DNA from: Hymenobacter oligotrophus
GTDB taxonomy: Bacteria > Bacteroidota > Bacteroidia > Cytophagales > Hymenobacteraceae
Length of the DNA: 64,000 bases
Assembly (NCBI RefSeq): GCF_003574965.1
Contig: NZ_CP032317.1
Span: forward strand, 1,488,001 to 1,552,000
Direction of reading: 5' to 3'
Both the position numbers and the translations under genes were made by a program. Numbering within the stretch: position 1 is the first letter of the stretch; every line of letters begins with the position of its first letter. Of the stretch, positions 1 to 64,000 are shown one piece after another. Below the pieces are notes generated by a model that saw only the letters and a list, made by a program, of their open reading frames with translations, ran no database searches and was not told the DNA's origin.

Positions 1-525
1 TTCGTCGAGCGGAAACTGCCGGAACACAGCCGCGCTAATGAGCACGTTTTTCAGGCTGAGCTGCGCATGTGGTGCCTGTTGCCGCACCGCGGCGGAGCGC
101 GCTTCGCGCGCACGGCCGTAGTGCCACCGCAGGCAGTGGCGGGCATCGGAAGGTGGATTGGGGCTGTACGCGGTGCCGCCCACCAACACCGGCGCGCGGC
201 CAAGGGCATCGGCGTACCGCGCCAAAAAATCGGGCGCGGCCACGCGTACGTTGTTATCGAGCAGCAACAGCCATGGATACAGCGCCGCGGCAGCCAGCCG
301 GTTGCGAATGGCCGCGCGCCCTAGGTTATGCGGCAACTCGTGGTAGCGCACACCCGGCAACCCGGCAATTTCGCGGTTTCGTTGCTTAACCGCTTCGTCG
401 GAGCCGTCGTCGAAGCAAAGCACCTCCACGGGGCCAGGCCACAGCGCAGCCTGGCTTACCAGCGCCTGTGCCAGCGCCCGTACATCGCAGTTGTACACCG
501 GTATGAGTACCGAGAGGCCAGGCAT
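1..525 (-). CDS. GT2-family glycosyltransferase, 3' end cut off by window edge
   Basis: The minus strand is open from an ATG at 525 to the window edge (175 codons). The start MPGLSVLIPVYNCD is the typical first beta strand of a GT-A family 2 glycosyltransferase. It is followed by the nucleotide-binding FDDGSDE (about residue 40) and NLGRAAIRNRLAAAA (about 70). The metal-binding position reads LLLLDNNV, where many relatives have DxD or DND. Such enzymes transfer a sugar from a nucleotide donor to a cell-surface glycan or lipid at the cytoplasmic face of the membrane; the substrate cannot be told. It starts 53 bases after ftsE on the same strand and may be cotranscribed with it. The acceptor half is outside the window. 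Confidence 0.85.
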   Translation of the reverse strand, partial: MPGLSVLIPVYNCDVRALAQALVSQAALWPGPVEVLCFDDGSDEAVKQRNREIAGLPGVRYHELPHNLGRAAIRNRLAAAALYPWLLLLDNNVRVAAPDFLARYADALGRAPVLVGGTAYSPNPPSDARHCLRWHYGRAREARSAAVRQQAPHAQLSLKNVLISAAVFRQFPLDE

Positions 526-578
526 GAAGCAGTTGGCTAAACGAAGTGCAACAAAGCCGACCTAGGCAAGGCGCCGCG

Positions 579-1283
579 CTACAGCCAGGTGGTTACGCGC
601 AGGTCGTCGTTGGTGATGACGCGCAGCTTGCCGTCTTCGCAGCGGAGTACGCGCTTGGGGTAACGCCGGATGAGCTCGTAGTTGTGGGTAGCCATTAGCA
701 CGGCCGTGCCGGCGTTGTTGATTTCCATAAACAAGCGCATGATGCCGTCAGTCACGTCGGGGTCGAGGTTGCCGGTGGGCTCGTCGGCCAGCAGTACCAT
801 GGGCTCGTTGAGCATGGCGCGGGCAATTACCACGCGCTGCTGCTCGCCGCCCGAAAGCTGGTGGGGCATTTTGCCGGTTACGCCTGTTAGGCCCACGCGC
901 ATGAGCACATCCTGCACGCGCTGCTTCATTTTGGCTTTGTCGCGCCAGCCGGTAGCCTGCAGCACAAACAGCAGGTTTTGGGCCACCGAACGGTCGTAGA
1001 GCAGCTGAAAATCCTGAAACACGATGCCCAGCTTGCGGCGCAAGTACGGCACTTTTTCGGGGGCCAAGTTGCGCAACGAGTAGCCTACCACCGTGCCCAT
1101 GCCCTCGTGCAATGGCAAATCGGCGTACAGAGTTTTCAGCAACGAGCTTTTGCCCGAGCCCGTGCGGCCCACCAAGTAAGCAAACTCGCCTTTGCCCAAC
1201 TCAAACGACACGTTTTGCAGGATGGTGTTTACGTCCTGCATCACGTAGGCGTCGCGGAGCTCAATAACGGCGGAGTTATCCAT
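579..1283 (-). CDS. ftsE: FtsE-like cell-division ABC transporter ATP-binding protein
   Basis: This 234-residue ATPase carries Walker A GRTGSGKS (residues 39-46), signature LSGGEQQR (143-150), Walker B VLLADEPT (163-170) and an H-loop ATHN near 199. Length and the order of motifs match FtsE, the cytosolic subunit that with FtsX couples ATP hydrolysis to activation of peptidoglycan hydrolases at the division site. FtsX is not in the window; in Bacteroidota the two genes are often apart. A lolD/macB-type ATPase is the main alternative, because these ATPases are alike, but the near-N-terminal sequence and the absence of an adjacent permease favour FtsE. It lies between the small protein at 1386-1589 and the glycosyltransferase, all on the minus strand. 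Confidence 0.85.
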   Translation of the reverse strand: MDNSAVIELRDAYVMQDVNTILQNVSFELGKGEFAYLVGRTGSGKSSLLKTLYADLPLHEGMGTVVGYSLRNLAPEKVPYLRRKLGIVFQDFQLLYDRSVAQNLLFVLQATGWRDKAKMKQRVQDVLMRVGLTGVTGKMPHQLSGGEQQRVVIARAMLNEPMVLLADEPTGNLDPDVTDGIMRLFMEINNAGTAVLMATHNYELIRRYPKRVLRCEDGKLRVITNDDLRVTTWL

Positions 1284-1385
1284 GGCTTCGGAAAAGTAGC
1301 GGAATGGGCGGTGGCAGCCAAGGCATACGGCCGCTTACCTAGAGCAAGTTTTGGGCGTGCGGGCTGCCGCGTCGGGGCAGGCTGG

Positions 1386-1589
1386 CTACAGGTTCAGGGG
1401 TTGCAGCTTGCCAAACTCCAGCTGCTCAATTACGGCGGCCAACTCCACTTCCTTGCCCTCTAGGCCGTAGCGGTGCAGGTCTTTCAGGGGGCGGTCGGCG
1501 CGGAAGTAGGCAATCAGCACGAAATCGTTGTCGCGCAGCTGAATGTAATCCGGAATCTTGGCCTTGCCTTTGACTTTGATGATGTACAT
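1386..1589 (-). CDS. small conserved protein of unknown function
   Basis: A 67-residue open frame begins MYIIKVKGKAKIPDYIQLRD and ends with a leucine-rich stretch. It is charged and shows no signal peptide or membrane segment, so it is probably cytosolic. I do not recognise a named family, although the composed, low-complexity-free sequence and its place between fsa and ftsE on the same strand support a real gene. The ATG is the only sensible start. The gap towards fsa is filled by a heptamer inverted repeat (1593-1690). Confidence 0.6.
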   Translation of the reverse strand: MYIIKVKGKAKIPDYIQLRDNDFVLIAYFRADRPLKDLHRYGLEGKEVELAAVIEQLEFGKLQPLNL

Positions 1590-1592
1590 GTA

Positions 1593-1690
1593 GTTAGTAC
1601 CGAGTACTGAGATATGAGAAGTGAGACCCGACTGGCCTTTCGACCAAAGTCTAACGTCTCACATCTCAATTCTCAGGTCTAACATTTAGG
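1593..1690. repeat. heptamer-built inverted repeat between fsa and the 67-residue gene
   Basis: The left arm reads as consecutive 7-bp units GTTAGTA, CCGAGTA, CTGAGAT, ATGAGAA, GTGAGAC (1593-1627). The right arm from 1649 reads GTCTAAC, GTCTCAC, ATCTCAA, TTCTCAG, GTCTAAC, ATTTAGG. The two arms are inverted copies with mismatches (CTGAGAT.. at 1607-1627 pairs with 1656-1676). The last unit runs into the stop codon of fsa. An RNA copy would form a long hairpin between the two genes. Confidence 0.85.
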
Positions 1691-2342
1691 CGTTTACGCG
1701 CTTGTGGTCGGCCAGGAAAGTGGCGAGGCCTTTGTCGGTAAGCGGGTGGCTGAGCAAGCCCGTAATCACGTTGAGCGGGCAGGTTACCACGTCGGCCCCG
1801 ATTTCGGCGCACTGAATGAGGTGCGGCACGTGGCGCAACGAGGCGGCCAGCACTTGCGTGGGGTAGCCGTAATTGCCGAAGATGTTCACAATTTGCTCGA
1901 TCAGCTGCAGGCCGTCGTGGCCGATATCGTCGAGGCGGCCCACAAACGGCGACACGTAGGTAGCACCGGCTTTGGCAGCCAGCAGGGCTTGGCCGGCCGA
2001 GAAAATCAACGTGCAGTTGGTTTTGATGCCGTTTTCGGAGAAGTGCTTGATGGCCTTGATGCCGTCGCGGATCATGGGCACTTTCACCACGATGTTGGGG
2101 TGCAACTCGGCCAGGGCTTCGCCTTCGCGCACAATCTCGTCGAATGTGGTACCAATTACTTCGGCCGAAACGTCGCCATCCACCAGCTCGCAAATGCGCT
2201 TGTAGTGCGCCATTACGTTGTCGTGCCCGCCGATGCCTTCTTTTGCCATCAACGAGGGGTTGGTGGTAACGCCGTCGAGCACACCCAGCTCCACGGCTTC
2301 CTGAATGTCCTTCAGGTTGGCGGTGTCAATGAAAAACTTCAT
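1686..2342 (-). CDS. fsa: fructose-6-phosphate aldolase (transaldolase-like)
   Basis: The 218-residue protein has the compact size of the TalC/MipB/FSA class of transaldolases. TTNPS at residues 26-30 and the Schiff-base lysine in VVKVPM (Lys87) are in their usual places, and the start [10 protein letters not shown] is characteristic. The enzyme class either interconverts fructose 6-phosphate with dihydroxyacetone and glyceraldehyde 3-phosphate or acts as a pentose-phosphate transaldolase in the cytosol; sequence reading alone does not separate the two activities. Translation starts at 2342 just upstream of the SRP RNA region. A repeat element follows its stop codon. Confidence 0.9.
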
Positions 2343-2445
2343 CCGGAAAAGCTTAAAGCCCTAAAAACAAAAGATGCCCCAAAGCTAACCGTTTGTTGGC
2401 GGCGAAGGAAACGAACCTTCGCCTCGGGTAGTTGGGGCAGGGACA

Positions 2446-2541
2446 AAAAAAAGCGAACCAGTATCGCACCGCTCAACCACCTACCCTTGCTACCTTCCGG
2501 TCCTGGGGGAGTTCAGCAGGAGCTGGTCGTACTGATTCGCC
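2446..2541 (-). ncRNA. ffs: signal recognition particle RNA, small bacterial type (4.5S)
   Basis: On the minus strand the apical domain IV motif CAGGACCGGAAGGTAGCA is present, matching the conserved loop that binds Ffh. The ends pair: GCGAATCAGTA at 2540-2530 with TACTGGTTCGC at 2463-2453, with one G-U pair. A run of eight T residues follows (2452-2445), giving a terminator-like end. The resulting RNA of roughly 90 nucleotides fits the small SRP RNA. A TAnnTTTG promoter lies five bases upstream of the first paired base region. It would guide membrane-protein ribosome complexes together with Ffh and FtsY. Confidence 0.93.
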
Positions 2542-2545
2542 GTTG

Positions 2546-2578
2546 CAAAGGTAACACGCCGGGCCGCGGATTTGCAAA
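2546..2578 (-). promoter_or_regulatory. Bacteroidota-type promoter of the SRP RNA
   Basis: On the minus strand TTTG (2578-2575) is followed after 21 bases by TACCTTTG (2553-2546), matching the -33 TTTG and -7 TAnnTTTG elements known for the primary sigma factor of Bacteroidota. The position is right for transcription to start at the first base pair of the SRP RNA stem. Confidence 0.8.
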
Positions 2579-2600
2579 CCCAAGCGTGTTTTTTCTGGTT

Positions 2601-3326
2601 TTAGGGGTTAAAAGGCAGCAGGCGGAGTGCCATGCCAAAGCTCAACTGGCTCACGTAGTGCACAAAGCTGTACTCGCGGTTGTCGAGCTTTATTTCGGTG
2701 GCGGCTTTGGTGAGGCCGCGCTCGTATCGTGCCGTGAGCAGCACCCGGCCCAGCTCGTAGCCCATGCCGGCTTGCACCGCTAGGCCGTGCCGGCGCATGC
2801 TGTGGTTGATGCTGCTCACGATGCGCAGTTCGTAATCCTGCTCGGCGCGTTCGTAAGCGGTTGGGATGCGCACCGCAAACACGGGCCCGCCCAACACGCG
2901 CAGCCGCTTGCTTAGGCGGTAGCCCACGGGCACAGCAACGTTAAGCCGCTGCCAATCCTGCGCCGATGCCATCGACCAGAAGTCGCCAGTGGTGGGCTGC
3001 TGGGCGGTGTTGTTGATGTGGTGCCAGCTTTGGCTGCGCGAATAAGCCAACTCGGGCTGCACAAACCAGCGCCGCTCGGGCCCGCCAAAGTTGTGGCGCG
3101 TCCAAAACCCAATACGAAAGCCCGCCGAGGGCGTGGTGAGGCGCGGAATAATCTGGTACTGGCCCACCACAAAGCCCGGCTCGGGGTTTGTCACCCGAAA
3201 CAAATCGTGGCCCATAAGCAGGCCACCTTGCCAAGCCGCCGGGGCGCCGGTGGCGGTGCTATCGGGCAGCGTTTGAGCCCACGAAAACACGGGCGAGCAA
3301 AAAAGGAGAAGTAGAAGTTTTTTCAA
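2601..3326 (-). CDS. secreted outer-membrane beta-barrel-like protein
   Basis: Read from a TTG at 3326 the protein is about 241 residues and starts with a good signal peptide (KKLLLLLFCSPVFSWAQ). The rest alternates aromatic and polar residues and ends in a phenylalanine-rich strand region, as in small Bacteroidota outer-membrane barrels of the PorT/OmpW type. No enzyme motif is visible. An in-frame ATG at 3455 would add 43 residues before the signal peptide, which looks unlikely for an exported protein; no Shine-Dalgarno sequence decides between them. Its ligand is unknown. Confidence 0.65.
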   Translation of the reverse strand: MKKLLLLLFCSPVFSWAQTLPDSTATGAPAAWQGGLLMGHDLFRVTNPEPGFVVGQYQIIPRLTTPSAGFRIGFWTRHNFGGPERRWFVQPELAYSRSQSWHHINNTAQQPTTGDFWSMASAQDWQRLNVAVPVGYRLSKRLRVLGGPVFAVRIPTAYERAEQDYELRIVSSINHSMRRHGLAVQAGMGYELGRVLLTARYERGLTKAATEIKLDNREYSFVHYVSQLSFGMALRLLPFNP

Positions 3327-3536
3327 GCAACAGGAGGTAAAGCGGAGTTGGGGGTATTCTGTAAAAAAACTAATTCTGCCCGCACCATGCAACGACAAAA
3401 CTCCGTGTACCCGCTGTTTATCAATAAATTGAAACAAGCCATTGGTACCATCCAAGTTTGGTACTATCGAACGATGCAGCCTGCAACCGTGCGTGGCGTG
3501 GGTGCCGGGTTTTGCGGCGAACCAGGCACCTAGGGG

Positions 3537-3568
3537 TTGGATAGCTCGGCTCTGGCGCCCTACCTTTG
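3537..3568 (+). promoter_or_regulatory. promoter of guaA, three bases from the start codon
   Basis: TTG at 3537-3539 is separated by 21 bases from TACCTTTG at 3561-3568, a full match to the Bacteroidota consensus. The guaA ATG begins at 3572, only three bases after the -7 element. This predicts a transcript with almost no leader. Confidence 0.7.
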
Positions 3569-3571
3569 CCC

Positions 3572-5104
3572 ATGCCTCAACAGATTTTGATCCTTGATTT
3601 CGGGTCGCAGTACACGCAGCTGATAGCGCGGCGCATCCGCGAGCTGAACGTCTTCTGCGAAATCCACCCCTTCACGCACGCCCCGGACCTCACTGAGGAC
3701 ATCCGGGGCGTTGTGCTTTCGGGCTCCCCCTGCTCGGTGCGCGACCCCGAAGCCCCCAACCCCGACCTCAGCAAGTACCTAGGCAAAGTGCCGGTGCTGG
3801 GCGTGTGCTACGGAGCGCAGCTGCTGGCCCACCAGGCTGGCGGCGAGGTGCTGCCGGCTACCATTCGGGAGTACGGGCGGGCGCGCCTCTCCGACCTGCG
3901 CGCCGAGAACCCGCTCATGCATGGCATCAGCCTGAACTCGCAGGTGTGGATGTCGCACGGCGACACCATCAAAACACTGCCCGCCAACTACCACGTTATT
4001 GCCAGCACGCCCGAGGTGCGGGTGGCGGCATTCCAGATTGAGGACCAGCCAACCTTCGGCATTCAGTTTCACCCCGAGGTAACCCACTCCGCGCAAGGCA
4101 AGCAGCTGCTGGAAAACTTTGTGGTGAGCATTTGCCGCTGCGCGCAGGACTGGACGCCGGAGCACTTCGTGGACGGCGCCGTGGCCGCGCTGCAGCAAAC
4201 CATTGGCCCCGACGACCAGGTAATCCTGGGCCTGTCGGGCGGCGTCGATTCGTCGGTGGCGGCTTTGCTGCTGCACCGCGCCATTGGCCCTAGGTTGCAC
4301 GGCATTTTCGTGAACAACGGCCTGCTGCGCAAAGAGGAGTTCGAGAGCGTGCTCCACTCCTACCAAGGCTTGGGCCTGAACGTAACGGGCGTGGATGCGT
4401 CGGCGGAGTTCTACGCCGCGCTGGCCGGCCTCACCGACCCCGAAGCCAAGCGCAAAGCCATTGGCCGCACCTTTATTGAAGTGTTCGACCGCGAAGCGCA
4501 CAAAGTGGAAGGCGCGCGGTGGTTGGCCCAGGGCACCATTTACCCCGACGTGATTGAGTCGGTATCGGTAAAAGGCCCGGCCGTAACCATCAAGAGCCAC
4601 CACAACGTGGGCGGCTTGCCCGAGCGTATGCACCTGAAAGTGGTGGAGCCGCTGCGCATGTTGTTCAAGGACGAAGTGCGCGAGGTGGGCGATACCCTAG
4701 GTCTGCCGCACCACATTTTGCACCGGCACCCCTTCCCCGGCCCCGGCCTGGGCATTCGCATCCTGGGCGACATCACGCCCGAAAAAGTGCGCCTGCTGCA
4801 AGAAGCCGACGCCATATTCATCGACGCGCTGCACCAAACCGGCCTCTACGAAAAGGTATGGCAAGCCGGCACCATTTTGCTGCCCATTCAGAGCGTAGGT
4901 GTGATGGGCGACGAGCGCACGTACGAGCAAGTGGTGGCGCTGCGCGCCGTAACCAGCGTGGATGGCATGACGGCCGACTGGGCGCACCTACCCTACGAGT
5001 TCCTGGCCGATGTATCGAACCGCATCATCAACCAGGTGCGCGGCATCAACCGCGTGGTGTACGACATTTCGTCGAAGCCGCCGGCAACGATTGAGTGGGA
5101 GTAG
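3572..5104 (+). CDS. guaA: GMP synthase (glutamine-hydrolysing)
   Basis: The 510-residue protein makes GMP from XMP, ATP and glutamine, the last step of guanine nucleotide synthesis, in the cytosol. The N-terminal class I glutamine amidotransferase has the nucleophile in GVCYGAQ (Cys79) and the His-Glu pair in FHPEV (His167, Glu169). The ATP-pyrophosphatase domain begins with the P-loop LSGGVDSS near residue 222, and the C-terminal dimerisation domain ends in the family's typical IEWE. The first ATG with [14 protein letters not shown] matches the usual N-terminus; a TTG six bases upstream lies in the promoter and is rejected. A stem-loop follows at 5123. Confidence 0.97.
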
Positions 5105-5122
5105 GCAGCAGCAAATGAGTTG

Positions 5123-5154
5123 TAAAGCCGCATCGGGAAACCGGGGCGGCTTTA
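5123..5154 (+). terminator. stem-loop terminator after guaA
   Basis: TAAAGCCGC and GCGGCTTTA form a perfect 9-bp stem with a GC-rich loop, 19 bases after the guaA stop. The 3' side has few T residues, which is common for Bacteroidota terminators. Confidence 0.65.
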
Positions 5155-5282
5155 CTTCATGTATTTTACCAGACTAGTAAGCTCAAGCCAAGCATGCTTC
5201 GTTTCGCTTGGCGCCTTCCGCAGGTAATCATCTGAAAGCAAGACACCACTTCGCTGCTTATCACCAAAGTTGGCAAAGCCCT

Positions 5283-5290
5283 TATCTTTG
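5283..5290 (+). promoter_or_regulatory. TAnnTTTG promoter element upstream of the secreted protein at 5339
   Basis: TATCTTTG matches the -7 consensus and lies 48 bases before the ATG at 5339. I see no convincing -33 element at the right distance. Confidence 0.5.
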
Positions 5291-5338
5291 CTTTGGTGCC
5301 GAATATTGGCAATCCCCCTTTTTGTCGACCTCTGACAA

Positions 5339-6097
5339 ATGGTTACTACCCTTCGCCGGGTGAAGCACTGTGTAGCCCTGGCCGTAGCGCTCTTAGTCGT
5401 TCAGGCTACTGCCCAAGCGCAGCACGGCCAACACGCCCCCACCCCGCTTAGCACCCCCGACCGCCCCGGTGTGCACGGCATGCTGGTTTTTGGCACTGGC
5501 CGGGTGTATGCCTCGCACCTGCCCATGTTCCACAGCCCGCACGATTACCAGGTGCTGCTGGAAATTATTCTGAGCGACTCGGCCAAAGCTGCCTACGCAG
5601 TTAGCCAGCGCAAACACCCCAACGAGCAGGTGTATACCCTCGAGCCGGAGAAGTTTGTGCTGCCGGCCATGCTGCAGCAGCCGCGGCCATTCAAGGCAAC
5701 GCTTTACCGCGGGCATTTCGAGCGGGGTGGCACGCCCATTGCCGGCGGCGTAACGGTACGCATTGCCAAAGTGCTCTACGCGAAGCAGCTACAAGCCAAC
5801 CCCGACCCCGAGGCCAAAGCCGAGTACGTGCTGATCGGCAACGAGCAGGAGCAATTCCTGGTGCACCGCATTGGCGCCCGGCCCAACTTCGATCAGGTGC
5901 TGCGCGTGCGCCTGCCCGATGCCCGCAGCCGCAAGCAGCTAGCCCAACAAGGCAGCTTGCTGCTCACGCAGCCCCGGCTAGCGGCCAGCGTGGAGCCTAT
6001 TGCTGCCCCCGCAACCATTAACGGCGAAGTGGCCGGCCGCAAATTGGCGGTGCAAGCCAGCGGCAGCCTCTATCTCGAGCACGAGGACCTGAAGTAG
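5339..6097 (+). CDS. secreted protein of unknown function
   Basis: A 252-residue protein with a signal peptide (basic start MVTTLRRVKHCVALAVALLVV, probable cleavage after AQA near residue 27). After it comes HGMLVFGTGRVYASHLPMFHSPHDYQ, a His-rich block that I have seen in uncharacterised exported proteins of several bacterial phyla. No known catalytic motif can be assigned; the clustered histidines (HGM, SHLPMFHSPHDY) could bind metal, which is inference. The gene is followed after three bases by the amidotransferase at 6101 and may be cotranscribed with it. Confidence 0.7.
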   Translation: MVTTLRRVKHCVALAVALLVVQATAQAQHGQHAPTPLSTPDRPGVHGMLVFGTGRVYASHLPMFHSPHDYQVLLEIILSDSAKAAYAVSQRKHPNEQVYTLEPEKFVLPAMLQQPRPFKATLYRGHFERGGTPIAGGVTVRIAKVLYAKQLQANPDPEAKAEYVLIGNEQEQFLVHRIGARPNFDQVLRVRLPDARSRKQLAQQGSLLLTQPRLAASVEPIAAPATINGEVAGRKLAVQASGSLYLEHEDLK

Positions 6098-6100
6098 GCC

Positions 6101-6805
6101 ATGCGCATTCATTGCTTTCAACACATCAGCTTTGAAACTCCGGGGCTGATTGCCGATTGGGCACGGCAGCAGGGCCACCAACTCAGCATTACCCGTTTCG
6201 ACGAGCCAAACCCGCAACTACCCAAGCTGAACGCGGTTGATTGGCTGGTGGTGCTTGGCGGCGCCATGAGCGTGCACGACGAGGCACGGCTTGCGTGGTT
6301 GGCGCCCGAAAAGGCGTTTATCAGCCAAGCAATTGCCGCCGGCAAAACGGTACTGGGTATTTGCCTAGGTGCGCAGCTAGTGGCCGATGTTTTGGGAGCC
6401 CCCGTAACCCAAAACCACCTGCCCGAAATTGGTTTTTATTCAGTGCAGTTCTCCGAGGCAGCGCAACGGCATCCGCTGTTCGCTCACGCTGGCGCACAGG
6501 CAACCTTCCTGCACTGGCACGGCGACACCTTTGCCCTGCCGGCAGGCGCTGCAACCGTAGGTGCCTCGGCTGCTTGCCAACAGCAAGGCTTTGTGTACGG
6601 CACGCGAGTGGTGGGCCTGCAGTTCCACCCCGAAATGACGCCCGAAATTCTGCAGCAGATGATCCGGCACGATGGGCACGAACTGATACCTGGCCCGCAC
6701 GTGCAAACCGCTGACGAGCTGCTTGCCGGTTTAAAACACCTAGGAGAAGGCCAGCAGTTTTTGGTTGGTTTGCTCGATGCGTTGGCGCTGCAAGAGCAGG
6801 CTTAA
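6101..6805 (+). CDS. class I glutamine amidotransferase-like protein
   Basis: A 234-residue stand-alone GATase domain. The nucleophile elbow GICLGAQLVADVLG (Cys near residue 88) and the catalytic pair in QFHPEMTPE (about 170) are intact, and LHWHGDTFALPAG is the usual segment of GMP-synthase-like amidotransferases (PuuD/YfeJ type). It lacks any synthetase domain, so it either gives ammonia to an unknown partner or hydrolyses a gamma-glutamyl compound. The start MRIHCFQH at 6101 overlaps nothing and follows the secreted protein closely. Its 3' end overlaps the end of the convergent small gene by four bases. Confidence 0.85.
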   Translation: MRIHCFQHISFETPGLIADWARQQGHQLSITRFDEPNPQLPKLNAVDWLVVLGGAMSVHDEARLAWLAPEKAFISQAIAAGKTVLGICLGAQLVADVLGAPVTQNHLPEIGFYSVQFSEAAQRHPLFAHAGAQATFLHWHGDTFALPAGAATVGASAACQQQGFVYGTRVVGLQFHPEMTPEILQQMIRHDGHELIPGPHVQTADELLAGLKHLGEGQQFLVGLLDALALQEQA

Positions 6806-7134
6806 GCGCCGCCTTTCAGCAACTCCTCGGCCTCCAAAAACAGCGCTGTGCAATCGAGCAGCTCCACGAGCTGCGTCAGCTCGGCGAGGGTGAACACCAT
6901 GGCCATGCGCGTAGCGGGCGTGGGTACGGCAATGCAGCGCGCGTCGGGGTCGCACGGGGGGCGCGAGCTGGTGGTGCACTGCCGGTAGGTGCTGGCAATG
7001 CGCGTGCGAAAATCGGCCAGCTCGGCTGGGGTAAGCGCCAGCCCTAGGTTGCCAAAGCATAGATGCACGAAACCGGCTGCCCGGGGGCAACGGGCCGTGT
7101 ACCCAAAGGTGTTGTGGTGAAGTAGCTGCGCCAT
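6802..7134 (-). CDS. small conserved Bacteroidota protein downstream of the iron-uptake genes
   Basis: From the ATG at 7134 the protein is 110 residues. It starts MAQLLHHNTFGYTARCPRAAGFVHLCFGN and contains LTPAELADF and a C-terminal LTQLVELLD. This resembles short uncharacterised Bacteroidota proteins (possibly the DUF6686 group; I am not certain of the number). Cysteines at CPR, LCF, QCTT, PPCD and DC could hold a metal, but spacing is irregular. A start at 7212 would overlap the upstream PepSY gene and is less likely. It lies 37 bases behind that gene, suggesting one transcript. Confidence 0.65.
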   Translation of the reverse strand: MAQLLHHNTFGYTARCPRAAGFVHLCFGNLGLALTPAELADFRTRIASTYRQCTTSSRPPCDPDARCIAVPTPATRMAMVFTLAELTQLVELLDCTALFLEAEELLKGGA

Positions 7135-7171
7135 ACGAATCAGCGAGGGTAAACGCGTAGCAAAACACGGC

Positions 7172-8284
7172 TCAGGCCGAAACGGCAGCCGCATGCCGCA
7201 CCGGTGTGGCATGGCGCTTGGCGGGCCGCTGCCGGCGCCACCACAGCAGAAAACCCGTGACGGTGATGACGGCGCTGCTCAGGGCCAGTAGGCTGTAAAT
7301 AATCTTGATTGCGAGGCCGCCGTATTGCCCGTAGTGCAGGGTGCGCAAGGCAAAGTCGAAGCGTTCGGCGGGGCGTAGGTTCTGCTCGCGAAACACCTTT
7401 CTCACCTGCACCGCGCCGGCTGCGTTGCCGAACTCCACTTTGCTGGCGGTGCGGCCCCAAATCCAGGCGCTGCTGGGGGCCCGGCCGAGCACCGCAACGG
7501 ATGCCTCGGGCTTGCGCGGGAAGTTTACCCGCACCAGCTCCAGGCCCGGCTCTAGGCGTTGGGCTTCGGCAATCAGCACATCGAGGTTGGCGGCGACCGT
7601 GGGCAGGGCCTTCTCTTTCTTCTCTTTGTCGTCGGCGAAGATCTTCTTCAGATCGAAAGCGTCCCAGCTCATCCAGAGGCCGCTGCCAGCCAATACCACA
7701 TTGAACACCAAGGCCCACGAGCCCAGCACGCGGTGCAAACCCGAGGAAGCCGTGCGCCAGTTTTTCCAGCGGATGGCGGTGCGCAGCAGCAAGGCATCGA
7801 GCAAGTGCTTGCGGTACACCACAAAGCCGGTAAGCACCGAGCCAAGCAGGGCAATGGCAAAAACGCCAGCCAACGCCTCGCCCAACTTACCCATGAAGAA
7901 GCTGTAGTGCAGGATGATGAGCTGATCGGTGAAAGAACCGAACGACTTACCCAGTACCTGCCCCGTGTACGGATTGACGAACAGCCGGCCGGGCTCCTGG
8001 TTTTCGTAAATGCGGATTTCGAGCGACTCGTTGGGCGCTTGCGGTATGTACCGAAACGAGTAGAACTGCGCAGCCGGCTCGGCGGCTTTGGCCCGTCGGT
8101 ACAGCTCGTCGTACCCCAGGCGCCGCTCCCCTACTGCCACCCGAAACAGCTCGGGGTGCAACTGCTGGTTCAGTTCTTCGCGGAATACCATGAGGGAGCC
8201 CGTGCAGAAGAACACCAGGATAAAGGCTCCGCAAACGAGCCCCAACCAGGAATGCAGCGTAAAGAGGCGGCGCTTGATGTTCAT
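7172..8284 (-). CDS. PepSY-associated transmembrane protein, probable iron-siderophore reductase partner
   Basis: The 370-residue inner-membrane protein starts RRLFTLHSWLGLVCGAFILVFFCTGSLMVF, the classic first helix of PepSY_TM (PiuB-like) proteins, with His in HSW and HPEL. Further helices lie near 130-155 (HYSFFMGKLGEALAGVFAIALLG), 190-210 (HRVLGSWALVFNVVLAGSGLWMSW) and 315-345 (HYGQYGGLAIKIIYSLLALSSAVITVTGFLLWW). The paired histidines could coordinate haem. Members usually lie next to siderophore receptors and are thought to help reduce or process ferric siderophores in the periplasm. It lies behind the TonB receptor gene on the same strand, which fits. Confidence 0.85.
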   Translation of the reverse strand: MNIKRRLFTLHSWLGLVCGAFILVFFCTGSLMVFREELNQQLHPELFRVAVGERRLGYDELYRRAKAAEPAAQFYSFRYIPQAPNESLEIRIYENQEPGRLFVNPYTGQVLGKSFGSFTDQLIILHYSFFMGKLGEALAGVFAIALLGSVLTGFVVYRKHLLDALLLRTAIRWKNWRTASSGLHRVLGSWALVFNVVLAGSGLWMSWDAFDLKKIFADDKEKKEKALPTVAANLDVLIAEAQRLEPGLELVRVNFPRKPEASVAVLGRAPSSAWIWGRTASKVEFGNAAGAVQVRKVFREQNLRPAERFDFALRTLHYGQYGGLAIKIIYSLLALSSAVITVTGFLLWWRRQRPAKRHATPVRHAAAVSA

Positions 8285-8461
8285 AAACAGTAGCGTTCGG
8301 GATTTTTCTTGCTTCGCCTAGGTGCTTGCCCAGCCGCGGCCCGGTTGGCAGGTTTGCCGATGCCATTCACTCACCTAAGTACCAAATCAAAGTCGGCCAC
8401 TAGGCCTTGGCTGAGCGAACACCAAAGCGGAAAGAAGGATGCCCCGAGGCAGTTCGGAAGG

Positions 8462-10843
8462 TTAGAAAGAGTAGCCGGCCGTGAGGTTGAAGCGGGCGCC
8501 GTTGCCGCGGGTGTAGTTGGCATCGGTGCCGTTGAACTGCGCAATGGGTGTGTAATACGCGTTGTTCAGCAGGTTTTCTACGCCCAGCGTCAGGCGTAGC
8601 TTTTCGGTGAAGCTGTACGTCGAGGTGAAGTTGACGAGGCCGAACGAATTTACAGCACCCTCGCCCGAAGCGTAGGCGCCGGTGCGGGCGTTGCGGTTGA
8701 AGCGCGTGCGCGTGCCCGAGTACACGTAGTTCAGGGCCAGGCTTAGGGGTTCGATGGGCTGGTAGCGCACGTAGGCCGTGGCCTTGGGCGGGGCAATGCG
8801 GTTGCCGTTCAGCCACACGCCTTGTAGCACGTCCTGGCCGTTTACCCGCGTGGTCAAGGTGGCCCGTCCTTCCACCCACGACCACGAACCACCTAGGCTC
8901 AGGATTTTCAGCGGGGCGAAGTCGGCCGTAAGCTCGTAGCCCCATACGCGCTCGGGGGCGCGCTGCGGCACCAGTATGCCGTTGCCCTGGTCGACGAGGT
9001 TGGCCCCTAGGTCGGATTTGCTCACGAAGTACACGCCGCTCAGCGTCAGGGGGCCCAGTTCGCTGCTGGCACCGGCCTCGTAGTTGCGCACCACAATGGC
9101 TTCGGTTTCGAGCAACGACAACGTGTTGGCGCGAGCGGTACGCAGCGTACGGCCCAGCTCGTAGAGCGAGAAGCCTTCGGAATAGCTCACGAAGGGGTTC
9201 AGCCACTTGTAGCGGGCGTAGCGCAGGCCGGCGTTGTATACCGCGGTCTTGTACTTAAGCGTTCCGCCTTGCACCGCAACGCCGCCCACGTAGGTGTTGC
9301 CGCTTTGGGTGCGCAGGGTGGTGTAGTCGGGCACTTTTACTTGGATGTTCTCCACGCGGGCCCCGCCTTTTAGGATGAAGTGCTCGAACAGCGTAGCGCG
9401 CAGCTGCGCGTAGGGCGCCAGGTTGCGCATCTGCATGCGCGGCGTCCAGAGGCGGCCGTCTACCAGGTTTTGCACGGTTTCGTCGCCAAGCAAATCGAGG
9501 CCGTAGGTTACATCGGCGTTAAACTGCTCGCCCGTCAGGATGGGCGTGTTCAGGTTTATGCGCAGGCCCAGCTTGTTGGAGTTGATTTCGGATTGCCCGC
9601 CGCCCTCGAAGAACGTCGGCTCGGCATCGTAAATGGTGCGGAAATCCTGCCAGTAGCCGGTTACCTCCACGCTGCTGCGCAGCGGGAGCACCTCTTGGCC
9701 GCGGTAGGTTAGGTAGGCGTTGTGGTTGTGGCGGGTGCCTTCATCAACCCCACCGCGGCTACCTTTCACGCCAATGGTCGGAAACTGCCCGTACTTGCCG
9801 GCGCGCAGCACATAGTCGGAGTTCTGGCGCGAGCTGAAGTAGTTGTACATCAGCTCCAAGCGGTTCTTTTCGTTAAGATCATAGCCCAGCTTGCCAAAGC
9901 CGTTGTAGGTTTTGGTTTCGCCTAGGCCGTAGCGCGGCGAAATCACCTCGCCGCGGGCGTCCTTGTACACGCCGCTCTGGTCGAAAGTGCCGCTCACCAC
10001 GTAATCGAAGTTGCCGGGCTTGCCGTAGAACTGCTGCGTAGCGCGGTACCCCAACGAGTTGCCGGGGTGCGCCACGTTGCCGTTCACACCTAGGGTAGTA
10101 AGGCCGCCAAATTTCTGGCCAGCCACAGGGCGCTTGGTGATGTAGTTGATGAGGCCGCCGTCGGCGCCGTTGCCGAAAATGGCGGTGGCACCTTTGATAA
10201 CCTCCACGCGCTCAATCACGGTGGGGTCGATGGTGCGGATGTCGCGGCCTCCGGCGCGCAACGGCGTGCTTTGCGGAATGCCATCGATGAGCACCAGCAC
10301 ATTGCGGCCGCGCAGGGTTTGGCCCACGTTGCCGGTTTGGTTGGTGGTGAGGCCCAGGCCCGGTACGGCATTGCCCACCACAGCCGCCAGGTTGTTGGGC
10401 GTAGCAGCGGCTTGCAGCTGAATTTCGCGGGCGTTGAGGATGGTAGCCGAAACCGGCGTTTCGCGGATGGGCTCGGCCCGGCGGCTAGCCGACACAATTA
10501 CCTCGCCCAGCTCGGCGCGGTTTTCGGCCAGCACCACGTCGGCCAAGGTTTGGGTTTGGGCCTCTTGCACTTGCACCCGCTGTTGGGTGGCGGTGTAGCC
10601 CACGGCCGTAACGGCCAAGGTGTAGTCGCCGGCGGGTACGTTGCCAATTTCAAACGTGCCGCTGCCATCGGTAGCGGCGCCTAGGTTGGTGTTGAGCAGG
10701 CGCACCGTGGCACCCGGCAGGCCAGTGCCCTTGGCATCGCGCACGTTGCCGCGCAGCGTACTTAGGGTTTGGGCAAACACAGAAACGGAAACCAGCAGCC
10801 CGCTCAGGGTAAATAGCAAGCGGGCGAAAAAGCGAGAAGACAT
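8462..10843 (-). CDS. TonB-dependent siderophore receptor
   Basis: From the ATG at 10843 (MSSRFFARLLFTLSGLLVSV) the protein is about 793 residues. A signal peptide ending VFAQ is followed by a carboxypeptidase-regulatory-like domain (LRGNVRDAKGTGLPGATVRL), then a plug domain with RGRNVLVLIDGIPQ and VEVIKGATAIFGNGADGGLINYITKRP, and a 22-strand barrel ending in aromatic residues (FNLTAGYSF). It imports ferric siderophores across the outer membrane using TonB energy. The plug GNGADGG motif is that of ferrichrome/ferric-siderophore receptors. An upstream ATG at 10879 would lie across the promoter, so it is rejected. The palindrome at 10915 suggests iron regulation. Confidence 0.93.
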   Translation of the reverse strand: MSSRFFARLLFTLSGLLVSVSVFAQTLSTLRGNVRDAKGTGLPGATVRLLNTNLGAATDGSGTFEIGNVPAGDYTLAVTAVGYTATQQRVQVQEAQTQTLADVVLAENRAELGEVIVSASRRAEPIRETPVSATILNAREIQLQAAATPNNLAAVVGNAVPGLGLTTNQTGNVGQTLRGRNVLVLIDGIPQSTPLRAGGRDIRTIDPTVIERVEVIKGATAIFGNGADGGLINYITKRPVAGQKFGGLTTLGVNGNVAHPGNSLGYRATQQFYGKPGNFDYVVSGTFDQSGVYKDARGEVISPRYGLGETKTYNGFGKLGYDLNEKNRLELMYNYFSSRQNSDYVLRAGKYGQFPTIGVKGSRGGVDEGTRHNHNAYLTYRGQEVLPLRSSVEVTGYWQDFRTIYDAEPTFFEGGGQSEINSNKLGLRINLNTPILTGEQFNADVTYGLDLLGDETVQNLVDGRLWTPRMQMRNLAPYAQLRATLFEHFILKGGARVENIQVKVPDYTTLRTQSGNTYVGGVAVQGGTLKYKTAVYNAGLRYARYKWLNPFVSYSEGFSLYELGRTLRTARANTLSLLETEAIVVRNYEAGASSELGPLTLSGVYFVSKSDLGANLVDQGNGILVPQRAPERVWGYELTADFAPLKILSLGGSWSWVEGRATLTTRVNGQDVLQGVWLNGNRIAPPKATAYVRYQPIEPLSLALNYVYSGTRTRFNRNARTGAYASGEGAVNSFGLVNFTSTYSFTEKLRLTLGVENLLNNAYYTPIAQFNGTDANYTRGNGARFNLTAGYSF

Positions 10844-10876
10844 TGGCAGCGGTTTAGAACAAGTCCAAATACGCCG

Positions 10877-10908
10877 CAAAGGTAAAAGCGAGTTCCAACT
10901 GCCACAAA
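10877..10908 (-). promoter_or_regulatory. promoter of the TonB receptor gene
   Basis: On the minus strand TTTG (10908-10905), 20 bases, then TACCTTTG (10884-10877) match both elements of the Bacteroidota promoter. The ATG follows 33 bases downstream. Confidence 0.75.
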
Positions 10909-10914
10909 CTTTAT

Positions 10915-10929
10915 TTAGATTAATTCTAA
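10915..10929. promoter_or_regulatory. candidate Fur/DtxR-type operator at the receptor promoter
   Basis: TTAGATTAATTCTAA has perfect TTAGA/TCTAA arms around an AT-rich centre and sits directly upstream of the -33 element. Its place, AT-richness and half-sites are like metal-dependent repressor sites before siderophore receptors. The regulator is inferred, not shown. Confidence 0.5.
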
Positions 10930-10960
10930 TTAGTCCGAATTAACTGTTCAGCATCAGCGC

Positions 10961-10989
10961 AAAAAAGCCGCTACGGGCGGTAGCGGCTT
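10961..10989 (-). terminator. intrinsic terminator after the TPR/periplasmic-binding gene
   Basis: Read on the minus strand AAGCCGCTAC and GTAGCGGCTT pair perfectly and are followed by TTTTTT. It lies 33 bases beyond the stop at 11023. Confidence 0.85.
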
Positions 10990-11022
10990 ATGCCGGGGCC
11001 GTTGCGCCGTACGAGGCTGGCC

Positions 11023-12993
11023 TTAGCGCAAGCCCACGGGGTTTTGCACTTCTACCTCAAGCCGCTCCAGCTTGGTGATGGGCACGTACTGGTTGTCGTG
11101 GGCTTGGTTGGAGTATCCGATGCCCTGGAACAATACGCCCGAAATCGGGCCGGAATTGGCCAGCTGCTGCTGAAAGCCCGGCCCGTTTTGATGCAGCTGC
11201 GACCCAAAGTAGTACAGCAGCTCGAAGCCCGTGGCGGCAAACACTGAAGGCGGAATGTTTTGCTGCTGCGTGTACAATTGCCGAAAGCGCCGCACGCCGG
11301 GCAGCGTAGCATCGAGGTGCTTGGGCTGCACAAAATAGATGTCGCGGCGGTCGAGCTGACCTAGGCTGATGCTGGGGTTGTCGAGCCACGAAGCGTAAGC
11401 CAGCAAGGGTGCTGTGAGGCCCTGGCTTTGCATAACACCTAGGGCATATGGCCCGGCCTTACGGTGGTCTGAAGCCACCACCAAATGGCCGGCACTTTTC
11501 AGATCGACGCCCCCAAAACCTGCGTTCAGCGACTCGGGGTTGTTCGAGTCGATGCGGCGTACGCCCAGTACGCGGCCTCCCAGGCTTTCGTAGGCGCGCT
11601 TGTAGGCTTCGGCAAATGCGGCTTCGTCCTTATTGTCCTCATGAAAGATAACAGCCGGGCGCCCACCTAGGCTGCGGTAGGCGTACTCGGCGGCCAGCCG
11701 CCCTTGCGTGGCCAGGCTCGGCTCGAACAGGTAGTACCAAGCGTTGTCCTGCACCAAGGCGCCGTCCTGCGACAACGGGTTTACGGCCACAATCTGGTTT
11801 TGCTGAGCATAACGCGCCAGGATTTTTGCCCCGGATTTGTATACCGGCCCGACGATCATATCCATCGAAGCCAGCTCGGGCAAGGCCAGCACTTGTTTCA
11901 GGCCCAGGGTATCGGCGCCGGTGTCGTAAGCAAACAAATTCAGGCTGCGACCCTCGCGCTGCAACGAGTCGGCCGCCAACTTCAGGCCTGCGTACAGGTC
12001 GGTAACAAACTGTAGGCGCCGGCGCGTTTCCCAGCTCGGGTCGTCGAATTCAAAGGGCAGCAGCACGGCTACGTTGTAGCTGCTTTTGCGCTGCGCCCGC
12101 GGGCGCGGCGTGTAGCGCGCCCGATCGAGGCTGAATTGCTTGACCACTTGCTCCAGCTGCCCACGGTCGGCATCGGTATAGAGGCCACCAAACACCAGTT
12201 GCTCGGCGTAGGCGCGGGCCACGGTGGTATCCTGCGGGTAGCGGCGCACCAGGTTTTGCCACAAGGCTTTGTCGCGCAGGCGGGCCAGGTAAGTAGCTTT
12301 CATGGCTTGCTGCTGGGTGCGTAGCTGGCCAGCGGGTATTTCGCCCAGCACGCGCAGGGCGTTGTCGGCCTCGCCTTGCTCAAACGATACCTGCGCCTGC
12401 AGAAAATACGCCTCGCTCAGGCCCGGCCACTGCGGGTACTCGGTGCGCAGCAGGTTTAGCATTTGCTCGGCCTCGGCCCACTTGCGGGCGCGGGTAGCCG
12501 CCACGGCGTAGAGGTACGCGGCCTCGGGGCCGCGGCTATACTTAGCTGCGGGCGGGGTAAGCGGCAGCAGTTCGTCCATGGCCAGCTCGAAGCGGCTTTG
12601 GTCGATGAGCGTTTTGCCGTTGCGGTAGCGCGTATCAGGGTCGGAGGAGCCTAGGTTGGCTGGCAAGGGCGGAGCTGGCTTGGCTGCCGGAGCCGCCGCA
12701 GGAACCACAGCCGGCTTGGCCGCGGAGGTGCTCGTTGCAGTGGCGGGCTTGGCGGCCGGCTTGGACACAGCGCCACCTGCCGGCGGCACCGCAGCTTTGC
12801 CGGCCGGGGCGGCTTTGCCGGTGGTGCTGGGGGCAGTGGCGTTGCTTGCGGCAGCCCCCGGTTTCGGAGCAGGGCTGGCCGGCTTGGCAACGGCGGGCTT
12901 GGCCGCGGCCGGCTGCGTACGGGCCGGCTGCTGCGCCACGCACGGCATCACCAACCAAGTAGCTACTGCAAGACAAGCAAAAGAAAACCGCAT
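11023..12993 (-). CDS. exported TPR plus periplasmic-binding-fold protein (LpoA-like or amino-acid-binding-like)
   Basis: From the ATG at 12993 (MRFSFACLAVATWLVMPCVAQQ) the protein is about 656 residues. A signal peptide is followed by an Ala/Pro/Lys-rich low-complexity linker (residues about 22-125). Then comes a TPR-like helical part (TLIDQSRFELAMDELLPL, AEQMLNLLRTEYPQ) and, from about 315, a type 1 periplasmic binding fold (YNVAVLLPFEFDDPSWETRR, MIVGPVYKSGAKILARYAQQ, VNPLSQDG). This order is known from LpoA, the outer-membrane activator of PBP1A, and from TPR-containing branched-chain-type binding proteins in Bacteroidota. No permease genes adjoin, which favours a cell-wall role, but that is inference. 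A more upstream TTG lies in the promoter. Confidence 0.75.
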   Translation of the reverse strand: MRFSFACLAVATWLVMPCVAQQPARTQPAAAKPAVAKPASPAPKPGAAASNATAPSTTGKAAPAGKAAVPPAGGAVSKPAAKPATATSTSAAKPAVVPAAAPAAKPAPPLPANLGSSDPDTRYRNGKTLIDQSRFELAMDELLPLTPPAAKYSRGPEAAYLYAVAATRARKWAEAEQMLNLLRTEYPQWPGLSEAYFLQAQVSFEQGEADNALRVLGEIPAGQLRTQQQAMKATYLARLRDKALWQNLVRRYPQDTTVARAYAEQLVFGGLYTDADRGQLEQVVKQFSLDRARYTPRPRAQRKSSYNVAVLLPFEFDDPSWETRRRLQFVTDLYAGLKLAADSLQREGRSLNLFAYDTGADTLGLKQVLALPELASMDMIVGPVYKSGAKILARYAQQNQIVAVNPLSQDGALVQDNAWYYLFEPSLATQGRLAAEYAYRSLGGRPAVIFHEDNKDEAAFAEAYKRAYESLGGRVLGVRRIDSNNPESLNAGFGGVDLKSAGHLVVASDHRKAGPYALGVMQSQGLTAPLLAYASWLDNPSISLGQLDRRDIYFVQPKHLDATLPGVRRFRQLYTQQQNIPPSVFAATGFELLYYFGSQLHQNGPGFQQQLANSGPISGVLFQGIGYSNQAHDNQYVPITKLERLEVEVQNPVGLR

Positions 12994-13050
12994 ATATAAC
13001 TGAGTGGGCAAAAGAGACCTGAAAAGCACCGGCGCGAGCAGGCCGGCGGG

Positions 13051-13058
13051 CAAAGGTA
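13051..13058 (-). promoter_or_regulatory. TAnnTTTG element for the gene starting at 12993
   Basis: On the minus strand TACCTTTG lies 57 bases before the ATG. A CTTG about 23 bases further upstream could serve as -33. Confidence 0.55.
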
Positions 13059-13108
13059 CGTAGTTGCGCTACCCAACGATACAAGCTCGGCACAGCAACT
13101 ATTTTACC

Positions 13109-13125
13109 TGATAGTAAAACTATCA
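13109..13125. promoter_or_regulatory. perfect 17-bp palindrome in the divergent region before icd
   Basis: TGATAGT, AAA, ACTATCA form a perfect 7-3-7 inverted repeat between the two divergent genes at 12993 (minus) and 13171 (plus). It is short and AT-rich, as operators are, and lies about 50 bases from both promoter regions. No protein can be named. Confidence 0.45.
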
Positions 13126-13170
13126 TTACAAAAAGCTTGTATATATTGCGTCGTCATTTCACACCCAGCT

Positions 13171-14712
13171 ATGTTGCACTCTACTTTGAACCCGACTCCT
13201 GAACTTTCCTCCGCCGGTCTCGATCGGCCGCAGCCCACGCCCATTACCGTAGCGGCTGGCGACGGCATCGGCCCGGAAATCATGACGCAGGTGCTGCGCA
13301 TCCTGAAAGCGGCGGGGGCATCGTTGGCGCCGCAGTTTATCGAGGTAGGCGAGCAGTTGTACCGTTCGGGCCACAGCTCGGGCATTGCGCCCGACGCCTG
13401 GGACTCTTTGCACCATACCCGCGTGCTGCTGAAGGGCCCGATTACCACGCCCCAGGGCGGCGGTTACAAGTCGCTGAACGTAACGCTGCGCAAAACCCTG
13501 GGCCTCTACGCCAACGTGCGCCCGTGCCGCTCGCTTGCGCCGGCCGTTAGCTCGTTGCACCCCAAGCTGGATGTGGTGATTATCCGCGAAAACGAGGAAG
13601 ACTTGTACGCCGGCATTGAGCACCAGCAAACGCCCGACGTGGTGCAGTGCCTAAAGCTGGTTACCCGCTCGGGCTGCGAGCGGATTGTGCGCTACGCCTT
13701 CGAATACGCCCGCAACCACGGCCGCCGCAAGGTAACGTGCATGACGAAGGATAACATCATGAAGCTGACCGACGGGCTGTTTCACCGCGTGTTCGACGAA
13801 ATCGGCCGCGAGTACCCCGATATTCAGCAGGAGCACCAGATCATCGACATCGGCACGGCCCGCTTGGCTACGCAGCCCGAGCGCTACGACGTGGTGGTGA
13901 CGCTGAACCTGTACGGCGATATTATTTCGGACGTGGTAGCCGAGCTTACGGGCTCGGTGGGCTTGGCTGGCTCGGCCAACATCGGCCGCGACTGCGCCAT
14001 GTTCGAGGCCATCCACGGCTCGGCCCCCGACATTGCCGGCCAAAACATTGCCAACCCCTCGGGCCTGCTGCAAGCGGCCGTGCTGATGCTGCAGCACCTA
14101 GGGCAAACCCAGGCCGCAGCCCGCGTACAAAACGCCTGGTTGTGCGCCCTCGAAGACGGCCTGCACACCGCCGATATTTACCGCCCGGGCCACAGCGCCG
14201 AGCTGGTAAGCACCAAAGGTTTTGCCGATGCCGTGGTAGCACGCCTAGGTCAGGAGCCCAGCAATTTCCAGGGGCAGTCTATCAGCACCGGCCTAAACCC
14301 CACGCCCGCTGCTGCCACCACCACGCCGTCGGCTACGGCCCCCGCAAAAGCCGAGCCCGTGCAGCAGTTGGTGGGCGTCGATATCTTTTTGCGCTGGCAG
14401 CACGGCACGCCCACCAACTTGGGCGAGCAGCTAACGGCCATGGGCGGCGAGCGGCTGAAGCTGAAGCTGGTAACCAACCGCGGCGTGAAAGTGTACCCCG
14501 ATGGCCAGCCCGAAACCTACTGCACCGACCACTGGCGCTGCCGCTTTGTGGCCCCGGGCTCGGCTCCCGAAATCGGCTACGGCCTTGTGCCTTTCATCGA
14601 TGTGCTGGCGCTGCAACACCGCCTCACCGATGCCGGCCTCGAAATCGTGAAAACCGAAAACCTGTACCTGTTCGACGGAGTACGCGGCTTTTCGTTGGGC
14701 CAAGGCGAATAG
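13171..14712 (+). CDS. icd: isocitrate dehydrogenase (NADP-dependent type with C-terminal extension)
   Basis: The 513-residue protein oxidises isocitrate to 2-oxoglutarate and CO2 in the citric acid cycle. Family motifs are AAGDGIGPEI (about 28), YKSLNVTLRKTLGLYANVRP (about 98), REENEEDLYAG-like RENEEDLYAGIEH (about 142) and NLYGDIISDVVAELTGSVGLAGSANIG (about 250). The dehydrogenase core ends near residue 350; the remaining ~150 residues, after a Pro/Ala/Thr linker, form a second small domain (QLVGVDIFLRWQHG to the end). Such a long tail is known from the Thermus thermophilus enzyme. I cannot exclude an isopropylmalate-dehydrogenase-like substrate from reading alone, but the length and extension favour IDH. 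A stem-loop lies at 14811. Confidence 0.88.
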   Translation: MLHSTLNPTPELSSAGLDRPQPTPITVAAGDGIGPEIMTQVLRILKAAGASLAPQFIEVGEQLYRSGHSSGIAPDAWDSLHHTRVLLKGPITTPQGGGYKSLNVTLRKTLGLYANVRPCRSLAPAVSSLHPKLDVVIIRENEEDLYAGIEHQQTPDVVQCLKLVTRSGCERIVRYAFEYARNHGRRKVTCMTKDNIMKLTDGLFHRVFDEIGREYPDIQQEHQIIDIGTARLATQPERYDVVVTLNLYGDIISDVVAELTGSVGLAGSANIGRDCAMFEAIHGSAPDIAGQNIANPSGLLQAAVLMLQHLGQTQAAARVQNAWLCALEDGLHTADIYRPGHSAELVSTKGFADAVVARLGQEPSNFQGQSISTGLNPTPAAATTTPSATAPAKAEPVQQLVGVDIFLRWQHGTPTNLGEQLTAMGGERLKLKLVTNRGVKVYPDGQPETYCTDHWRCRFVAPGSAPEIGYGLVPFIDVLALQHRLTDAGLEIVKTENLYLFDGVRGFSLGQGE

Positions 14713-14731
14713 CGCCGGCATTAACAAAATT

Positions 14732-14764
14732 TTAAGATCAGCTTAATCTCAGCTTAAGCTTGTG
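14732..14764 (+). promoter_or_regulatory. three tandem 11-bp repeats, response-regulator-like site
   Basis: TTAAGATCAGC, TTAATCTCAGC and TTAAGCTTGTG follow each other without a gap, each starting TTAA. The middle one contains CTTAATCT spaced 3 bp from the next, the layout of cyanobacterial Pho boxes. It lies between icd and the TetR-led export operon, about 155 bases before the TetR start. Binding protein unknown. Confidence 0.4.
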
Positions 14765-14810
14765 TGCCGCCCTTTGCAGGCGAAAATGAAGAGGAGCGGC
14801 TAGTAGCCCG

Positions 14811-14840
14811 GCAGCGGGGGCCAGCCCCCGCTGCTGTTCT
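14811..14840 (+). terminator. stem-loop terminator after icd
   Basis: GCAGCGGGGG and CCCCCGCTGC pair perfectly over 10 bp with a CCAG loop, followed by a T-rich stretch (TGTTCTT). Confidence 0.65.
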
Positions 14841-14919
14841 TCGCGCACGCCGCCAAAGTATCCCGGTTGCTTAGCGCGCCGGCTGAGGTGTCAGCCCCCT
14901 TCATTGCCACATCCCGCTT

Positions 14920-15600
14920 ATGTTTACTACCCTCCGACCCGAGCTTAACGAAAAGCTCTTTTTGCGCGACCCGCAGGAAACCGACCTAGGCCGCAAAATC
15001 ATTCAGGTAAGCGTGCAGCTAATTGATGAGCTGGGCTTCGAGCAGTTTACCTTCAAGAAACTCGCCCAACAAATCGGCTCCACCGAGGCCTCGCTTTACC
15101 GCTACTTCGAAAACAAGCACCGCCTGCTGGTGTACCTGGTTTCGTGGCACTGGGCGTGGCTGCGCTTCCAAATTCGGTTTCATACCCACAACATTGCCGA
15201 TGCCGAAGGGCGCCTGCGCCTGATTCTGAGCATCATTACGCGGGCCCACCGCGACCACGCCGCCACCACCGACCTCGACGAAGCCGCCCTGTACCGCATT
15301 GTGGTAACGGAAGCCTCCAAAACTTACCTGACCAAGGAGGTTGACGAGGTAAACCGCGACGGTTTTTACCGCGAGTACAAGCGCCTGGCGGCCGATATCG
15401 TGTCGGTAGTGCAAGAGATTAACCCGGCCTACCCCTACCCAAACTCCCTCGTGAGCACGCTGATTGAAACGGCCCGCAAGCAGCTGTTTTTTGCCCAGCA
15501 CCTTCCTTCCCTCAGCGACGCCACCGACGCCAACAAGGTCGAATCGCAAATCCTGTATTTCCTCGAAAGCCTCGCTTTTTCGGCACTTCGGCAACAATAA
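14920..15600 (+). CDS. TetR-family transcriptional regulator of the export operon
   Basis: A 226-residue protein. The N-terminal helix-turn-helix (IIQVSVQLIDELGFEQFTFKKLAQQIGSTEASLYRYFENKHRLL, residues about 28-72) is a clear TetR DNA-binding domain. The ligand domain is unlike well-known classes. It lies first in the direction of the ABC-HlyD-TolC genes, 125 bases upstream, so it probably controls that export system. Unlike many TetR repressors it is transcribed in the same direction as its presumed targets. The ATG at 14920 gives the usual short N-terminal arm. Confidence 0.9.
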   Translation: MFTTLRPELNEKLFLRDPQETDLGRKIIQVSVQLIDELGFEQFTFKKLAQQIGSTEASLYRYFENKHRLLVYLVSWHWAWLRFQIRFHTHNIADAEGRLRLILSIITRAHRDHAATTDLDEAALYRIVVTEASKTYLTKEVDEVNRDGFYREYKRLAADIVSVVQEINPAYPYPNSLVSTLIETARKQLFFAQHLPSLSDATDANKVESQILYFLESLAFSALRQQ

Positions 15601-15725
15601 GCCGGTCTGTTCGCTTTAGTAGGGCCCGTAGGTGCCCTAACTGTTGAACTGCGTTGCCGCGCAGTGCTTCGCACCTCGCCACTTTAACCACCAGCCGGCC
15701 CGCGCCGGCAACTGCTTACTACCAC

Positions 15726-17462
15726 ATGGCCGATTCGCAGCCCTACGCCTCGCTTACGCCGGGCCAACGCTTGTGGCGCCTGTTGGGCGCCGAGCGCCGC
15801 GACATCACGTACCTGTATGTATACGCCGCCTTGGCGGGCGTTATCAACCTCTCGCTGCCGCTGGGGGTGCAAAGCGTCGTCAACTTCGTGTCGAGCGGCG
15901 CCGTGAGCACCTCGCTCGTTGTGCTCATTCTGTTTATCGTGCTGGGCACGCTCGTGGTGGGCGGCTTGCAGGTAATGCAAACCTACCTCGTGGAGTTTGT
16001 GCAGCAGCGGCTGTTTGCCCGCGTGGCCTTCGATTTTGCCGTGCGCCTGCCGCGCGTGCGCACCGAGGCCCTAGGTGGCCAGTACCTGCCCGAGCTCATG
16101 AACCGCCTGCTCGACGCGCCCACCCTGCAAAAAGGCCTGGCCACGCTGCTGCTCGAGTTTACGGCGGCCGGTCTGCAAATCCTGTTCGGGCTGGTGCTGC
16201 TGTCGTTCTACCACCCCATCTTCATTGCGTTTGGCTTGCTGTTGGTGGGCTTGCTGGCGCTGCTGCTGCGCGCCACCGGGCCCAAAGGCCTCAGCACCAG
16301 CCTCACCGAGTCGAAGTACAAGTACCGGGTAGTGGCTTGGCTCGAAGACGTGGCCCGCACGGTGCACACCTTCCGGCTGGCGCCGCGCCGCCCCATCGTA
16401 ATCAGCCGCACCGACGATTTGGTGGGCGGCTACCTCACGGCCCGCCGCGGCCACTTCAAAGTGCTGCTCACGCAGTATTTCGGCTTTGTCGCGTTCAAGG
16501 GCCTGATTACGGCTGCCCTGCTGATGATTGGCTCGTGGCTGCTCATCAACAAGCAAATCAACATCGGGCAGTTTGTGGCGGCCGAAATCGTAATCATTCT
16601 TACCATCAACGCCGTCGAGAAGGTGCTCATCAAGCTCGACGTGCTCTACGATGCGCTTACCTCGCTCGATAAAATTGGCCACGTGCTCGATCTGCCGCTG
16701 GTGCCCGACCAAACCGGTGCCGGCCTGGAGCTAAACAACACGGGCAAGGGCTTGGGCGTGGAGCTGCGCGACGTGCATTACCAGTACCCCGATAGCCGCA
16801 GCCCCGTGCTCGAGGGCATCTCGTTGAACCTGACGCCCGGCGAACACCTAGGGCTGGCCGGTTTCGATGGCTCGGGCAAAACCACGTTGCTGCGCGTGCT
16901 GGCCGGCTTGTTGCACGACTACACCGGTGTAGTAGCCTACGACAGCATTGCCCTGCGCGATTTGTCGCCGGCGGCGCTGGGCGCGGCCGTGGGCGAGAAC
17001 ATCTCGCACCAGCACTTGTTTTCGGGCACGGTGCTCGAAAACATCACGCTCGATCAGCCCAACATCAGCCCCGCCGACGTAACGTGGGCCTTGGAGCTGG
17101 TGGGCCTGCGCGACTACTTTTTCGCCCGCCCCGACGGCCTAGCCACGGCCCTAGGTGCCGGAGTACCCGTGGCTGACTACGTGCGCCAAAAGCTGCTGCT
17201 GGCCCGCGCCTTGGTGCGCCGCCCGCGCTTGCTGTTGCTCGATCAGTTTTTGCCCAACGTGGAGCCCGCCGAGCGCCTGCGCGTGATGCAACGCCTCGTG
17301 GACAAGGAACACCCCTGGACGCTTGTAGTGGCGTCAAACGACCCGCGCCTGCTGTCGTTGTGCCCGCGCACCGCGCTGATGCGCGACGGCCGCTTGGTGG
17401 TAGACGGCCCATATGCCCAAGCCGCCCAAGAACCCGAATTGCGCGCCCTGCTGGCCCAGTAA
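15726..17462 (+). CDS. ABC transporter permease/ATPase fusion with degenerate nucleotide-binding domain
   Basis: From the ATG at 15726 (MADSQPYASLTPGQR) the protein is about 578 residues. The N-terminal half has six membrane helices of the type I exporter fold; the C-terminal half is a nucleotide-binding domain. Walker A GFDGSGKTT is intact. The signature reads VADYVRQK in place of LSGGQRQR, Walker B is LLLLDQF with Gln where the catalytic Glu belongs, and the H-loop is VASNDP with Asn where His belongs. The neighbours are HlyD and TolC proteins, so it is a type I secretion-like tripartite system. A fusion-less peptidase domain is absent. An upstream ATG at 15654 is possible but adds an odd arginine-rich leader. 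Confidence 0.88.
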   Translation: MADSQPYASLTPGQRLWRLLGAERRDITYLYVYAALAGVINLSLPLGVQSVVNFVSSGAVSTSLVVLILFIVLGTLVVGGLQVMQTYLVEFVQQRLFARVAFDFAVRLPRVRTEALGGQYLPELMNRLLDAPTLQKGLATLLLEFTAAGLQILFGLVLLSFYHPIFIAFGLLLVGLLALLLRATGPKGLSTSLTESKYKYRVVAWLEDVARTVHTFRLAPRRPIVISRTDDLVGGYLTARRGHFKVLLTQYFGFVAFKGLITAALLMIGSWLLINKQINIGQFVAAEIVIILTINAVEKVLIKLDVLYDALTSLDKIGHVLDLPLVPDQTGAGLELNNTGKGLGVELRDVHYQYPDSRSPVLEGISLNLTPGEHLGLAGFDGSGKTTLLRVLAGLLHDYTGVVAYDSIALRDLSPAALGAAVGENISHQHLFSGTVLENITLDQPNISPADVTWALELVGLRDYFFARPDGLATALGAGVPVADYVRQKLLLARALVRRPRLLLLDQFLPNVEPAERLRVMQRLVDKEHPWTLVVASNDPRLLSLCPRTALMRDGRLVVDGPYAQAAQEPELRALLAQ

Positions 17463-17473
17463 ATTTCATCTTC

Positions 17474-17563
17474 ATGGAGCACTTGCCCGAACCAACTCCG
17501 CCGCTCCTGCCGTTGCCGGCAATGCGTGCCCTGGTGGGCTGCTCCCCTTCATACTGCTATTAA
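17474..17563 (+). CDS. possible 29-residue peptide in the export operon
   Basis: ATG at 17474 opens a short frame rich in proline and leucine (MEHLPEPTPPLLPLPAMRAL...) that stops three bases before the HlyD start. It could be a leader peptide for translational coupling or a substrate, but nothing beyond its position supports it. Confidence 0.2.
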   Translation: MEHLPEPTPPLLPLPAMRALVGCSPSYCY

Positions 17564-17566
17564 CCC

Positions 17567-18967
17567 ATGCCCTTCGCTGAGCATCCAAGTCCCGAAACCC
17601 ACCCCTCGGCCGGCGTTTTCCGCTCCTTCGAGATGGTGCAAACGCCTTCGGCCGGCCGCACCCTGGCCCGCTGGTGCGCCGGGCTAAGCCTGGGTATCCT
17701 GCTGGCTGGTTTTCTGCCCTGGACGCAGAACATCCGCTCGGGCGGTACGCTTACCACCCTGCGCCCCCAAGACCGCCCCCAAACCGTGCCCAGCACCATT
17801 GCCGGCCGCATCGAGCGGTGGCGCGTGCGCGAGGGCCAGTTGGTGAAACGCGGCGACACCCTCGTGGAAATTGCCGAAATCAAAGACAAGTACTTCGACC
17901 CGCAGCTGCTGGCCCGTACCCGCGAGCAGTTGGCGGCCAAGGAAGGCTCCTTGCGCGAAAACGTCGCCAAAGGCCAAGCCCTCGAAGCCCAGCAAACCGC
18001 CCTGCGCGCAGGTTTGCAGGTGAGTTTGAGCAAGGCCCGCAACAAGGTGGAGCAAACCCGCCTAAAGCTGAACAGCGACCAAGCCGAGCTGCAAGCCGCT
18101 AACAACGACTTCGCCATTGCGCAGCAGCAGCTGCAGCGCCAAGAGGCCTTGTACCGCCAGGGCCTGAAGTCGCTGACCGAGCTGGAGCAGCGCCGCCTGA
18201 AGTTTCAGGAATCGACGGCCAAGCGCCAGTCGGTCGAAAACAAAGTGGCCGCTACCCGCCAGGAGCTGCTGAACGCCGAGCTGGAGCTGAACTCCTTGCA
18301 GGCCGAGTACCAGGACAAACTGGCCAAATCCGAATCGGACCGCCGCAGCACGCTGGCGTATCAGTACGATACCGAGGGCCAGATTTCGAAGATGCGCAAC
18401 GAGTACGCCAACATCAGCATCCGCTCGGGCTTTTACCGCATTACGGCTCCGCAGGATGGCTACGTGGTGCGCGCCCTGAAGGCGGGCTTGGGCGAGATGG
18501 TAAAGGAAGGCGAATCAATTGTGACGGTGATGCCCGACAAGCCGCAGCTGGCCGCCGAGTTGTTTGTGCAGCCCATGGATATTCCGCTGTTATCGGTGGG
18601 CCGCAAAGTGCGCCTGCAGTTCGATGGCTGGCCCGCCCTGGTGTTTTCGGGCTGGCCGGGCACCAGCTTCGGTACCTTTGGCGGCGTAGTGGCCGTAATC
18701 GACAACCTCGACTCGCAAGGCCGCTACCGCATTCTCGTAACCCCCGACCCCGAAGACGAAGCCTGGCCTAAGCCGCTGCGCGTGGGCTCGGGCGTGTACG
18801 GCTGGGCCCTGCTCGACGACGTGCCCATTTGGTACGAGCTGTGGCGTCAGCTCAACGGCTTCCCGCCCAACTTTGTGGGCTACGGCGGCGGCGACACCAA
18901 AGGCGACAAAGCCAAAGGCACCAAAGACAAATCGGCTAGCAGCACCTCCGAAGAAACCGAGATATGA
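17567..18967 (+). CDS. HlyD-family membrane fusion protein
   Basis: A 466-residue periplasmic adaptor. One N-terminal membrane helix (WCAGLSLGILLAGFLPW, about residues 37-55) is followed by the first half of a biotinyl-lipoyl domain (TIAGRIERWRVREGQLVKRGDTLVEI), a long coiled-coil hairpin (about 115-270, rich in Gln/Glu/Leu/Arg), and the second lipoyl half (ITAPQDGYVVRALKAGLGEMVKEGESIVTV). A beta-barrel domain follows, and the tail is Lys/Asp/Ser-rich and probably disordered. It joins the ABC transporter to the TolC channel. The stop overlaps the TolC start by four bases (ATGA), so the two are translationally coupled. Confidence 0.92.
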   Translation: MPFAEHPSPETHPSAGVFRSFEMVQTPSAGRTLARWCAGLSLGILLAGFLPWTQNIRSGGTLTTLRPQDRPQTVPSTIAGRIERWRVREGQLVKRGDTLVEIAEIKDKYFDPQLLARTREQLAAKEGSLRENVAKGQALEAQQTALRAGLQVSLSKARNKVEQTRLKLNSDQAELQAANNDFAIAQQQLQRQEALYRQGLKSLTELEQRRLKFQESTAKRQSVENKVAATRQELLNAELELNSLQAEYQDKLAKSESDRRSTLAYQYDTEGQISKMRNEYANISIRSGFYRITAPQDGYVVRALKAGLGEMVKEGESIVTVMPDKPQLAAELFVQPMDIPLLSVGRKVRLQFDGWPALVFSGWPGTSFGTFGGVVAVIDNLDSQGRYRILVTPDPEDEAWPKPLRVGSGVYGWALLDDVPIWYELWRQLNGFPPNFVGYGGGDTKGDKAKGTKDKSASSTSEETEI

Positions 18968-20454
18968 TACCCAAGCGCCGATTTTGGCTGACCACGCTGC
19001 TTGGCGCTGCGCTGCTCGGAACCACCGCCACGGCCCTGCCCACCCCGGCAGCGGCGCAGGTACCTAGGGCCGCTCCGCAGCCCGCCGATACCAGCACCGT
19101 GTTTACCCTAGGTGATTTGCTCACGATGGTGGGCGAGCAGCACCCCGTAGCGCGCCAGGCCGGCCTGCTGCCCGAGCGTGCCCGCCAGGAGGTACGCCAG
19201 GCCCGCGGCATGTTCGACCCAGCCGCCAGCAGCAAATTTTACCGCAAAGAGTTCGGCGGCAAAGACTACTGGAACCTCTGGGACAACACGCTGCGCGTGC
19301 CCACTTGGTTTGGCCCCGATGTACGCCTTGGGTACGAGCGCAACGTGGGCCCGCGCATCAGCCAGCAAGACGCCACCCCCAACGCCGGCCTCAGCTACGT
19401 GGGCTTGTCGTTGCCGCTCGGCCAAGGCCTGCTGATTGACGAGCGCCGTGCCGCCGTGCGCCAGGCCCAGGCGTTGGTAAACCTGGCCGAGGCCGAGCGC
19501 ATTGGCGCCCTCAACAAGCTGCTGCTCTCCGCCGTGAAGGAGTACTGGGACTGGACCTTGGCCTACGAGCGCCGCCGCCTGCTGCAAACCAACCTGCAGT
19601 TGGCCGAGGTGCGCTACAACGCCGTGCGCGAGCGGGTGCGCCTAGGTGATTTGGCCGCCATCGACTCGGTGGAGGCCCTTACCGAGCTGCAAAACCGCCG
19701 CGCCCAGCTGGTGCAAGGCGAGGTAGAGTGGCAAAACGCCACGTTGGTGCTCAGCAATTTTCTGTGGGATGCCCAGCAGCGCCCCCGCGAGCTGCCCATT
19801 ACCGTGCGCCCGCAGCCGCTGCCGCCCGCCCAGGCGTGGTCGGCACCGCCCAATGTACCGCTCGAAACCCTGGTGGAACAAGCTCGCCAGCAACACCCCG
19901 AGCTGCTGAAAGCCCGCGCCAAGCTGGGCCAGCTGGAGGTGGAGCGCCGCCTGGCCCAAAACAAGCTGCTGCCCAAGCTTTCGGTTGATTACAACCTGCT
20001 GATGACCGGCCGGCCTTACAACCCCGAAATGGGCTACGGCCCGGCACCCGTATTCAACAACAACTACAAGCTGGGCGTAAGCTTTGCCTACCCGCTGCTG
20101 CTGCGCCAGGAGCGCAGCAAGCTGCAAATCACCCAGCTGAAAATCCGCGAAACAAACCTGGGCCTCGAGCAAACCACCCGCGAAATCGACACCGGCGTGC
20201 GCACCGTGGCCAACGACCAGCGCGCCCTAAGCCAGCAGTTGCAGGTGCAGGAGCAAGTGGTAGCCAACGCCGAGCGCCTGCGCAACGGCGAACAAATTCG
20301 CTTCGAAAACGGCGAGAGTTCGGTGTTCCTGCTCAACTCGCGCGAGGCGTCCCTCCTCTCAGCACGCATCAAGCTAGCCGAGTTGCAAGCCAAATACGCC
20401 CAAACCCTGGCGGGCCTGCGCTTCGCGTCGGGCTCCGCACCGATTGCGGAGTAA
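18964..20454 (+). CDS. TolC-family outer-membrane channel protein
   Basis: A 496-residue exported protein with a signal peptide (to about residue 32, ending AAAQ) and the two internal structural repeats of outer-membrane efflux proteins. Typical segments are LTMVGEQHPVARQAGLLPERARQEVRQARGMFDP and QARQQHPELLKARAKLGQLEVERRLAQNKLLPKLSVDYNLL. It provides the trimeric tunnel across the outer membrane for the HlyD/ABC pair upstream, whose stop codon it overlaps. A strong terminator follows, ending the operon TetR-ABC-HlyD-TolC. Confidence 0.92.
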   Translation: MIPKRRFWLTTLLGAALLGTTATALPTPAAAQVPRAAPQPADTSTVFTLGDLLTMVGEQHPVARQAGLLPERARQEVRQARGMFDPAASSKFYRKEFGGKDYWNLWDNTLRVPTWFGPDVRLGYERNVGPRISQQDATPNAGLSYVGLSLPLGQGLLIDERRAAVRQAQALVNLAEAERIGALNKLLLSAVKEYWDWTLAYERRRLLQTNLQLAEVRYNAVRERVRLGDLAAIDSVEALTELQNRRAQLVQGEVEWQNATLVLSNFLWDAQQRPRELPITVRPQPLPPAQAWSAPPNVPLETLVEQARQQHPELLKARAKLGQLEVERRLAQNKLLPKLSVDYNLLMTGRPYNPEMGYGPAPVFNNNYKLGVSFAYPLLLRQERSKLQITQLKIRETNLGLEQTTREIDTGVRTVANDQRALSQQLQVQEQVVANAERLRNGEQIRFENGESSVFLLNSREASLLSARIKLAELQAKYAQTLAGLRFASGSAPIAE

Positions 20455-20474
20455 TTAGCACCTAGGCATAAATG

Positions 20475-20507
20475 AAAAGCCCGGCAGTTTATGGCTGCCG
20501 GGCTTTT
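20475..20507 (+). terminator. intrinsic terminator of the export operon
   Basis: AAAAGCCCGGCAG and CTGCCGGGCTTTT form a perfect 13-bp stem with a 7-base loop. It also has A/T runs on both sides, so it can work on either strand. Confidence 0.9.
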
Positions 20508-20664
20508 CTGTTGCTAGTTGATCACCCGCTGGCCTGACGCGAAAAGCCGTAAACTTCTGATGGAGATATGAGAAGGTGCAAGAGGGCGTTTTCGGATAGT
20601 GCTAAATAACTAAACCATGGGACAAAGCCACTGCTTTAGCTTACCCAGATATTGCCAAATTGCC

Positions 20665-21192
20665 ATGACTCAGCAAAAGCCATTCGATGCATTGTACCTG
20701 ATTAAACCAAGCTGCTTACTTTTCTTCATGGTGTTTTCTGCTTGCTCGAACAAGCACCTTAATAGTTCCATCTGTAACAATCAAGAATTTATAACCAAGC
20801 ACTTCAGTCACAGCACATTCGCTCAAAGGAAGAAAGGGACTTTATTGTTTTTTACTACTTATCGCAGCAACTGTTCTAACGAATTTATTTTAGAACTGAA
20901 GAATCAGCAGTATTCGCTTTTGCGAGACTCGCTGGAATACGTGCCGGATGCTGTGACACCAGCAAACGTGTGTAATTATGTAGCGTCTTTGCAGCGTGAG
21001 CTAGACTCCTTGCAAATCAGGGAATACATTGGCGAACCAGATGGTCTTGGAACAAGGATGGTGTTATACATGGAAGACGGCAGTATGATCTTCCAAACCG
21101 AGGAAGTGACGCGCATCACCTACTACAGGACTTTGAAGAACATCAGCCAAGCACGATATCTCTGCAACAATTGGTACTTAGGAAGATATTAG
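20665..21192 (+). CDS. AT-rich lipoprotein of unknown function
   Basis: From the ATG at 20665 (MTQQKPFDALYLIKPSC) the protein is about 175 residues. A hydrophobic stretch LLFFMVFSAC ends in a lipobox-like FSAC, so it is probably a lipoprotein. The body has several cysteines (CNNQ, NCSN, VCNY, LCNN) and the motif RMVLYMEDGSMIFQT. I do not recognise the family. The base composition is clearly more AT-rich than that of the neighbours, and codon use differs, which suggests recent gain. An in-frame ATG at 20617 would add 16 residues before the signal. Confidence 0.6.
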   Translation: MTQQKPFDALYLIKPSCLLFFMVFSACSNKHLNSSICNNQEFITKHFSHSTFAQRKKGTLLFFTTYRSNCSNEFILELKNQQYSLLRDSLEYVPDAVTPANVCNYVASLQRELDSLQIREYIGEPDGLGTRMVLYMEDGSMIFQTEEVTRITYYRTLKNISQARYLCNNWYLGRY

Positions 21193-21321
21193 TCTTGGTC
21201 AAAACGGTCTTGAAGCAGCGTTTTGGTAAATACAGGTTATCATAACGCAACTTATCTACTCCACCAAATCCTCAATCCGGCTGATACTGCTCCGGCAACG
21301 CACGTTCGGGCGTTTGGTCAT

Positions 21322-21711
21322 TCAGGCAATAGAGCTTACCTGCCATCGACCATCGGCGTGCACAAACTGAATGCTGTTGATGCCCACAATATCGGGCTCT
21401 ACGGAGCCGGGCGTAAACCGTGCCTCATAAGTGCTAAAGCGGTGGGCCACTTTGCCGAACACCTCGGTGGTGTGTTTAACTTCGGTTTCCTCGAAGCTCG
21501 TGAATTTGCCAGCGGCTAGGTTCGCCTCAATGCTACTGATAAAGGCATCGAGCGTGAGTAGCTGTGGCTCGGCGCCGTTGGCATTTATTAGGATGGCCTG
21601 GGGCAGAAAGATGCGGCGCATCAGGCGGAAGTTGGGCCGCTTGCCGGGGCCAAAACTAATGCAGTCGTACAAATCGTGCACCACGGCGTTGAGTTCGGTG
21701 AGCAGCAGCAT
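21322..21711 (-). CDS. NTF2/SnoaL-like small protein, probable 3' frameshift
   Basis: A 129-residue frame starts MLLLTELNAVVHDLYDCISFGPGKRP and contains DAFISSIEANLAAGKFTSFEE and AHRFSTYEARF, the alternating pattern of SnoaL/DUF4440-type cone-fold proteins. These bind or isomerise small hydrophobic ligands or have no known role. It ends abruptly at WQVSSIA, one residue after the family's usual last strand. In the next frame the sequence continues YCLNDQTPERALPEQYQPD to a stop at 21272, a natural-looking C-terminus. A one-base indel near 21327 is therefore likely. Confidence 0.6.
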   Translation of the reverse strand: MLLLTELNAVVHDLYDCISFGPGKRPNFRLMRRIFLPQAILINANGAEPQLLTLDAFISSIEANLAAGKFTSFEETEVKHTTEVFGKVAHRFSTYEARFTPGSVEPDIVGINSIQFVHADGRWQVSSIA

Positions 21712-21879
21712 AACCGGGCATAGTTTAGCGGTGAAGCACAGGACACAAGCAGGCCGAGCGGGGCCCAGTTCAGTACTGCGCTCCGTGTACGCACAACTGC
21801 CCGCCTAGGTGCTTTGTGCTTGCTTGCAGCGTTATATCTTGTGGGCTGCATGAAGCTCGCCTCCTCCTCTCCCGCCCCC

Positions 21880-23253
21880 ATGACTTGGGAACGGCTGCTC
21901 TCGCGCCGCCGCTACCCCGAGCAGCCGCAATTGCACGTGGTGTCCGACGCTGCGCCTGTGCGCGGCGCCTTCGTGGCCGATTACGACCGCGTGGTGTTCA
22001 GCTCAGCCTTCCGCCGGCTGCAGCGCAAAACCCAGGTGATGCCCATGCCCGAAACTGACTTCGTGCACACGCGCCTCACGCACTCGCTCGAAACCGCCTG
22101 CGTGGGCCGTTCCCTAGGTCGGATGAGCGGCCGCCTGCTGATGGAGCAAGACGAGGAACTGGCCCAGCAACTCCCCTACTTCGACGCCGACTGCGGCGAC
22201 ATTGTGGCCGCCGCCTGCCTGGCCCACGACATCGGCAATCCGCCCTTTGGTCACTCCGGCGAAGATGCCATTTCCAGCTACTTCCGCTCGCCCGCGGCCG
22301 AGCCGTTTGTGCGCGTGCTCAGCCCCGCCCAACGCGCCGACTTGCAAAACTTTGAGGGCAACGCGGCCGGGTTCCGAGTGCTTACCCATACCTACGCGGC
22401 GCATAGCTCGGGTTCGGCTGGGTTGGGCCTTACCTACGCCGTGCTGGGCGCTTTCACCAAGTACCCGCGCCCCTCCGTGGTCGAGGACCACGATAAAACC
22501 GGCGGCGTAAGCGAGAAAAAGTACGGCCACTTTCAAACCGAGGCCGAGCGTTTTCGGCACGTAGCCCACGACCTAGGGCTGCTGCCCAAATCCGACGAAG
22601 CCGGCTTTTACCACCGCCACCCGTTGGCCTTTTTGGTAGAGGCCGCCGACGACCTCTGCTACCGCATCATCGATTTTGAAGACGGTTTAAAGCTCGGCCT
22701 CATTCCGCACCACGAAGGCCTGGAGCTGCTCCGCGATATGCTGGCCGACGACCCCTCGCGCCCCCGCAGCGTAGAGTGGCGCGATTGGCGCGAAGAGCTG
22801 GGCTACGTGCGCGCCCGCCTCATCGGCAAGCTGGTAGCCGAAGCGGCCCAGCTGTTTGCCCAACACGCCCCGGCCATGCTGCGCGGCGAGTACGATGCGA
22901 GCCTGATCAAGGAGCTAAGCTGCTGGCACGAGCTGCAGCAAGTAGCCCTGCTCTCGGTGGAGCGCCTGTACCGCAGCCGCCCCGTGCTGCAAATCGAGGC
23001 CGCCGGTTTCGAGGTACTCGGCGGCCTGCTCGATGCCTTTCTGCACAGCATCTTCGACCCGGCCGCCAGCCCTAGGTCGCGCAAGCTCCTCGACCTGATA
23101 CCACCGCAGTTTCGGGCGGTAGGTCCGCAGTTGGGCTTATCGGCCTACGAGCAAATCATCCTGCTCACCGACTACGTGGGCTCCCTCACCGACCAGAACG
23201 CGCTTGGCCTCTACCGCACCATCAAAGGCATCGATTTGCCGAAAGGGTTTTAG
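21880..23253 (+). CDS. dgt: deoxyguanosinetriphosphate triphosphohydrolase
   Basis: From the ATG at 21880 (MTWERLLSRRRYPEQ) the protein is about 457 residues. HD-domain metal-binding motifs are HTRLTHSLE (about residue 68), HDIGNPPFGHSGE (about 118) and DDLCYRIIDFEDG (about 260). The enzyme hydrolyses dGTP to deoxyguanosine and triphosphate, adjusting nucleotide pools and limiting foreign DNA. An upstream ATG at 21850 would add MKLASSSPAP, which lacks conservation. A degraded copy of its last 20 codons lies at 23945-24016, 700 bases downstream. Confidence 0.93.
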   Translation: MTWERLLSRRRYPEQPQLHVVSDAAPVRGAFVADYDRVVFSSAFRRLQRKTQVMPMPETDFVHTRLTHSLETACVGRSLGRMSGRLLMEQDEELAQQLPYFDADCGDIVAAACLAHDIGNPPFGHSGEDAISSYFRSPAAEPFVRVLSPAQRADLQNFEGNAAGFRVLTHTYAAHSSGSAGLGLTYAVLGAFTKYPRPSVVEDHDKTGGVSEKKYGHFQTEAERFRHVAHDLGLLPKSDEAGFYHRHPLAFLVEAADDLCYRIIDFEDGLKLGLIPHHEGLELLRDMLADDPSRPRSVEWRDWREELGYVRARLIGKLVAEAAQLFAQHAPAMLRGEYDASLIKELSCWHELQQVALLSVERLYRSRPVLQIEAAGFEVLGGLLDAFLHSIFDPAASPRSRKLLDLIPPQFRAVGPQLGLSAYEQIILLTDYVGSLTDQNALGLYRTIKGIDLPKGF

Positions 23254-23276
23254 GCATATGCGCCGTTCCGGCAGTT

Positions 23277-23302
23277 GTCATTGCGAGCCAAGCGAAGTAA
23301 TC
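23277..23302. repeat. half of a GTCATTGCGAG-type bacterial interspersed palindrome
   Basis: GTCATTGCGAGCCAAGCGAA closely matches the GTCATTGCGAGCGAAGCGAA repeat half known in several phyla. The usual inverted partner is not present nearby, so this is a solo half. Confidence 0.6.
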
Positions 23303-23350
23303 GGTCCTGGGCAGGGCACAACCGTTCACTCAGCAGCAACCGAAAACTGG

Positions 23351-23841
23351 CTATGCGCAATAACTACCGCTTTGCTGTACAGGCAGAGGCCTTTTCCAAG
23401 TAAGTACAAATGGTAGCAGGCCAATGCCTATGAGTAGCCCGCCCACGATACCATGTCTGGCTTGCATTGAGAAATCCTGAAATGGCCAGCTTAACAGGCT
23501 AATTGCTTGCAAAACCGCTTCTTGCTTTTCGTAATGCGTCTGCGAAATGATGATGCAAAACACAAATAAAAGCAGTGGAATCATCCGGCTTTCTTGCCGA
23601 TTCCATATCACCAAACCCGAGAGCAGACAGCTCATTAAAACTGTAATCCCCAAGCATAGAGTGAGGCTGCTAACATTTCTGATAGGACAGCCGCAATATC
23701 CTCTTGTGGTCTTAGCTTGAGAACGGACTGGTAAAACCTCTCAACCCAGCCCTGTTGATACGCCTTTAGCAAAGGAACAAAGCGAATAAACCCGAGTATT
23801 CGTGCACCCAGCACCAGAAAAGGAATGCTCATGCAGTGCAT
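23351..23841 (-). pseudogene. small multi-pass membrane protein gene split by a frameshift
   Basis: Two overlapping minus-strand frames fit one protein. The first (23841-23635) starts MHCMSIPFLVLGARILGFIRF and ends SLYAWGLQF. The second (to 23351) continues GITVLMSCLLSGLVIW and has three more hydrophobic stretches. At 23648-23651 there is a run of four G (minus strand); one extra G would join them as SLYAWGITVLMSC. The joined product of about 160 residues has four membrane segments and no known family. It could be a pseudogene, a phase-variable gene or a sequencing error. Confidence 0.5.
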
Positions 23842-23944
23842 GGCAAGTAGCCTCCAGTTTATACCTCTGAATCAGATAGGCATGTATTACAACAGTATTG
23901 CGGCGAAAGTAAAAAGCTGCTCCCTACGCATCGGCTAACCGCCT

Positions 23945-24016
23945 TTACCGATGCTGCCCACCGACCACAACGCGCTGAGCCGCACCTTTAAATATATCGG
24001 CTTGCCGAAGGGGTTT
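23945..24016 (+). pseudogene. degraded duplicate of the dgt 3' end
   Basis: From 23960 the plus strand reads TDHNALSRTFKYIGLPKGF, against TDQNALGLYRTIKGIDLPKGF at the true dgt C-terminus. There are two missing residues, several substitutions and no stop after GF. The preceding TTTACCGAT..ACCGACCACAACGC also follows the DNA of dgt near 23170. It has no start of its own. Confidence 0.65.
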
Positions 24017-24072
24017 CAGCATGACAGTAAAGTAGATTTTGTTTGTACCATTATGCATAGAACGGTAGACAA

Positions 24073-24597
24073 ATGAGCCCGAAAATGTACGACGGCGTAT
24101 TCCAGCGGCACTACCTCGCTGAGCACTGGCACAAAGGAATAGTATCTGCTTTAGCTATCTGGTTGCCGGCTTTCTTAGCAGTTCGTGGTTTGCTGATCGA
24201 TTCAACTGAGGTAGCAATTGGGTTTGCCAGCGTTGTAAGCACCGTATTTCTGCTAACCGTGATTACACATTACGAAGGATTTTCGGTTGACCTTGCGAAG
24301 GGTAACTACAGGAGGTACACCTGGGTTGCCGGGTTACGCTTCGGAAAATGGCACCCCTTGCCCAAAGTAGTGCTGGTTAAGGTTCGTGCAATGAGGAAAA
24401 AACACGCTCTTCCTTTGGATACAGTTCCCGTGCCCATTGGAGTTGTCGCAACCGAGCACGTTTGGCAGGTATTGCTGAGCGTTGAGCAATCGATGGTAGG
24501 CATTGTTGCCGCCAATACGCGAAAGGCAAAGGCTATCGGCATTGCCCACCAATTGGGCGCCCTACTATGCACCGATGTCGTTTGCGAAGAAGGGTAG
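24073..24597 (+). CDS. two-helix membrane protein of unknown function
   Basis: A 174-residue frame with ATG at 24073. Two hydrophobic segments (about residues 24-44 and 48-66, IVSALAIWLPAFLAVRGLL and EVAIGFASVVSTVFLLTVI) are followed by a soluble C-terminal part with VVLVKVRAMRKKH and VVATEHVWQVLLSVEQSMVGIVAANTRKAKAIGIA. The latter part could be a beta-strand domain. I do not recognise the family. Composition is nearer to that of neighbouring genes than the region before it. There is no clear ribosome-binding site. Confidence 0.6.
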   Translation: MSPKMYDGVFQRHYLAEHWHKGIVSALAIWLPAFLAVRGLLIDSTEVAIGFASVVSTVFLLTVITHYEGFSVDLAKGNYRRYTWVAGLRFGKWHPLPKVVLVKVRAMRKKHALPLDTVPVPIGVVATEHVWQVLLSVEQSMVGIVAANTRKAKAIGIAHQLGALLCTDVVCEEG

Positions 24598-24670
24598 GTA
24601 CTTGGCACGCCAACCAAAACCGTCTTCGCGTTTGTCCTAAACTCAATCGGCGTTACCCGAATCAGCGCTT

Positions 24671-24678
24671 TACCTTTG
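24671..24678 (+). promoter_or_regulatory. promoter -7 element of hemL
   Basis: TACCTTTG matches TAnnTTTG and lies 47 bases before the hemL ATG at 24726. Confidence 0.6.
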
Positions 24679-24725
24679 CCTGTACTTCGGCGGGACAAAC
24701 TGCGCCCGCCCGTTGTTACCACTCT

Positions 24726-26039
24726 ATGCAGCAAGCAACCGACCTCAACCTCGCTACCAGCGACCAGCTTTTCACCCGCGCTAAAGATCTGATTCCCGGC
24801 GGCGTTAACTCGCCCGTACGTGCTTTCCGTGCTGTGGGCGGCCACCCCGTGTTCATGAAATCGGCGCAGGGTGCGTGGCTGACCGACGTAGACGGCAACC
24901 GTTACCTCGATTTTATCAACTCGTGGGGCCCGATGATTTTGGGCCACGCTCCGCAGATCGTGCTGGAAGCTGTGCAGCGTGCTTTGCCCGATTCATTGTC
25001 GTTTGGTGCACCTACGCGCCGCGAGGTTGAAATGGCCGAGCTGATTTGCGACATGGTGCCCAGCGTAGAGAAAGTGCGTTTGGTAAATTCCGGCACCGAG
25101 GCCACTATGTCGGCCATTCGGGTAGCCCGCGGCTACACCGGCCGCGACAAAATCCTGAAGTTTGAAGGCTGCTACCACGGCCACGGCGACTCGTTCTTGA
25201 TTTCGGCTGGCTCGGGTGCCCTCACCCTAGGTACGCCCGATTCGCCCGGCGTAACCGAGAGCGTTGCCAAAGACACCCTTACGGTGCCCTACAACGACCT
25301 AGGCGCCGTGGAGCAGGCCATTACTGCCAACCCGAACCAAATTGCGGCCATCATTCTGGAGCCCGTGGTGGGCAACATCGGGTTGGTGCCGCCCGCCGAC
25401 GGCTACCTGCAAGGCTTGCGCGAGCTGTGCACCAAGCACGGCATCGTGTTCATTTTCGATGAAGTGATGACGGGCTTCCGCTTAGCCCGCGGCGGTGCCC
25501 AGGAGCTGTTCGGCATTCAGCCCGACATGACGACCCTAGGTAAAATCATCGGCGGTGGCATGCCGGTGGGTGCCTACGGCGGCCGCGCCGAAATCATGGA
25601 TCAGGTAGCCCCTGCCGGCAAGGTGTACCAAGCGGGCACGCTCTCGGGCAATCCCATTGCCACGGCCGCAGGCATGGCGCAGCTGCGCTACCTCAACGAG
25701 CACCCCGAGGTGTACGAGCAGCTCGAACGCACCAGCGCCCGCCTCGCCGAGGGCACCTACGAAATTGCCGCCGAGCTGGGCCTCAACTACACCGTAAACC
25801 GCGTGGGCTCGATGTGGAGCGTATTCTTCACGCAGCAGCCCGTAACCGACCTGGCTTCGGCCAAAACCTCCGACCTGGAGGCGTTCGGCCGCTACTTCCG
25901 GGCCATGCTCAACCGCGGCGTGTACCTAGCCCCGTCGCAGTTCGAGGCCCTGTTTGTGAGCACCGCCGTAACCGACGACCTCGTCGACTTCTACCTGAGC
26001 GCCTGCCGCGAGTCTATGCGCGAGGCGCACGGCTTGTAA
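24726..26039 (+). CDS. hemL: glutamate-1-semialdehyde 2,1-aminomutase
   Basis: A 437-residue PLP enzyme that converts glutamate-1-semialdehyde to 5-aminolevulinate in C5-pathway tetrapyrrole synthesis. Family features are PGGVNSPVRAF (near the start), NSGTEATMSAIRVARGYTGR (about 120), the gating loop SGALTLGTPDSPGV, FDEVMTGFR (about 240) and the PLP-binding lysine in TTLGKIIGGGMPVGAYGG (about 265). Length is standard. I chose the ATG at 24726 (MQQATDLNLATSDQLF) because it follows the promoter and gives the usual N-terminus; an upstream frame extension is not conserved. Confidence 0.95.
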   Translation: MQQATDLNLATSDQLFTRAKDLIPGGVNSPVRAFRAVGGHPVFMKSAQGAWLTDVDGNRYLDFINSWGPMILGHAPQIVLEAVQRALPDSLSFGAPTRREVEMAELICDMVPSVEKVRLVNSGTEATMSAIRVARGYTGRDKILKFEGCYHGHGDSFLISAGSGALTLGTPDSPGVTESVAKDTLTVPYNDLGAVEQAITANPNQIAAIILEPVVGNIGLVPPADGYLQGLRELCTKHGIVFIFDEVMTGFRLARGGAQELFGIQPDMTTLGKIIGGGMPVGAYGGRAEIMDQVAPAGKVYQAGTLSGNPIATAAGMAQLRYLNEHPEVYEQLERTSARLAEGTYEIAAELGLNYTVNRVGSMWSVFFTQQPVTDLASAKTSDLEAFGRYFRAMLNRGVYLAPSQFEALFVSTAVTDDLVDFYLSACRESMREAHGL

Positions 26040-26051
26040 GTTCCTCTATAG

Positions 26052-26146
26052 CCTGTCATCCTGAGTGAAGCGAAGGACCTTACCACGCGAGATAGTAATT
26101 ACTACCTAGGCGTGATAAGGTCCTTCGCTTTGCTCAGGATGACAGG
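26052..26146. repeat. GTCATCCTGAG-type inverted repeat with GATAGTAA core
   Basis: The 37-bp arms (26052-26088 and 26110-26146) start CCTGTCATCCTGAG and include GCGAAGGACCTTA; they pair with only about three mismatches. The loop holds GATAGTAATTACTACC (26091-26106). It lies between hemL and the next co-directional gene. The arm family is known as an interspersed palindrome in many bacteria. Confidence 0.9.
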
Positions 26147-26250
26147 CGAGAGCAAGATGACAGATAAAGGATAACAGCCACATCAGCACCAAATTCCGCC
26201 CGCTCCGGCAAGGAATCAAATAAAGCGCTCCATCAATAGGCTCAGCAGTT

Positions 26251-26258
26251 TACCTTTG
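26251..26258 (+). promoter_or_regulatory. promoter -7 element of the gene at 26285
   Basis: TACCTTTG lies 26 bases before the ATG at 26285. Confidence 0.55.
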
Positions 26259-26284
26259 CCCGGAAAACTGTTTGCCTGTTGCCC

Positions 26285-27178
26285 ATGCCTTACCGTTACC
26301 GTTTTGGGTTTTGGAGCTTGCTGCTAGTGCTGCTGATTGTGCCGATGGGGTTGCGTGCCCAATCCGAGAACACCGCTGCGCAAAACAAGCAACTCTTCGA
26401 CCGCGCCGTAGACGAAATCAACTTCCGCACGATGGAAACCGTCTACGACAAGTCCTTTACGCGCCGCAAGTACCCCGTAACCCTGCGCACGGCCAAAGCC
26501 CGCAAGGAGTTCGACGACTACGCCGGCCGCGACGACCTGAAAACGCTGTTCCGCAACTACAACAGCGTGGCCGAGCGGTACAAACAACGTTTCGGCAAAG
26601 GCCGCACCGATTTAGCCGAGTTTGAAAAGCAGCTGAACAGCGTGCTGGTCGACCGCAACTTCGAATTCTTCATCCGGGTGCTCCCGCGCGACGAGCGCGT
26701 GGCGCTTATTCACTCGCTGCAGCGCTACATCAAGCAAGCCAGCGCCCAGTTCAACGCCTCCCAGGACCCCGCCCCCGAGGAGCTGATGGCCGATGCGGCC
26801 AACGTCCCCCCCGCCGATGTGGATGCCCAGGCCGAAGAGCCTACTGCCAAGCCGCTCGAAGATCCGCAGCCCAGCCCCGAAGAACTCACGGAGCCCACCC
26901 CGAGCACCCGGCCCACCGGCCGCACCTTCGGCGAAACCGCCCCGCGCCCCGCGCACGATTGGCTCGACTACACCACGCTGCTTTGCTCGGTGTTTTCGCT
27001 GGCCCTGATGCTGTACCTCACCATGTCGGTTATTCCGGGCATGCGGGCTCAGATAGAGGCCCTCGGCGCCCAGCCCGACTACGAGGAGGAAACTGCCGAC
27101 GAACCTGCCGAGGGTGCCCCCAAACGCCGCACCGCCATGGTGCTGCCCACCGACCGATACGAAGACGACGAAAATTAA
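26285..27178 (+). CDS. exported, membrane-anchored protein of unknown function
   Basis: A protein of about 297 residues with a signal peptide (MPYRYRFGFWSLLLVLLIVPMGLRAQ). A helical, charged domain follows (NKQLFDRAVDEINFRTMETVYDKSF, ARKEFDDYAGRDDLKTLFRNYNSVAERYKQRF), then a Pro/Glu-rich linker (about 165-215). A single membrane helix (LDYTTLLCSVFSLALMLYLTMSVIPGM, about 228-254) and an acidic cytosolic tail complete it. I know no function. It could sense or tether something in the periplasm, which is inference. The dcd gene follows, separated by a heptamer inverted repeat. Confidence 0.75.
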   Translation: MPYRYRFGFWSLLLVLLIVPMGLRAQSENTAAQNKQLFDRAVDEINFRTMETVYDKSFTRRKYPVTLRTAKARKEFDDYAGRDDLKTLFRNYNSVAERYKQRFGKGRTDLAEFEKQLNSVLVDRNFEFFIRVLPRDERVALIHSLQRYIKQASAQFNASQDPAPEELMADAANVPPADVDAQAEEPTAKPLEDPQPSPEELTEPTPSTRPTGRTFGETAPRPAHDWLDYTTLLCSVFSLALMLYLTMSVIPGMRAQIEALGAQPDYEEETADEPAEGAPKRRTAMVLPTDRYEDDEN

Positions 27179-27291
27179 TTAATAATGAACAATTAATAAT
27201 GAATAATTAAGGCCTAAGAAGGGCATTCGTGCTACTTCTACTCTGCGTCAATTATTCATTACTAATTGCTCATTATTAATTATTAATAGAC
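27174..27291. repeat. heptamer-built inverted repeat before dcd
   Basis: Left arm units: ATTAATT, AATAATG, AACAATT, AATAATG, AATAATT (27174-27208). Right arm units: AATTATT, CATTACT, AATTGCT, CATTATT, AATTATT (27250-27284). Two kinds of heptamer alternate, giving a 14-bp superperiod. The element starts on the stop codon of the upstream gene and ends just before the dcd ATG. Confidence 0.9.
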
Positions 27292-27296
27292 CATAC

Positions 27297-27833
27297 ATGA
27301 TTCTTACCGACGAGCAAATTCTGGCCGAGATGGAGCGCGGCACCATCGTAATTGAACCGTACGACCGCGCTTGCCTGGGCACCAACTCCTACGATGTGCA
27401 CTTGGGCCGCTACTTGGCCACATACCGCGACCACGTGCTCGACGCGCGCAAGCACAACCAGATTGACGTGTTTGAGATTCCGGAAGAAGGCTTCGTGCTC
27501 ACCCCCGAAACCTTGTACCTGGGCGTAACCGAGGAGTACACCGAAACCCACGCGCACGTGCCTTTCTTGGAAGGCAAAAGCTCTGTGGGCCGCCTCGGTA
27601 TCGACATTCACGCCACGGCAGGCAAAGGCGACGTAGGCTTCTCGAACACTTGGACGTTGGAAATCAGCGTAACGCAGCCCGTACGCATTTACCGCGGCAT
27701 GCCCATTGGCCAGCTCATCTACTTTGCGGTGGAGGGCGCCATCCAAAATTACTACAACCGCAAGCCCAACGCCAAGTACAACCAGCGCACCGACAAGCCC
27801 GTGGAGTCGATGATGTGGATGAACAAATTTTAG
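27297..27833 (+). CDS. dcd: dCTP deaminase
   Basis: A 178-residue trimeric enzyme of the dUTPase/dCTP deaminase fold. It deaminates dCTP to dUTP, the precursor of dTMP. MILTDEQILAEME, NSYDVHLG (about residue 25), EGKSSVGRLG (about 94-103, catalytic and nucleotide-binding) and DVGFSNTWTLE (about 113) are conserved family features. Length matches the family. ATG at 27297 directly follows the repeat element, so no Shine-Dalgarno sequence is present. The protein-level call is firm; whether it is bifunctional (dCTP deaminase/dUTPase) cannot be seen. Confidence 0.95.
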   Translation: MILTDEQILAEMERGTIVIEPYDRACLGTNSYDVHLGRYLATYRDHVLDARKHNQIDVFEIPEEGFVLTPETLYLGVTEEYTETHAHVPFLEGKSSVGRLGIDIHATAGKGDVGFSNTWTLEISVTQPVRIYRGMPIGQLIYFAVEGAIQNYYNRKPNAKYNQRTDKPVESMMWMNKF

Positions 27834-27850
27834 GCAATCGCCTGAGGATG

Positions 27851-27893
27851 AACCGGCTGGCTTTTTGCACGTATGTAGCAAAGCCAGCCGGTT
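27851..27893 (+). terminator. terminator after dcd
   Basis: AACCGGCTGGCTTT pairs perfectly with AAAGCCAGCCGGTT over 14 bp around a 15-base loop and is followed by GCGTTTT. Confidence 0.8.
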
Positions 27894-28018
27894 GCGTTTT
27901 CGCTAGTTTGCAGCCGAAGGCCGAACTGCCTGGCACACTTTTTCGTTAGGGAAAAGCGTAGGCTGCTTCGGCGCCCCAAACATTGTTTCAGCGGCTTCGG
28001 CCCTCAATAATATTTGCC

Positions 28019-28513
28019 ATGACTACCATTAAGATGATTGCAACGGTTGTGCTGGCATCGGGTATGGCACTCGGTGCGCAGGCGCAGCAACCTTCTGCCA
28101 AAAAGAACCCCGTTGTGCAACAGCGCGCCGAGCGGTTATCGAACCAGATGGCCCGCGAGTTGCGCCTTAACAACTACCAAACCACCCGGCTGCGCGCCAT
28201 CAACGACGATAAAGTAGCCAAAATGGCTGCCATCGAAACGCGTTACGCCGGCAACAGCAAGCTGATTGACGAGCAGTGCCAAGGCGTGTGCCGCGAGCGT
28301 GACCAAGAGTTGCGCGCCGTACTCACTACCGAGCAGTACAGCGACTACTACGGCCGCCGCCCTGTGTACTACAAGTACGACAAGGACTACGCCGCCCAGG
28401 CCACCGATATTATGCTGGTAAAAGCCGTGCAAAACCCGCTGCCGGCCAGCGCTAAAGGCGCCACCATTTCGCAAACCAAGGACGACAGCAAGCCCGCTCC
28501 GCGCAGCCGCTAG
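28019..28513 (+). CDS. small exported Spy/LTXXQ-like helical protein
   Basis: About 164 residues. MTTIKMIATVVLASGMALGAQAQQ is a signal peptide. The mature part is helical, with RELRLNNYQTTRLRAINDDKVAKMAAIE and DQELRAVLTTEQYSDYYG, which resemble the paired LTxxQ helices of periplasmic Spy/CpxP-like proteins; these bind misfolded proteins or sense envelope stress. The tail is Lys/Ser-rich. The start follows TATTTGCC directly (promoter-like, leader-less). A terminator lies at 28533. The family call is moderate; the exported helical nature is clear. Confidence 0.65.
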   Translation: MTTIKMIATVVLASGMALGAQAQQPSAKKNPVVQQRAERLSNQMARELRLNNYQTTRLRAINDDKVAKMAAIETRYAGNSKLIDEQCQGVCRERDQELRAVLTTEQYSDYYGRRPVYYKYDKDYAAQATDIMLVKAVQNPLPASAKGATISQTKDDSKPAPRSR

Positions 28514-28532
28514 CCGGTCAGTTTCATCATAG

Positions 28533-28569
28533 AAAAAGCCCTCTTGGCAGCTGCCAAGCGGGCTTTTTT
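28533..28569 (+). terminator. terminator after the Spy-like gene
   Basis: AAAAAGCCC and GGGCTTTTT enclose a second inverted repeat (TTGGCAGCTGCCAA), with a T run at the end. Confidence 0.8.
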
Positions 28570-28594
28570 GGTGTAGCACCTAGGCTTAAACCTC

Positions 28595-28933
28595 TTACTT
28601 CTGGTTGCGCTCCTCCTGCTCCACGTGCTGGGCCAGCTCCCGACCTAGGGCCCGCAGCTTGGCACCCATGTACTCGTCGTTGGTGGCAGCCACAATGCTT
28701 TCGGCCAGCGAGCCGATCATGTCCACGTAAAAACGCTTCATCTCGTTCACGGGCATCTCCTTGGTCCAGAGGTCAATCTTCATGGTACCCTGCTGCTCCC
28801 GGTCCCAGATGCTGACGTTCATGGCCTTGGCAAAGTGAATATCGGCGCCGGCATCGGTGGCGCTCCAGCTGATGGCCTCCGGAATCTTCTGGTCGTCGAG
28901 GGCAATGCTGAAGCGGATTTCAGATTTTTTCAT
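28595..28933 (-). CDS. gldC: gliding motility protein GldC
   Basis: The 112-residue cytosolic protein starts MKKSEIRFSIALDDQKIPEAISWSA and has IDLWTKEMPVNEMKRFY and ESIVAATNDEYMGAKLRALG, the layout of GldC of Flavobacterium. GldC raises gliding motility efficiency in that genus but is not strictly essential there, and its biochemical role is unknown. The start at 28933 follows CTTTTTGCC directly. In this window it stands apart from gldAFG and sits behind dnaN, from which a long inverted repeat separates it. Confidence 0.88.
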   Translation of the reverse strand: MKKSEIRFSIALDDQKIPEAISWSATDAGADIHFAKAMNVSIWDREQQGTMKIDLWTKEMPVNEMKRFYVDMIGSLAESIVAATNDEYMGAKLRALGRELAQHVEQEERNQK

Positions 28934-28982
28934 GGCAAAAAGACGGTTGAAAGTCGTCCGGTAAGTGGCGAGTAAAAAACGG

Positions 28983-29089
28983 CTGTCATCCTGAGCCCAA
29001 GCGAAGGACCTTTTCACGCCCGAACAACACGGGGCTGGGTAGTTACTATCCGACGTGAGAAGGTCCTTCGCTTGGGCTCAGGATGACAG
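28983..29089. repeat. GTCATCCTGAG-type inverted repeat between dnaN and gldC
   Basis: Arms of 36 bp (28983-29018, 29054-29089) begin CTGTCATCCTGAGCCC and differ at one position. The loop holds GGGTAGTTACTATCCGACG (29038-29055), which is the inverse of the core seen at 26091 and 35690. Confidence 0.9.
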
Positions 29090-29108
29090 ATGTATTGCTG
29101 GCGTACGA

Positions 29109-30233
29109 TTACACGTAATTGTTGAGCATCACCGGCATCACGAGCATCAAAATGTTCTCGTTGTCGTCGGCTAGGGTCGGCATCAGCAAGCCGGCGCGGT
29201 TGGGCGTGCTTAGCTCGAGGGTGATTTCCTCTGAGTCGATGTTCGAAAGCATTTCAATGAGGAAACGCGCGTTGAAGCCGATTTCCATGTCCTCGCCGTC
29301 GTACTGGCAGGGCAGTTTTTCGTTGGCTTCGTTCGAGAAATCGAGGTCTTCAGCCGAAATCGTCATTTCCGAACCGGCCAGGCGCAAGCGCACCTGGTGC
29401 GTGGTTTTGTTCGAGTAAATGGCGATGCGCTTCACCGAATTCAGGAACTGGCCGCGGTCGATGATGAGCTTGTTCGGGTTCGAAACCGGAATAACGTTCT
29501 CGTAATCGGGGTACCGCTCGTCAATCAGGCGGCACACAAGGCGCATCTGGTTGAACGAGAAGAACGCGTTCGACTGGTTGAACTCCATGCGCACGGTGGT
29601 AGCCTCGGAGGGCAGCGCACCCTTCAGCAGGTTAAACGCCTTGCGCGGGATGATGATGTTGGCCGTTTGGCCGGGGTTCACGTCTTGGCGGCGGTAGCGC
29701 AGCAGGCGGTGCCCGTCGGTAGCCACAAACGTGGCCTGCCCGTCGGCCAGTTGCACCAAAATGCCGGTCATGGCGGGGCGCAGCTCGTCGGTGCTAACGG
29801 CGAAGATGGTTTTGTTGATGGCCCGCTGCAGCGCCTGCGACGGAATTTCGACCGGAGCCGAGCCTTTTACCACGGGCACGCGGGGAAAGTCGGTAGCGTT
29901 TTCGCCGGCTAGCTTGTAGCGGCCGTTGGCCGAAGAAATTTCGATGCCATACGTCTCCTCGTCGATGGTGAAGGTTACCGGCTGGTCGGGCAGGTTCTTC
30001 AGGGTGTCGAGCAGAATGCGGGCCGGGGCGGCGATGCGGCCGCTTTCGCGGGCCTCCACCGGCAGCTCGGTAATCATGCTCGTCTCCAGATCGGAGGCGG
30101 TAATTGTCAGCTTCCCGTTCTCAATTTCAAACAGAAAGTTCTCTAGGATGGGCACCACGGGGTTGTTCGTGACGACACCATTAATGCTCTGGAGCTGCTT
30201 AAGCAACGCCGAAGACGAGACGATGAACTTCAT
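29109..30233 (-). CDS. dnaN: DNA polymerase III sliding clamp, beta subunit
   Basis: The 374-residue protein has three repeats of the clamp fold, forming a dimeric ring around DNA. The start MKFIVSSSALLKQLQSINGVV and the segment DLETSMITELPVEA are characteristic, and the C-terminus ends LMLVMPVMLNNYV, with the MPV loop involved in partner binding. I chose the ATG at 30233; a longer open frame upstream runs across the promoter and is not conserved. The gene is not next to dnaA here, as is common in Bacteroidota. Confidence 0.96.
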   Translation of the reverse strand: MKFIVSSSALLKQLQSINGVVTNNPVVPILENFLFEIENGKLTITASDLETSMITELPVEARESGRIAAPARILLDTLKNLPDQPVTFTIDEETYGIEISSANGRYKLAGENATDFPRVPVVKGSAPVEIPSQALQRAINKTIFAVSTDELRPAMTGILVQLADGQATFVATDGHRLLRYRRQDVNPGQTANIIIPRKAFNLLKGALPSEATTVRMEFNQSNAFFSFNQMRLVCRLIDERYPDYENVIPVSNPNKLIIDRGQFLNSVKRIAIYSNKTTHQVRLRLAGSEMTISAEDLDFSNEANEKLPCQYDGEDMEIGFNARFLIEMLSNIDSEEITLELSTPNRAGLLMPTLADDNENILMLVMPVMLNNYV

Positions 30234-30267
30234 ACAGGGGTTTGGGAAGGGTTCTGACGGTAGAGAG

Positions 30268-30275
30268 CAAAGATA
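30268..30275 (-). promoter_or_regulatory. promoter -7 element of dnaN
   Basis: TATCTTTG on the minus strand matches TAnnTTTG and lies about 35 bases before the dnaN ATG. Confidence 0.65.
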
Positions 30276-30590
30276 GGAAGCCTGCGGAGAGTTTTCAGAA
30301 AGTAAAAACACTGCCCGCACCCGTTTTGCGCAGGCAACGGCAGGCCTGTGGTCGGCGACGCGGCTTAATGTAGGCCAAGGAAACAAAATAACCTCGACAA
30401 TATCCCAACCTTTCCCGGTTTGCCGCGGTAAAAGGCCAAATAACATATGAATAGCGCTATACACCAGGCCTAGTCCACAGGATTTTTGCAGGCCGACGGT
30501 GAAAAAACAAGCTATTTTTGTGTTATTGAAAAGCCACACCGCGTATCCGCCTACGGTTGCTTGCCGCCACCTGTGCCAATTGTTCATCGC
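30276..30590. other. intergenic region between dnaN and the BLUF gene
   Basis: This stretch holds the divergent upstream regions of dnaN and the BLUF gene. The TATTTTTG element at 30513-30520 is the only clear promoter on the plus strand. I saw no conserved RNA structure or coding sequence in the rest. Confidence 0.5.
30513..30520 (+). promoter_or_regulatory. promoter -7 element of the BLUF gene
   Basis: TATTTTTG matches the consensus. TTTG at 30485-30488 lies 24 bases before it, a little long for a -33 element. Confidence 0.5.
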
Positions 30591-31034
30591 ATGAGTCTTC
30601 CCCGTCTCCACCACTTGGTTTACCAAAGCTCCGCCACCCGCGAGCTAAGCGAGCTGGAATTGCAGGACCTGCTGCAGCAGTCGCGGGCCTGGAACGCGGC
30701 GCACAGCCTTACGGGCATGCTGCTTTACAGCCAAGGCAACATTTTGCAAGTGCTGGAAGGCCCGGCCGACGAGGTGCACTACATTTTTGAGCGCATCAGC
30801 CGCGACTGCCGCCACCACAACATTACCCGGCTGGCCGACGGACCGGCGGAGCAGCGCTACTTTTCTGACTGGACGATGGGTTTTCAGGCCATTCGCCCGG
30901 AAGAATACGCCAAGCTAACCGGCTACCGCAACCCCTTGGCCGATGCCTACCTGGCCCCCAGCCCCGACGACGAGGCCGATTCGTTGCACTTGCTGCTGAG
31001 CACGTTTGTGCGCCGCGAGGCCATCCTCATCTGA
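30591..31034 (+). CDS. BLUF-domain blue-light photoreceptor
   Basis: A 147-residue stand-alone BLUF domain, which binds FAD and signals in response to blue light. The functional residues are present: Tyr11 (LVYQS), Asn35 (WNAAHSLTGMLLY), Gln53 (LQVLEGP), Trp94 and Met96 (WTMGF). No output domain is fused, so it must act through a partner protein. The convergent PAS-only protein follows, and a photolyase lies about 24 kb away. Which process it controls is unknown. The ATG at 30591 gives the family N-terminus. Confidence 0.93.
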   Translation: MSLPRLHHLVYQSSATRELSELELQDLLQQSRAWNAAHSLTGMLLYSQGNILQVLEGPADEVHYIFERISRDCRHHNITRLADGPAEQRYFSDWTMGFQAIRPEEYAKLTGYRNPLADAYLAPSPDDEADSLHLLLSTFVRREAILI

Positions 31035-31058
31035 CCTTTTTCCCTAGGTACCAATGCG

Positions 31059-31099
31059 CCGCGGGGCGCCCAGGGCACATGGCCCCGGGCGCCCCGCGG
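31059..31099. terminator. bidirectional stem-loop between the BLUF and PAS genes
   Basis: CCGCGGGGCGCCC and GGGCGCCCCGCGG form a 13-bp GC-only stem with a 15-base loop, between two convergent genes. Confidence 0.7.
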
Positions 31100-31117
31100 T
31101 TTGATGGGCCGTTGCAC

Positions 31118-32062
31118 CTAAGAAGCGGCGGGCGCCGAGCCGTTGAGCTGAGCCTCCAGGGCAGCAATGCGCCCGGCTTGCTCGCGCACCAGGCGTTCCA
31201 GCTCTAGGTTGCGGAAGGCCACTTTGCTTTCGAGGTCGGCGTAGGCGCGTTGCAATTCGTCTTCGCGGGCGCGCAGCATCTGTTCCACCATTTTTTGCTT
31301 GTGGATGTCGGTGCAGGTGCCAAACCATTTGAGCACTTGCCCGTTGGCATCGCACATGGGCATGGCCCGGCCCAGGTACCAACGGTAGGTGCCGTCGTGG
31401 CGCCGAAAGCGGTACTCCACCTCGTACAGCTGCTGGGTACGCAGCGAGTTGGTCCAACGCTCCAGGCAGCGGCCGAGGTCGTCGGGGTGAATAACGGGTT
31501 CCCAGCCCCACTCTTTGGTTTGCTCCAAGGTTTGGCCCGTGTAGTCGAGCCAGCGCTGGTTGAAGTAGGTAACACCGCCGTCGGGCCGGGCTATCCAGAG
31601 AATTTCGGACACGGTTTCGGCCAGAAACAGAAACTCCTGTGCCCGCTGCTGCAACTGGGCTGTTTCTTGATGCGCCTCGGTGATGTCGCGGCTGGCGCCC
31701 TCGAAACGCACGGGCTCCCCGGTGGTGGGGTGGCGGCGCACGCGCCCGGTCGAGCGAATCCAGCGCACGGTGCCGTCGGGCCAAACCACACGGTACTCCC
31801 TAAAATAACGGCCCGGCCCGCTGGGGTCGAGGGTAGCTTCGATGTTGCGTTGCACGTTCGCCCGGTCGTCGGGATGAATGGCATTGAGCAGATCCGAAAG
31901 GGTCACGGGTTTGTCGGCGGGCAAGCCGTAGAGCAGCTTGCATCGTACCGACCACGCCAGCACGCGGCTGGGCAATTCCATCTCCCACACCCCTACACCT
32001 GCCGCTTCGAGCACCGACTCGAGGCGGGACAGTTCGGCAACCGGATCGGTATTCGTATGCAT
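31118..32062 (-). CDS. PAS-domain sensor without an output domain
   Basis: A 314-residue soluble protein with two PAS/PAC units: the first (about residues 12-130, ending FEGASRDITEAH), the second (about 140-262, ending WFGTCTDIHKQK). A coiled coil to the C-terminus follows (LRAREDELQRAYADLESKVAFRNLELERLV). In sensor kinases this coil leads into the dimerisation domain, but here the protein stops before any histidine kinase, GGDEF or HTH domain. It could modulate a partner by dimerisation or be a truncated kinase; sequence ends in a normal short Ser/Ala tail, so I favour a natural stand-alone sensor. Confidence 0.85.
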   Translation of the reverse strand: MHTNTDPVAELSRLESVLEAAGVGVWEMELPSRVLAWSVRCKLLYGLPADKPVTLSDLLNAIHPDDRANVQRNIEATLDPSGPGRYFREYRVVWPDGTVRWIRSTGRVRRHPTTGEPVRFEGASRDITEAHQETAQLQQRAQEFLFLAETVSEILWIARPDGGVTYFNQRWLDYTGQTLEQTKEWGWEPVIHPDDLGRCLERWTNSLRTQQLYEVEYRFRRHDGTYRWYLGRAMPMCDANGQVLKWFGTCTDIHKQKMVEQMLRAREDELQRAYADLESKVAFRNLELERLVREQAGRIAALEAQLNGSAPAAS

Positions 32063-32089
32063 AATAAAGTAGCCTAGTACTGGCCCGGA

Positions 32090-32467
32090 TTACGGATGGG
32101 TTAATTCAATTTCGAGCCCCGATTGAAAATACAAAGTTAGCAGACGACGTGCGCCATCGTGGCTGCGGCGCATGCGCGTAATTAGGGCTTGGGAGGTGCC
32201 GTGGGCCAGTTGCATCACCAAATAAGGCTGGCTAAGAAAACTACTGCGCTCCAACGACCACGTGCCAGCCAACTGGGTGCCACCGCTTTGCGTGGCTAAG
32301 TGCAGGGCTTCGGCGCTGAGGAGCACCTGCTCGGCTTCGGCCCAACCCGGCTCGGGGCGGCGGCCGTCGCGGCGGCTTACCACGCGCCACCCCACGCACA
32401 GGGGCTCGGGTGTGAGTGTCTGCAGGTTAAGATCGTAATATAAGTCTTGGCTAATAAATTCTAACAC
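32090..32467 (-). CDS. conserved small protein of unknown function
   Basis: About 125 residues from a GTG at 32467 (an in-frame TTG at 32476 would add three). It contains PEPLCVGWRVVSRRDGRRP and WSLERSSFLSQPYLVMQLA, with no signal or membrane segment. No family is recognised. It lies 27 bases upstream of the PAS gene on the same strand, so they may be read together. Confidence 0.5.
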   Translation of the reverse strand: MLEFISQDLYYDLNLQTLTPEPLCVGWRVVSRRDGRRPEPGWAEAEQVLLSAEALHLATQSGGTQLAGTWSLERSSFLSQPYLVMQLAHGTSQALITRMRRSHDGARRLLTLYFQSGLEIELTHP

Positions 32468-32555
32468 GGGCAGCAAAGAAGCGCGTAATTTGGCCGCGTC
32501 AAACCATTTTGAACTTCACCATACGACCAGAAGCCACCCGCGACCGTAAGTACCT

Positions 32556-33071
32556 ATGAGCTGTCACACCCAAGACGTACTTACCATGAGCTCGAGCCCA
32601 CGTGCGACTTCACCTGACGCGCTGCCGCCAGCCACCTCCGAGAATTCGCAAGAATTGGATGCCGTGCTGACCGAGGCGAGTTTAGGTAATACAAAAATAG
32701 GAGAAAGTATTACAGATGCGCAACCGTCAGGGCCAGGTTCTGCCAATAACCTTAGCACAACGGGCGGCCGCGTTGGCCGCCCGCCCCGCACCGGCGCAGT
32801 GCCCGTTACGTGGTCGGTGCGCGGGGTAGAGCGCGAAACCCGCGACGCTTTGGAGCAGGCTGCGCGGCAGTTGGGCAAAACCTTGGGCCAGTACCTCAAC
32901 GACGAAGTACGGCAGTTTGCCCTAGGGCAGGCCGAGCTGGAGGCAGCGTCGTCGGCGGAGCAAGTACGCGTGTTGAAAGAGCAAGTACAGCACTTGCGCG
33001 AACTGGTGGAAAACCTGGCCGCGCTGCTGGGCACCCGGCCCGAGGCACCTGCCCAGCCGCCACGCACCTAG
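32556..33071 (+). CDS. ribbon-helix-helix-like DNA-binding protein with coiled coil
   Basis: A 171-residue frame from 32556 (an ATG at 32586 is possible). The N-terminal half is low-complexity and Ser/Thr-rich. Around residues 90-130 VTWSVRGVERETRDALEQAARQLGKTLGQYLNDEVRQFA fits an RHH (Arc/MetJ) fold: one strand then two helices, with the second helix turn KTLGQYLNDEV. A Leu/Glu/Val-rich coil follows (VRVLKEQVQHLRELVENLAALL). Such proteins are found in plasmid partitioning or as chromosomal regulators. No toxin or ParA gene is next to it. A short AT-rich patch lies near 32690-32720. Confidence 0.5.
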   Translation: MSCHTQDVLTMSSSPRATSPDALPPATSENSQELDAVLTEASLGNTKIGESITDAQPSGPGSANNLSTTGGRVGRPPRTGAVPVTWSVRGVERETRDALEQAARQLGKTLGQYLNDEVRQFALGQAELEAASSAEQVRVLKEQVQHLRELVENLAALLGTRPEAPAQPPRT

Positions 33072-33103
33072 GGCATTGGTGCCAAGGCCCTAGGTGCGTA
33101 GGC

Positions 33104-34846
33104 CTACTCGCTGGCGAAGGAGGCGTACTTGCGCTTGCGCAGCCAGGCGCGCACCAACCCAAAGCCGGCCAGCAGCGCCAGCGGAGCGCCTAGGTTTAGT
33201 AGCTGCCATTTGCTCTTCTCGGAGTTCACCTTCACCTTGTCGAGCGGGCGCAGGGTGATTTCTTTGCCGCGCACCGAAATCAGGCCGGTTTCGTCGAGCA
33301 GGTAATCCACGGCGTTCTGCACCAGTTCGCGGTTGGCAAAGCGGGTGGTAGCCAGGCGGTCGAAGCCCAGGGGTACGGGGCGGCCGGTTTTGGGGTCCAC
33401 GTCGTTGCGCACCAAGTCGCCGTCCGACACGAGCACGATTTTGCCGGGCTTGGCTTGCGGGCTTTGCGCCGGCACAAATTGCGAGGTTCCGGGCTTGGTG
33501 CGGTTGGCAAACAACGAGCGGAACTGCCCTTCGAGCAAGTAGCCCACGGGCTTGGGGCCGCTGGTGTAGAGCTTGGGGTCGGCGGGCAGGCGGGCGTCGT
33601 TCAGGTTGATGGGCACGGGCGCGGGCAGCACGCGGGTGTAGCGCGAGGTGTACATCAGCGGTGTTTTGCGGATGCCCTTGGCCTTCACTGTATCAATGGT
33701 GCTCACAAACTTCAGGTACACCGCATCGAGGTTGCGTACGATGGGGTGCGGGCTGTAACCGTTGACAATAGGGTAAAACTGCCACGGCATGGGCTCAACG
33801 TTGGGCTTGTTGCCCGTCATGCCCGTTACCAGCGGAATCAGCCCCGAATTGATGTCCAAAATCAGGTCGCCGTTGACGCGGGCACCGTAGGTGAACAGCA
33901 AGTCGGTGAGGTTCAGATCGAGAGGGAACGAGAGCATGCCGCCGCGGTTGGCGCTGTCGAGGTTCACGCGCATGGCATCCACGAAGAACAAGGCCCGGCC
34001 GCCTTCGGTGATAAACTTATCGAGCTTGTATTTCTCCGGCTCGGTGTAAGCGCGCTCGGGCTTAGCCACAATCACCGCCGAAAGCGACTTCATGTTCTGC
34101 TCGGTTACCTTGTTCAGGTCGATGCGGTACACGTTGTGGTCGCGCTGCAAGGTGGCAATCAGGTCGTAAAGCTGTGCGTTGTCGGGCTCTCCGTGGCCTT
34201 CCACAATGCCGATGAGCTTGCGCTGGCCCGGCTCCAGGCGCCGGATGGCACTGGCCAGCTCGTATTCCAAGCCTTCGATGCTTTGGTTGAGGCGCACATC
34301 GGGTGGGGCGGCCTGGTTGCCGCGCAGCAGCAGCACGTTTTCTTCGCGGCTGCCCACCGTAACGGTAGCCCACGGGAAGATGATCTTCTCGACGCGCTTG
34401 CCGTTTTCGTTGGCCCCTAGGTTGGTTGGGTTCAGTCCTTTCTGAATGAGGCGCTGGTACTCCTTCTGGCGCTCGGCCTCGGAAGTTGCGGCCGAAGGGT
34501 CGACGAACACGTAGCGCAGCTTGGTGCCGGCGTGTACCTGCATTTCGTCGAGGGTTTCGCGCGTGGCTTGTGACAAGCGACGGAAGGCTGGCGGAAAGTC
34601 GCCGGCCAGGTATACCGTAACGGTTACGGGCTCGGGCATTTGCTCCAGCAGCTGCTCCGTTGCCGGCGACATGCTGTAGCGTTTGTCCTCGGTGAGGTCG
34701 AGGCGGAAAAAGAACTGCTGCCCGATAAAGTTGAGCAGTACCAGACCTAGGATAATGAAGCCGAAGCGCAGCAAATCGCGCTGCTTGCGCGAGGCCGGAG
34801 CGGCAGCGGTAACGGGTGCGGGCGTGGCGGCGGGAGTTGTTTCCAT
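33104..34846 (-). CDS. gldG: gliding-associated ABC transporter substrate-binding-like protein GldG
   Basis: A 580-residue protein with an N-terminal helix (RFGFIILGLVLLNFIGQQFFF), a long periplasmic part with the Gld/ABC_transp_aux motif (LDLTEDKRYSMSPATEQLL, VDPSAA, GIVEGHGEPD), and a C-terminal helix (WQLLNLGAPLALLAGFGLVRAWLRKRKY). With GldA and GldF it makes an ABC transporter required for gliding in Flavobacterium johnsoniae. Here gldF lies 20 bases upstream on the same strand and gldA beyond a repeat. The ATG at 34846 gives a short Pro/Ala-rich cytosolic start. Confidence 0.92.
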   Translation of the reverse strand: METTPAATPAPVTAAAPASRKQRDLLRFGFIILGLVLLNFIGQQFFFRLDLTEDKRYSMSPATEQLLEQMPEPVTVTVYLAGDFPPAFRRLSQATRETLDEMQVHAGTKLRYVFVDPSAATSEAERQKEYQRLIQKGLNPTNLGANENGKRVEKIIFPWATVTVGSREENVLLLRGNQAAPPDVRLNQSIEGLEYELASAIRRLEPGQRKLIGIVEGHGEPDNAQLYDLIATLQRDHNVYRIDLNKVTEQNMKSLSAVIVAKPERAYTEPEKYKLDKFITEGGRALFFVDAMRVNLDSANRGGMLSFPLDLNLTDLLFTYGARVNGDLILDINSGLIPLVTGMTGNKPNVEPMPWQFYPIVNGYSPHPIVRNLDAVYLKFVSTIDTVKAKGIRKTPLMYTSRYTRVLPAPVPINLNDARLPADPKLYTSGPKPVGYLLEGQFRSLFANRTKPGTSQFVPAQSPQAKPGKIVLVSDGDLVRNDVDPKTGRPVPLGFDRLATTRFANRELVQNAVDYLLDETGLISVRGKEITLRPLDKVKVNSEKSKWQLLNLGAPLALLAGFGLVRAWLRKRKYASFASE

Positions 34847-34866
34847 GCGTCAGAGAGTCCGGCAGG

Positions 34867-35592
34867 TTACCAGTTACGGCTTTGCAATACGAGGCGCGTA
34901 GCCAGCAGCATAGCGGCTACTACCGATATGAAATACAGCACGTCGCGCGAGTCGACGAGGCCTTTGCTTAGGTCGCGGTAGTGCGCGGCTATGCCCAGCT
35001 GGCCGATGTAGTAGGCCGTGGAGCCTTCGAACAACGAAGCCAACGAATCGAAGCCGGAGTACACCAGAAAGCATCCTACCACGGCCACCAAAAAGGCAAT
35101 GATTTGGTCGCGCGTGAGGGCCGAGGCTAGCACACCAATGGCCGCAAAAATGGCCGCGAGTAGCGCCAAGCCAATCAGCGAACCAGCAAAGGCTGCCGAA
35201 TCTATGTTGCCCACCGGCGAGCCAAGTTGGTACACCGAGTAGTAGTACAGCAGCGTGGGCACCAGAGCCAGCAACGCCAGCAGTAGGCAGGCCAGGTACT
35301 TCCCTCCTACTAGCTGCCCATCGGTAAGTGGGCGGGTGAGCAACAGCTCAATGGTGCCGGCCTTCTTCTCTTCGGCAAACGTGCGCATGGTAATGGCCGG
35401 AATCAGGAACAGGAAGATCCAGGGGGCCAGGTTAAACAGTGTTTGCAGATCGGCAAAGCCATAATCGAGCACGGAGCTGTCGGGGAATACCCACACGAAC
35501 AAGCCCGTGGCAACCAAAAACACACCCAGCACCACGTAGGCTACCGGCGAGTTGAGGAAGGCGTTGAATTCTTTTCGAAGGACGGCGAACAT
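34867..35592 (-). CDS. gldF: gliding-associated ABC transporter permease GldF
   Basis: A 241-residue membrane protein with six helices of the ABC-2 permease type, starting MFAVLRKEFNAFLNSPVAYVV. TMRTFAEEKKAGTIELLLTRPLTDGQLVGGKYLA (about residue 66) is the conserved cytosolic coupling segment. It is the permease of the GldAFG complex. The gldG start lies 20 bases downstream, so both are probably cotranscribed. The upstream gldA is separated by an inverted repeat. Confidence 0.92.
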   Translation of the reverse strand: MFAVLRKEFNAFLNSPVAYVVLGVFLVATGLFVWVFPDSSVLDYGFADLQTLFNLAPWIFLFLIPAITMRTFAEEKKAGTIELLLTRPLTDGQLVGGKYLACLLLALLALVPTLLYYYSVYQLGSPVGNIDSAAFAGSLIGLALLAAIFAAIGVLASALTRDQIIAFLVAVVGCFLVYSGFDSLASLFEGSTAYYIGQLGIAAHYRDLSKGLVDSRDVLYFISVVAAMLLATRLVLQSRNW

Positions 35593-35631
35593 TCAGCGGA
35601 ATGTGCAGTGATGAGTAGAGAACGGTAAGCT

Positions 35632-35778
35632 CCCCTCCTCAGATGAGGAGGGGACGCGGCAGTTTACTGCCGCTGGGGTGGTTGAAGGGCGTCGGATAGT
35701 AACTTCTACCCGGTGCAAGTTGTGCAGCCGAGGTCAACCACCCCGGCCTTCGGCCACCCCTCCTCATCTGAGGAGGGG
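35632..35778. repeat. long inverted repeat between gldA and gldF with GATAGTAA core
   Basis: Outer palindromes CCCCTCCTCAGATGAGGAG (35632-35653) and CCCCTCCTCATCTGAGGAG (35757-35778) flank inner arms GGGGTGGTTGA (35675-35685) and TCAACCACCCC (35734-35744). A small hairpin GCGGCAG/CTGCCGC (35657-35673) is nested. The loop holds GTCGGATAGTAACTTCTACC (35691-35710), like the core of the elements at 26052 and 28983, although the arms are quite different. Confidence 0.9.
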
Positions 35779-35789
35779 AATTGGTCGTT

Positions 35790-36704
35790 CTATTTTTTAG
35801 TGGTCAGCTGCTGGAATACCTGCTCCAACGACTGCTCTTCTTGCCGCAGACCTAGCAGCAACCACCCTTGCTGAGCGGCCAGTTGCGAAATGGCGCGGCG
35901 TTGGTCGCCGCGGCCATCGGTGCGGATAACCCAAACGCCACCCGCCGCTTGCTCCACGGCTCTGATGCCCGGTAGCTGTCGCAGCGACGTTGGGTCAATG
36001 GTACCCTCGAACTCGGCGCGAATGATGGTTTCGCCTTTGGCCAGCGCCCCTAGGTCGCGCACGGGCGAATCGGCTACCAACTGCCCGCGGCTGATGATGA
36101 CCACCCGGTCGCAGAGGGCTTGCACTTCGGGCAAAATGTGCGTGCTGAAGATGACGGTTTTATCCTGACCTAGCTCGCGAATAAGCTGCCGGATTTCGCC
36201 GATCTGGTTGGGGTCGAGGCCGGTGGTGGGTTCGTCGAGGATAAGCACCTGCGGATCGTGCACCAAGGCCTGGGCCAACCCTACGCGCTGCCGGTAGCCT
36301 TTGGAGAGGGCACCGATTTGCTTGTTCTGCTCGCGCGTAAGGCCTACGCGGGCCACCAGCTCTTTTACCCGTTCGCGCAGCGCACCGCCCGACAGGCCGT
36401 GCACCCGCCCGATGAAATCGAGGTACTCGTGCACGTACATATCGAGGTAGAGCGGGTTGTGCTCGGGCAAGTATCCCACGCGGCGGCGCACCTCCAGCGG
36501 GTGCTCTACCACGTCGAAATCGGCAATGCGCACCGTACCTGCGCTGGGCGGCAGGTAGCCGGTGGCAATCTTCATGGTGGTGCTTTTGCCGGCGCCGTTC
36601 GGGCCCAGAAAACCTAAGATTTCGCCCCGGCCCGCCGAAAAACTGATGTCGTTGACGGCGGCCTGGGTACCAAAAAGCTTGGTCAAATGTTGGATTTCAA
36701 CCAT
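35790..36704 (-). CDS. gldA: gliding-associated ABC transporter ATPase GldA
   Basis: A 304-residue ATPase with Walker A LGPNGAGKSTTM (about residue 34), signature LSKGYRQR (about 144), Walker B LILDEPTTGLDPNQIGEIR (about 165) and H-loop STHI. GldA drives the GldFG permease; the gene order gldA-gldF-gldG on one strand is typical, apart from the repeat placed in between. The start at 36704 follows TACTTTCGCC (a promoter-like variant of TAnnTTTG) by only eight bases. Confidence 0.92.
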   Translation of the reverse strand: MVEIQHLTKLFGTQAAVNDISFSAGRGEILGFLGPNGAGKSTTMKIATGYLPPSAGTVRIADFDVVEHPLEVRRRVGYLPEHNPLYLDMYVHEYLDFIGRVHGLSGGALRERVKELVARVGLTREQNKQIGALSKGYRQRVGLAQALVHDPQVLILDEPTTGLDPNQIGEIRQLIRELGQDKTVIFSTHILPEVQALCDRVVIISRGQLVADSPVRDLGALAKGETIIRAEFEGTIDPTSLRQLPGIRAVEQAAGGVWVIRTDGRGDQRRAISQLAAQQGWLLLGLRQEEQSLEQVFQQLTTKK

Positions 36705-36760
36705 AGGAAGGGCGAAAGTACTGCGTTAGTTGCTCTTTGCTGCACTAGCTACCTAGGGAG

Positions 36761-36958
36761 TTAGCGGCGGCGCAAGGAGGCCTCCCCGATCCACGATGCT
36801 ACGAGCGGCACAATTACCCACAAGCCCAGCAGCACGAGCCAAGCCGCCGCAAGCAGCACGAACAGCGCCTGCACCCGCCTTCGTTCCGGCAGTGCACGGC
36901 GCCATTGGCGCAGGTTGTACCACAGCAGCACCCACGATAAGGCCCAGATCCAGAGCAT
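36761..36958 (-). CDS. small two-helix membrane protein
   Basis: A 65-residue protein made of two hydrophobic helices (MLWIWALSWVLLWYNLRQW and VQALFVLLAAAWLVLLGLW) joined by an Arg-rich turn. It lies six bases behind the SDR gene on the same strand. No family is recognised, but length, composition and spacing make it plausible. Confidence 0.5.
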   Translation of the reverse strand: MLWIWALSWVLLWYNLRQWRRALPERRRVQALFVLLAAAWLVLLGLWVIVPLVASWIGEASLRRR

Positions 36959-36964
36959 CGTGCA

Positions 36965-37663
36965 TTAGCCTTTTTTCGGCTGCAAGGGCCGCATTTCCAT
37001 GTCCACGATGTGGAAGTTGAACGGTGTTTCGATGGCGTACACAATGGCACCGGCAATGTCCTCGGGTTGCATCATCGAGGGGTTGGCGTTGGTGCCGGGG
37101 ATGTCGTCGAAGAAGTTGGTTTGGGTAGAGCCCGGGTACAAGCACGTAACCTTGATGCCATCCTTGCGCACTTCCTTGAACAACGAGTGCGAAAAGCCGC
37201 GCACCGCGTACTTCGTGGCGCAATAACCGGCCATCATCTCGATGCCGTTGAGGCCCGCGATGGACGAAATGTTGACGATGTGGCCCAACTGCTGCTTGCG
37301 CATTTGCGGCAGCACGGCTTTGGTGCAGTAAAACGTGCCGTGCACGTTGGTATCGAACATGGTGTGCCAATCCTCCGATCGGAAACCATCAACTTCGCCC
37401 GAAATACCCAGTCCGGCGTTGTTTACCAGCACCGTTACCTCCTGCCCCAACTCGCGCTGGGTGTTGGTAAAGGCTTCTTGCACCGATAGCTCGTTGCGCA
37501 CGTCGCACTCAAAAAACTGAAACCGCTCGTGTTGCAGGTTTTCTGGCGCGCGGCGGCCCCAGCCGGCCACCACTGCGCCGCGCTCGAGCAGCAACTGCGC
37601 CGTGGCCAGGCCAATACCTTTGCTGACGCCCGTGACAATGGCTACCTTGCCGTTCAGATCCAT
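36965..37663 (-). CDS. short-chain dehydrogenase/reductase
   Basis: A 232-residue SDR with the cofactor motif TGVSKGIG (about residue 11), NNAG (about 82), catalytic Ser in ISSIAGLNG, and YCATK (about 146). The acidic residue after the second strand is not seen, leaving NADP likely. The exact substrate is open; 3-ketoacyl-ACP reductase or sugar-alcohol enzymes look similar. The ATG at 37663 gives the normal start MDLNGKVAIVTG. The small membrane protein follows it. Confidence 0.88.
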   Translation of the reverse strand: MDLNGKVAIVTGVSKGIGLATAQLLLERGAVVAGWGRRAPENLQHERFQFFECDVRNELSVQEAFTNTQRELGQEVTVLVNNAGLGISGEVDGFRSEDWHTMFDTNVHGTFYCTKAVLPQMRKQQLGHIVNISSIAGLNGIEMMAGYCATKYAVRGFSHSLFKEVRKDGIKVTCLYPGSTQTNFFDDIPGTNANPSMMQPEDIAGAIVYAIETPFNFHIVDMEMRPLQPKKG

Positions 37664-37694
37664 AGTTTTCTGGTTGGAAAAAGTTTTGAGCTCG

Positions 37695-38474
37695 TTGGTA
37701 AAAGCCGCGCAAGATAGGGCCCGGCCGTGGGTAAGGGCATACGCAGGCAAGGCCTTGCTGTTGGGAGCACCGCTGCTGCTCCTAGGTTGCCGCAAAGACC
37801 AGGAAGGTGACTGCTTCAAGAGCAGCGGCCCCGTCACCACCGAGCGCCGCGAGCTGGCAGCTTTTCATGTGCTGCGCCTCTACGACAACGTGGAAGTAAC
37901 CGTGGTGCAGGATACCGAAACCTACGCCAAGGTGCGCACCGGCCGCAATTTGCAGGAAGACTTGAAGCTGAACGTGCAGGACGGCACGCTCACCATCAGC
38001 AACACCAGCCGCTGCAACTGGGTACGCCGCTACGATGTGCCGCGCCAGGTAACGCTGCACGTGCCGCGCCTCACCGATGTGTTTCATGTGGGCGAGAAAA
38101 CCATGCGCACCGAAGGCACCTTCCTGCAGGACACACTATTTTTGCACCTCTCCCGCGCCGGCGACCTAGAGTTCAACGTGGAGTGCAAGTACCTGTGGGT
38201 TGATTTGTACGAGCTGGGCGACATGAAACTCAGCGGCCAGTCGGACGAACTCATAGCTACCGTCGGCGACCTAGGGCGTTTGTTCGCCAAGGACCTTACC
38301 ACCAAGCGCGCCTCCGTACACCTCGATAAACTCAGCGACGGCGACGCGCACGTGCGCACCCTCGATTTCCTAGGTGCCACGGTAGCCGGCACCGGCACGC
38401 TGTACTACAGCGGCCCGCCGGCGCAGAAGGACGTGAAAGTGACAGGCAAGGGCAAAGCGGCGGCAGTGCAATGA
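37695..38474 (+). CDS. head GIN domain (DUF2807) lipoprotein
   Basis: About 259 residues if started at TTG 37695. The lipobox LLLLGC (about residue 31) and the following acidic residues mark an outer-membrane or inner-membrane lipoprotein. The body shows repeated short beta-strands (LAAFHVLRLYDNVEVTVVQD, VQDGTLTISN, GDMKLSGQSDELIATVGD) of the putative auto-transporter adhesin, head GIN domain. Proteins of this type are common and uncharacterised in Bacteroidota. The start is uncertain: an ATG at 37638 overlaps the divergent SDR gene, so I prefer the TTG. Confidence 0.75.
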   Translation: MVKAAQDRARPWVRAYAGKALLLGAPLLLLGCRKDQEGDCFKSSGPVTTERRELAAFHVLRLYDNVEVTVVQDTETYAKVRTGRNLQEDLKLNVQDGTLTISNTSRCNWVRRYDVPRQVTLHVPRLTDVFHVGEKTMRTEGTFLQDTLFLHLSRAGDLEFNVECKYLWVDLYELGDMKLSGQSDELIATVGDLGRLFAKDLTTKRASVHLDKLSDGDAHVRTLDFLGATVAGTGTLYYSGPPAQKDVKVTGKGKAAAVQ

Positions 38475-38569
38475 GCAAGGAGCAATGAGCAATGAGCAAT
38501 GAGCAATGAGGCTACGCCCGGCTTTTGGGCAGGTTACTCCAATTGCTCATACTTAATTGTTCATTAAGC
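38473..38569. repeat. heptamer-built inverted repeat between convergent genes
   Basis: Left arm: GAGCAAG followed by GAGCAAT four times in tandem (38473-38507), then GAGGCTA. Right arm: ATTGCTC, ATACTTA, ATTGTTC, ATTAAGC (38542-38569). The arms are imperfect inverse copies. It is the most regular of the heptamer elements and ends at the stop codon of the following SDR gene. Confidence 0.9.
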
Positions 38570-39285
38570 TAAATATCCCCCAGCTGCGGGCGCATCAGGA
38601 TTTCCTCAATTACCGCTTGCGGCGAGAGGCTGTAGGCACCGTACACGGCTTCGGCCACGTCTTCGGCTTTCATAAAGCGTTCGGCGGGCAAGTCTACGCC
38701 TTCCCAGCTGGCAGTTAAAGTAGCCCCGGGCAAAATAGCCGTAACGCGCAGGTTGCTGTGTTTTAGCTCTTCGCGCAGGTTCTTCGTCATGCCATAAAGG
38801 GCAAACTTGGCTACACCGTATGCCCCGCCGTTGGGGTACGCCGTAACGCTGGCCGTGGAGCACATCGTGAAGATATGGCCGCCCCCCTCCTGCTCGAGCA
38901 TGTGCGGCAGCAAGCCGCGCGTAACGTCATAAGCACTGAGCAGATTTACCGCCAGCATTTCGCGCATAACGGAGCCATCGGCGGCGTCGTCTTGCAAGCG
39001 GCCGGGGGTAAAATACCCGGCGTTGTTTACCAGCACATCAACGCTGGTACCTAGGCCCAGCACAAAATCCACGAAGCGGCGGGCCTCGTTGGCACGGCTT
39101 AAATCAACGGGCAGGGCGTGCAGCGGCGTTTGCGGAAAGCGCGCCTGCAAATCGGTGCGCAGCGCCTCGATACTATCGGCCGAGCGCGAACACGTGACCA
39201 GCTGGAAGCCGGCTTCGGCAAATCGAATTAAAATTGCCCTTCCAATGCCCTTGGTGCCACCCGTTACTACAATTGTTTTCTGCAT
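38569..39285 (-). CDS. short-chain dehydrogenase/reductase
   Basis: A 238-residue SDR with TGGTKGIG (about residue 9), VNNAG (about 88), MCSTASVTAYPNGGAYGVAKFALYGM containing the Ser and YGVAK active-site residues (about 145-160). It is distinct from the other two SDRs in the window. A role in polyol, ketone or glycan metabolism cannot be decided. The ATG at 39285 is chosen over an upstream extension that overlaps the divergent mlaE region. The 5' end has no visible promoter. Confidence 0.88.
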   Translation of the reverse strand: MQKTIVVTGGTKGIGRAILIRFAEAGFQLVTCSRSADSIEALRTDLQARFPQTPLHALPVDLSRANEARRFVDFVLGLGTSVDVLVNNAGYFTPGRLQDDAADGSVMREMLAVNLLSAYDVTRGLLPHMLEQEGGGHIFTMCSTASVTAYPNGGAYGVAKFALYGMTKNLREELKHSNLRVTAILPGATLTASWEGVDLPAERFMKAEDVAEAVYGAYSLSPQAVIEEILMRPQLGDI

Positions 39286-39381
39286 AAGCCGTAAGATTGT
39301 TTCGCCGTTCGTACGTATGTGAGCGGGAAGCGTGCCACCCCGTGGGCACGTTGCTCTCCATTTTTTCGCCAGCCTAGGTTT

Positions 39382-40113
39382 ATGGTCAAAGTTTTCGGCC
39401 AATATCTGCTTTTCCTGCAGAGCATGCTCGTCCGCAAAGAACGCGTGCGCGTGCTCTGGAACCGCACCCTCGACGAAGCCGTGAGCATCGGCATCGATTC
39501 GGTGTTCATCGTCAGCATTGTAGCGGCCTTTATCGGTGCCGTAACGTGCGTGCAAATTGCCTACAACCTCACCAACCCGCTTATTCCGAAGGCCACCATC
39601 GGCTTTATGGTGCGCGAAATGACCATCCTGGAATTGGCTCCCACCATCACCAGCATTGTGCTGGCTGGCAAAGTAGGCTCCAGCATTGCCGGCGGGCTGG
39701 GCACCATGCGCATCACCGAGCAAATTGATGCCCTGGAGGTAATGGGCATTAACTCCACTTCTTACCTAGTGTTTCCGCGCATCCTGGGGGCCATCATTAC
39801 GTTTCCGTTGCTGGTAATCCTGGCCATGGTACTCTCAATCCTAGGTGGTTATCTGGCCGGTACGCTCTCGGGGGCCTTGTCAGCGCAGGAATACATCGAA
39901 GGCATCCGCGACGCCTTCATCCCCTACAACATCGCGTTTGCGCTGATTAAATCGGTGGTGTTTGCCTTCTTGGTGTCGTCCATTTCGGCGTACCGCGGCT
40001 TCTTTACCGAAGGCGGCGCGCTGGAGGTTGGCGCCAGCAGCACCACGGCCGTAACCCACTCCATTATTGCCATCCTCGTCGGCGACTTTGTGCTGGCTTA
40101 CACGCTTTTGTAA
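39382..40113 (+). CDS. mlaE: MlaE-type phospholipid ABC transporter permease
   Basis: The 243-residue protein has five or six hydrophobic segments and the MlaE/YrbE signature region GFMVREMTILELAPTITSIVLAGKVGSSIAGGLGTMRITEQIDALEVMGIN (about residues 82-130). It is the permease of the Mla system that moves phospholipids between the outer and inner membranes. I chose the ATG at 39382 (MVKVFGQYLLFLQSMLVRKE). mlaF follows, after a repeat. No MlaD gene adjoins in the window, so the substrate-binding partner lies elsewhere. Confidence 0.92.
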   Translation: MVKVFGQYLLFLQSMLVRKERVRVLWNRTLDEAVSIGIDSVFIVSIVAAFIGAVTCVQIAYNLTNPLIPKATIGFMVREMTILELAPTITSIVLAGKVGSSIAGGLGTMRITEQIDALEVMGINSTSYLVFPRILGAIITFPLLVILAMVLSILGGYLAGTLSGALSAQEYIEGIRDAFIPYNIAFALIKSVVFAFLVSSISAYRGFFTEGGALEVGASSTTAVTHSIIAILVGDFVLAYTLL

Positions 40114-40199
40114 TAGGTTTTAGGTATTGACACTTAGGTTTTAGGGCGCTCGTGCGCACTACTCCAAAAACCTAATTCACTGATTCCTAAGTCCTCTAC
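40114..40199. repeat. heptamer-built inverted repeat between mlaE and mlaF
   Basis: Left arm units TAGGTTT, TAGGTAT, TGACACT, TAGGTTT, TAGG (40114-40145). The right arm (40164-40199) has CCTAA/CTGA/CCTAA/CCTCT spaced by 8, 7 and 7 bases and pairs with the left arm imperfectly. It begins at the mlaE stop and ends at the mlaF start. Confidence 0.8.
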
Positions 40200-40203
40200 T
40201 TCC

Positions 40204-41010
40204 ATGATTGAAGTACACAACGTTCATAAGAGCTTCGGCGATTCGCCCATTCTCAGGGGCATTACCTGCACTTTCGAAACGGGCAAGTGCAACCTGGTGC
40301 TGGGCGGTTCGGGCACGGGCAAATCGGTGCTGCTCAAATGCATCGTGGGCTTGTTGAAGCCCGACATCGGCTCCATCACTTTCGACGGCACCATTTTCAC
40401 GAACAACAAAATTGAAATCCGGCAGGAAATCCGCAAACAGATCGGGATGCTGTTTCAGGCTTCGGCGTTGTTCGACTCCATGAACGTGTTCGAGAACGTA
40501 GAATTCCCGCTGCGGATGCTTACGCCCGACATGAGCAAGGAGGAGCGCCGCGACCGGGTGGAGTTTTGCTTGAAGCGCGTGGGCCTCGAAAACGCCGGCC
40601 CTAAAATGCCCTCTGAGTTATCGGGCGGCATGAAAAAGCGCGTGGGTATTGCACGGGCCATTGCGCCCAATTGCACCTACCTGTTCTGCGACGAGCCCAA
40701 CTCCGGCCTCGACCCGCTTACCAGCATCAAAATCGACGAGCTGATTTACGAAATCACCCACGAGTACGGCATCACCACCGTCATCATCACCCACGACATG
40801 AACTCGGTGGTGGAAATCGGCGACCATATCGTGTTTTTGCACAAGGGCCTGAAGCTGTGGGACGGCACCAAAGACGAAATCCTCAACGCCCAAGTGCCCG
40901 AGCTCAAAGACTTCATTTTCAGCAGCAGCCTGGTGCGCGCCGCCAAAAAAGTGGAGCAGGAAGGCGGCACCATCGAAACCAACGTGGGCGAACCGATCCA
41001 GGGCGAGTAA
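40204..41010 (+). CDS. mlaF: MlaF-type phospholipid ABC transporter ATPase
   Basis: A 268-residue ATPase with Walker A GGSGTGKSVLLKC (about residue 36), signature LSGGMKKRVGIARA (about 143) and Walker B YLFCDEPNSGLDP (about 160). The MKKR after the signature and DEPNSGLDP are typical of MlaF. It energises MlaE for lipid transport. The gene directly follows mlaE; the C-terminal tail (AAKKVEQEGG) is charged. Confidence 0.93.
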   Translation: MIEVHNVHKSFGDSPILRGITCTFETGKCNLVLGGSGTGKSVLLKCIVGLLKPDIGSITFDGTIFTNNKIEIRQEIRKQIGMLFQASALFDSMNVFENVEFPLRMLTPDMSKEERRDRVEFCLKRVGLENAGPKMPSELSGGMKKRVGIARAIAPNCTYLFCDEPNSGLDPLTSIKIDELIYEITHEYGITTVIITHDMNSVVEIGDHIVFLHKGLKLWDGTKDEILNAQVPELKDFIFSSSLVRAAKKVEQEGGTIETNVGEPIQGE

Positions 41011-41065
41011 GCGGCCCCCTAACTTGGGCTGAACACGCGTGGCGTTACAATAGCTTCATAACCTG

Positions 41066-41623
41066 CTACCAGCCCATGCGCTTGCGCAGGCTGGTAATGT
41101 GCGCCACGTGGTGACGCCCGTGCCACGCGTACATTACCAAGGCTTGGTCGAGGCGAATGGTTTGCTGCATGCCGGGGTGGTACCACGTGCGCAGCCATTG
41201 CTCGTCGGTTAGCTGGCTGATGAGCACCACCCAGCGGGCGTGCAAGGCATCGAGCAGAATGAGCGACACGTCGGGCGGCACAATGGCCACGTCGGGCAGC
41301 TCGGCCCAGCCGGCTTCGTCGTAGGGCTTAATGGTGGGGTTATCTTCGGTGAGGGCCAGCCGGAAGCGCATGTAGCTGTTCAGGTGCGAATCGGGCAGGT
41401 GGTGCAGCACTTGCCGCACCGACCAGCCACCCGGCCGGTACGGCGTGTCGAACTGAATGCCGTTGAGGCCGTCGAGGGCTTGGCGCAGCTCCGTGGGCAA
41501 GGCCATCAGTTGCTGAATGTACACGGCACGCTCCTCGGCCGTGAGCGGTTGCTCGGGCAGGCTGTAGTGGCCGATGGGGTAACGCAAGTCCTGCTCGGCG
41601 GCAGCGGTTTCGGGTGCAGACAT
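41066..41623 (-). CDS. DinB/YfiT-type putative metal-dependent hydrolase
   Basis: A 185-residue four-helix protein with SVRQVLHHLPDSHLNSYMRFRLAL (about residue 68) and YAWHGRHHVAHITSLR (about 165). The His residues HxxxxxS..H and HxxxH form the three-His metal site of the DinB/YfiT superfamily. Relatives include bacillithiol transferases and hydrolases of uncertain substrate. The ATG at 41623 gives the family-like start with a long acidic N-terminus. It is not clearly part of an operon. Confidence 0.85.
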   Translation of the reverse strand: MSAPETAAAEQDLRYPIGHYSLPEQPLTAEERAVYIQQLMALPTELRQALDGLNGIQFDTPYRPGGWSVRQVLHHLPDSHLNSYMRFRLALTEDNPTIKPYDEAGWAELPDVAIVPPDVSLILLDALHARWVVLISQLTDEQWLRTWYHPGMQQTIRLDQALVMYAWHGRHHVAHITSLRKRMGW

Positions 41624-41787
41624 CTTAACTCAAAAAGTAGCGGGTAAACGAAGGCGCAAGTCTACTGAATTAGCCCCACGTGTGCACGCCAACCCGCACC
41701 GCCCTAGGTAACAAATACACCAGCCGGCACTGGCAGCCCCTGCCCCCAAGGTGCGCACCTTCCACCTAGGGTTACTTGCTCGCAAAA

Positions 41788-41829
41788 AGCAGCGGCCTGC
41801 CCTTGCCGAAGCAAAAGCAGGCCGCTGCT
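41788..41829 (-). terminator. terminator after the bifunctional-nuclease gene
   Basis: AGCAGCGGCCTGC and GCAGGCCGCTGCT form a 13-bp perfect stem; read on the minus strand it ends in TTTTTGCG. The stop of the gene at 41852 lies 22 bases before it. Confidence 0.85.
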
Positions 41830-41851
41830 GAAAACCAATGGGCGCAGGCGC

Positions 41852-42478
41852 TTACTCCTTGCCGCCGTTGCGCTTGTTCAATTCGTCGCGGATTTTAGCC
41901 GCCTTCTCGTAGTCTTCGCGCTCGAGTGCCTGGGCCAGCATCTTGGTCAGCTCGTCGAGCGACACTTGCCCGCTGGGTTCGCGGGTTTCGGTGGCCTCGG
42001 GGCGGGTGCTGCCGGTTTCGTCGTCATCGTCGTCATCGTCGTCGTCCGACTCGGCGCCCTCGTCCAAGTCCGACAAAATGATGCCGGCTTCGCTCATCAC
42101 GCTTTCAACCGTATAAATCGGAACCCCGAAGCGCAAGCCAATGGCAATGGCATCGGAAGGCCGCGAGTCCAGCTCAAACGTGTTGGCGCCGTCGGTGCAC
42201 ACGATTTTCGAGTAGAACACGCCTTCTTTCAGGTCGGAAATCAGCACTTCGATAATGCTCACGTTTACCTGCTCGGCAAACGACTTGAACAAATCGTGGG
42301 TAAGCGGACGGTTCGGGTTGATTTTCTCGATCTGGATGGCAATGCTCTGCGCTTCGAACATGCCGATAATGATGGGCAGGCGCCGGTTGCCGTGCCGCTC
42401 GCCCAGGATTAGAGCAAACGACCCCGACTGCGATTGGCTCGACGACAAGCCCAGTATTTCGAGCTGAATTTTTTTCAA
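41852..42478 (-). CDS. bifunctional-nuclease-domain (DUF151) protein with UVR motif
   Basis: A 208-residue protein. Residues 1-135 are a BFN domain (KIQLEILGLSSSQSQSGSFALILGERHGNRRLPIIIGMFEAQSIAIQIE, DSRPSDAIAIGLRFGVPIY); this fold in plants and bacteria has been reported to cut single-stranded DNA or RNA. An acidic linker with nine consecutive Asp residues (about 142-152) leads to a C-terminal UVR motif (LTKMLAQALEREDYEKAAKIRDELNKR) like that of UvrB/UvrC. BFN-UVR fusions are common in Bacteroidota; their exact role is uncertain. It lies behind etfA, after a repeat. Confidence 0.88.
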   Translation of the reverse strand: MKKIQLEILGLSSSQSQSGSFALILGERHGNRRLPIIIGMFEAQSIAIQIEKINPNRPLTHDLFKSFAEQVNVSIIEVLISDLKEGVFYSKIVCTDGANTFELDSRPSDAIAIGLRFGVPIYTVESVMSEAGIILSDLDEGAESDDDDDDDDDETGSTRPEATETREPSGQVSLDELTKMLAQALEREDYEKAAKIRDELNKRNGGKE

Positions 42479-42481
42479 GGG

Positions 42482-42618
42482 ACTTGGGTGCTTAGGGTCT
42501 GGGGGGCTGGGGTAAATACGAAACCTGGGGACTTACGGCCGTGCACCGGGCGCGTTGCAGCCTGTTGCAACGGCTGTGGGTGTTTGCGGCCCTAAGTCCC
42601 AAGCTCCTACGTCCCTAG
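42482..42618. repeat. heptamer/octamer-built inverted repeat upstream of the BFN gene
   Basis: The left arm runs in about 8-bp units (ACTTGGGT, GCTTAGGG, TCTGGGGG, GCTGGGGT). The right arm has CCCTAAGT, CCCAAGCT, CCTACGT, CCCTAGCT. GGGGACTTACGGCC near 42537 pairs with GGCCCTAAGTCCC near 42588. It fills the gap to etfA. Confidence 0.75.
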
Positions 42619-43592
42619 CTCAGGTCCTTAACGGCCTGGGTCAGCTTGGGCAGCACGTCGAACACGTCGCCCACAATGCCGTAATCGGCCGCTTTGAAGA
42701 ACGGTGCCTCGGGGTCTTTGTTGATTACTACAATGACTTTGGAGGAGTTAACGCCCGCTAAGTGCTGAATAGCGCCCGAAATGCCGCAAGCAATGTACAG
42801 GTTCGGCGAAACGGTGATGCCGGTTTGGCCCACGTGCTCGTGGTGGGGGCGCCAGTCAACATCGGATACGGGTTTGGAGCAGGCCGTAGCGGCACCTAGG
42901 GCCTTAGCCAGCTCCTCGATGAGGTGCCAGTTTTCGGGGCCTTTCATGCCGCGGCCGCCCGATACCACCTTGTCGGCTTCGGGCAGCGGTACGCCGCCGG
43001 TTTGCTCCTGCATGATTACCTGCTTGGGCGCGTCGGCAAAGTCGGCATCGGCCAACTGCGCCGAGAACGACTGCACTTGCGCGGTTTGGCCGGCGTTGTG
43101 CAGGGCCTCAATGCTGTTTTTCTTAACGGCAATGATTTTGCGGTCGTTTACCAGCACCACGTCGGAGAAGGCCTTGCCCGAGTAGGCACCGCGCTTCACC
43201 GTAAACTTGCCGCCCTCTACGCGGGGCAACTCCACCACGTTGGTGGCCAGGCTGGCCTGCAGGCGCACGGCCAGGCGCGAGCCTACCGAGGTGCCGATGT
43301 TGCTGTTGGCCAGCACAATTACCTGGGCCTGCTCCTGCTTGGCGGCGGCCGCGATGAGCTTGGTGTAGGCGCCGTTTACAAATTCTTTCAGGCGGGCATC
43401 GTTGTCGTACAGCACTTTGCCAATGCCTTGCTCACCAAGGCTGGCCAGGCTGGCTTCCGAGGCTTCGCCCACGGCAACAGCTGTAGCGGTGGTACCTAGT
43501 GCCTGGGCTACTTGTGCCCCGTACGAGGCCACTTCGAGCGAAGACTTTTTTACTTCGCCCTTATCGCATTCTACTACTACGAGTACAGACAT
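42615..43592 (-). CDS. etfA: electron transfer flavoprotein alpha subunit
   Basis: The 325-residue subunit has the FAD-binding C-terminal domain with VVSGGRGMKGPENWHLIEELAKALGAATACSKPVSDVDW (about residue 210-250) and GQTGITVSPNLYIACGISGAIQHLAG (about 262-287), the conserved ETF-alpha features. With etfB it takes electrons from acyl-CoA dehydrogenases and passes them to an oxidoreductase at the membrane. The etfB gene lies upstream on the same strand behind a repeat element. The ATG at 43592 gives MSVLVVVECDKGEVKKSSLE. Confidence 0.95.
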   Translation of the reverse strand: MSVLVVVECDKGEVKKSSLEVASYGAQVAQALGTTATAVAVGEASEASLASLGEQGIGKVLYDNDARLKEFVNGAYTKLIAAAAKQEQAQVIVLANSNIGTSVGSRLAVRLQASLATNVVELPRVEGGKFTVKRGAYSGKAFSDVVLVNDRKIIAVKKNSIEALHNAGQTAQVQSFSAQLADADFADAPKQVIMQEQTGGVPLPEADKVVSGGRGMKGPENWHLIEELAKALGAATACSKPVSDVDWRPHHEHVGQTGITVSPNLYIACGISGAIQHLAGVNSSKVIVVINKDPEAPFFKAADYGIVGDVFDVLPKLTQAVKDLS

Positions 43593-43602
43593 TTTCGGAG
43601 AG

Positions 43603-43713
43603 GTTAGAAGTTAGAGCTCAGAGCTAAGAAAGGGTTTGCAAAGCGCCTCAGTGTCAAGAACCAACGTGGCAATACTTGGTTCTGAGCTCTAATATCTCAG
43701 TTCTGAAATTAGA
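43603..43713. repeat. heptamer-built inverted repeat between etfB and etfA
   Basis: Left arm units GTTAGAA, GTTAGAG, CTCAGAG, CTAAGAA (43603-43630). Right arm units GTTCTGA, GCTCTAA, TATCTCA, GTTCTGA, AATTAGA (43679-43713). The right arm ends on the etfB stop codon. Confidence 0.85.
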
Positions 43714-44446
43714 TAACTTTGGCTTCGTTGCGCAGCAAACGAATCAGCTCGCCGGCGTTTTCGGCTTCGATTAGCTTTACGCCTTGCTTTTTGGGCGGCA
43801 GGGCGTACTCCACTACTTCGGTTGCGGCGCCCTGGCCCGTGGCTTCCACCACTTTCAGCGGCTTGGTGCGGGCCGTCATGATGCCGCGCATGTTCGGGAT
43901 ACGGGGTTCGCACATCGGCTCCTGGCACGAAACCACGAAGGGCGTTTGCACCTCCACGATTTCCTTGCCGCCCTCGATTTCGCGCTCCAGCGTAGCCGAG
44001 TTGCCGCTCATGTCTAGCTTCATGGCAGGGGCCACCGTCGGGATGCCGAGCAGCTCGCCTACCATGCCGTGCACCTGGAAGCCGTTGTAGTCGATGCTTT
44101 CTTTGCCCATCAGGATGACGTCGTAGCCACCGTCTTTGGCCACGGCAGCAATTTGCTGGGCCACGAAGAACGCGTCGGTGGGTTTGGCATTCACGCGGAT
44201 GGCGTCGTCGGCGCCAATGGCCAGGGCCTTGCGGATGTTGGGCTCGGTATCGGCCTCGCCTACGTTGAGTACCGTAACGGTGCCGCCGAGTTGTTCCTTG
44301 AGCTCGATGGCGCGGGTGAGGGCGTATTCATCCCAAGGGTTAATCACAAACTGAACGCCAGCCTTGTTCAACTCCTTGTTATCGGGCGTGAACGTAATTT
44401 TGGTGGTGGTGTCGGGAACGTTGCTGATGCAAACGAGGAACTTCAT
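43709..44446 (-). CDS. etfB: electron transfer flavoprotein beta subunit
   Basis: A 245-residue protein, MKFLVCISNVPDTTTKITFT, with NPWDEYALTRAIELKEQ (about 37), ILMGKESIDYNGFQVHGMVGELLGIPTVA (about 115) and the ETF-beta signature VVSCQEPMCEPRIPNMRGIMTARTKPLKV (about 168-198). It holds the AMP or second cofactor of the ETF heterodimer. It is the first gene of the etfBA pair, with a short upstream gap shared with the divergent TPR gene. Confidence 0.95.
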   Translation of the reverse strand: MKFLVCISNVPDTTTKITFTPDNKELNKAGVQFVINPWDEYALTRAIELKEQLGGTVTVLNVGEADTEPNIRKALAIGADDAIRVNAKPTDAFFVAQQIAAVAKDGGYDVILMGKESIDYNGFQVHGMVGELLGIPTVAPAMKLDMSGNSATLEREIEGGKEIVEVQTPFVVSCQEPMCEPRIPNMRGIMTARTKPLKVVEATGQGAATEVVEYALPPKKQGVKLIEAENAGELIRLLRNEAKVI

Positions 44447-44519
44447 CAGGTCTGCTTATAAGTCAAAAGATGCGGGGAAGCCCCTAATTTCGGGCCGAAG
44501 ATACTGGAAAATCCTGCCG

Positions 44520-44861
44520 ATGGAAACCTCCCCGAGCCGCCTCCAGCAATTGCTGGCTTTCTACGAAGAAGATCCGAACGACCCGTTCACGGTATACGCC
44601 ATTGCTACCGAATACCGTTCGGCGGGCAATGCCGATGCTGCCTGGCAGTTTTACCAAAAACTTCTGCTTGAACACCCTGATTACGTGGGCACTTACTACC
44701 ACGCCGGCAAGCTGAAGCAAGAACTAGGCGCCGCCGCCGAAGCCGAACAAATTTTTCGGGCCGGATTGGTAACGGCCCGCAAAGCTGGCCAAATGCACGC
44801 CGCCTCCGAGCTGCAGCAGGCACTCAACCAACTGCTCGGCCTCGATTACGAAGACGATTAA
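44520..44861 (+). CDS. tetratricopeptide-repeat protein
   Basis: From the ATG at 44520 (METSPSRLQQLLAFYEED) a 113-residue protein of about three TPR helices (PNDPFTVYAIATEYRSAGNADAAWQFYQKLLLEHPDYVGTYYHAGKLKQELG). It is cytosolic and probably a scaffold; no partner can be named. The gene is divergent from etfB. A stem-loop follows. Confidence 0.75.
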   Translation: METSPSRLQQLLAFYEEDPNDPFTVYAIATEYRSAGNADAAWQFYQKLLLEHPDYVGTYYHAGKLKQELGAAAEAEQIFRAGLVTARKAGQMHAASELQQALNQLLGLDYEDD

Positions 44862-44882
44862 GCAAAGCAGCTTCCGTAGGAG

Positions 44883-44918
44883 CGCCATAAAACCGGCCTT
44901 GACACCGGTTTTGTGGCG
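44883..44918 (+). terminator. terminator after the TPR gene
   Basis: CGCCA...TGGCG outside and AAAACCGG...CCGGTTTT inside form a two-part stem, directly after the stop region. Confidence 0.65.
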
Positions 44919-45046
44919 TGTTGCTATCGGCTAGGGCACGGTTGCGCCGCGCGGCTTTCGGGCCCTAGGTGCAGGGCAAGGGCTAAGGCCGGGTGCAATG
45001 ATTCGGTGTTTGTGCGTTATTTGGCTTGCCCAAACGTCAGCGCGCC

Positions 45047-45313
45047 ATGGCCTCCCCCTTTTTTGTTCGCATCGATTACGGCCAAGGCTTCCTTGTGGTG
45101 GTGCTGGGCTGCATGGCCACGGGCGAAGTGCGCTGGCAGCGCCGCTTTCCGGCGGTGTTGTGGGAAATGCTCCCGCCCGAGGACACAGCCGATTTGTTGG
45201 CCGATGCCTTTTTTCTGGAGCATCCGCACATGGCCAACGACGCCTTGTTTCGGGCCCGTTTTTCAGCCGATCTGCAACTAGCGCTGGAGTCGTACCCGGC
45301 TCAGGCGTACTAA
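45047..45313 (+). CDS. small protein of unknown function
   Basis: An 88-residue frame from the ATG at 45047 (MASPFFVRIDYGQGFLVVVLG). It has alternating hydrophobic residues and an acidic middle. No motif or family is recognised; it may be a small cytosolic protein. The composition is native. Confidence 0.45.
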   Translation: MASPFFVRIDYGQGFLVVVLGCMATGEVRWQRRFPAVLWEMLPPEDTADLLADAFFLEHPHMANDALFRARFSADLQLALESYPAQAY

Positions 45314-45402
45314 GCTAACTTGCTGTTGAGCTTGCAATTAGCCGAAACCTGCCGGCTTTGCACGGGGTAAAAGAATGGATCAACCAAAATCCATTCGCAC
45401 CC

Positions 45403-46275
45403 ATGGCTCATCACCAAAAGCTTCGGACCGACGACTTCGACGAGCGCGGCCGCAACCAATACGAGCACAACGACAGCCGCCGCAGTGGCCGCGCCGACGA
45501 CACCTACGAGCAGCGCAACTACGGCAACAGCCGCGAAGGCGAATCGGGGCGTAGCTCCTACGCAAGCTCGGGCCGCGTGGGCGCCTACGGCCAAAACAAC
45601 CAAGGCCCCAACCAAGGCGACCAGACGCGCCACGACCAGCACCGCGAGCAGGATTACCGCGGCAACCGCAGCCGCTACGAGGACGATAACGACCGACGCG
45701 GCATGACCGGCGACTATGACCAAGGCCAGGGCCGCAGTTACGGCCGCGCCGTACAGCAGCAAGGCGAGTTTCAGTACTACACCCGCGACAACGCCCAGTT
45801 TCGCGGATACCCCGACGACGACGACCGCCGCCAGTACGCCACTCGCCAAGACGATGCCCCCTCCTACGTGCACTACCAGCACCAGCGCCCGGGCGGCATA
45901 ACCCCGCGCGACTACCATAGCGACGATGCCCGCGTGCGCGGAAACGAAGCCTCGCGCGGCCGCGACCAGTACTCGCGCGGGTTTGCCGACCGCGGCCACA
46001 ACCCCTACGCCAGCGGCTACGACCAGCGCTCCGGCGGCGGCAACAATGAGCGCAGCGGGTACGAAGACCGCCGCGGCCACAGCGGCTACGAAGAACGCGA
46101 CAACCGCCGCAACGACCGAGACGAACGCAACAGCCGCCAAGAGTTCGGCTACGGCAACGACTACTCCAGCTCGCTCTACGACGACAACAGCCGCAACCGA
46201 ACCAACCGCGCCTACGACAACGACGACGACCGCAACCGCGGCTACAACAACCCCGACGAGCGCCGCAGGCGCTAG
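45403..46275 (+). CDS. highly charged, intrinsically disordered protein
   Basis: From the ATG at 45403 (MAHHQKLRTDDFDERGRNQ) about 290 residues, of which most are Arg, Asp, Gly, Asn, Tyr, Ser, Gln and Glu. There are almost no Ile/Leu/Val/Cys/Trp, so no fold is expected. RG, RY/YR, DDD and SGYEDR-like segments recur (SGYEDRRGHSGYEERDNRRN). Net charge is close to balanced. No signal peptide or membrane helix. It could be a hydrophilin-like or condensate-forming protein, by composition only. The opposite strand is also open here, because of the biased composition; this direction has the more natural protein. Confidence 0.6.
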   Translation: MAHHQKLRTDDFDERGRNQYEHNDSRRSGRADDTYEQRNYGNSREGESGRSSYASSGRVGAYGQNNQGPNQGDQTRHDQHREQDYRGNRSRYEDDNDRRGMTGDYDQGQGRSYGRAVQQQGEFQYYTRDNAQFRGYPDDDDRRQYATRQDDAPSYVHYQHQRPGGITPRDYHSDDARVRGNEASRGRDQYSRGFADRGHNPYASGYDQRSGGGNNERSGYEDRRGHSGYEERDNRRNDRDERNSRQEFGYGNDYSSSLYDDNSRNRTNRAYDNDDDRNRGYNNPDERRRR

Positions 46276-46303
46276 CAATAGTTACTGAACCCCGCAAGCA
46301 AAG

Positions 46304-46335
46304 CAGCCCGGCACCTTGAGGTGCCGGGCTGTTTT
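46304..46335 (+). terminator. terminator after the disordered-protein gene
   Basis: CAGCCCGGCACC and GGTGCCGGGCTG form a 12-bp stem with a TTGA loop, followed by TTTT. Confidence 0.9.
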
Positions 46336-46495
46336 GCTTGCGGAGCCAGCCAGGCACTAGGCCACCGAGCAAGCCACAACAGAACGTTAATCAATTGTCA
46401 CCCTGATTATTATTACTCTGTATGCGCTGGCCTTTGGTATCAGAAAGGTAACTTACTATTTACCCAAGCAACTCCTTCCCTGCTGTGGCTTAACC

Positions 46496-46708
46496 ATGGA
46501 AAACCTAACCGAAACCCAAGCCCGCGCCTACGTGCACCAATGGCTCAGCAACCACCCCGAGCGCATTGAGGGCCGGCGTGCCAATTCGTTTGCGCTGCGG
46601 CAGTGGCACGATGCCGCCGTGCTCCGCCTGCGCCAGGGCATTGCGGCCGATGCCGAGTTTATCCTCAACCGCTTCGCTACCAAATCGGAAACGCACTCCA
46701 TGGGGTAA
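46496..46708 (+). CDS. small cytosolic protein of unknown function
   Basis: A 70-residue helical protein (MENLTETQARAYVHQWLSNHPERIEG). Its charge and helix pattern suggest a folded domain, but no family is recognised. It has no obvious operon partner. Confidence 0.5.
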   Translation: MENLTETQARAYVHQWLSNHPERIEGRRANSFALRQWHDAAVLRLRQGIAADAEFILNRFATKSETHSMG

Positions 46709-46753
46709 CGCGGCCCGCCTAGGTGCTTTTGCTTATAACACCGATCGGGCAGC

Positions 46754-47683
46754 CTATTTCTGCTCGGTGTAGTTCTGGAAGGTGTATAGAAAGCCCAACG
46801 ACAGGGTTTGGCTAGCCTGAATTTTCGTGTCCTGATCGTAGTCGTACAGGCCGATGCCCGTAACGGCCACGTTGATGTAGCGGTTTACTTTGGCCGTAAT
46901 GGCCAGCTCCAGGCGGTGGTCGATTTTGCGCCAGTTTAGTTTCTCGTAGTTGGCAAAAAGCAAATAGCGGCCTTTTAGGGTCACGTTTTGCATAATTTCC
47001 TTGTCGAATTCCGACAGCACTTGCAGGGCCAGAATTTCGTAGCGCACCTGCCGGGGCGGGCGCACGCCGTACGGGCTGTCGCCCACGGTAGCTACAAAGC
47101 GCCGCGGGTCGTTTACAACGGTAATGCGCGGCGAAAACGGCGAGAGGCGCAGCTTGAAAAACGTGGCCGGGTGGTACTCGAACCCGTACGACGAGGTAAT
47201 AAACGCGGGCGCAAACCACGACGACACAAAGCGCGCCCGCTCGGTGCCGGCCGAGTCTTTTTTGTACTCGTAGCCCGGCGCAAACTGCGTAAGCAAGTTC
47301 AGCGAAGCAAACATATCCCAGTCGGAGCTGATGCTGTAGCCGTACTTGGTGTCGAGGAACAGACGGTCGAGGTTTTTGCGGTAGCCCTGCCCCTTGTTGT
47401 GGGCAAAGGCAAACAGCACATCGGCTTGGTTATCCCAGCTGTTGCGGCCCAGCCGGTAATTGGCCTGCGTGTTTAGCAAGCCGTTCAGGCCCAAAAAGCT
47501 AACGCCGCCGCCTTTCCAGTTATCGGAAAGCAGCGCCTCGCTGATGTTCAAAGAAGCTTTCAGCTTGGTGCGCCACGGCGAAACCGTATCGGGCGGGGCG
47601 GTTAATTCAATTTGCGCTTGGGCGGTGCCAGCACACCAGAGCAGGCCTAAGGCGAGCAGCCAACGGGTAACAATCCATTTCAT
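46754..47683 (-). CDS. DUF3078-type outer-membrane beta-barrel protein
   Basis: The 309-residue protein from the ATG at 47683 starts with a signal peptide (MKWIVTRWLLALGLLWCAGTAQAQ). The SDNWKGGGVSFLGLNGLLNTQANYRLGRNSWDNQADVLFAF segment (about residues 53-95) is characteristic of DUF3078. Alternating strands follow and the last strand ends with aromatic residues. The function is unknown; the family is widespread in Bacteroidota envelopes. A promoter-like CATCTTTG lies just before the start. Confidence 0.85.
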   Translation of the reverse strand: MKWIVTRWLLALGLLWCAGTAQAQIELTAPPDTVSPWRTKLKASLNISEALLSDNWKGGGVSFLGLNGLLNTQANYRLGRNSWDNQADVLFAFAHNKGQGYRKNLDRLFLDTKYGYSISSDWDMFASLNLLTQFAPGYEYKKDSAGTERARFVSSWFAPAFITSSYGFEYHPATFFKLRLSPFSPRITVVNDPRRFVATVGDSPYGVRPPRQVRYEILALQVLSEFDKEIMQNVTLKGRYLLFANYEKLNWRKIDHRLELAITAKVNRYINVAVTGIGLYDYDQDTKIQASQTLSLGFLYTFQNYTEQK

Positions 47684-47876
47684 GATGCGGCAAAGATGCT
47701 TAGCCCGGCCGAGCTTCGGCACAGGCGCGGTCCGGTTATCGACGGGTAGCGGGAGCATGCGCACCAACTTCCTCAAATAAGCCAAAGCTATCTTGCCTTG
47801 GTTTAGTGTTTGTATCAAATTCGGCTGCAGAGCTGCTGTTCTTGAACTATGCCGGGATTTTGGCTGTCGGAGGTGA

Positions 47877-48692
47877 ATGCGGAAGACCACCTTGCCCTTG
47901 CTCAGCGGCGTACTGCTGCTGGGTGCCCACAGCAACCTACAGGCCCAAACCCCGGACGCGCACAATAACCTAGACGCGCCTTTTGTGCGCCACATTCGGC
48001 CCGACCGCCCCGGCCAAACCGTAACCACCAGCATGTTGCGGCCCGGGCAGTTTCAGGTAGAGGTAGGCACGCAGCGCGAGCTGCCCGCTGCGGGTTTGGG
48101 CACTACCGCCTCGGTGGGTCTGCTGCGCGTTGGCTTCTTCAATCACATGGAGCTCCGCTTGGCGCAAGGCTACGTACACCAGCCGCCCCGCCCCACGCGC
48201 GAGGGGGCGCCAACGGTAGCTTTCGGCTTGGCGCCGCTTATCCTAGGTGCCAAATGGCTGGCCTCCACAAGGCAAGATGCCCGCTCGCAGGTAGTGTTTC
48301 TGACGGAGCTGACCCTGCCCCAAACCGGCGACCGAAGCCTACACCTGACCAAGCCGCTGGCTGCCGCCCGGGCCTTGGTATCGCAGCAAATTGGGCAGCG
48401 CTACGGGCTGGAGGCCAACCTGGGGTTCAGCCAGAGCGGGTTTCGGGCGGCCGACACCAAGCAAGGGCAGTTTTTGTACACGCTGGCGCTCAACGGGCCC
48501 CTAGGTAAGCGCTTTGGCTTTTTTGCTGAGGGCTACGGCACCGGGCGGGGCAGCTACACCTACGGCACCACGGCCGGCCTAAACTGGCGTCCATTGCCCG
48601 GCTTACGCCTCGATGTAACGGCCGGACGCACACTCGGGGGCCACCAACATACCACCTTTGGCGGCGGATTAAGCTTACGGTTGCCGCACTAG
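47877..48692 (+). CDS. outer-membrane beta-barrel protein of the phenol-pathway MetA-like type
   Basis: A 271-residue exported protein (signal peptide MRKTTLPLLSGVLLLGAHSNLQAQ) with IRPDRPGQTVTTSMLRPGQFQVEVGTQRELP near the start, a pattern seen in Bacteroidota barrel proteins annotated as transporter family or MetA-pathway-of-phenol-degradation-like. Aromatic-rich strand segments continue to the C-terminus (TTFGGGLSLRL). The ATG at 47877 is preceded by GGAGGTGA. No substrate is known. It lies divergent from the DUF3078 gene. Confidence 0.7.
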   Translation: MRKTTLPLLSGVLLLGAHSNLQAQTPDAHNNLDAPFVRHIRPDRPGQTVTTSMLRPGQFQVEVGTQRELPAAGLGTTASVGLLRVGFFNHMELRLAQGYVHQPPRPTREGAPTVAFGLAPLILGAKWLASTRQDARSQVVFLTELTLPQTGDRSLHLTKPLAAARALVSQQIGQRYGLEANLGFSQSGFRAADTKQGQFLYTLALNGPLGKRFGFFAEGYGTGRGSYTYGTTAGLNWRPLPGLRLDVTAGRTLGGHQHTTFGGGLSLRLPH

Positions 48693-48717
48693 CTTTTGCT
48701 GTAAATCTCCCGCCCGT

Positions 48718-48735
48718 ATCACATCATCATGTGAT
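48718..48735. promoter_or_regulatory. perfect palindrome upstream of the small secreted protein
   Basis: ATCACAT, CATC, ATGTGAT form an exact 7-4-7 inverted repeat 62 bases before the ATG at 48797. It may be an operator. Confidence 0.35.
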
Positions 48736-48796
48736 TGGCTACACGGCGCATCATTCATAGGTTTGTCCTATTACATAATTGATAAAGGCAAGCTTT

Positions 48797-49093
48797 ATGT
48801 TCGTACAGATTGTTCGTGGCTATGCGTTAATAAGCGTCTTGGCACTTGCCTCAGTGGCAGCTAACGGCCAGACACCCAGGCAGGTCCCGTTCCGCACGAT
48901 TACCGGCCTCGGCGACCCGGAGCCTGCCAGCCCCCGTGTTGGCTTAGTTGAAAGCACGCCCGAGGAAGCCCTGGCAGCGGCCCCAGCCACGCCGGCTGCC
49001 CTAGGTGGCCCGGCAACGCCCGCAGGCCAGGCAGCCGACACAGCAGCCAGGCCAAGGCCCGGCATGCCACACAAGGCGCGCCCCAGGCCTTAG
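48797..49093 (+). CDS. small exported Ala/Pro-rich protein
   Basis: From the ATG at 48797 a 98-residue protein with a likely signal peptide (MFVQIVRGYALISVLALASVAANG). The remainder is disordered, rich in Ala, Pro and Gly, with a C-terminal Arg/Lys-rich end (PGMPHKARPRP). No function can be given. It ends before a strong terminator. Confidence 0.5.
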   Translation: MFVQIVRGYALISVLALASVAANGQTPRQVPFRTITGLGDPEPASPRVGLVESTPEEALAAAPATPAALGGPATPAGQAADTAARPRPGMPHKARPRP

Positions 49094-49140
49094 TGGCCAG
49101 TACGGTAAGCAGCAATCATTCAGGTTAATACACCCCAGTA

Positions 49141-49175
49141 ACACAAAGAGCGCCCCATTGGGGCGCTCTTTGTGT
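49141..49175. terminator. bidirectional terminator
   Basis: ACACAAAGAGCGCCCC and GGGGCGCTCTTTGTGT pair perfectly over 16 bp with an ATT loop, between convergent genes. Confidence 0.9.
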
Positions 49176-49196
49176 TGTTGTCGCTACTTGCGGGCA

Positions 49197-49955
49197 CTAT
49201 TGCGCATCGAGCTGGGCTATGGCTTTGCGCAGGTCTTCTTCGGTGCGGATGTTGATTTTCAGGGCCTTGAAGCGCTCGGCGTCGGCTTTGGGCAGCACGG
49301 CCTCAAGCTGCTTGTTGCCGGGCTTGGCAATTTTGGCCACGGCGCCGCTAGGGAGCTTCACATGAAACTCGTTCACGTCCATGATTTCGTTGTAGTCGCG
49401 GCCGGAGTTGTAGCCTTGGTCCCGCTCGCTCTTGATGAAGATTTTGCGGGGCAGTTTGTAGAGCTCGTACTTGCCGCCCTGGCGGGCGTACAGCACCTCC
49501 ACAAACGCGTCCCGGATGGCGGCCGTGGGGCTGCTCAAACGCTGGTAAAAGTGCTCGGCCACCACGGTAGCCTTGCCGTCGACGCCGGGCAGGGTTTCGC
49601 GCAACACAAACTTATCGACCTGGTTCAAGTCCACCATGATCGAGTCTTTTGAAGGGCGCAGGGCCAGCAGGCGCTGCGAAAACGAGTCGTACTTCAGGGG
49701 CAAATCCGAGGCTTGCACACCGCGGCGCATGTAAATGGTGCCCGGCAGCCAGCGCGGCACCGTATAGGGCGTGCCCTTCATGCCGATGTAGCGGTTGTCG
49801 AACGGCACGGCCATGCTGAAGCTGCCCAAGCGGCCCATGGCGGCTAGGTTTTCGTTGGCCCCGACGCCGGTGGTTACAGCCGTGGAAGCCGGGTTTGTTT
49901 GCGCCAGGGCGGGCGCTGCCACAAGGGCCAACAAACCAATCAACAATCGTTTCAT
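49197..49955 (-). CDS. exported protein of unknown function
   Basis: A 252-residue protein with a signal peptide (MKRLLIGLLALVAAPALAQ). The mature part contains NRYIGMKGTPYTVPRWLPGTIYMRRG, VDLNQVDKFVLRE and KLPRKIFIKSER, which look like a folded beta domain. No family is recognised. It ends in an alpha-helical charged segment (EDLRKAIAQLDAQ). It lies behind the pyc gene on the same strand, 22 bases after it, so both may be transcribed together. Confidence 0.65.
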   Translation of the reverse strand: MKRLLIGLLALVAAPALAQTNPASTAVTTGVGANENLAAMGRLGSFSMAVPFDNRYIGMKGTPYTVPRWLPGTIYMRRGVQASDLPLKYDSFSQRLLALRPSKDSIMVDLNQVDKFVLRETLPGVDGKATVVAEHFYQRLSSPTAAIRDAFVEVLYARQGGKYELYKLPRKIFIKSERDQGYNSGRDYNEIMDVNEFHVKLPSGAVAKIAKPGNKQLEAVLPKADAERFKALKINIRTEEDLRKAIAQLDAQ

Positions 49956-49977
49956 GGTGCTGAGCGGAGTTTACGGG

Positions 49978-52900
49978 TTAGTTCTCGCCCAATGTAAGCA
50001 CCAAATCATCAGCATTCACCAGGGTGCCTTCGTTCAGGTTCACCAGGTGCACGCTTGCGTCGTTGGGGGCCGTAATGGTGGTTTCCATTTTCATGGCCTC
50101 GATGATGAACAGCGGCGTGTTGCGCTTCACCTTCTGGCCGCTTTCCACCAGCACCTTCGAAAGCAAGCCTTGCAGCGGCGCCCCAATCTGGCGCGGGTTG
50201 GCTTTGTCGGCTTTGGGATTCGACACGGTTTTTACCTCCACCGACCGGTCGCGGATTTCGAGGTTGCGCGTCTGGCCGTTCAGCGTGAAGAAGATGGTGC
50301 GGCAGCCGTCGTCGTTTACGGTACCTACCGACTGCAGGCGCACGATAATGCTCTTGCCGCGGGCAATGTCGATGATGGTTTCTTCGCCCGGCTTAAGGCC
50401 GTAGAAGAACACGCGCGTGGGCACCACCGACACGTCGCCGTACTGCTGCAGGTGCTTCCAGTACTGCTCGAACACTTTGGGGTAGAGCAGCCACGAAAGC
50501 AAATCGGTGAAGCGGGCACCGGGGCCAAACTTCTCCTGAAACCGCTCCCACTCCTTGTCGAAGTCGATGGGCTTAAGGTGCTCGTTGGGGCGGTCGGTGA
50601 AGGGCTGTTCGTCTTTCAGGATGATCTTCTGCAGCTCGTGGGGCCAGCCGCCTTCGGGCTGCCCGATGTCGCCGCGGAACAACTCGCGCACCGACTCGGG
50701 GAAGCTGATGGTGTGGCCCTTCGTCAGCACGTCCTCGGTGGTGAGGTTGTTTGATACCAGGAAAAGAGCCATGTCGCCTACCACCTTCGACGAAGGCGTC
50801 ACCTTCACGATGTCCCCGAACAGCTCGTTTACCTCGGCGAAGGTTTCCTTGATGAGCTCAAACTTATCGAGCAGACCTAGGCCCGCTGCCTGCGGACGCA
50901 AGTTGGAGTACTGCCCGCCCGGAATTTCGTGCTGAAACACTTCCGAAGTACCCGCTTTCAGGCCCGACTCGAAGGGGTAGTAGTAGTCGCGAACGGTTTC
51001 GAAGTAGTTCGAGAATTCGTTGAGGCTGTGCTGGTCGTACTCGCGGTGGCGCTCGGTGCCGCGCAGCATCTCCACCACCGAGTTGAAGTTGGGCTGCGAG
51101 GTAAGGCCCGACAACGAACCTAGGGCCACGTCGATTACATCAACACCGGCTTCAACCGCTTTCAGGTAAGTAGCTGGTTGTAACGACGATGTATCGTGCG
51201 TGTGCAGGTGAATGGGCATGCTCACGGTTTCGCGCAGCGCGGTAATCAGCTCGGTGGCCGCGTACGGCTTCAGCAGGCCGGCCATGTCCTTGATGCACAG
51301 GATGTGCGCACCGGCGTCTTCGATTTGCTTGGCCAGGCGCAGGTAGTACTCGAGGTTGTACTTGTGGTTGCGCTTGGGGTCGAGGATGTCGCCGGTGTAG
51401 CAAATGGCGGCTTCGGCTAGGCCTTGGGTTTTGTTGCGCACGAAGCCGATGCAGGCCTCCATGCCCTTCATCCAGTTCAGCGAGTCGAAGATGCGGAACA
51501 CGTCGACGCCGGTTTCCCAGGCTTGCTGCACAAAGCGCTCCGTCAGGTTATCGGGGTAGGCTTTGTAGCCCACGCCGTTGGCCCCGCGGATGAGCATCTG
51601 CAGCAGAATATTGGGCACGGCTTCGCGAATCTTGGCCAGTCGGTCCCAGGGGTCTTCTTTCAGAAAACGCATGGCCACATCGAAGGTGGCGCCGCCCCAG
51701 CACTCGAGCGAGAAGGTTTGCGGGTGCTGGCGGGCGTAGCGGTCGGCCACCTTCAGCATGTCGAAGCTGCGCATGCGCGTAGCCAGCAGGCTCTGGTGCG
51801 CGTCGCGGAAGGTGGTGTCGGTGTAATGAATGAGCGGATCGTTGCGCAACCATTGCGCAAAGCCTTCGGGCCCTAGGTCGGTGAGGCGCTGCTTGGTGCC
51901 GGGAGGCACGGCCGAAAGCGGCGGGGTAACGGCCCAGCCGGGTTCGTTGTTGGGCTGAAACGAGCCCGACGCTGCCTGCCAGCCCGCCACGTGATTTACT
52001 TGCGGCAGCTTGGGTTTAGGCAGCTCCTTCTTCGGGTCGACGTGGCCTTTTACGTCGGCGTTGCCGTTCACAATCAAATCACCTAGGAACTCGAGTAGGC
52101 GCGTGCCGCGGTCGAGGCGCGGCTTGAACTTGAACAGCTCCTGGTGGTCTTTGATGAAGTCGACGTTGGCTTGCCCGGCCACAAACTCGTGATGCGCAAT
52201 GATGTTCTGCAAGAACTGAATGTTGGTGCGCACGCCGCGTACCCGGAACTCGTCGAGGGTACGCTGCATCTTTTGGGCGGCGCCCTCCAGCGTGGGCGCG
52301 TGCGCCGACACCTTCACCAGCAGCGAGTCGAAGAAGGGCGAAATTTTTACGCCCTGGTACACCGAGCCTTGGTCGAGGCGAATGCCAAAACCACCGGCCG
52401 AGCGGTAGGCCACAATGGTGCCGTAATCGGGCTTGAAGTCGTTTTCGGGGTCTTCGGTGGTGATGCGGCACTGAATGGCGTAGCCGATTTTCAGCGGCTT
52501 TACGTCGCTACCTAGGCCAATTTCGGGGTCTGAGAGGCGGCGGCCGTCGGCAATGTGCAGCTGCGTTTTAATCAGGTCGATGCCCGTAATCATTTCGGTT
52601 ACGGTGTGCTCTACCTGAATGCGGGGGTTCACCTCGATAAAGTAAATACGGTCGTGCTCGGGGTTTACCAAGAACTCCACGGTGCCCACGTTGTTGTAGC
52701 CCACTGCTTTACCTAGGCGCAACGAGTACTCGTAGAGCAGGTGGCGCATGTGGTCGGGCAGGTTCAGCGAGGGGGCCACTTCCACCACCTTCTGGTAGCG
52801 GCGCTGCACCGAGCAGTCGCGCTCGTAGAGGTGAATGATGTTGCCGTGGGTATCGGCTACCAGCTGCACCTCGATGTGCTTGGGCCGCTCCACAAACTTC

Positions 52901-53505
52901 TCGAGGAACACGGTGTCGTCGCCGAAGGCCTTTTTGGCTTCGTTGCGCGCCTCAAAAAAGCCTTTCTCCAACTGCTCGTCGTCGCGGATTACGCGCATGC
53001 CGCGGCCGCCGCCGCCGGCCGCCGCTTTCAGCATCACGGGGTAGCCAATTTGGTGGGCTTCGTCGCGGGCTACCTCGTAGCTTGTAAGGGGTTGTTGGCT
53101 GCTTTCGATGATGGGCACCTGGCAGCGCACGGCCACCTCCTTGGCGCGCACTTTATCGCCTAGGGCCTCCATCACCTCGGGCCGCGGGCCCACAAACGTA
53201 ATGCCCTCCTCGCCGCATCGGCGGGCGAAGGTGGCGTTTTCCGACAGAAAACCGTAGCCTGGGTGAATGGCATCGACGCCGTTGGCTTTGGCCACCCGCA
53301 AAATCTCCTCTATGTCGAGGTAAGGCTTCAGCGGGTCCTCGTCGCGGCCCACTTGGTAGGCCTCGTCGGCCTTGTAGCGGTGCAACGAGTAGCGGTCCTC
53401 GTAGGTGTAAATCGCGACGGTCTGGATGCCTAGCTCGGTGGCGGCGCGCAGCACGCGAATCGCAATTTCACCGCGGTTCGCGACGAGTAGTTTGCGGATG
53501 TTCAT
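49978..53505 (-). CDS. pyc: pyruvate carboxylase
   Basis: The 1175-residue single-chain enzyme carries, in order, the biotin carboxylase (MNIRKLLVANRGEIAIRVLRAATELG; ATP-grasp KAAAGGGGRGMR near residue 160), carboxyltransferase (TDTTFRDAHQSLLATRMRSFDM near 540; CIKDMAGLLKPYAA) and biotin-carrier domains (IEAMKMETT; biotinylated Lys about 1139). It converts pyruvate to oxaloacetate with bicarbonate and ATP and so refills the citric acid cycle, fitting a genome with icd. The ATG at 53505 is chosen; an upstream frame adds unconserved residues. It is a complete, fused form. Confidence 0.96.
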   Translation of the reverse strand: MNIRKLLVANRGEIAIRVLRAATELGIQTVAIYTYEDRYSLHRYKADEAYQVGRDEDPLKPYLDIEEILRVAKANGVDAIHPGYGFLSENATFARRCGEEGITFVGPRPEVMEALGDKVRAKEVAVRCQVPIIESSQQPLTSYEVARDEAHQIGYPVMLKAAAGGGGRGMRVIRDDEQLEKGFFEARNEAKKAFGDDTVFLEKFVERPKHIEVQLVADTHGNIIHLYERDCSVQRRYQKVVEVAPSLNLPDHMRHLLYEYSLRLGKAVGYNNVGTVEFLVNPEHDRIYFIEVNPRIQVEHTVTEMITGIDLIKTQLHIADGRRLSDPEIGLGSDVKPLKIGYAIQCRITTEDPENDFKPDYGTIVAYRSAGGFGIRLDQGSVYQGVKISPFFDSLLVKVSAHAPTLEGAAQKMQRTLDEFRVRGVRTNIQFLQNIIAHHEFVAGQANVDFIKDHQELFKFKPRLDRGTRLLEFLGDLIVNGNADVKGHVDPKKELPKPKLPQVNHVAGWQAASGSFQPNNEPGWAVTPPLSAVPPGTKQRLTDLGPEGFAQWLRNDPLIHYTDTTFRDAHQSLLATRMRSFDMLKVADRYARQHPQTFSLECWGGATFDVAMRFLKEDPWDRLAKIREAVPNILLQMLIRGANGVGYKAYPDNLTERFVQQAWETGVDVFRIFDSLNWMKGMEACIGFVRNKTQGLAEAAICYTGDILDPKRNHKYNLEYYLRLAKQIEDAGAHILCIKDMAGLLKPYAATELITALRETVSMPIHLHTHDTSSLQPATYLKAVEAGVDVIDVALGSLSGLTSQPNFNSVVEMLRGTERHREYDQHSLNEFSNYFETVRDYYYPFESGLKAGTSEVFQHEIPGGQYSNLRPQAAGLGLLDKFELIKETFAEVNELFGDIVKVTPSSKVVGDMALFLVSNNLTTEDVLTKGHTISFPESVRELFRGDIGQPEGGWPHELQKIILKDEQPFTDRPNEHLKPIDFDKEWERFQEKFGPGARFTDLLSWLLYPKVFEQYWKHLQQYGDVSVVPTRVFFYGLKPGEETIIDIARGKSIIVRLQSVGTVNDDGCRTIFFTLNGQTRNLEIRDRSVEVKTVSNPKADKANPRQIGAPLQGLLSKVLVESGQKVKRNTPLFIIEAMKMETTITAPNDASVHLVNLNEGTLVNADDLVLTLGEN

Positions 53506-53826
53506 AACTCGGTTGTGGTAGTGGAGGAATGCAGGGATTGGTCCGAAGCTACGTAAAACAAGAAGCTTCCGTCGAGCTTGCCGGCGGGCCAACTCGGCAA
53601 TATTGCGCAGTTAATTTATACTAACTAAGCAAGATCATCTTGACTTAAAGCAATTTATATAGGCCGCAAAATTTTTCATGCGCGAGGTACCCAGCCAGCC
53701 GAATTGGCTATTACACAACAATTTGGTAACACCGCCGCTTGATTTCGAGGCGGCAGCGCCTAGGTGCCAGCAAACCTTACCGCCACGAGGGGGTTGTTTC
53801 GGGGTTCTTCAACCCCAACCTACCGC
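53506..53826. other. divergent intergenic region before pyc and the SDR at 53827
   Basis: Contains a TAGCTTCG element on the minus strand (53551-53544), a possible pyc promoter of TAnnTTTG type with one change, and a 13-bp palindrome CAAGATCATCTTG at 53630-53642. There is an AT-rich patch near 53640-53685. No other signal was seen. Confidence 0.45.
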
Positions 53827-54540
53827 ATGGATTTCTCCGGCAAAACCATTCTGGTCATCGGCGCCTCATCGGGCATCGGCTTGGCAACGGCCCAATTGCT
53901 TGGGCAGCAAGGCGCCACGCTCATCACGGCTTCGCGCCACCAATCGGATGAGCTGCAAGCCCTAGGTGCCACCCACCTGCCGCTCGATGTTACGCAGTTT
54001 GAGGCCGCTGCTTTGGAGGCCCTGCCCGAGGTGCTGCACGGCGTGGTGTACTGCCCCGGCTCCATTTTGCTGCGCCCCTTCGAGCGCCTAGGTGCCGAGC
54101 AGTTTCGGCAGGACTTCGAGCTGAACGTGGTGGGTGCCGTGCAGGTATTGCAAGCTTGCATGAAGCGCCTGAAGAAAGCCAGCAACGCATCCGTGGTGTT
54201 GTTCAGCACCGTGGCGGCCTACAACGGCATGCCCTTTCACGCCAGCATTGCCACGGCCAAGGCGGCGCTCGAGGGCCTCACCCGCTCGTTGGCCTCGGAG
54301 TATGCCGGCAGCGGCATCCGGGTGAATGCGCTGGCGCCTTCGCTCACCAACACCCCGTTGGCGGCTGCCTTGCTGAACACGCCCGAAAAGCAGGAAGCCG
54401 GGGCCAAGCGCCATCCTTTGCAGCGCGTGGGCCAGCCTACCGACCTGGCCGAAACCGCCGCCTTCCTGCTCTCCGATGCCGCCAGCTTTATCACCGGCCA
54501 AATCATCCGCGTCGACGGCGGGTATTCTACACTGAAATAG
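53827..54540 (+). CDS. short-chain dehydrogenase-like protein lacking the catalytic tyrosine
   Basis: A 237-residue SDR with GASSGIG (about residue 13) and NVVGAVQVLQACMKRL (about 100). The active-site stretch reads HASIATAKAALEGLTRSL (about 142): the lysine is present but the tyrosine four positions before it is isoleucine. The C-terminal FLLSDAASFITGQIIRVDGGYS is standard. It may therefore be a binding or altered-mechanism member; a related subgroup without Tyr exists. The ATG at 53827 fits. The photolyase gene follows after a repeat. Confidence 0.85.
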   Translation: MDFSGKTILVIGASSGIGLATAQLLGQQGATLITASRHQSDELQALGATHLPLDVTQFEAAALEALPEVLHGVVYCPGSILLRPFERLGAEQFRQDFELNVVGAVQVLQACMKRLKKASNASVVLFSTVAAYNGMPFHASIATAKAALEGLTRSLASEYAGSGIRVNALAPSLTNTPLAAALLNTPEKQEAGAKRHPLQRVGQPTDLAETAAFLLSDAASFITGQIIRVDGGYSTLK

Positions 54541-54546
54541 TTGTTG

Positions 54547-54705
54547 GGGCTTAGGGATTAGGACTTAGGGTTTAGTGGTTAAGGCTGGAACGGGCAGTTG
54601 AGCGCCGAGCCAAACCTCAGCGGCTGCTGGCCTCGCAAGCCTGCTTTCAGCAACCTACCAAGCGCCAGCCCACTAAGCCCCAAGCCCTAACACCTAAGCC
54701 CTACC
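54547..54705. repeat. heptamer-built inverted repeat before the photolyase gene
   Basis: Left arm units GGGCTTA, GGGATTA, GGACTTA, GGGTTTA, GTGGTTA (54547-54581). Right arm units CACTAAG, CCCCAAG, CCCTAAC, ACCTAAG, CCCTACC (54671-54705). Every unit is exactly seven bases. The right arm ends one base before the photolyase ATG at 54707. Confidence 0.92.
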
Positions 54706-54706
54706 C

Positions 54707-56032
54707 ATGAAAATTGCGCTGTTCTGGCATCGCCGCGACTTCCGGCAGCACGATAACGCCGGCCTAACGGCAGCCCTGCAAAGTGGCTTGCCGGTGGTGC
54801 CCCTGTTCATCTACGACACCGACATCCTCGACTACGTACCGCGCCCCCACGACGCGCGCCTCACCTTTATTTACGACGAGGTGGAGCGGCTGGCCCGGCA
54901 AACCGAAGCAGCGGGCGGTACCTTTTTGGCTTATTATGGCAAGCCGGTGGAGGTGTTCCGGCAGCTGCTCGACCGCTATGACCTAGGGGCAGTTTTCACC
55001 AACGAAGACTACGAACCCTACGCCACCCAGCGCGATACGGAGGTGGCCGAGGTGCTGCAGGCGCGCGGCGTGCCTTTCAAAGCCTACAAGGATCAGGTCA
55101 TTTTCGCCAAAAACGAGGTGCTCACCAAGTCGGGCACGCCGCACAAGGCCTTTGGTATGTACCGCGACGCGTGGGTGGCCAACCTGCGCGACGAACACCT
55201 ACGCCCCTACCCCTCGGCCGAGCTGTACCGCGCCGAACACCTAGGCCGCTTAGCCGGTGCGCCGCCCCGGCCCACGCTCGAGCAAATGGGCTTTGAGCGC
55301 TACGAGCAGTACGTGCCCACCGCCGAGATACCCGCCGAGAACTTTGTGCGCGATTACCACCTCACCCGCGACCGGCTGGGGCTGGCCAACAGCAGCACGC
55401 GCCGCTCGGTGCACTTGCGCTTTGGCACCCTGAGCGTGCGCGAACTGATGCGGCAGGCCCACGAGCTAAACCCCAAGCTGCTGGCCGAGCTCATCTGGCG
55501 CGACTACTACATGATGCTGATGTGGCACTTCCCCAACACCGCCCACGAAAGCTACAACCCGCGCCTGCGCCACGTGGCGTACCGCAACCACGAAGCAGAA
55601 TACCAGCGCTGGTGCGAAGGGCAAACGGGCTACCCGCTGGTGGATGCCGGCATGCGCGAGCTAAACCAAACCGGCTTTTTGCACAACCGTGCCCGCATTG
55701 CCGTAGCGGGCTTCCTGAACAAGCATTTGCTGATTGATTGGCGCCTAGGCGAGCGGTACTTTGCCGACAAACTGCTCGACTACGACCTGGCCCTGAACGT
55801 GGGCAACTGGCAGTGGGTGGCCGGCACCGGCGTAGTGGCCGCGCCGTGGTTCCGCGTGTTCAGCCCCGACTCCCAGCTCAAGAAATTCGACCCCACGCTG
55901 GAGTACGTGCGCCGCTGGGTGCCGGAGTACGGCACCAAAGCCTACCCCGCGCCCATGGTCGAGCACAAGTTTGCACGCGAGCGGGCCGTGCAGGTATTCC
56001 GTCAGGCCTACCAAAATCTGCCAATCACCTAG
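54707..56032 (+). CDS. phrB: deoxyribodipyrimidine photolyase / cryptochrome
   Basis: A 441-residue flavoprotein. The N-terminal antenna domain begins KIALFWHRRDFRQHDNAGL, and the FAD-binding domain has RLGLANSSTRRSVHLRFGTLSVRELMRQ (about 222) and WCEGQTGYPLVDAGMRELNQTGFLHNRARIAVAGFLNKHLLIDWRLGERYFADKLLDYDLALNVGNWQWVAGTG. These are typical of class I CPD photolyases and related cryptochromes; the Trp-rich NWQW and the ends support repair activity. It uses blue light to split pyrimidine dimers in DNA. Its neighbour SDR is unrelated in function. Confidence 0.93.
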   Translation: MKIALFWHRRDFRQHDNAGLTAALQSGLPVVPLFIYDTDILDYVPRPHDARLTFIYDEVERLARQTEAAGGTFLAYYGKPVEVFRQLLDRYDLGAVFTNEDYEPYATQRDTEVAEVLQARGVPFKAYKDQVIFAKNEVLTKSGTPHKAFGMYRDAWVANLRDEHLRPYPSAELYRAEHLGRLAGAPPRPTLEQMGFERYEQYVPTAEIPAENFVRDYHLTRDRLGLANSSTRRSVHLRFGTLSVRELMRQAHELNPKLLAELIWRDYYMMLMWHFPNTAHESYNPRLRHVAYRNHEAEYQRWCEGQTGYPLVDAGMRELNQTGFLHNRARIAVAGFLNKHLLIDWRLGERYFADKLLDYDLALNVGNWQWVAGTGVVAAPWFRVFSPDSQLKKFDPTLEYVRRWVPEYGTKAYPAPMVEHKFARERAVQVFRQAYQNLPIT

Positions 56033-56229
56033 GGCGTGAGAACAGCAGCGTGGAAATCCGTTGGCTACGCCGACCTGCGGTTCCGCGCTACTTCTTCATT
56101 GCTGCGCCTCTCGTGCAAGTGCCTGATAACGCAACGCTGCTTTTCAAAACCCTAGGTGCCCACATGACCCAACCGGTTTAGCAGCCCAATTGGCAACCAA
56201 TGCACCCTGCCGCCGGTTGTGTTAGTGCC

Positions 56230-56868
56230 ATGGAGAAAGACCGCATTAAGCAGGCGTACCTCGACTACGTGCTGCGCAAGAACACGCCGCCCGCCTCGGT
56301 TTTCAAGCTCACCAAAAAGCTCGGCATACCGGAGGCGGAGTTCTACCGCTTCTACCCCAACTTCGAGGCCATCGACCGCGAAATATGGGCCGATTTCGGC
56401 CGCGTGGCCCGCGAGCAAGCCAGCAAAGAGCCGGTGTGGCCCGAGTATTCGGCCCGCGAAAAGCTACTGGGCTTTTACTTTACGCTGCTCGAAGTTCTGA
56501 AGCAAAACCGCAGCTATGCCTTGCAGTCGTTGCGGCGCTACATGCCCGAGGTGCCCGGCCTCACGCCGCGCGTGCTCGACGATTTTCGGCTCGACTTTCA
56601 AGCTTTTGTGGGCGGCATTTTGCGCGCCGGCCAAAACACCAACGAGGTAGCCTCGCGCCCGGTGCTGCAAGAGCGGTACCCGCGCTTGTTCTGGCAACAG
56701 GCCTTGTTCGTGCTCGGCTTCTTCGCCAACGACGACTCGCTGAACTTTGAGCGCACCGATGCGGCTGTGGAGAAAGCCGTGCGCCTGAGCTTCGACTTGG
56801 TAGGCCCTAACACCCTCGATTCGGCGTTCGACCTGGCGCGCTTCCTGATCCAATCGCGCCGCCGCTAA
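56230..56868 (+). CDS. TetR-family regulator next to an AarF-like kinase gene
   Basis: From the ATG at 56230 a 212-residue protein. The N-terminal MEKDRIKQAYLDYVLRKNTPPASVFKLTKKLGIPEAEFYRFYPNFEAIDREIW is a TetR-type helix-turn-helix, somewhat atypical. The remainder is helical. Its last codon overlaps the next gene's ATG (TAATGA), so both are coupled. An upstream frame reaches 56200 but lacks conservation. Confidence 0.75.
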   Translation: MEKDRIKQAYLDYVLRKNTPPASVFKLTKKLGIPEAEFYRFYPNFEAIDREIWADFGRVAREQASKEPVWPEYSAREKLLGFYFTLLEVLKQNRSYALQSLRRYMPEVPGLTPRVLDDFRLDFQAFVGGILRAGQNTNEVASRPVLQERYPRLFWQQALFVLGFFANDDSLNFERTDAAVEKAVRLSFDLVGPNTLDSAFDLARFLIQSRRR

Positions 56869-58217
56869 TGAGCACTTCCCTTAACAACGGCGCGGCGCCC
56901 GGGCCTAGCAACGCGCAGCCGTTGGTGTCGCTGCCTACTACCAAGGTGGCGCGGGCGGCCCGCTTTGCCAAAACCGGCCTGAAAGTAGGCGCCAACTACG
57001 TGAAGCACTACGCCAAGCGCGCAGCCGGTGCCGAGGTCAGCCAAGACGACCTACATGCCGCCAACGCGGCCGAGCTCTACGGCGCGCTCAGCCAAATGAA
57101 AGGCTCGGTGCTGAAAGTGGCGCAAATGCTGGCCATGGAAAAAAACATCTTGCCCACGGCCTACGCCGAGCAGTTTGCCCAGGCTCAATACCAAACGCCG
57201 CCGCTCTCGGGCCCGCTGGTAACCAAAGCCTTCCGCGACGCCTTCGGCAAGTCGCCCTACGAGTTGTTCGATGCGTTTGAGCCCACGGCCCGACAGGCTG
57301 CCAGCATCGGGCAGGTGCACTTTGCGCGCTTGGGTGATAAAGAACTGGCCGTGAAGGTGCAGTACCCCGGCGTGGCCGCCAGCATCAAATCCGACCTAGG
57401 GCTGGTGAAGCCCGTGGCCCTGCGCATTTTGGGCCTCGACGAAGCCCAGGTGCGTCCTTACCTGGAGGAGGTGGAAACGCGCCTGCTCGAAGAAACCGAT
57501 TACGCCCTCGAGCTACGGCGTGGGCAAGCCATTGCCGAGCGCTGCGCCCACTTGCCCCACCTCGAGTTTCCGCGCTACTACCCCGAGCTGTCGGCCGCCC
57601 GTATTCTGACGATGGATTGGCTGCCGGGCCAGCACTTGCGCGAGTTTCTGGCAACCCAGCCCAGCCAGGCCGTGCGCAACCAACTGGGCCAGGCCCTGTG
57701 GGATTTCTATATGTTTCAGCTGAATGAGTTGCGGCAGGTACACGCCGATCCGCACCCCGGCAACTTCCTGCTTCGCCCCGACGAGGGCGGCACCGTGGGC
57801 GTGCTCGATTTTGGCTGCGTGAAGGAAATACCCGCCGAGGTGCACGCCATTTTCACGGCCTTGCTCGCGCCCGAAACCCTCGCCGACGAAGCCCGCCTGC
57901 TGGGTTTGCTTGAAGACGCCGGTGTGCTGCGCCCGTCTGACCCCGCTGCCCGGCGCGAGTTGTACCTGCGCACCCTGCACGACTCGCTGGCGCTGGTAGG
58001 CCAGCCGTTTCGTCAACCCACGTTCGATTTTGGCAACCCGGCTTTTCTGGAGTCACTTTACGCCCTCGGCGACGAGTTGCTGCAGAAGCCCGAACTGCGC
58101 CAGGAGCGCGAACCGCGTGGTTCCGAACACTTTATTTACCTAAATCGCACCTACGTGGGCCTGTACGCGCTGCTCACCGAGCTAGGCGCTTTTGTGCGTA
58201 CCGTGCCGGCTGCCTAG
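56868..58217 (+). CDS. AarF/UbiB-family (ABC1) atypical kinase
   Basis: The 449-residue protein has the ABC1 features: a KxGQ-like motif reading KVAQ at residues 83-86 (Gly to Ala), QVHFARLGDKELAVKVQYPGV (about 145-165), LTMDWLPGQHLREFL (about 250), HADPHPGNFLLRP (about 295) and VLDFGC (about 313). UbiB and COQ8 relatives support quinone synthesis or lipid homeostasis as ATP-dependent enzymes. The upstream TetR gene overlaps it by one base. It is not clearly membrane-bound. Confidence 0.88.
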   Translation: MSTSLNNGAAPGPSNAQPLVSLPTTKVARAARFAKTGLKVGANYVKHYAKRAAGAEVSQDDLHAANAAELYGALSQMKGSVLKVAQMLAMEKNILPTAYAEQFAQAQYQTPPLSGPLVTKAFRDAFGKSPYELFDAFEPTARQAASIGQVHFARLGDKELAVKVQYPGVAASIKSDLGLVKPVALRILGLDEAQVRPYLEEVETRLLEETDYALELRRGQAIAERCAHLPHLEFPRYYPELSAARILTMDWLPGQHLREFLATQPSQAVRNQLGQALWDFYMFQLNELRQVHADPHPGNFLLRPDEGGTVGVLDFGCVKEIPAEVHAIFTALLAPETLADEARLLGLLEDAGVLRPSDPAARRELYLRTLHDSLALVGQPFRQPTFDFGNPAFLESLYALGDELLQKPELRQEREPRGSEHFIYLNRTYVGLYALLTELGAFVRTVPAA

Positions 58218-58284
58218 GTGTGGTTTGCGGCTGCGCTGCTGGGCACCCAAAACCAGCAGCCGTTTTGGTGGTTAATTGCGGCCC

Positions 58285-58824
58285 ATGAACCTGCAAGACG
58301 AGCTGCTGCGCGAGCATTCGCGTTTGCACTACCAACGCCTCACCGCTTACATCGGAGCCGATGAAACCCGCTTTGCCGCGCTCATGCGCCTGCTTTTTGC
58401 GGGCCCCCGGCGCCTAACCCAAATGGCGGCGGGCCTGCTCGGCCACTGCGCCGAAGCTCAGCCCCACCTGCTCGCCACTTATTTACAGGAGCTTCTGCCG
58501 TTTTGCCAATTGCCCAACCAGCCCGATGCCGTGCTCCGCAACACCATGCGGGCCCTGCAGTTTGCCGACGTACCGGCCGATGTGCAGGCGCAAGCATTCG
58601 ATTCATGCCTGGCCGCCCTTGGCAACCCGACCACACCCGTAGCCACCCAAACGTTTGCGCTGTCGGCGGCTACGCGGCTCTGCGAGCAGCACCCCGCGCT
58701 AGCCGAGGAGCTGCTGTGGGCCCTCGAGCCCTTGTTGCCGCAAGCGCGCAGCGCTTTGCGGAGCCGGGCCCAAAAGGAGCTGCCCAAACTGCGTCGGCTC
58801 CGCTTGGCCCACCGCACCGTATGA
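58285..58824 (+). CDS. helical-repeat protein of unknown function
   Basis: A 179-residue, leucine- and alanine-rich helical protein (MNLQDELLREHSRLHYQRLTAYIG). Segments such as LPNQPDAVLRNTMRALQFADVPADVQAQAFDSCLAAL resemble HEAT-type repeats. No named family. It lies 67 bases after the AarF gene and before the dienelactone hydrolase, in the same direction. Confidence 0.65.
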   Translation: MNLQDELLREHSRLHYQRLTAYIGADETRFAALMRLLFAGPRRLTQMAAGLLGHCAEAQPHLLATYLQELLPFCQLPNQPDAVLRNTMRALQFADVPADVQAQAFDSCLAALGNPTTPVATQTFALSAATRLCEQHPALAEELLWALEPLLPQARSALRSRAQKELPKLRRLRLAHRTV

Positions 58825-58861
58825 TTTCCGTGCAAGCCAACCTCATAACCATCCGCAACCC

Positions 58862-59728
58862 ATGAAATACCTCTTCGCTTTTCTGGCAGCCTGGCTGCTA
58901 AGCGCGGCTGCCCTGCGGGCCCAACAATCGGCCCCGTGCTGCGTTAAGCCCGCGCCCGATGCCATGCTGGCTTTTGCGCAACTAGCCGCCGACCCGGCCT
59001 TCGTGAGCGGGCACGACGCGCCCCTGCCCTTCGACTACACCCCGCAGGCCGCGGGCCAAACCATCAGCTTCGCCACCCCCGACAGCAGCACCGCTTACGG
59101 CTACGAGGTAAAACCCGCGCAACCCAACGGCAAATTTTTGTTTGTGATACACGAGTGGTGGGGCCTGAACGACTACATCAAGCGCGAAACCGACCGTTTG
59201 GCCGCGGCTATGCCCGGCGTTACGGTGCTGGCCATCGACCTGTACGACGGGAAGTTAGCTACCACCGCCCCCGAAGCCAGCCGCCTTGTGCAAACCGTTG
59301 ACAAAACCCGGGCGCAGAACATCGTTCGGGGGGCGCTACAACACGCCGGGCCCAAAGCGCCAGTGGCCACTCTGGGTTGGTGCTTCGGCGGTGGGTGGTC
59401 GTTGCAGGCGGCTATGCTGGCCGGCAAGCAGGCCGCGGGCTGTGTGATTTACTACGGCATGCCCGAGAAGGACGTGGCCAAGCTGAGAACCTTGAACACT
59501 GACGTGCTGGGCATCTTCGCCACGCAAGATCAAAGCATCAGCCCCGCCGTGGTAAAGCAGTTTCAGGCCGATATGAAGCAAGCCGGCAAACAGCTAACCG
59601 TGCACAATTTTGAGGCCGCCCACGCCTTTGCCAACCCCAGCAACCCCAAGTACGACGCCGCCGCGGCCACCAAGGCCAATACCCTGGCCCTCGGCTACCT
59701 CAAAAAGCAACTCAAGCTCAAAGGCTAG
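58862..59728 (+). CDS. exported dienelactone-hydrolase-family protein
   Basis: A 288-residue alpha/beta hydrolase with a signal peptide (MKYLFAFLAAWLLSAAALRAQ) that few family members have. The catalytic triad is readable as Cys174 (GWCFGGG), Asp223 (ATQDQSI) and His254 (AAHAFANP), and HEWWGLNDYIKRETDRLA is family-typical. The native substrate in the periplasm is unknown; dienelactone need not be it. The start follows 37 bases after the upstream gene. Confidence 0.88.
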   Translation: MKYLFAFLAAWLLSAAALRAQQSAPCCVKPAPDAMLAFAQLAADPAFVSGHDAPLPFDYTPQAAGQTISFATPDSSTAYGYEVKPAQPNGKFLFVIHEWWGLNDYIKRETDRLAAAMPGVTVLAIDLYDGKLATTAPEASRLVQTVDKTRAQNIVRGALQHAGPKAPVATLGWCFGGGWSLQAAMLAGKQAAGCVIYYGMPEKDVAKLRTLNTDVLGIFATQDQSISPAVVKQFQADMKQAGKQLTVHNFEAAHAFANPSNPKYDAAAATKANTLALGYLKKQLKLKG

Positions 59729-59849
59729 GCTAGGTGCTTTTGCAAGTGAGCCGCCGAGCCACCGCTTCCCTAGGTTGCGGTGGCTTTTTCTTGCGCAAGG
59801 GGTTGTTCTTCCGCTATATTCCCTCATCAACCACTCCACCAACACCGCT

Positions 59850-60326
59850 ATGCCCACTGCCACCCTCTCGTTGTTGCTGCACGAGTACGGCGAAAGCCAC
59901 CAGAACCCCACCAACAAACTGGTGCACTGGGTTTGCGTGCCGCTGATTATGTTTTCGCTGCTGGGTTTGCTGTGGTCGGTGCCGGTGCCGGAGGCGGTGC
60001 AGCGCATCAGCCCGTGGCTCAATTGGGCCACGTTGGTAATGGCACTGGCCGTGGTTTACTACGTGCGCCTTTCGGTTCCGCTGGCCCTAGGTATGGTGCT
60101 GGTAAGCACGGCCATGGCGCTGGCGCTGCGCGCCGTGGAGGCCCAAGCCCCGCTCCCGCTGTGGGCCGTGTGCCTGATCGTGTTTGTGCTGGCCTGGGTT
60201 GGTCAGTTTTGGGGCCACAAGGTGGAGGGCAAAAAGCCGAGCTTCCTGAAGGATGTGCAATTTCTGCTGATCGGGCCGTTGTGGCTGCTGCACTTTGTGT
60301 ACCGCCGGTTGGGCTGGGCCTACTGA
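59850..60326 (+). CDS. Mpo1/DUF962-like membrane protein
   Basis: A 158-residue protein with four hydrophobic segments and the starts LHEYGESHQNPTNKLVHWVCVPLIMFSLL. The histidines HEYGESH, HWVC and FWGHKVEGKKPSFLKD are typical of the DUF962/Mpo1 family, in which the yeast protein is a dioxygenase that acts on 2-hydroxy fatty acids. Function in bacteria is inferred. The ATG at 59850 is sound. Confidence 0.88.
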   Translation: MPTATLSLLLHEYGESHQNPTNKLVHWVCVPLIMFSLLGLLWSVPVPEAVQRISPWLNWATLVMALAVVYYVRLSVPLALGMVLVSTAMALALRAVEAQAPLPLWAVCLIVFVLAWVGQFWGHKVEGKKPSFLKDVQFLLIGPLWLLHFVYRRLGWAY

Positions 60327-60369
60327 TGAGCTAACCCGCTGATTTTATTGCTGATTGCTTGGCTTGAGC

Positions 60370-60415
60370 GCGCCCCGCCCCTGGTTCTGCTCCGAATCAG
60401 CAGCGGGGCGCTTTT
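60370..60415 (+). terminator. stem-loop after the Mpo1-like gene
   Basis: GCGCCCCGC and GCGGGGCGC pair over 9 bp, followed by TTTT. Confidence 0.7.
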
Positions 60416-60557
60416 GGGTCTGCAATGCCCGACAGGGCAGTAATGGTGCGTTCTGGCTTGCCCTGATAAATTCAATTAAATATTAATTTAAGCTTACATA
60501 ACACGCGCTGGGTACGTACTTTTTGGTCTTATTGTCAAAAGAGTTTTCCCCCAATTT

Positions 60558-63500
60558 ATGCTACCAGCGTTACGCTTTTTGCAGCAGTGGCTTACGGTGG
60601 GGTTGTTGGCTGCTTTGCCAGTGGCCGCAACCCTAGGTCAGGCAGCTCCCCGCACCACCGATCCGGCCAAGGCAAACCCCGAGTACAACGCCCGCAAGCG
60701 GCAGTTGGCCGAGCTGCTGCGCGGCAAATACCCACCACCGGCCGCCGCTCGGGCTACCCCGCGGCCCGGTGCGCAAAGCCGCACCGCGGCAAGCCTGCCT
60801 CCCTGCGCCGAGCCCTTCGACGCTGCCAACCCCGCAGGATGGACGCAGGTGGAGCGCGGCGACGACCCCTCGCTGGGGCCCATCGCGCTGGGTTTTGGGT
60901 TTCAGTATTTCGGCACCACCTACACCCAGGTGTACATCAACACCAACGGCAATATCACCTTCAACAGGGCCTATCCGGCGTTCAGCTCGTCGGGCTTGCC
61001 CATTCGTGAGTCCGGCGACGAGGACATAGCCATGCTGGCGCCGTTTTGGGCCGATGTGGACACCCAGAACGATAACGGCGGCGCTGTTTGGTACCGGCTT
61101 TTCCCCGACCGCCTGGTAGTTACCTACGACCGCGTTGGCTACTACCTCGAGCAGGCCGATAAACTGAACACCTTTCAGGTTATCATCCGGGCCAACACGG
61201 CACCGGGGTTTGCCGGCGACGACGTGACCTTTGCCTACGGCGACATGCAGTGGACCACGGCCATCAGCTCCGGGGGTTCGGGTGGTTTTGGCGGCCAATT
61301 GGGTGCCGTGGTGGGCGGCAACGTGGGCGACCAGCAAAATTTCTTCGAGTTCGGTAGGTTCAACCAGCCGGGCAGCGCCCCACCCAATATGCCCGCGCCC
61401 AACTCGCCCGGCGGCATCGATTGGCTCGACAACCAATGCATTGGCTTTCAGGTGCGCAGCCGCAACAACCCGCCCGCGGCTGTGGGCCTGGCACAGAGTA
61501 CTACTTTTATGCTTAACCAAGGCGAAACCCGCAGCCTGACGGCGCAATTCTTTGGCTCGGAAGGCAACCAAAACGTAACCGTTACGCCTAGCCTGGGCGG
61601 CCTGTGCAACGCCACGGCCAACCTGGCCAACAACGATTCGCCCCACCCCACGCTCAACTTCAGCGTAACGGGCGCGGCCTGCAACGTTGGGAGCAACACG
61701 GTTTCGTTTCGGGTGCAAGACAACGGCACGCCCGCCCAAACGCAAACCTACACCGTTACGGTGGTGGTGAGCCCGGGCGCCAGCGCGGCCAGCGTATGGA
61801 CGGGCGCAGCCAGCACCGATTACAACGACCCGGCCAACTGGAGCAACAACCGCGTGCCCTCCGCCACCGACGACGTGAGCATACCATCCGGCGTGCCGCG
61901 CATGCCGCTGGTAAGCAGCACCGGCGCCGCTCGCAACCTGAGCATTGCCACGGGCGCCGCGCTTGGCGTGGCCGAGAGCGGCGCCTTAACCATTACCGGC
62001 AACCTTGCTAACAACGGTACCCTAGGTGGCTTGGGCACGCTGCTTGCCAATGGGCCGGCCGCGCAAACGCTATCCGGCAGCGGCAGTGTTAGCGTGGGCA
62101 GCCTCACGGTGGGCGCTGCCGGCGCGCAGTTAGCCGAGCCAGTTGCCATCAGCAAACTCCTGACCTTAACGGGCAACCTGGCGACGAACAACAACCTGAC
62201 GCTGCTTTCCTCGGCCAATGGTACGGCCACGGTGGTAAACCTTGGCGCAGCCGAAATAACGGGCAACGCCCGCGTTCAGCAGTACATCAGCGGCGCCCGA
62301 AACGGCGGTTTGGGTTACCGGCACCTAGCCTCGCCGGTGGCTGGCAGCAGCATTGCGGGTGTGCAGGCAAGCGGCCCGGCCGGTTTTGCGCCAGTGGTAA
62401 ACCCGGCCTACAACACCGCTCCCCAGCCGGGCAGTGTTATACCCTTTCCGAACCTGTTTTTCTACGAGCAGTCGCGGGTAACGGCCAGCGGCCGGGGCGC
62501 AGTGGCCGATTTCGACCTAGGCTGGGTTTCGCCGGGCAGCACCGCCGAATTGCTGGTGCCGGGCCAAGGGTACACCGCCAACATAGCCCCCAACCAAATT
62601 ATCAGCTTTGCAGGCCAGCCCAACAACGGCACCATTGCCCGCAACGACCTAGGACGCAACGCCGCACCCCAAGCTGGCTGGCATCTGCTCGGCAACCCCT
62701 ACCCCTCGCCCATCGACTGGAACCTTACCTACGCTGGCGCCACCAACCTCGAGAACACCGTGTACGTGTTCAAATCGAACGGTCCGTACTCGGGCAGTTA
62801 CGCGAGCTACGTGGCGGGCAGCGGGGTTTCCACCAACGGCGGCAGCAATATTCTGCCGGTGGCGCAAGGGTTTTTCGTGCGCACGAGCACACCGGGCGCA
62901 AATGGCAGCCTCACGTTTACCAACGCCGCGCGCGTTGCTGCGCCCTCCAATGCACCGCTCGAGCGCACCACCCATACACACGCGCTTGCCAAAATCAGCC
63001 TGAACGGTGCTGGCACCTCCGATCAGGTTGCGGTGTACTTCCGGGCCGGCGCCACGCCCGCGTTCGATTCGGCTTTTGATGCCCACAAGCTTTCGGCCGG
63101 TGGCAACATGCTGGCCATCGGCGACAACCCCAACGCGCTGCTTTCCATCAGTGGTTTGCCCTTGCTGGGCTCGGCTCCCGTGGCCGTGCCGCTGCTTACT
63201 TACCTAGGCGCGGCCGGCAACTTTACCCTGAAGGCCGACGAGTTATTGAACCTGCCCGCCGGAACTGCCGTGCACTTGCTCGATGCTGCCACCGGCGCTG
63301 TGGTCGACCTTCAGAAACAACCCACGTACGCCTTCGCTGCCGAAGCCGGCCTGGCCACCTCCCGCTTTAGCTTGCTTTTCACTCCGGCCCGTCCGCTTGC
63401 CACTGCAGGCCTAGGTGCACAGCTTGAGGCAGAGGTGTTTCCGAACCCAGCCCACGACCGACTTTGGATACGCTTGCCCGCGGGCAGCCAAATCGCAGAG

Positions 63501-63662
63501 GCCGTGCTTTTCAACTCTTTGGGACAAGCGGTGCAGCGTCAAACCATACCCGGTGGCCAAGAGCTGCGCGCCATGCCGCTCCAGCACCTAGCCCTTGGCA
63601 TATACACGCTCCACTTGCACCTAGGCCAAGCGGTAGTCGTCAAGCGCGTGGTCGTCAATTAG
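60558..63662 (+). CDS. nidogen-domain cell-surface protein with T9SS type A sorting domain
   Basis: A 1034-residue exported protein. The signal peptide is followed by a nidogen-like region (FGFQYFGTTYTQVYINTNGNITFNRAYPAF, ... DIAMLAPFWADVDT, about residues 110-165), several beta-rich, Ser/Thr/Gly/Asn-rich segments, and a C-terminal type IX sorting domain. The last ~75 residues contain VFPNPAHDRLWIRL and end in LGIYTLHLHLGQAVVVKRVVVN, typical of T9SS cargo. It is exported through the outer membrane and probably attached to the surface. Function might be adhesion. There is no obvious promoter. Confidence 0.9.
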   Translation: MLPALRFLQQWLTVGLLAALPVAATLGQAAPRTTDPAKANPEYNARKRQLAELLRGKYPPPAAARATPRPGAQSRTAASLPPCAEPFDAANPAGWTQVERGDDPSLGPIALGFGFQYFGTTYTQVYINTNGNITFNRAYPAFSSSGLPIRESGDEDIAMLAPFWADVDTQNDNGGAVWYRLFPDRLVVTYDRVGYYLEQADKLNTFQVIIRANTAPGFAGDDVTFAYGDMQWTTAISSGGSGGFGGQLGAVVGGNVGDQQNFFEFGRFNQPGSAPPNMPAPNSPGGIDWLDNQCIGFQVRSRNNPPAAVGLAQSTTFMLNQGETRSLTAQFFGSEGNQNVTVTPSLGGLCNATANLANNDSPHPTLNFSVTGAACNVGSNTVSFRVQDNGTPAQTQTYTVTVVVSPGASAASVWTGAASTDYNDPANWSNNRVPSATDDVSIPSGVPRMPLVSSTGAARNLSIATGAALGVAESGALTITGNLANNGTLGGLGTLLANGPAAQTLSGSGSVSVGSLTVGAAGAQLAEPVAISKLLTLTGNLATNNNLTLLSSANGTATVVNLGAAEITGNARVQQYISGARNGGLGYRHLASPVAGSSIAGVQASGPAGFAPVVNPAYNTAPQPGSVIPFPNLFFYEQSRVTASGRGAVADFDLGWVSPGSTAELLVPGQGYTANIAPNQIISFAGQPNNGTIARNDLGRNAAPQAGWHLLGNPYPSPIDWNLTYAGATNLENTVYVFKSNGPYSGSYASYVAGSGVSTNGGSNILPVAQGFFVRTSTPGANGSLTFTNAARVAAPSNAPLERTTHTHALAKISLNGAGTSDQVAVYFRAGATPAFDSAFDAHKLSAGGNMLAIGDNPNALLSISGLPLLGSAPVAVPLLTYLGAAGNFTLKADELLNLPAGTAVHLLDAATGAVVDLQKQPTYAFAAEAGLATSRFSLLFTPARPLATAGLGAQLEAEVFPNPAHDRLWIRLPAGSQIAEAVLFNSLGQAVQRQTIPGGQELRAMPLQHLALGIYTLHLHLGQAVVVKRVVVN

Positions 63663-63670
63663 TGGCCTCG

Positions 63671-63678
63671 TACATTTG
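63671..63678 (+). promoter_or_regulatory. promoter -7 element of the PID-CTERM-like gene
   Basis: TACATTTG matches TAnnTTTG and lies 31 bases before the ATG at 63710. Confidence 0.55.
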
Positions 63679-63709
63679 CCATTGTATACTTTTCTGAAGC
63701 CAATTTCCT

Positions 63710-63949
63710 ATGTACCGCCATTATGTTTCGGCCAGGCTCAAATCGCTTTTTATGCGCATTACAGTGCTTGCGCTGCTTGTGATGCTTGTGAATTCCGTTT
63801 CGGCACTGGCCCAGGGCCCTGGCACTGGCGGCCCAACCCCCAACATCCCCAATCCCCCTACCGAAATTCCGATCGACGGCGGGGTGTCGTTGCTTGTGGC
63901 TGCAGCTGGCGCACTCGGCATTCGGCAGCTAACCCGGCGCCGCCGCTAA
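63710..63949 (+). CDS. small exported protein with PID-CTERM-like C-terminal sorting signal
   Basis: A 79-residue protein (an ATG at 63752 is also possible). A signal peptide (RITVLALLVMLVNSVSALAQ) is followed by a Gly/Pro/Thr-rich linker (PGTGGPTPNIPNPP), the motif PIDGG, a hydrophobic helix (VSLLVAAAGALGI) and RRRR. This tripartite arrangement is that of exosortase-type sorting signals of Bacteroidota (PID-CTERM). The protein would be cleaved and fixed to the envelope. No exosortase lies in the window. The gene follows the T9SS cargo gene by 47 bases and has its own promoter element. Confidence 0.8.
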   Translation: MYRHYVSARLKSLFMRITVLALLVMLVNSVSALAQGPGTGGPTPNIPNPPTEIPIDGGVSLLVAAAGALGIRQLTRRRR

Positions 63950-63976
63950 GATTTTTAACGGACAAGTGCCCAAAAA

Positions 63977-64000
63977 GGCCCGCTGGCAGCGGGCCCTTTT
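63977..64000 (+). terminator. terminator after the PID-CTERM-like gene
   Basis: GGCCCGCT and AGCGGGCC pair over 8 bp around a GGC loop, followed by CTTTT at the window edge. Confidence 0.8.

Follow-up and report, generated by a model that had tools for sequence, protein, structure and literature searches.

Selected mRNA structure right after stop codons (RTS) has been described across 128 bacteria and is reported as insulating (PMC7518266). TAACTGA heptamers form intergenic direct repeats in Beggiatoaceae, Cyanobacteria and five Bacteroidetes; they are reported as sets of a fixed heptamer running in one direction, placed in the main genome mostly just 5′ of start codons, a single one of the 170 sets being inverted (PMC4679880). 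REPs are reported to be high-copy palindromes of 20–40 bp that sort into sequence families (PMC3733652). Here we analyse intergenic hairpins of Hymenobacter oligotrophus whose arms are tandem 7-bp units in mirrored order; a search of the open-licence literature returned no description of such elements.

Heptad and octad hairpins in the window and beyond

The window, the whole stretch of 64,000 nt analysed, had been annotated initially with seven intergenic inverted repeats, and a stem search found a repeat at all seven spots (Table 1). The best pairs measured 35 nt at 1593 (77%), 38 nt at 27176 (89%), 24 nt at 38484 (79%), 16 nt at 40109 (81%), 19 nt at 42478 (79%), 17 nt at 42525 (88%), 30 nt at 43599 (77%) and 32 nt at 54547 (84%). 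A detector combining a stem with a lag of 7 or 8 nt classed all seven as heptad or octad, with lag matches of 0.53 to 0.79. The weakest was at 40114, and the octad class fell to the element at 42479, matching the 7-bp units and the octamers at 42482 proposed initially. Thresholds were set by us (score 24, arm 18, lag match 0.5), the lag match being lowered to 0.45 for classing the seven, for the orthologous-gap survey and for the etfB–etfA arm scores. An eighth call in the window (60327–60620), G+C-rich and with a lag match of 0.45, was taken as chance. Six elements lie between co-directional genes and one (gap 38475–38568) between convergent genes; genes were called with our own script, so starts are approximate. 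None of the elements in the window matched Rfam above the gathering score, the single match there being SRP RNA.

Table 1. Coordinates of the seven hairpins, their arms and their neighbouring genes
Hairpin	Position	Strand	Arms	Gene context
Heptad	1593..1683	-	1649-1683 (5′ in transcript) + 1593-1627	Gap between transaldolase (1686-2342, -) and 67-aa ORF without Pfam match (1386-1589, -)
Heptad	27176..27282	+	27176-27213 + 27245-27282; 34/38 paired	Begins within TAA stop of ORF 26318-27178; dCTP deaminase (27297-27833) next
Heptad	38472..38565	.	38484-38507 + 38542-38565; left side is the GAGCAAT array	DUF2807 protein (37755-38474, +) and SDR (38569-39285, -), convergent
Weak heptad/octad	40115..40195	+	40115-40145 + 40164-40195 (from detector offsets); lag-7 match 0.53	Gap between MlaE permease (39382-40113) and ABC ATPase (40204-41010)
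Octad	42478..42616	-	42590-42616 + 42478-42505 (from detector offsets)	Gap between etfA (42615-43592, -) and bifunctional-nuclease gene (41852-42478, -; start called TTG, uncertain)
Heptad	43599..43704	-	43675-43704 (5′ in transcript) + 43599-43628	Gap between etfB (43709-44446, -) and etfA (42615-43592, -)
Heptad, TTAGGGC-type units	54547..54701	+	54547-54578 + 54670-54701	Gap between SDR gene (53827-54540) and DNA photolyase (54707-56032)

With the lag as sole criterion and a minimum of 26 matches in 40, five lag-7 segments of the window marked four of the seven elements (1593, 27174, 38473 and 54547), and those at 40114, 42482 and 43603 fell below this cut-off. Lags 4, 5, 8, 10, 11 and 13 gave no segment at the same cut-off; lags 6, 9, 12, 14 and 15 gave 2, 1, 1, 2 and 3, respectively. 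In 1.264 Mb of this genome, gaps of 40–300 nt were scanned (30–400 nt for orthologous gaps), and 31 of 404 co-directional gaps held heptad or octad elements, compared with none in any of eight dinucleotide-shuffled repeats of the same gaps. Strong arrays, with at least 24 of 35 lag-7 matches, were present in 15 of the 404, and the same cut-off at lags 5, 6, 8, 9, 10, 11 and 13 returned 0 of 404. Thus, the 7-bp autocorrelation and the genome-wide, mirror-image family proposed initially hold at the level of architecture. Among convergent gaps of this genome, four of the eight calls resemble G+C-rich terminators with periodicity by chance.

Wider occurrence was sampled in 80 kb from each of ten Bacteroidota genomes, kept apart from all pooled counts. 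Six (G056, G009, G019, G024, G060 and G012) had no element in their 80 kb, whereas G028 had elements in 4 of 19 gaps between co-directional genes and in 1 of 5 between divergent genes, and G032, G036 and G040 had them in 3 of 23, 1 of 20 and 1 of 24 gaps, respectively. The matches in G028 and G032 are rich in A+T, and low complexity may explain some of them. In 200 kb of Escherichia coli K-12, no heptad or octad repeat was found in 39 co-directional, 9 convergent and 16 divergent gaps.

Placement, arm order and unit choice

The elements keep to the ends of genes, lying between one gene's stop codon and the next gene's start, in most cases within a co-directional pair; the initial annotation had missed this placement. 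Counts were pooled with those of relatives, and of seven same-genus genomes all but G002 and G003 were examined; locus L063, the same genome as G004, was omitted from the placement, orthologous-gap, unit and etfB–etfA arm-score counts. Elements occupied 123 of 1,096 co-directional, 18 of 281 convergent and 2 of 327 divergent gaps (co-directional versus divergent, P = 1.5 × 10⁻¹², pooled P values being overstated because the Hymenobacter loci hold orthologs of one region and are non-independent). Restricting the comparison to gaps of 80–200 nt gave 109 of 686, 15 of 148 and 1 of 185. The hairpins span the gap from stop codon to start codon (median gap, 114 nt), their 5′ arm beginning a median of 6 nt past the first base of the stop codon. 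Flush fit to both codons was seen in 82 of 123 heptad elements versus 36 of 213 other inverted repeats, and in gaps of 70–200 nt the share left outside the hairpin had a median of 16% (109 gaps) versus 39% (144 gaps). Thirteen low-G+C elements sit in convergent gaps, where a downstream start codon is absent. The promoter-like motif TAnnTTTG occurred in 10 of 123 element gaps, compared with 122 of 634 co-directional gaps without a hairpin.

Arm order was strongly biased: the G-rich arm came first in 105 pooled elements and the C-rich arm in 16, and all 13 low-G+C convergent elements were G-first. Other convergent inverted repeats showed the opposite order (85 C-first versus 42). Arms averaged 0.40 G+C around a median loop of 28 nt, and C made up 14.6% of the first 40 nt past the stop codon in element gaps versus 25.8% in gaps without an inverted repeat. 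Because the order of arms in an inverted repeat reads alike on either strand, the G-first bias alone is no sign of RNA. We had considered the G-rich 5′ arm, with its start-codon and SD-like bias, as a sign of transcription polarity or false-start avoidance, and withdrew this reading because the arm order is identical on both strands and is also seen in convergent elements. The start-codon and SD-like bias may simply reflect this arm order; in addition, the way the gene caller picks starts lowers the number of in-frame starts within the 3′ arm.

Of 70 elements preselected for an inverted repeat, 89% were predicted by minimum free energy folding to have 60% or more of the 5′ arm paired to the 3′ arm. 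Among 67 elements preselected for pairing, 91% scored higher with their mirrored unit order than shuffled orders did on average, although the test is weak per element (a median of 17% of shuffles reached the observed score; only 39% of the 67 were at or below 10%).

The 123 elements yielded 93 consensus units, in keeping with the earlier observation that each element has its own version. NTKARNN, then put forward as the common motif and scored here as TKAR in one shared phase on either strand, accounts for 60% or more of the units in 26 of 88 heptad elements, where 13.7 are expected with unit columns permuted; it is a bias and not a defining motif. Unit choice is nevertheless non-arbitrary. 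Pairs of units at most one base apart made up 6.9% versus 2.4% with letters shuffled, 68 of 88 heptad elements chain into a single cluster at that distance, and an exact 25-mer AATTATG array is present in 15 of 395 Bacteroidota genomes, compared with 0 of 395 for a reversed-pattern control; thus, the letters may matter besides pairing. The 25-mer itself is absent from the H. oligotrophus genome. Recurring units include GTTGTCA, in four elements of this genome, and GAATTAT, in six elements from four groups.

We also considered that units carrying TGA, TAG or TAA would, with 7 mod 3 = 1, form an all-frame stop array. This was rejected: of the 31 elements in this genome, 11 have a 5′ arm and 5 a 3′ arm that stops all three frames, the corresponding counts at Hymenobacter loci (L063 included) are 15 and 12 of 48, and AGTTGTC-type arms hold no stop codon in the coding direction.

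Recurrence and sequence turnover at orthologous sites

Units differ wholesale between species at the same site, a second feature that the initial annotation had missed. At the etfB–etfA gap (43593), 22 of 34 orthologous gaps carried a heptad or octad hairpin with differing units; etfB and etfA lie 1–8 nt apart at the loci of Pontibacter, Rufibacter and Adhaeribacter. Across 23 species, arms at this gap scored a mean of 40.3 within species, a value raised in part because elements were chosen for pairing, versus a median of 14 between species and 12.2 when shuffled. In the one alignable set, ten etf orthologs, RNAalifold gave nine pairs, of which only two had changes on both sides; the covariation term was +0.16, so these ten gaps lend no net covariation support.

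Other sites varied. Heptad or octad hairpins recurred in 13 of 27 orthologs of the MlaE/ABC ATPase gap (40114) and, with other units, in all four of the transaldolase/67-aa ORF gap (1590). The dCTP deaminase gap (27179) had one heptad ortholog in four (G007, another unit); the remaining three were classed none, and in two of them (G006 and G001) inspection by eye showed a T run and a short stem rich in G+C. The etfA/bifunctional-nuclease gap (42478) held another inverted repeat in 27 of 34 orthologs, a heptad or octad in 3 and none in 4. The convergent gap at 38475 was heptad or octad in 4 of 22, with five GAGCAA units in H. oligotrophus and three in G007, a close relative; this is a difference in unit number of the kind that the initial annotation had proposed to look for. 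At the photolyase gap (54547), one of four orthologs was heptad (G007), and G004 has an empty site, TAG-CT-ATG, at which comparison by eye showed no target duplication. Relatives had no heptad or octad in the co-directional gaps at 15601 (0/4), 17463 (0/4) and 34847 (0/25, 10 of these shorter than 30 nt), with intermediate values at 36705 (4/22), 35593 (1/26) and 41624 (1/23). At some sites, then, the hairpin recurs with its letters almost fully replaced, as if folding outweighs sequence.

Candidate explanations and described systems

We give roughly even chances to the reading that these elements are transcribed intercistronic hairpin spacers, RTS-like, in which pairing is kept more than sequence. 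What is observed is a position between stop and start codons, a 7-bp period, mirroring of the arms, scarcity in divergent gaps, a leading G-rich arm and recurrence with replaced sequence; the function is proposed. The gap would be transcribed, and the RNA would fold during synthesis into a hairpin taking up the ribosome-free stretch from the stop codon to the next start. With the G-rich arm made ahead of the C-rich arm, no C-rich, G-poor RNA would lie single-stranded past the stop codon. Such a hairpin could shield the gap from spurious initiation, nucleases and Rho, which the genome encodes, and could hold the next start codon close to the stop codon; it might insulate the two genes, as reported for RTS, or couple them. 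Selection would act on pairing more than on letters, 7-bp units would arise by local tandem duplication and hairpin-templated (template-switch) repair would copy them to the opposite arm, leaving the hairpin intact as the unit changes. Points against this reading are the lack of net covariation support in the ten etf gaps, the non-arbitrary letters, the thirteen low-G+C elements between convergent genes, the closely adjoining etf genes in three genera and the empty site in G004.

A serious rival, possible though we favour it less, is that the elements are non-adaptive heptad satellites, made by slippage into 7-bp tandems, mirrored by template switching and surviving where harmless, mainly in promoter-free gaps downstream of genes. 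Mirrored unit order is the expected product of template switching, unit identity varies by locus and species, presence differs at 54547 and unit number at 38475, and divergent gaps hold promoters and would therefore purge inserts. However, harmless satellites do not readily account for recurrence at the etfB–etfA gap alongside absence from 15601, 17463 and 34847, a contrast qualified by the intermediate gaps, nor for the flush fit to codons and the G-first order. Sites acting at the DNA level, as protein-binding repeats or cruciforms in nucleoid organization, replication or recombination, would suit the strand symmetry of that order, its hold on convergent elements and the non-arbitrary letters; with no single binding sequence beyond a loose vocabulary, and with divergent gaps nearly devoid of elements, we regard them as very unlikely.

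Intrinsic terminators or attenuators are likewise an unlikely source, despite the position 3′ of stop codons and the stems with T runs in two relatives at 27179. A G+C-rich stem, short loop and U run are not what the elements show: TTTT lies near the 3′ end in 11 of 123 (absent in 112) versus 41 of 213 other inverted repeats, loops are long and arms are low in G+C. They also lie mostly between co-directional genes and are less frequent in convergent gaps, the class richest in ordinary hairpins (at 80–200 nt, 130 of 148 with an inverted repeat, 15 of 148 heptad or octad), and their arm order is reversed. Highly improbable, in our judgement, are mobile elements of the REP or MITE kind, to which the empty site in G004 and the units shared by several loci might point. 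MITEs and insertion elements are marked by conserved termini and target-site duplication, the latter not seen at the single empty site compared. REPs and BIMEs are likewise intergenic hairpins, but exist in many copies, whereas the elements here share only a loose unit vocabulary, and the one searched genome-wide (gap 54500–54760) matched itself and one 37-nt segment at 84%.

Returning to the transcribed spacers, we advance more tentatively that they form a new class: self-renewing heptad hairpins at fixed intercistronic sites, kept for RNA structure, with arms in concerted evolution until similarity between sister species is nearly gone. If so, an RNA structure can be conserved although hardly any of its sequence is, which puts it beyond the reach of alignment-based RNA discovery; homology and covariation searches would miss it, since related species keep the fold but exchange the letters. 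Some Hymenobacter operon gaps (the 123 of 1,096 co-directional gaps, relatives included) would then hold functional RNA structure. The 23 sequences at the etfB–etfA junction, for the most part unrelated to one another, form a natural series for probing what an inter-gene gap requires, and the elements raise the testable mutational question of why the unit is 7 bp and what keeps both arms mirrored.

Among described systems, TAACTGA repeats share the 7-bp unit, the intergenic location and a reported occurrence in some Bacteroidota; unlike those single-sequence direct repeats, the elements here have inverted arms, and most loci have a unit of their own. RTS is described as mRNA structure directly 3′ of the stop codon, recognized via structure and not sequence, and is reported to limit translation re-initiation. 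By prediction, our elements likewise form a stable mRNA fold close behind the stop codon. RTS itself is a statistical fold signal without set sequence architecture, whereas the elements described here have tandem-heptad arms, a hairpin that takes up the greater part of the gap before the next gene and sequence turnover at one site.

Period-7 inverted repeats between genes

All seven intergenic spots singled out in the initial annotation are inverted repeats with arms repeating at 7 bp (8 bp at site 42479). Genes were called with a codon-usage script (968 along the contig's first 1.2 Mb and 57 in the window), and we scanned every 40–300-nt gap for its best inverted repeat and the internal lag of that repeat. 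At a lag match of 0.5, which defined the heptad and octad class in Hymenobacter oligotrophus itself, elements occupied 31 of 404 co-directional gaps (25 heptad, 6 octad), 8 of 136 convergent gaps and 1 of 124 divergent gaps. The pattern was thus present at other loci in the genome, and dinucleotide shuffling of the 404 co-directional gaps yielded no element in any of eight sets; the genome scan proposed with the annotation favoured it. Over the contig's first 400 kb, sites with 26 or more matches in 40 positions numbered eight for lag 7, four for lag 14, one each for lags 5 and 10, and four to seven for the codon-linked lags 6, 9, 12, 15, 18 and 21; lags 4, 8, 11, 13, 16, 17, 19, 20 and 22 gave none. 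Strong arrays and inverted repeats co-occur: 12 of the 15 co-directional gaps in this genome with a strong period-7 array also contained an inverted repeat.

Inverted repeats and an RNA in the window and on the H. oligotrophus contig
Feature	Location	Context or content	Orthologous gaps with heptad/octad hairpin
Element	window 1590	transaldolase/small ORF, co-directional	4/4
Element	window 27179	ahead of dCTP deaminase gene, co-directional	1/4
Element	window 38475	flanked by convergent genes	4/22
Element	window 40114	mlaE/ABC ATPase gene, co-directional	13/27 (12 none)
Element	window 42479	etfA/bifunctional nuclease gene, co-directional	3/34 (27 another inverted repeat)
Element	window 43593	etfB/etfA, co-directional	22/34 (6 with a different inverted repeat, 5 with none above threshold, 1 short)
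Element	window 54541	SDR gene/photolyase, co-directional	1/4
Heptad inverted repeat	contig 1061839-1062109	sole heptad inverted repeat among the 124 divergent gaps scanned; GTGACAC-type units	
Second hairpin family	window gaps 26040-26317, 28934-29108; contig 377913-378121, 643671-643945	fixed sequence TGTCATCCTGAGC..GAAGGACCTT	
Inverted repeat	window 35593-35789	built on CCCCTCCTCAGATGAGGAGGGG; contains CCCCTCCTCAGATGA	
Inverted repeat	contig 677177-677440	66/69 paired; contains CCCCTCCTCAGATGA	
Hairpins	contig 509408-509506, 128469-128594, 914804-914904	CGCTGAGG/CGCAGAGG units, period near 10-12 (by eye)	
Bacteroidales small SRP RNA (RF04183)	window 2447-2549 (-)	sole Rfam match in window	

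The CGCTGAGG/CGCAGAGG hairpins are perhaps a sister architecture with a different unit length.

Placement and arm architecture

We pooled H. oligotrophus with five same-genus genomes, 29 Hymenobacter loci, 20 Pontibacter, Rufibacter, Adhaeribacter or Botryobacter loci and 30 further loci. Elements were present in 123 of 1,096 co-directional gaps (31/404, 16/153, 47/264, 16/123 and 13/152 in the respective pools), 18 of 281 convergent gaps and 2 of 327 divergent gaps. Gap length does not explain their rarity in divergent gaps, because among gaps of 80–200 nt the counts were 109/686, 15/148 and 1/185. Loci of Hymenobacter, Solirubrum and the Pontibacter group commonly carry this architecture, which was rarer among the remaining Bacteroidota sampled. 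Co-directional elements run almost from stop to start: gap length has a median of 114 nt, and, counted from the stop codon's first base, the 5′ arm starts after a median of 6 nt (inside that codon in 31 of 123), the loop has a median of 28 nt, and the 3′ arm ends a median of 9 nt upstream of the start codon. Promoter-like motifs and T runs are scarce; with the hairpin in place, little of the gap is free to contain them.

The second arm repeats the units of the first in mirrored order somewhat better than chance: scores averaged 41.6, compared with 34.0 when whole units were shuffled. For 91% of 67 elements the observed score was above the shuffled mean, yet a median of 17% of shuffles reached it, and only 39% of the elements had a share of 10% or below. 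The G-rich arm came first in 105 co-directional elements and second in 16, so any RNA from an element would open with a C-poor arm; C made up 14.6% of the 40 nt that follow the stop, compared with 25.8% in co-directional gaps lacking an inverted repeat. Convergent elements followed the same order (15 versus 2; 13 versus 0 in those of low G+C), whereas other convergent inverted repeats, mostly terminator-like, showed the opposite (42 G-first versus 85). As this order holds on both strands, it does not separate RNA from DNA.

The units form a loose vocabulary. The 123 elements yielded 93 consensus units, of which the most frequent, GAATTAT, was present in six elements, and 6.9% of unit pairs lay within one base of each other, against 2.4% with letters shuffled. 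NTKARNN, proposed as the common motif, was enriched but fitted a minority only (26 of 88 heptad elements; 13.7 expected). An exact AATTATG array occurred in 15 of 395 Bacteroidota genomes, including a long perfect array with eight overlapping 25-mer matches (G209:C26:49163-49236); its reversed form occurred in none of the 395.

Recurrence and turnover at orthologous gaps

Defining orthologous gaps by reciprocal best hits, we found that recurrence depends on the site, some sites showing it strongly and others not, as the per-site counts indicate. Among co-directional gaps that are element-free in H. oligotrophus, orthologues of 15601, 17463 and 34847 had no element (0/4, 0/4 and 0/25), and those of 36705 had one in 4 of 22. 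By eye, across 80 loci, the etfB–etfA gaps of Solirubrum and Hymenobacter were mostly near 90–130 nt with an inverted repeat, and their units varied (GAGTTAT, GAATTAT, GGTTTTT, GAACTTA, AATTGGT, GAAGTGA and others). This gap measured only 25 nt at one locus (L064) and 1–8 nt in Pontibacter, Rufibacter and Adhaeribacter. At three loci (L079, L082, L085) it held a non-heptad repeat like the TGTCATCCTGAGC..GAAGGACCTT family where relatives have heptads, and at L080 a non-heptad, GTCATTGCGAGGAGG-type hairpin repeat.

At sites 1590, 40114 and 43593, respectively, arms within one species scored means of 45.2, 42.3 and 40.3 against each other, partly by choice of elements. When arms from the same site were compared between species, the medians were 15, 12 and 14, barely higher than the shuffled means of 10.8, 11.6 and 12.2. 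The between-species score reached at least the lower within-species score in 1/10, 3/91 and 15/253 pairs, mostly near relatives with an identical unit. Within the genus, units at 1590 are TGAGA-type in H. oligotrophus, TTATGAA in G007, TGAATTC in G004 and ATGTGCTA octads in G006 and G001; at 43593, H. oligotrophus, G006 and G001 have one type and G007, G004 and G005 another. Site 54541 in G004 consists only of TAG-CT-ATG. Unit number, for which a comparison of close strains had been suggested, differs at 38475, with five GAGCAA units in H. oligotrophus and three in G007.

Function, origin and known systems

Because they are tied to gene ends, fitted from stop to start, poor in promoter-like motifs and T runs, and recurrent despite sequence turnover, the elements fit best as transcribed intercistronic hairpins in which pairing is kept more than letters, a function that we infer. 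Units would arise by slippage, and arms could become mirrored by template switching. The elements may instead have a non-adaptive origin, which would explain the same variability. For transcribed hairpins, a link to Rho would be a guess: Rho is encoded in this genome and prefers C-rich, G-poor RNA. In the E. coli gal operon, Rho is reported to act at the junction between cistrons if the downstream gene fails to initiate (PMC9239205).

Among the matches listed, from open-licence literature only, no report described mirrored heptad hairpins in Bacteroidota, which is weak evidence of absence. The nearest case among them is that of the TAACTGA repeats, found in one genome as 169 direct sets and one indirect (MacGregor 2015; PMC4679880). 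Intercistronic RNA hairpins are a known kind; that their mode of evolution here lacks an earlier description is weakly suggested by our searches. The closest published idea in the available text is that of ribosome termination structures (PMC7518266), folds in mRNA just past stop codons; they are reported for 128 bacteria, and in a synthetic operon of E. coli a link to re-initiation was described.
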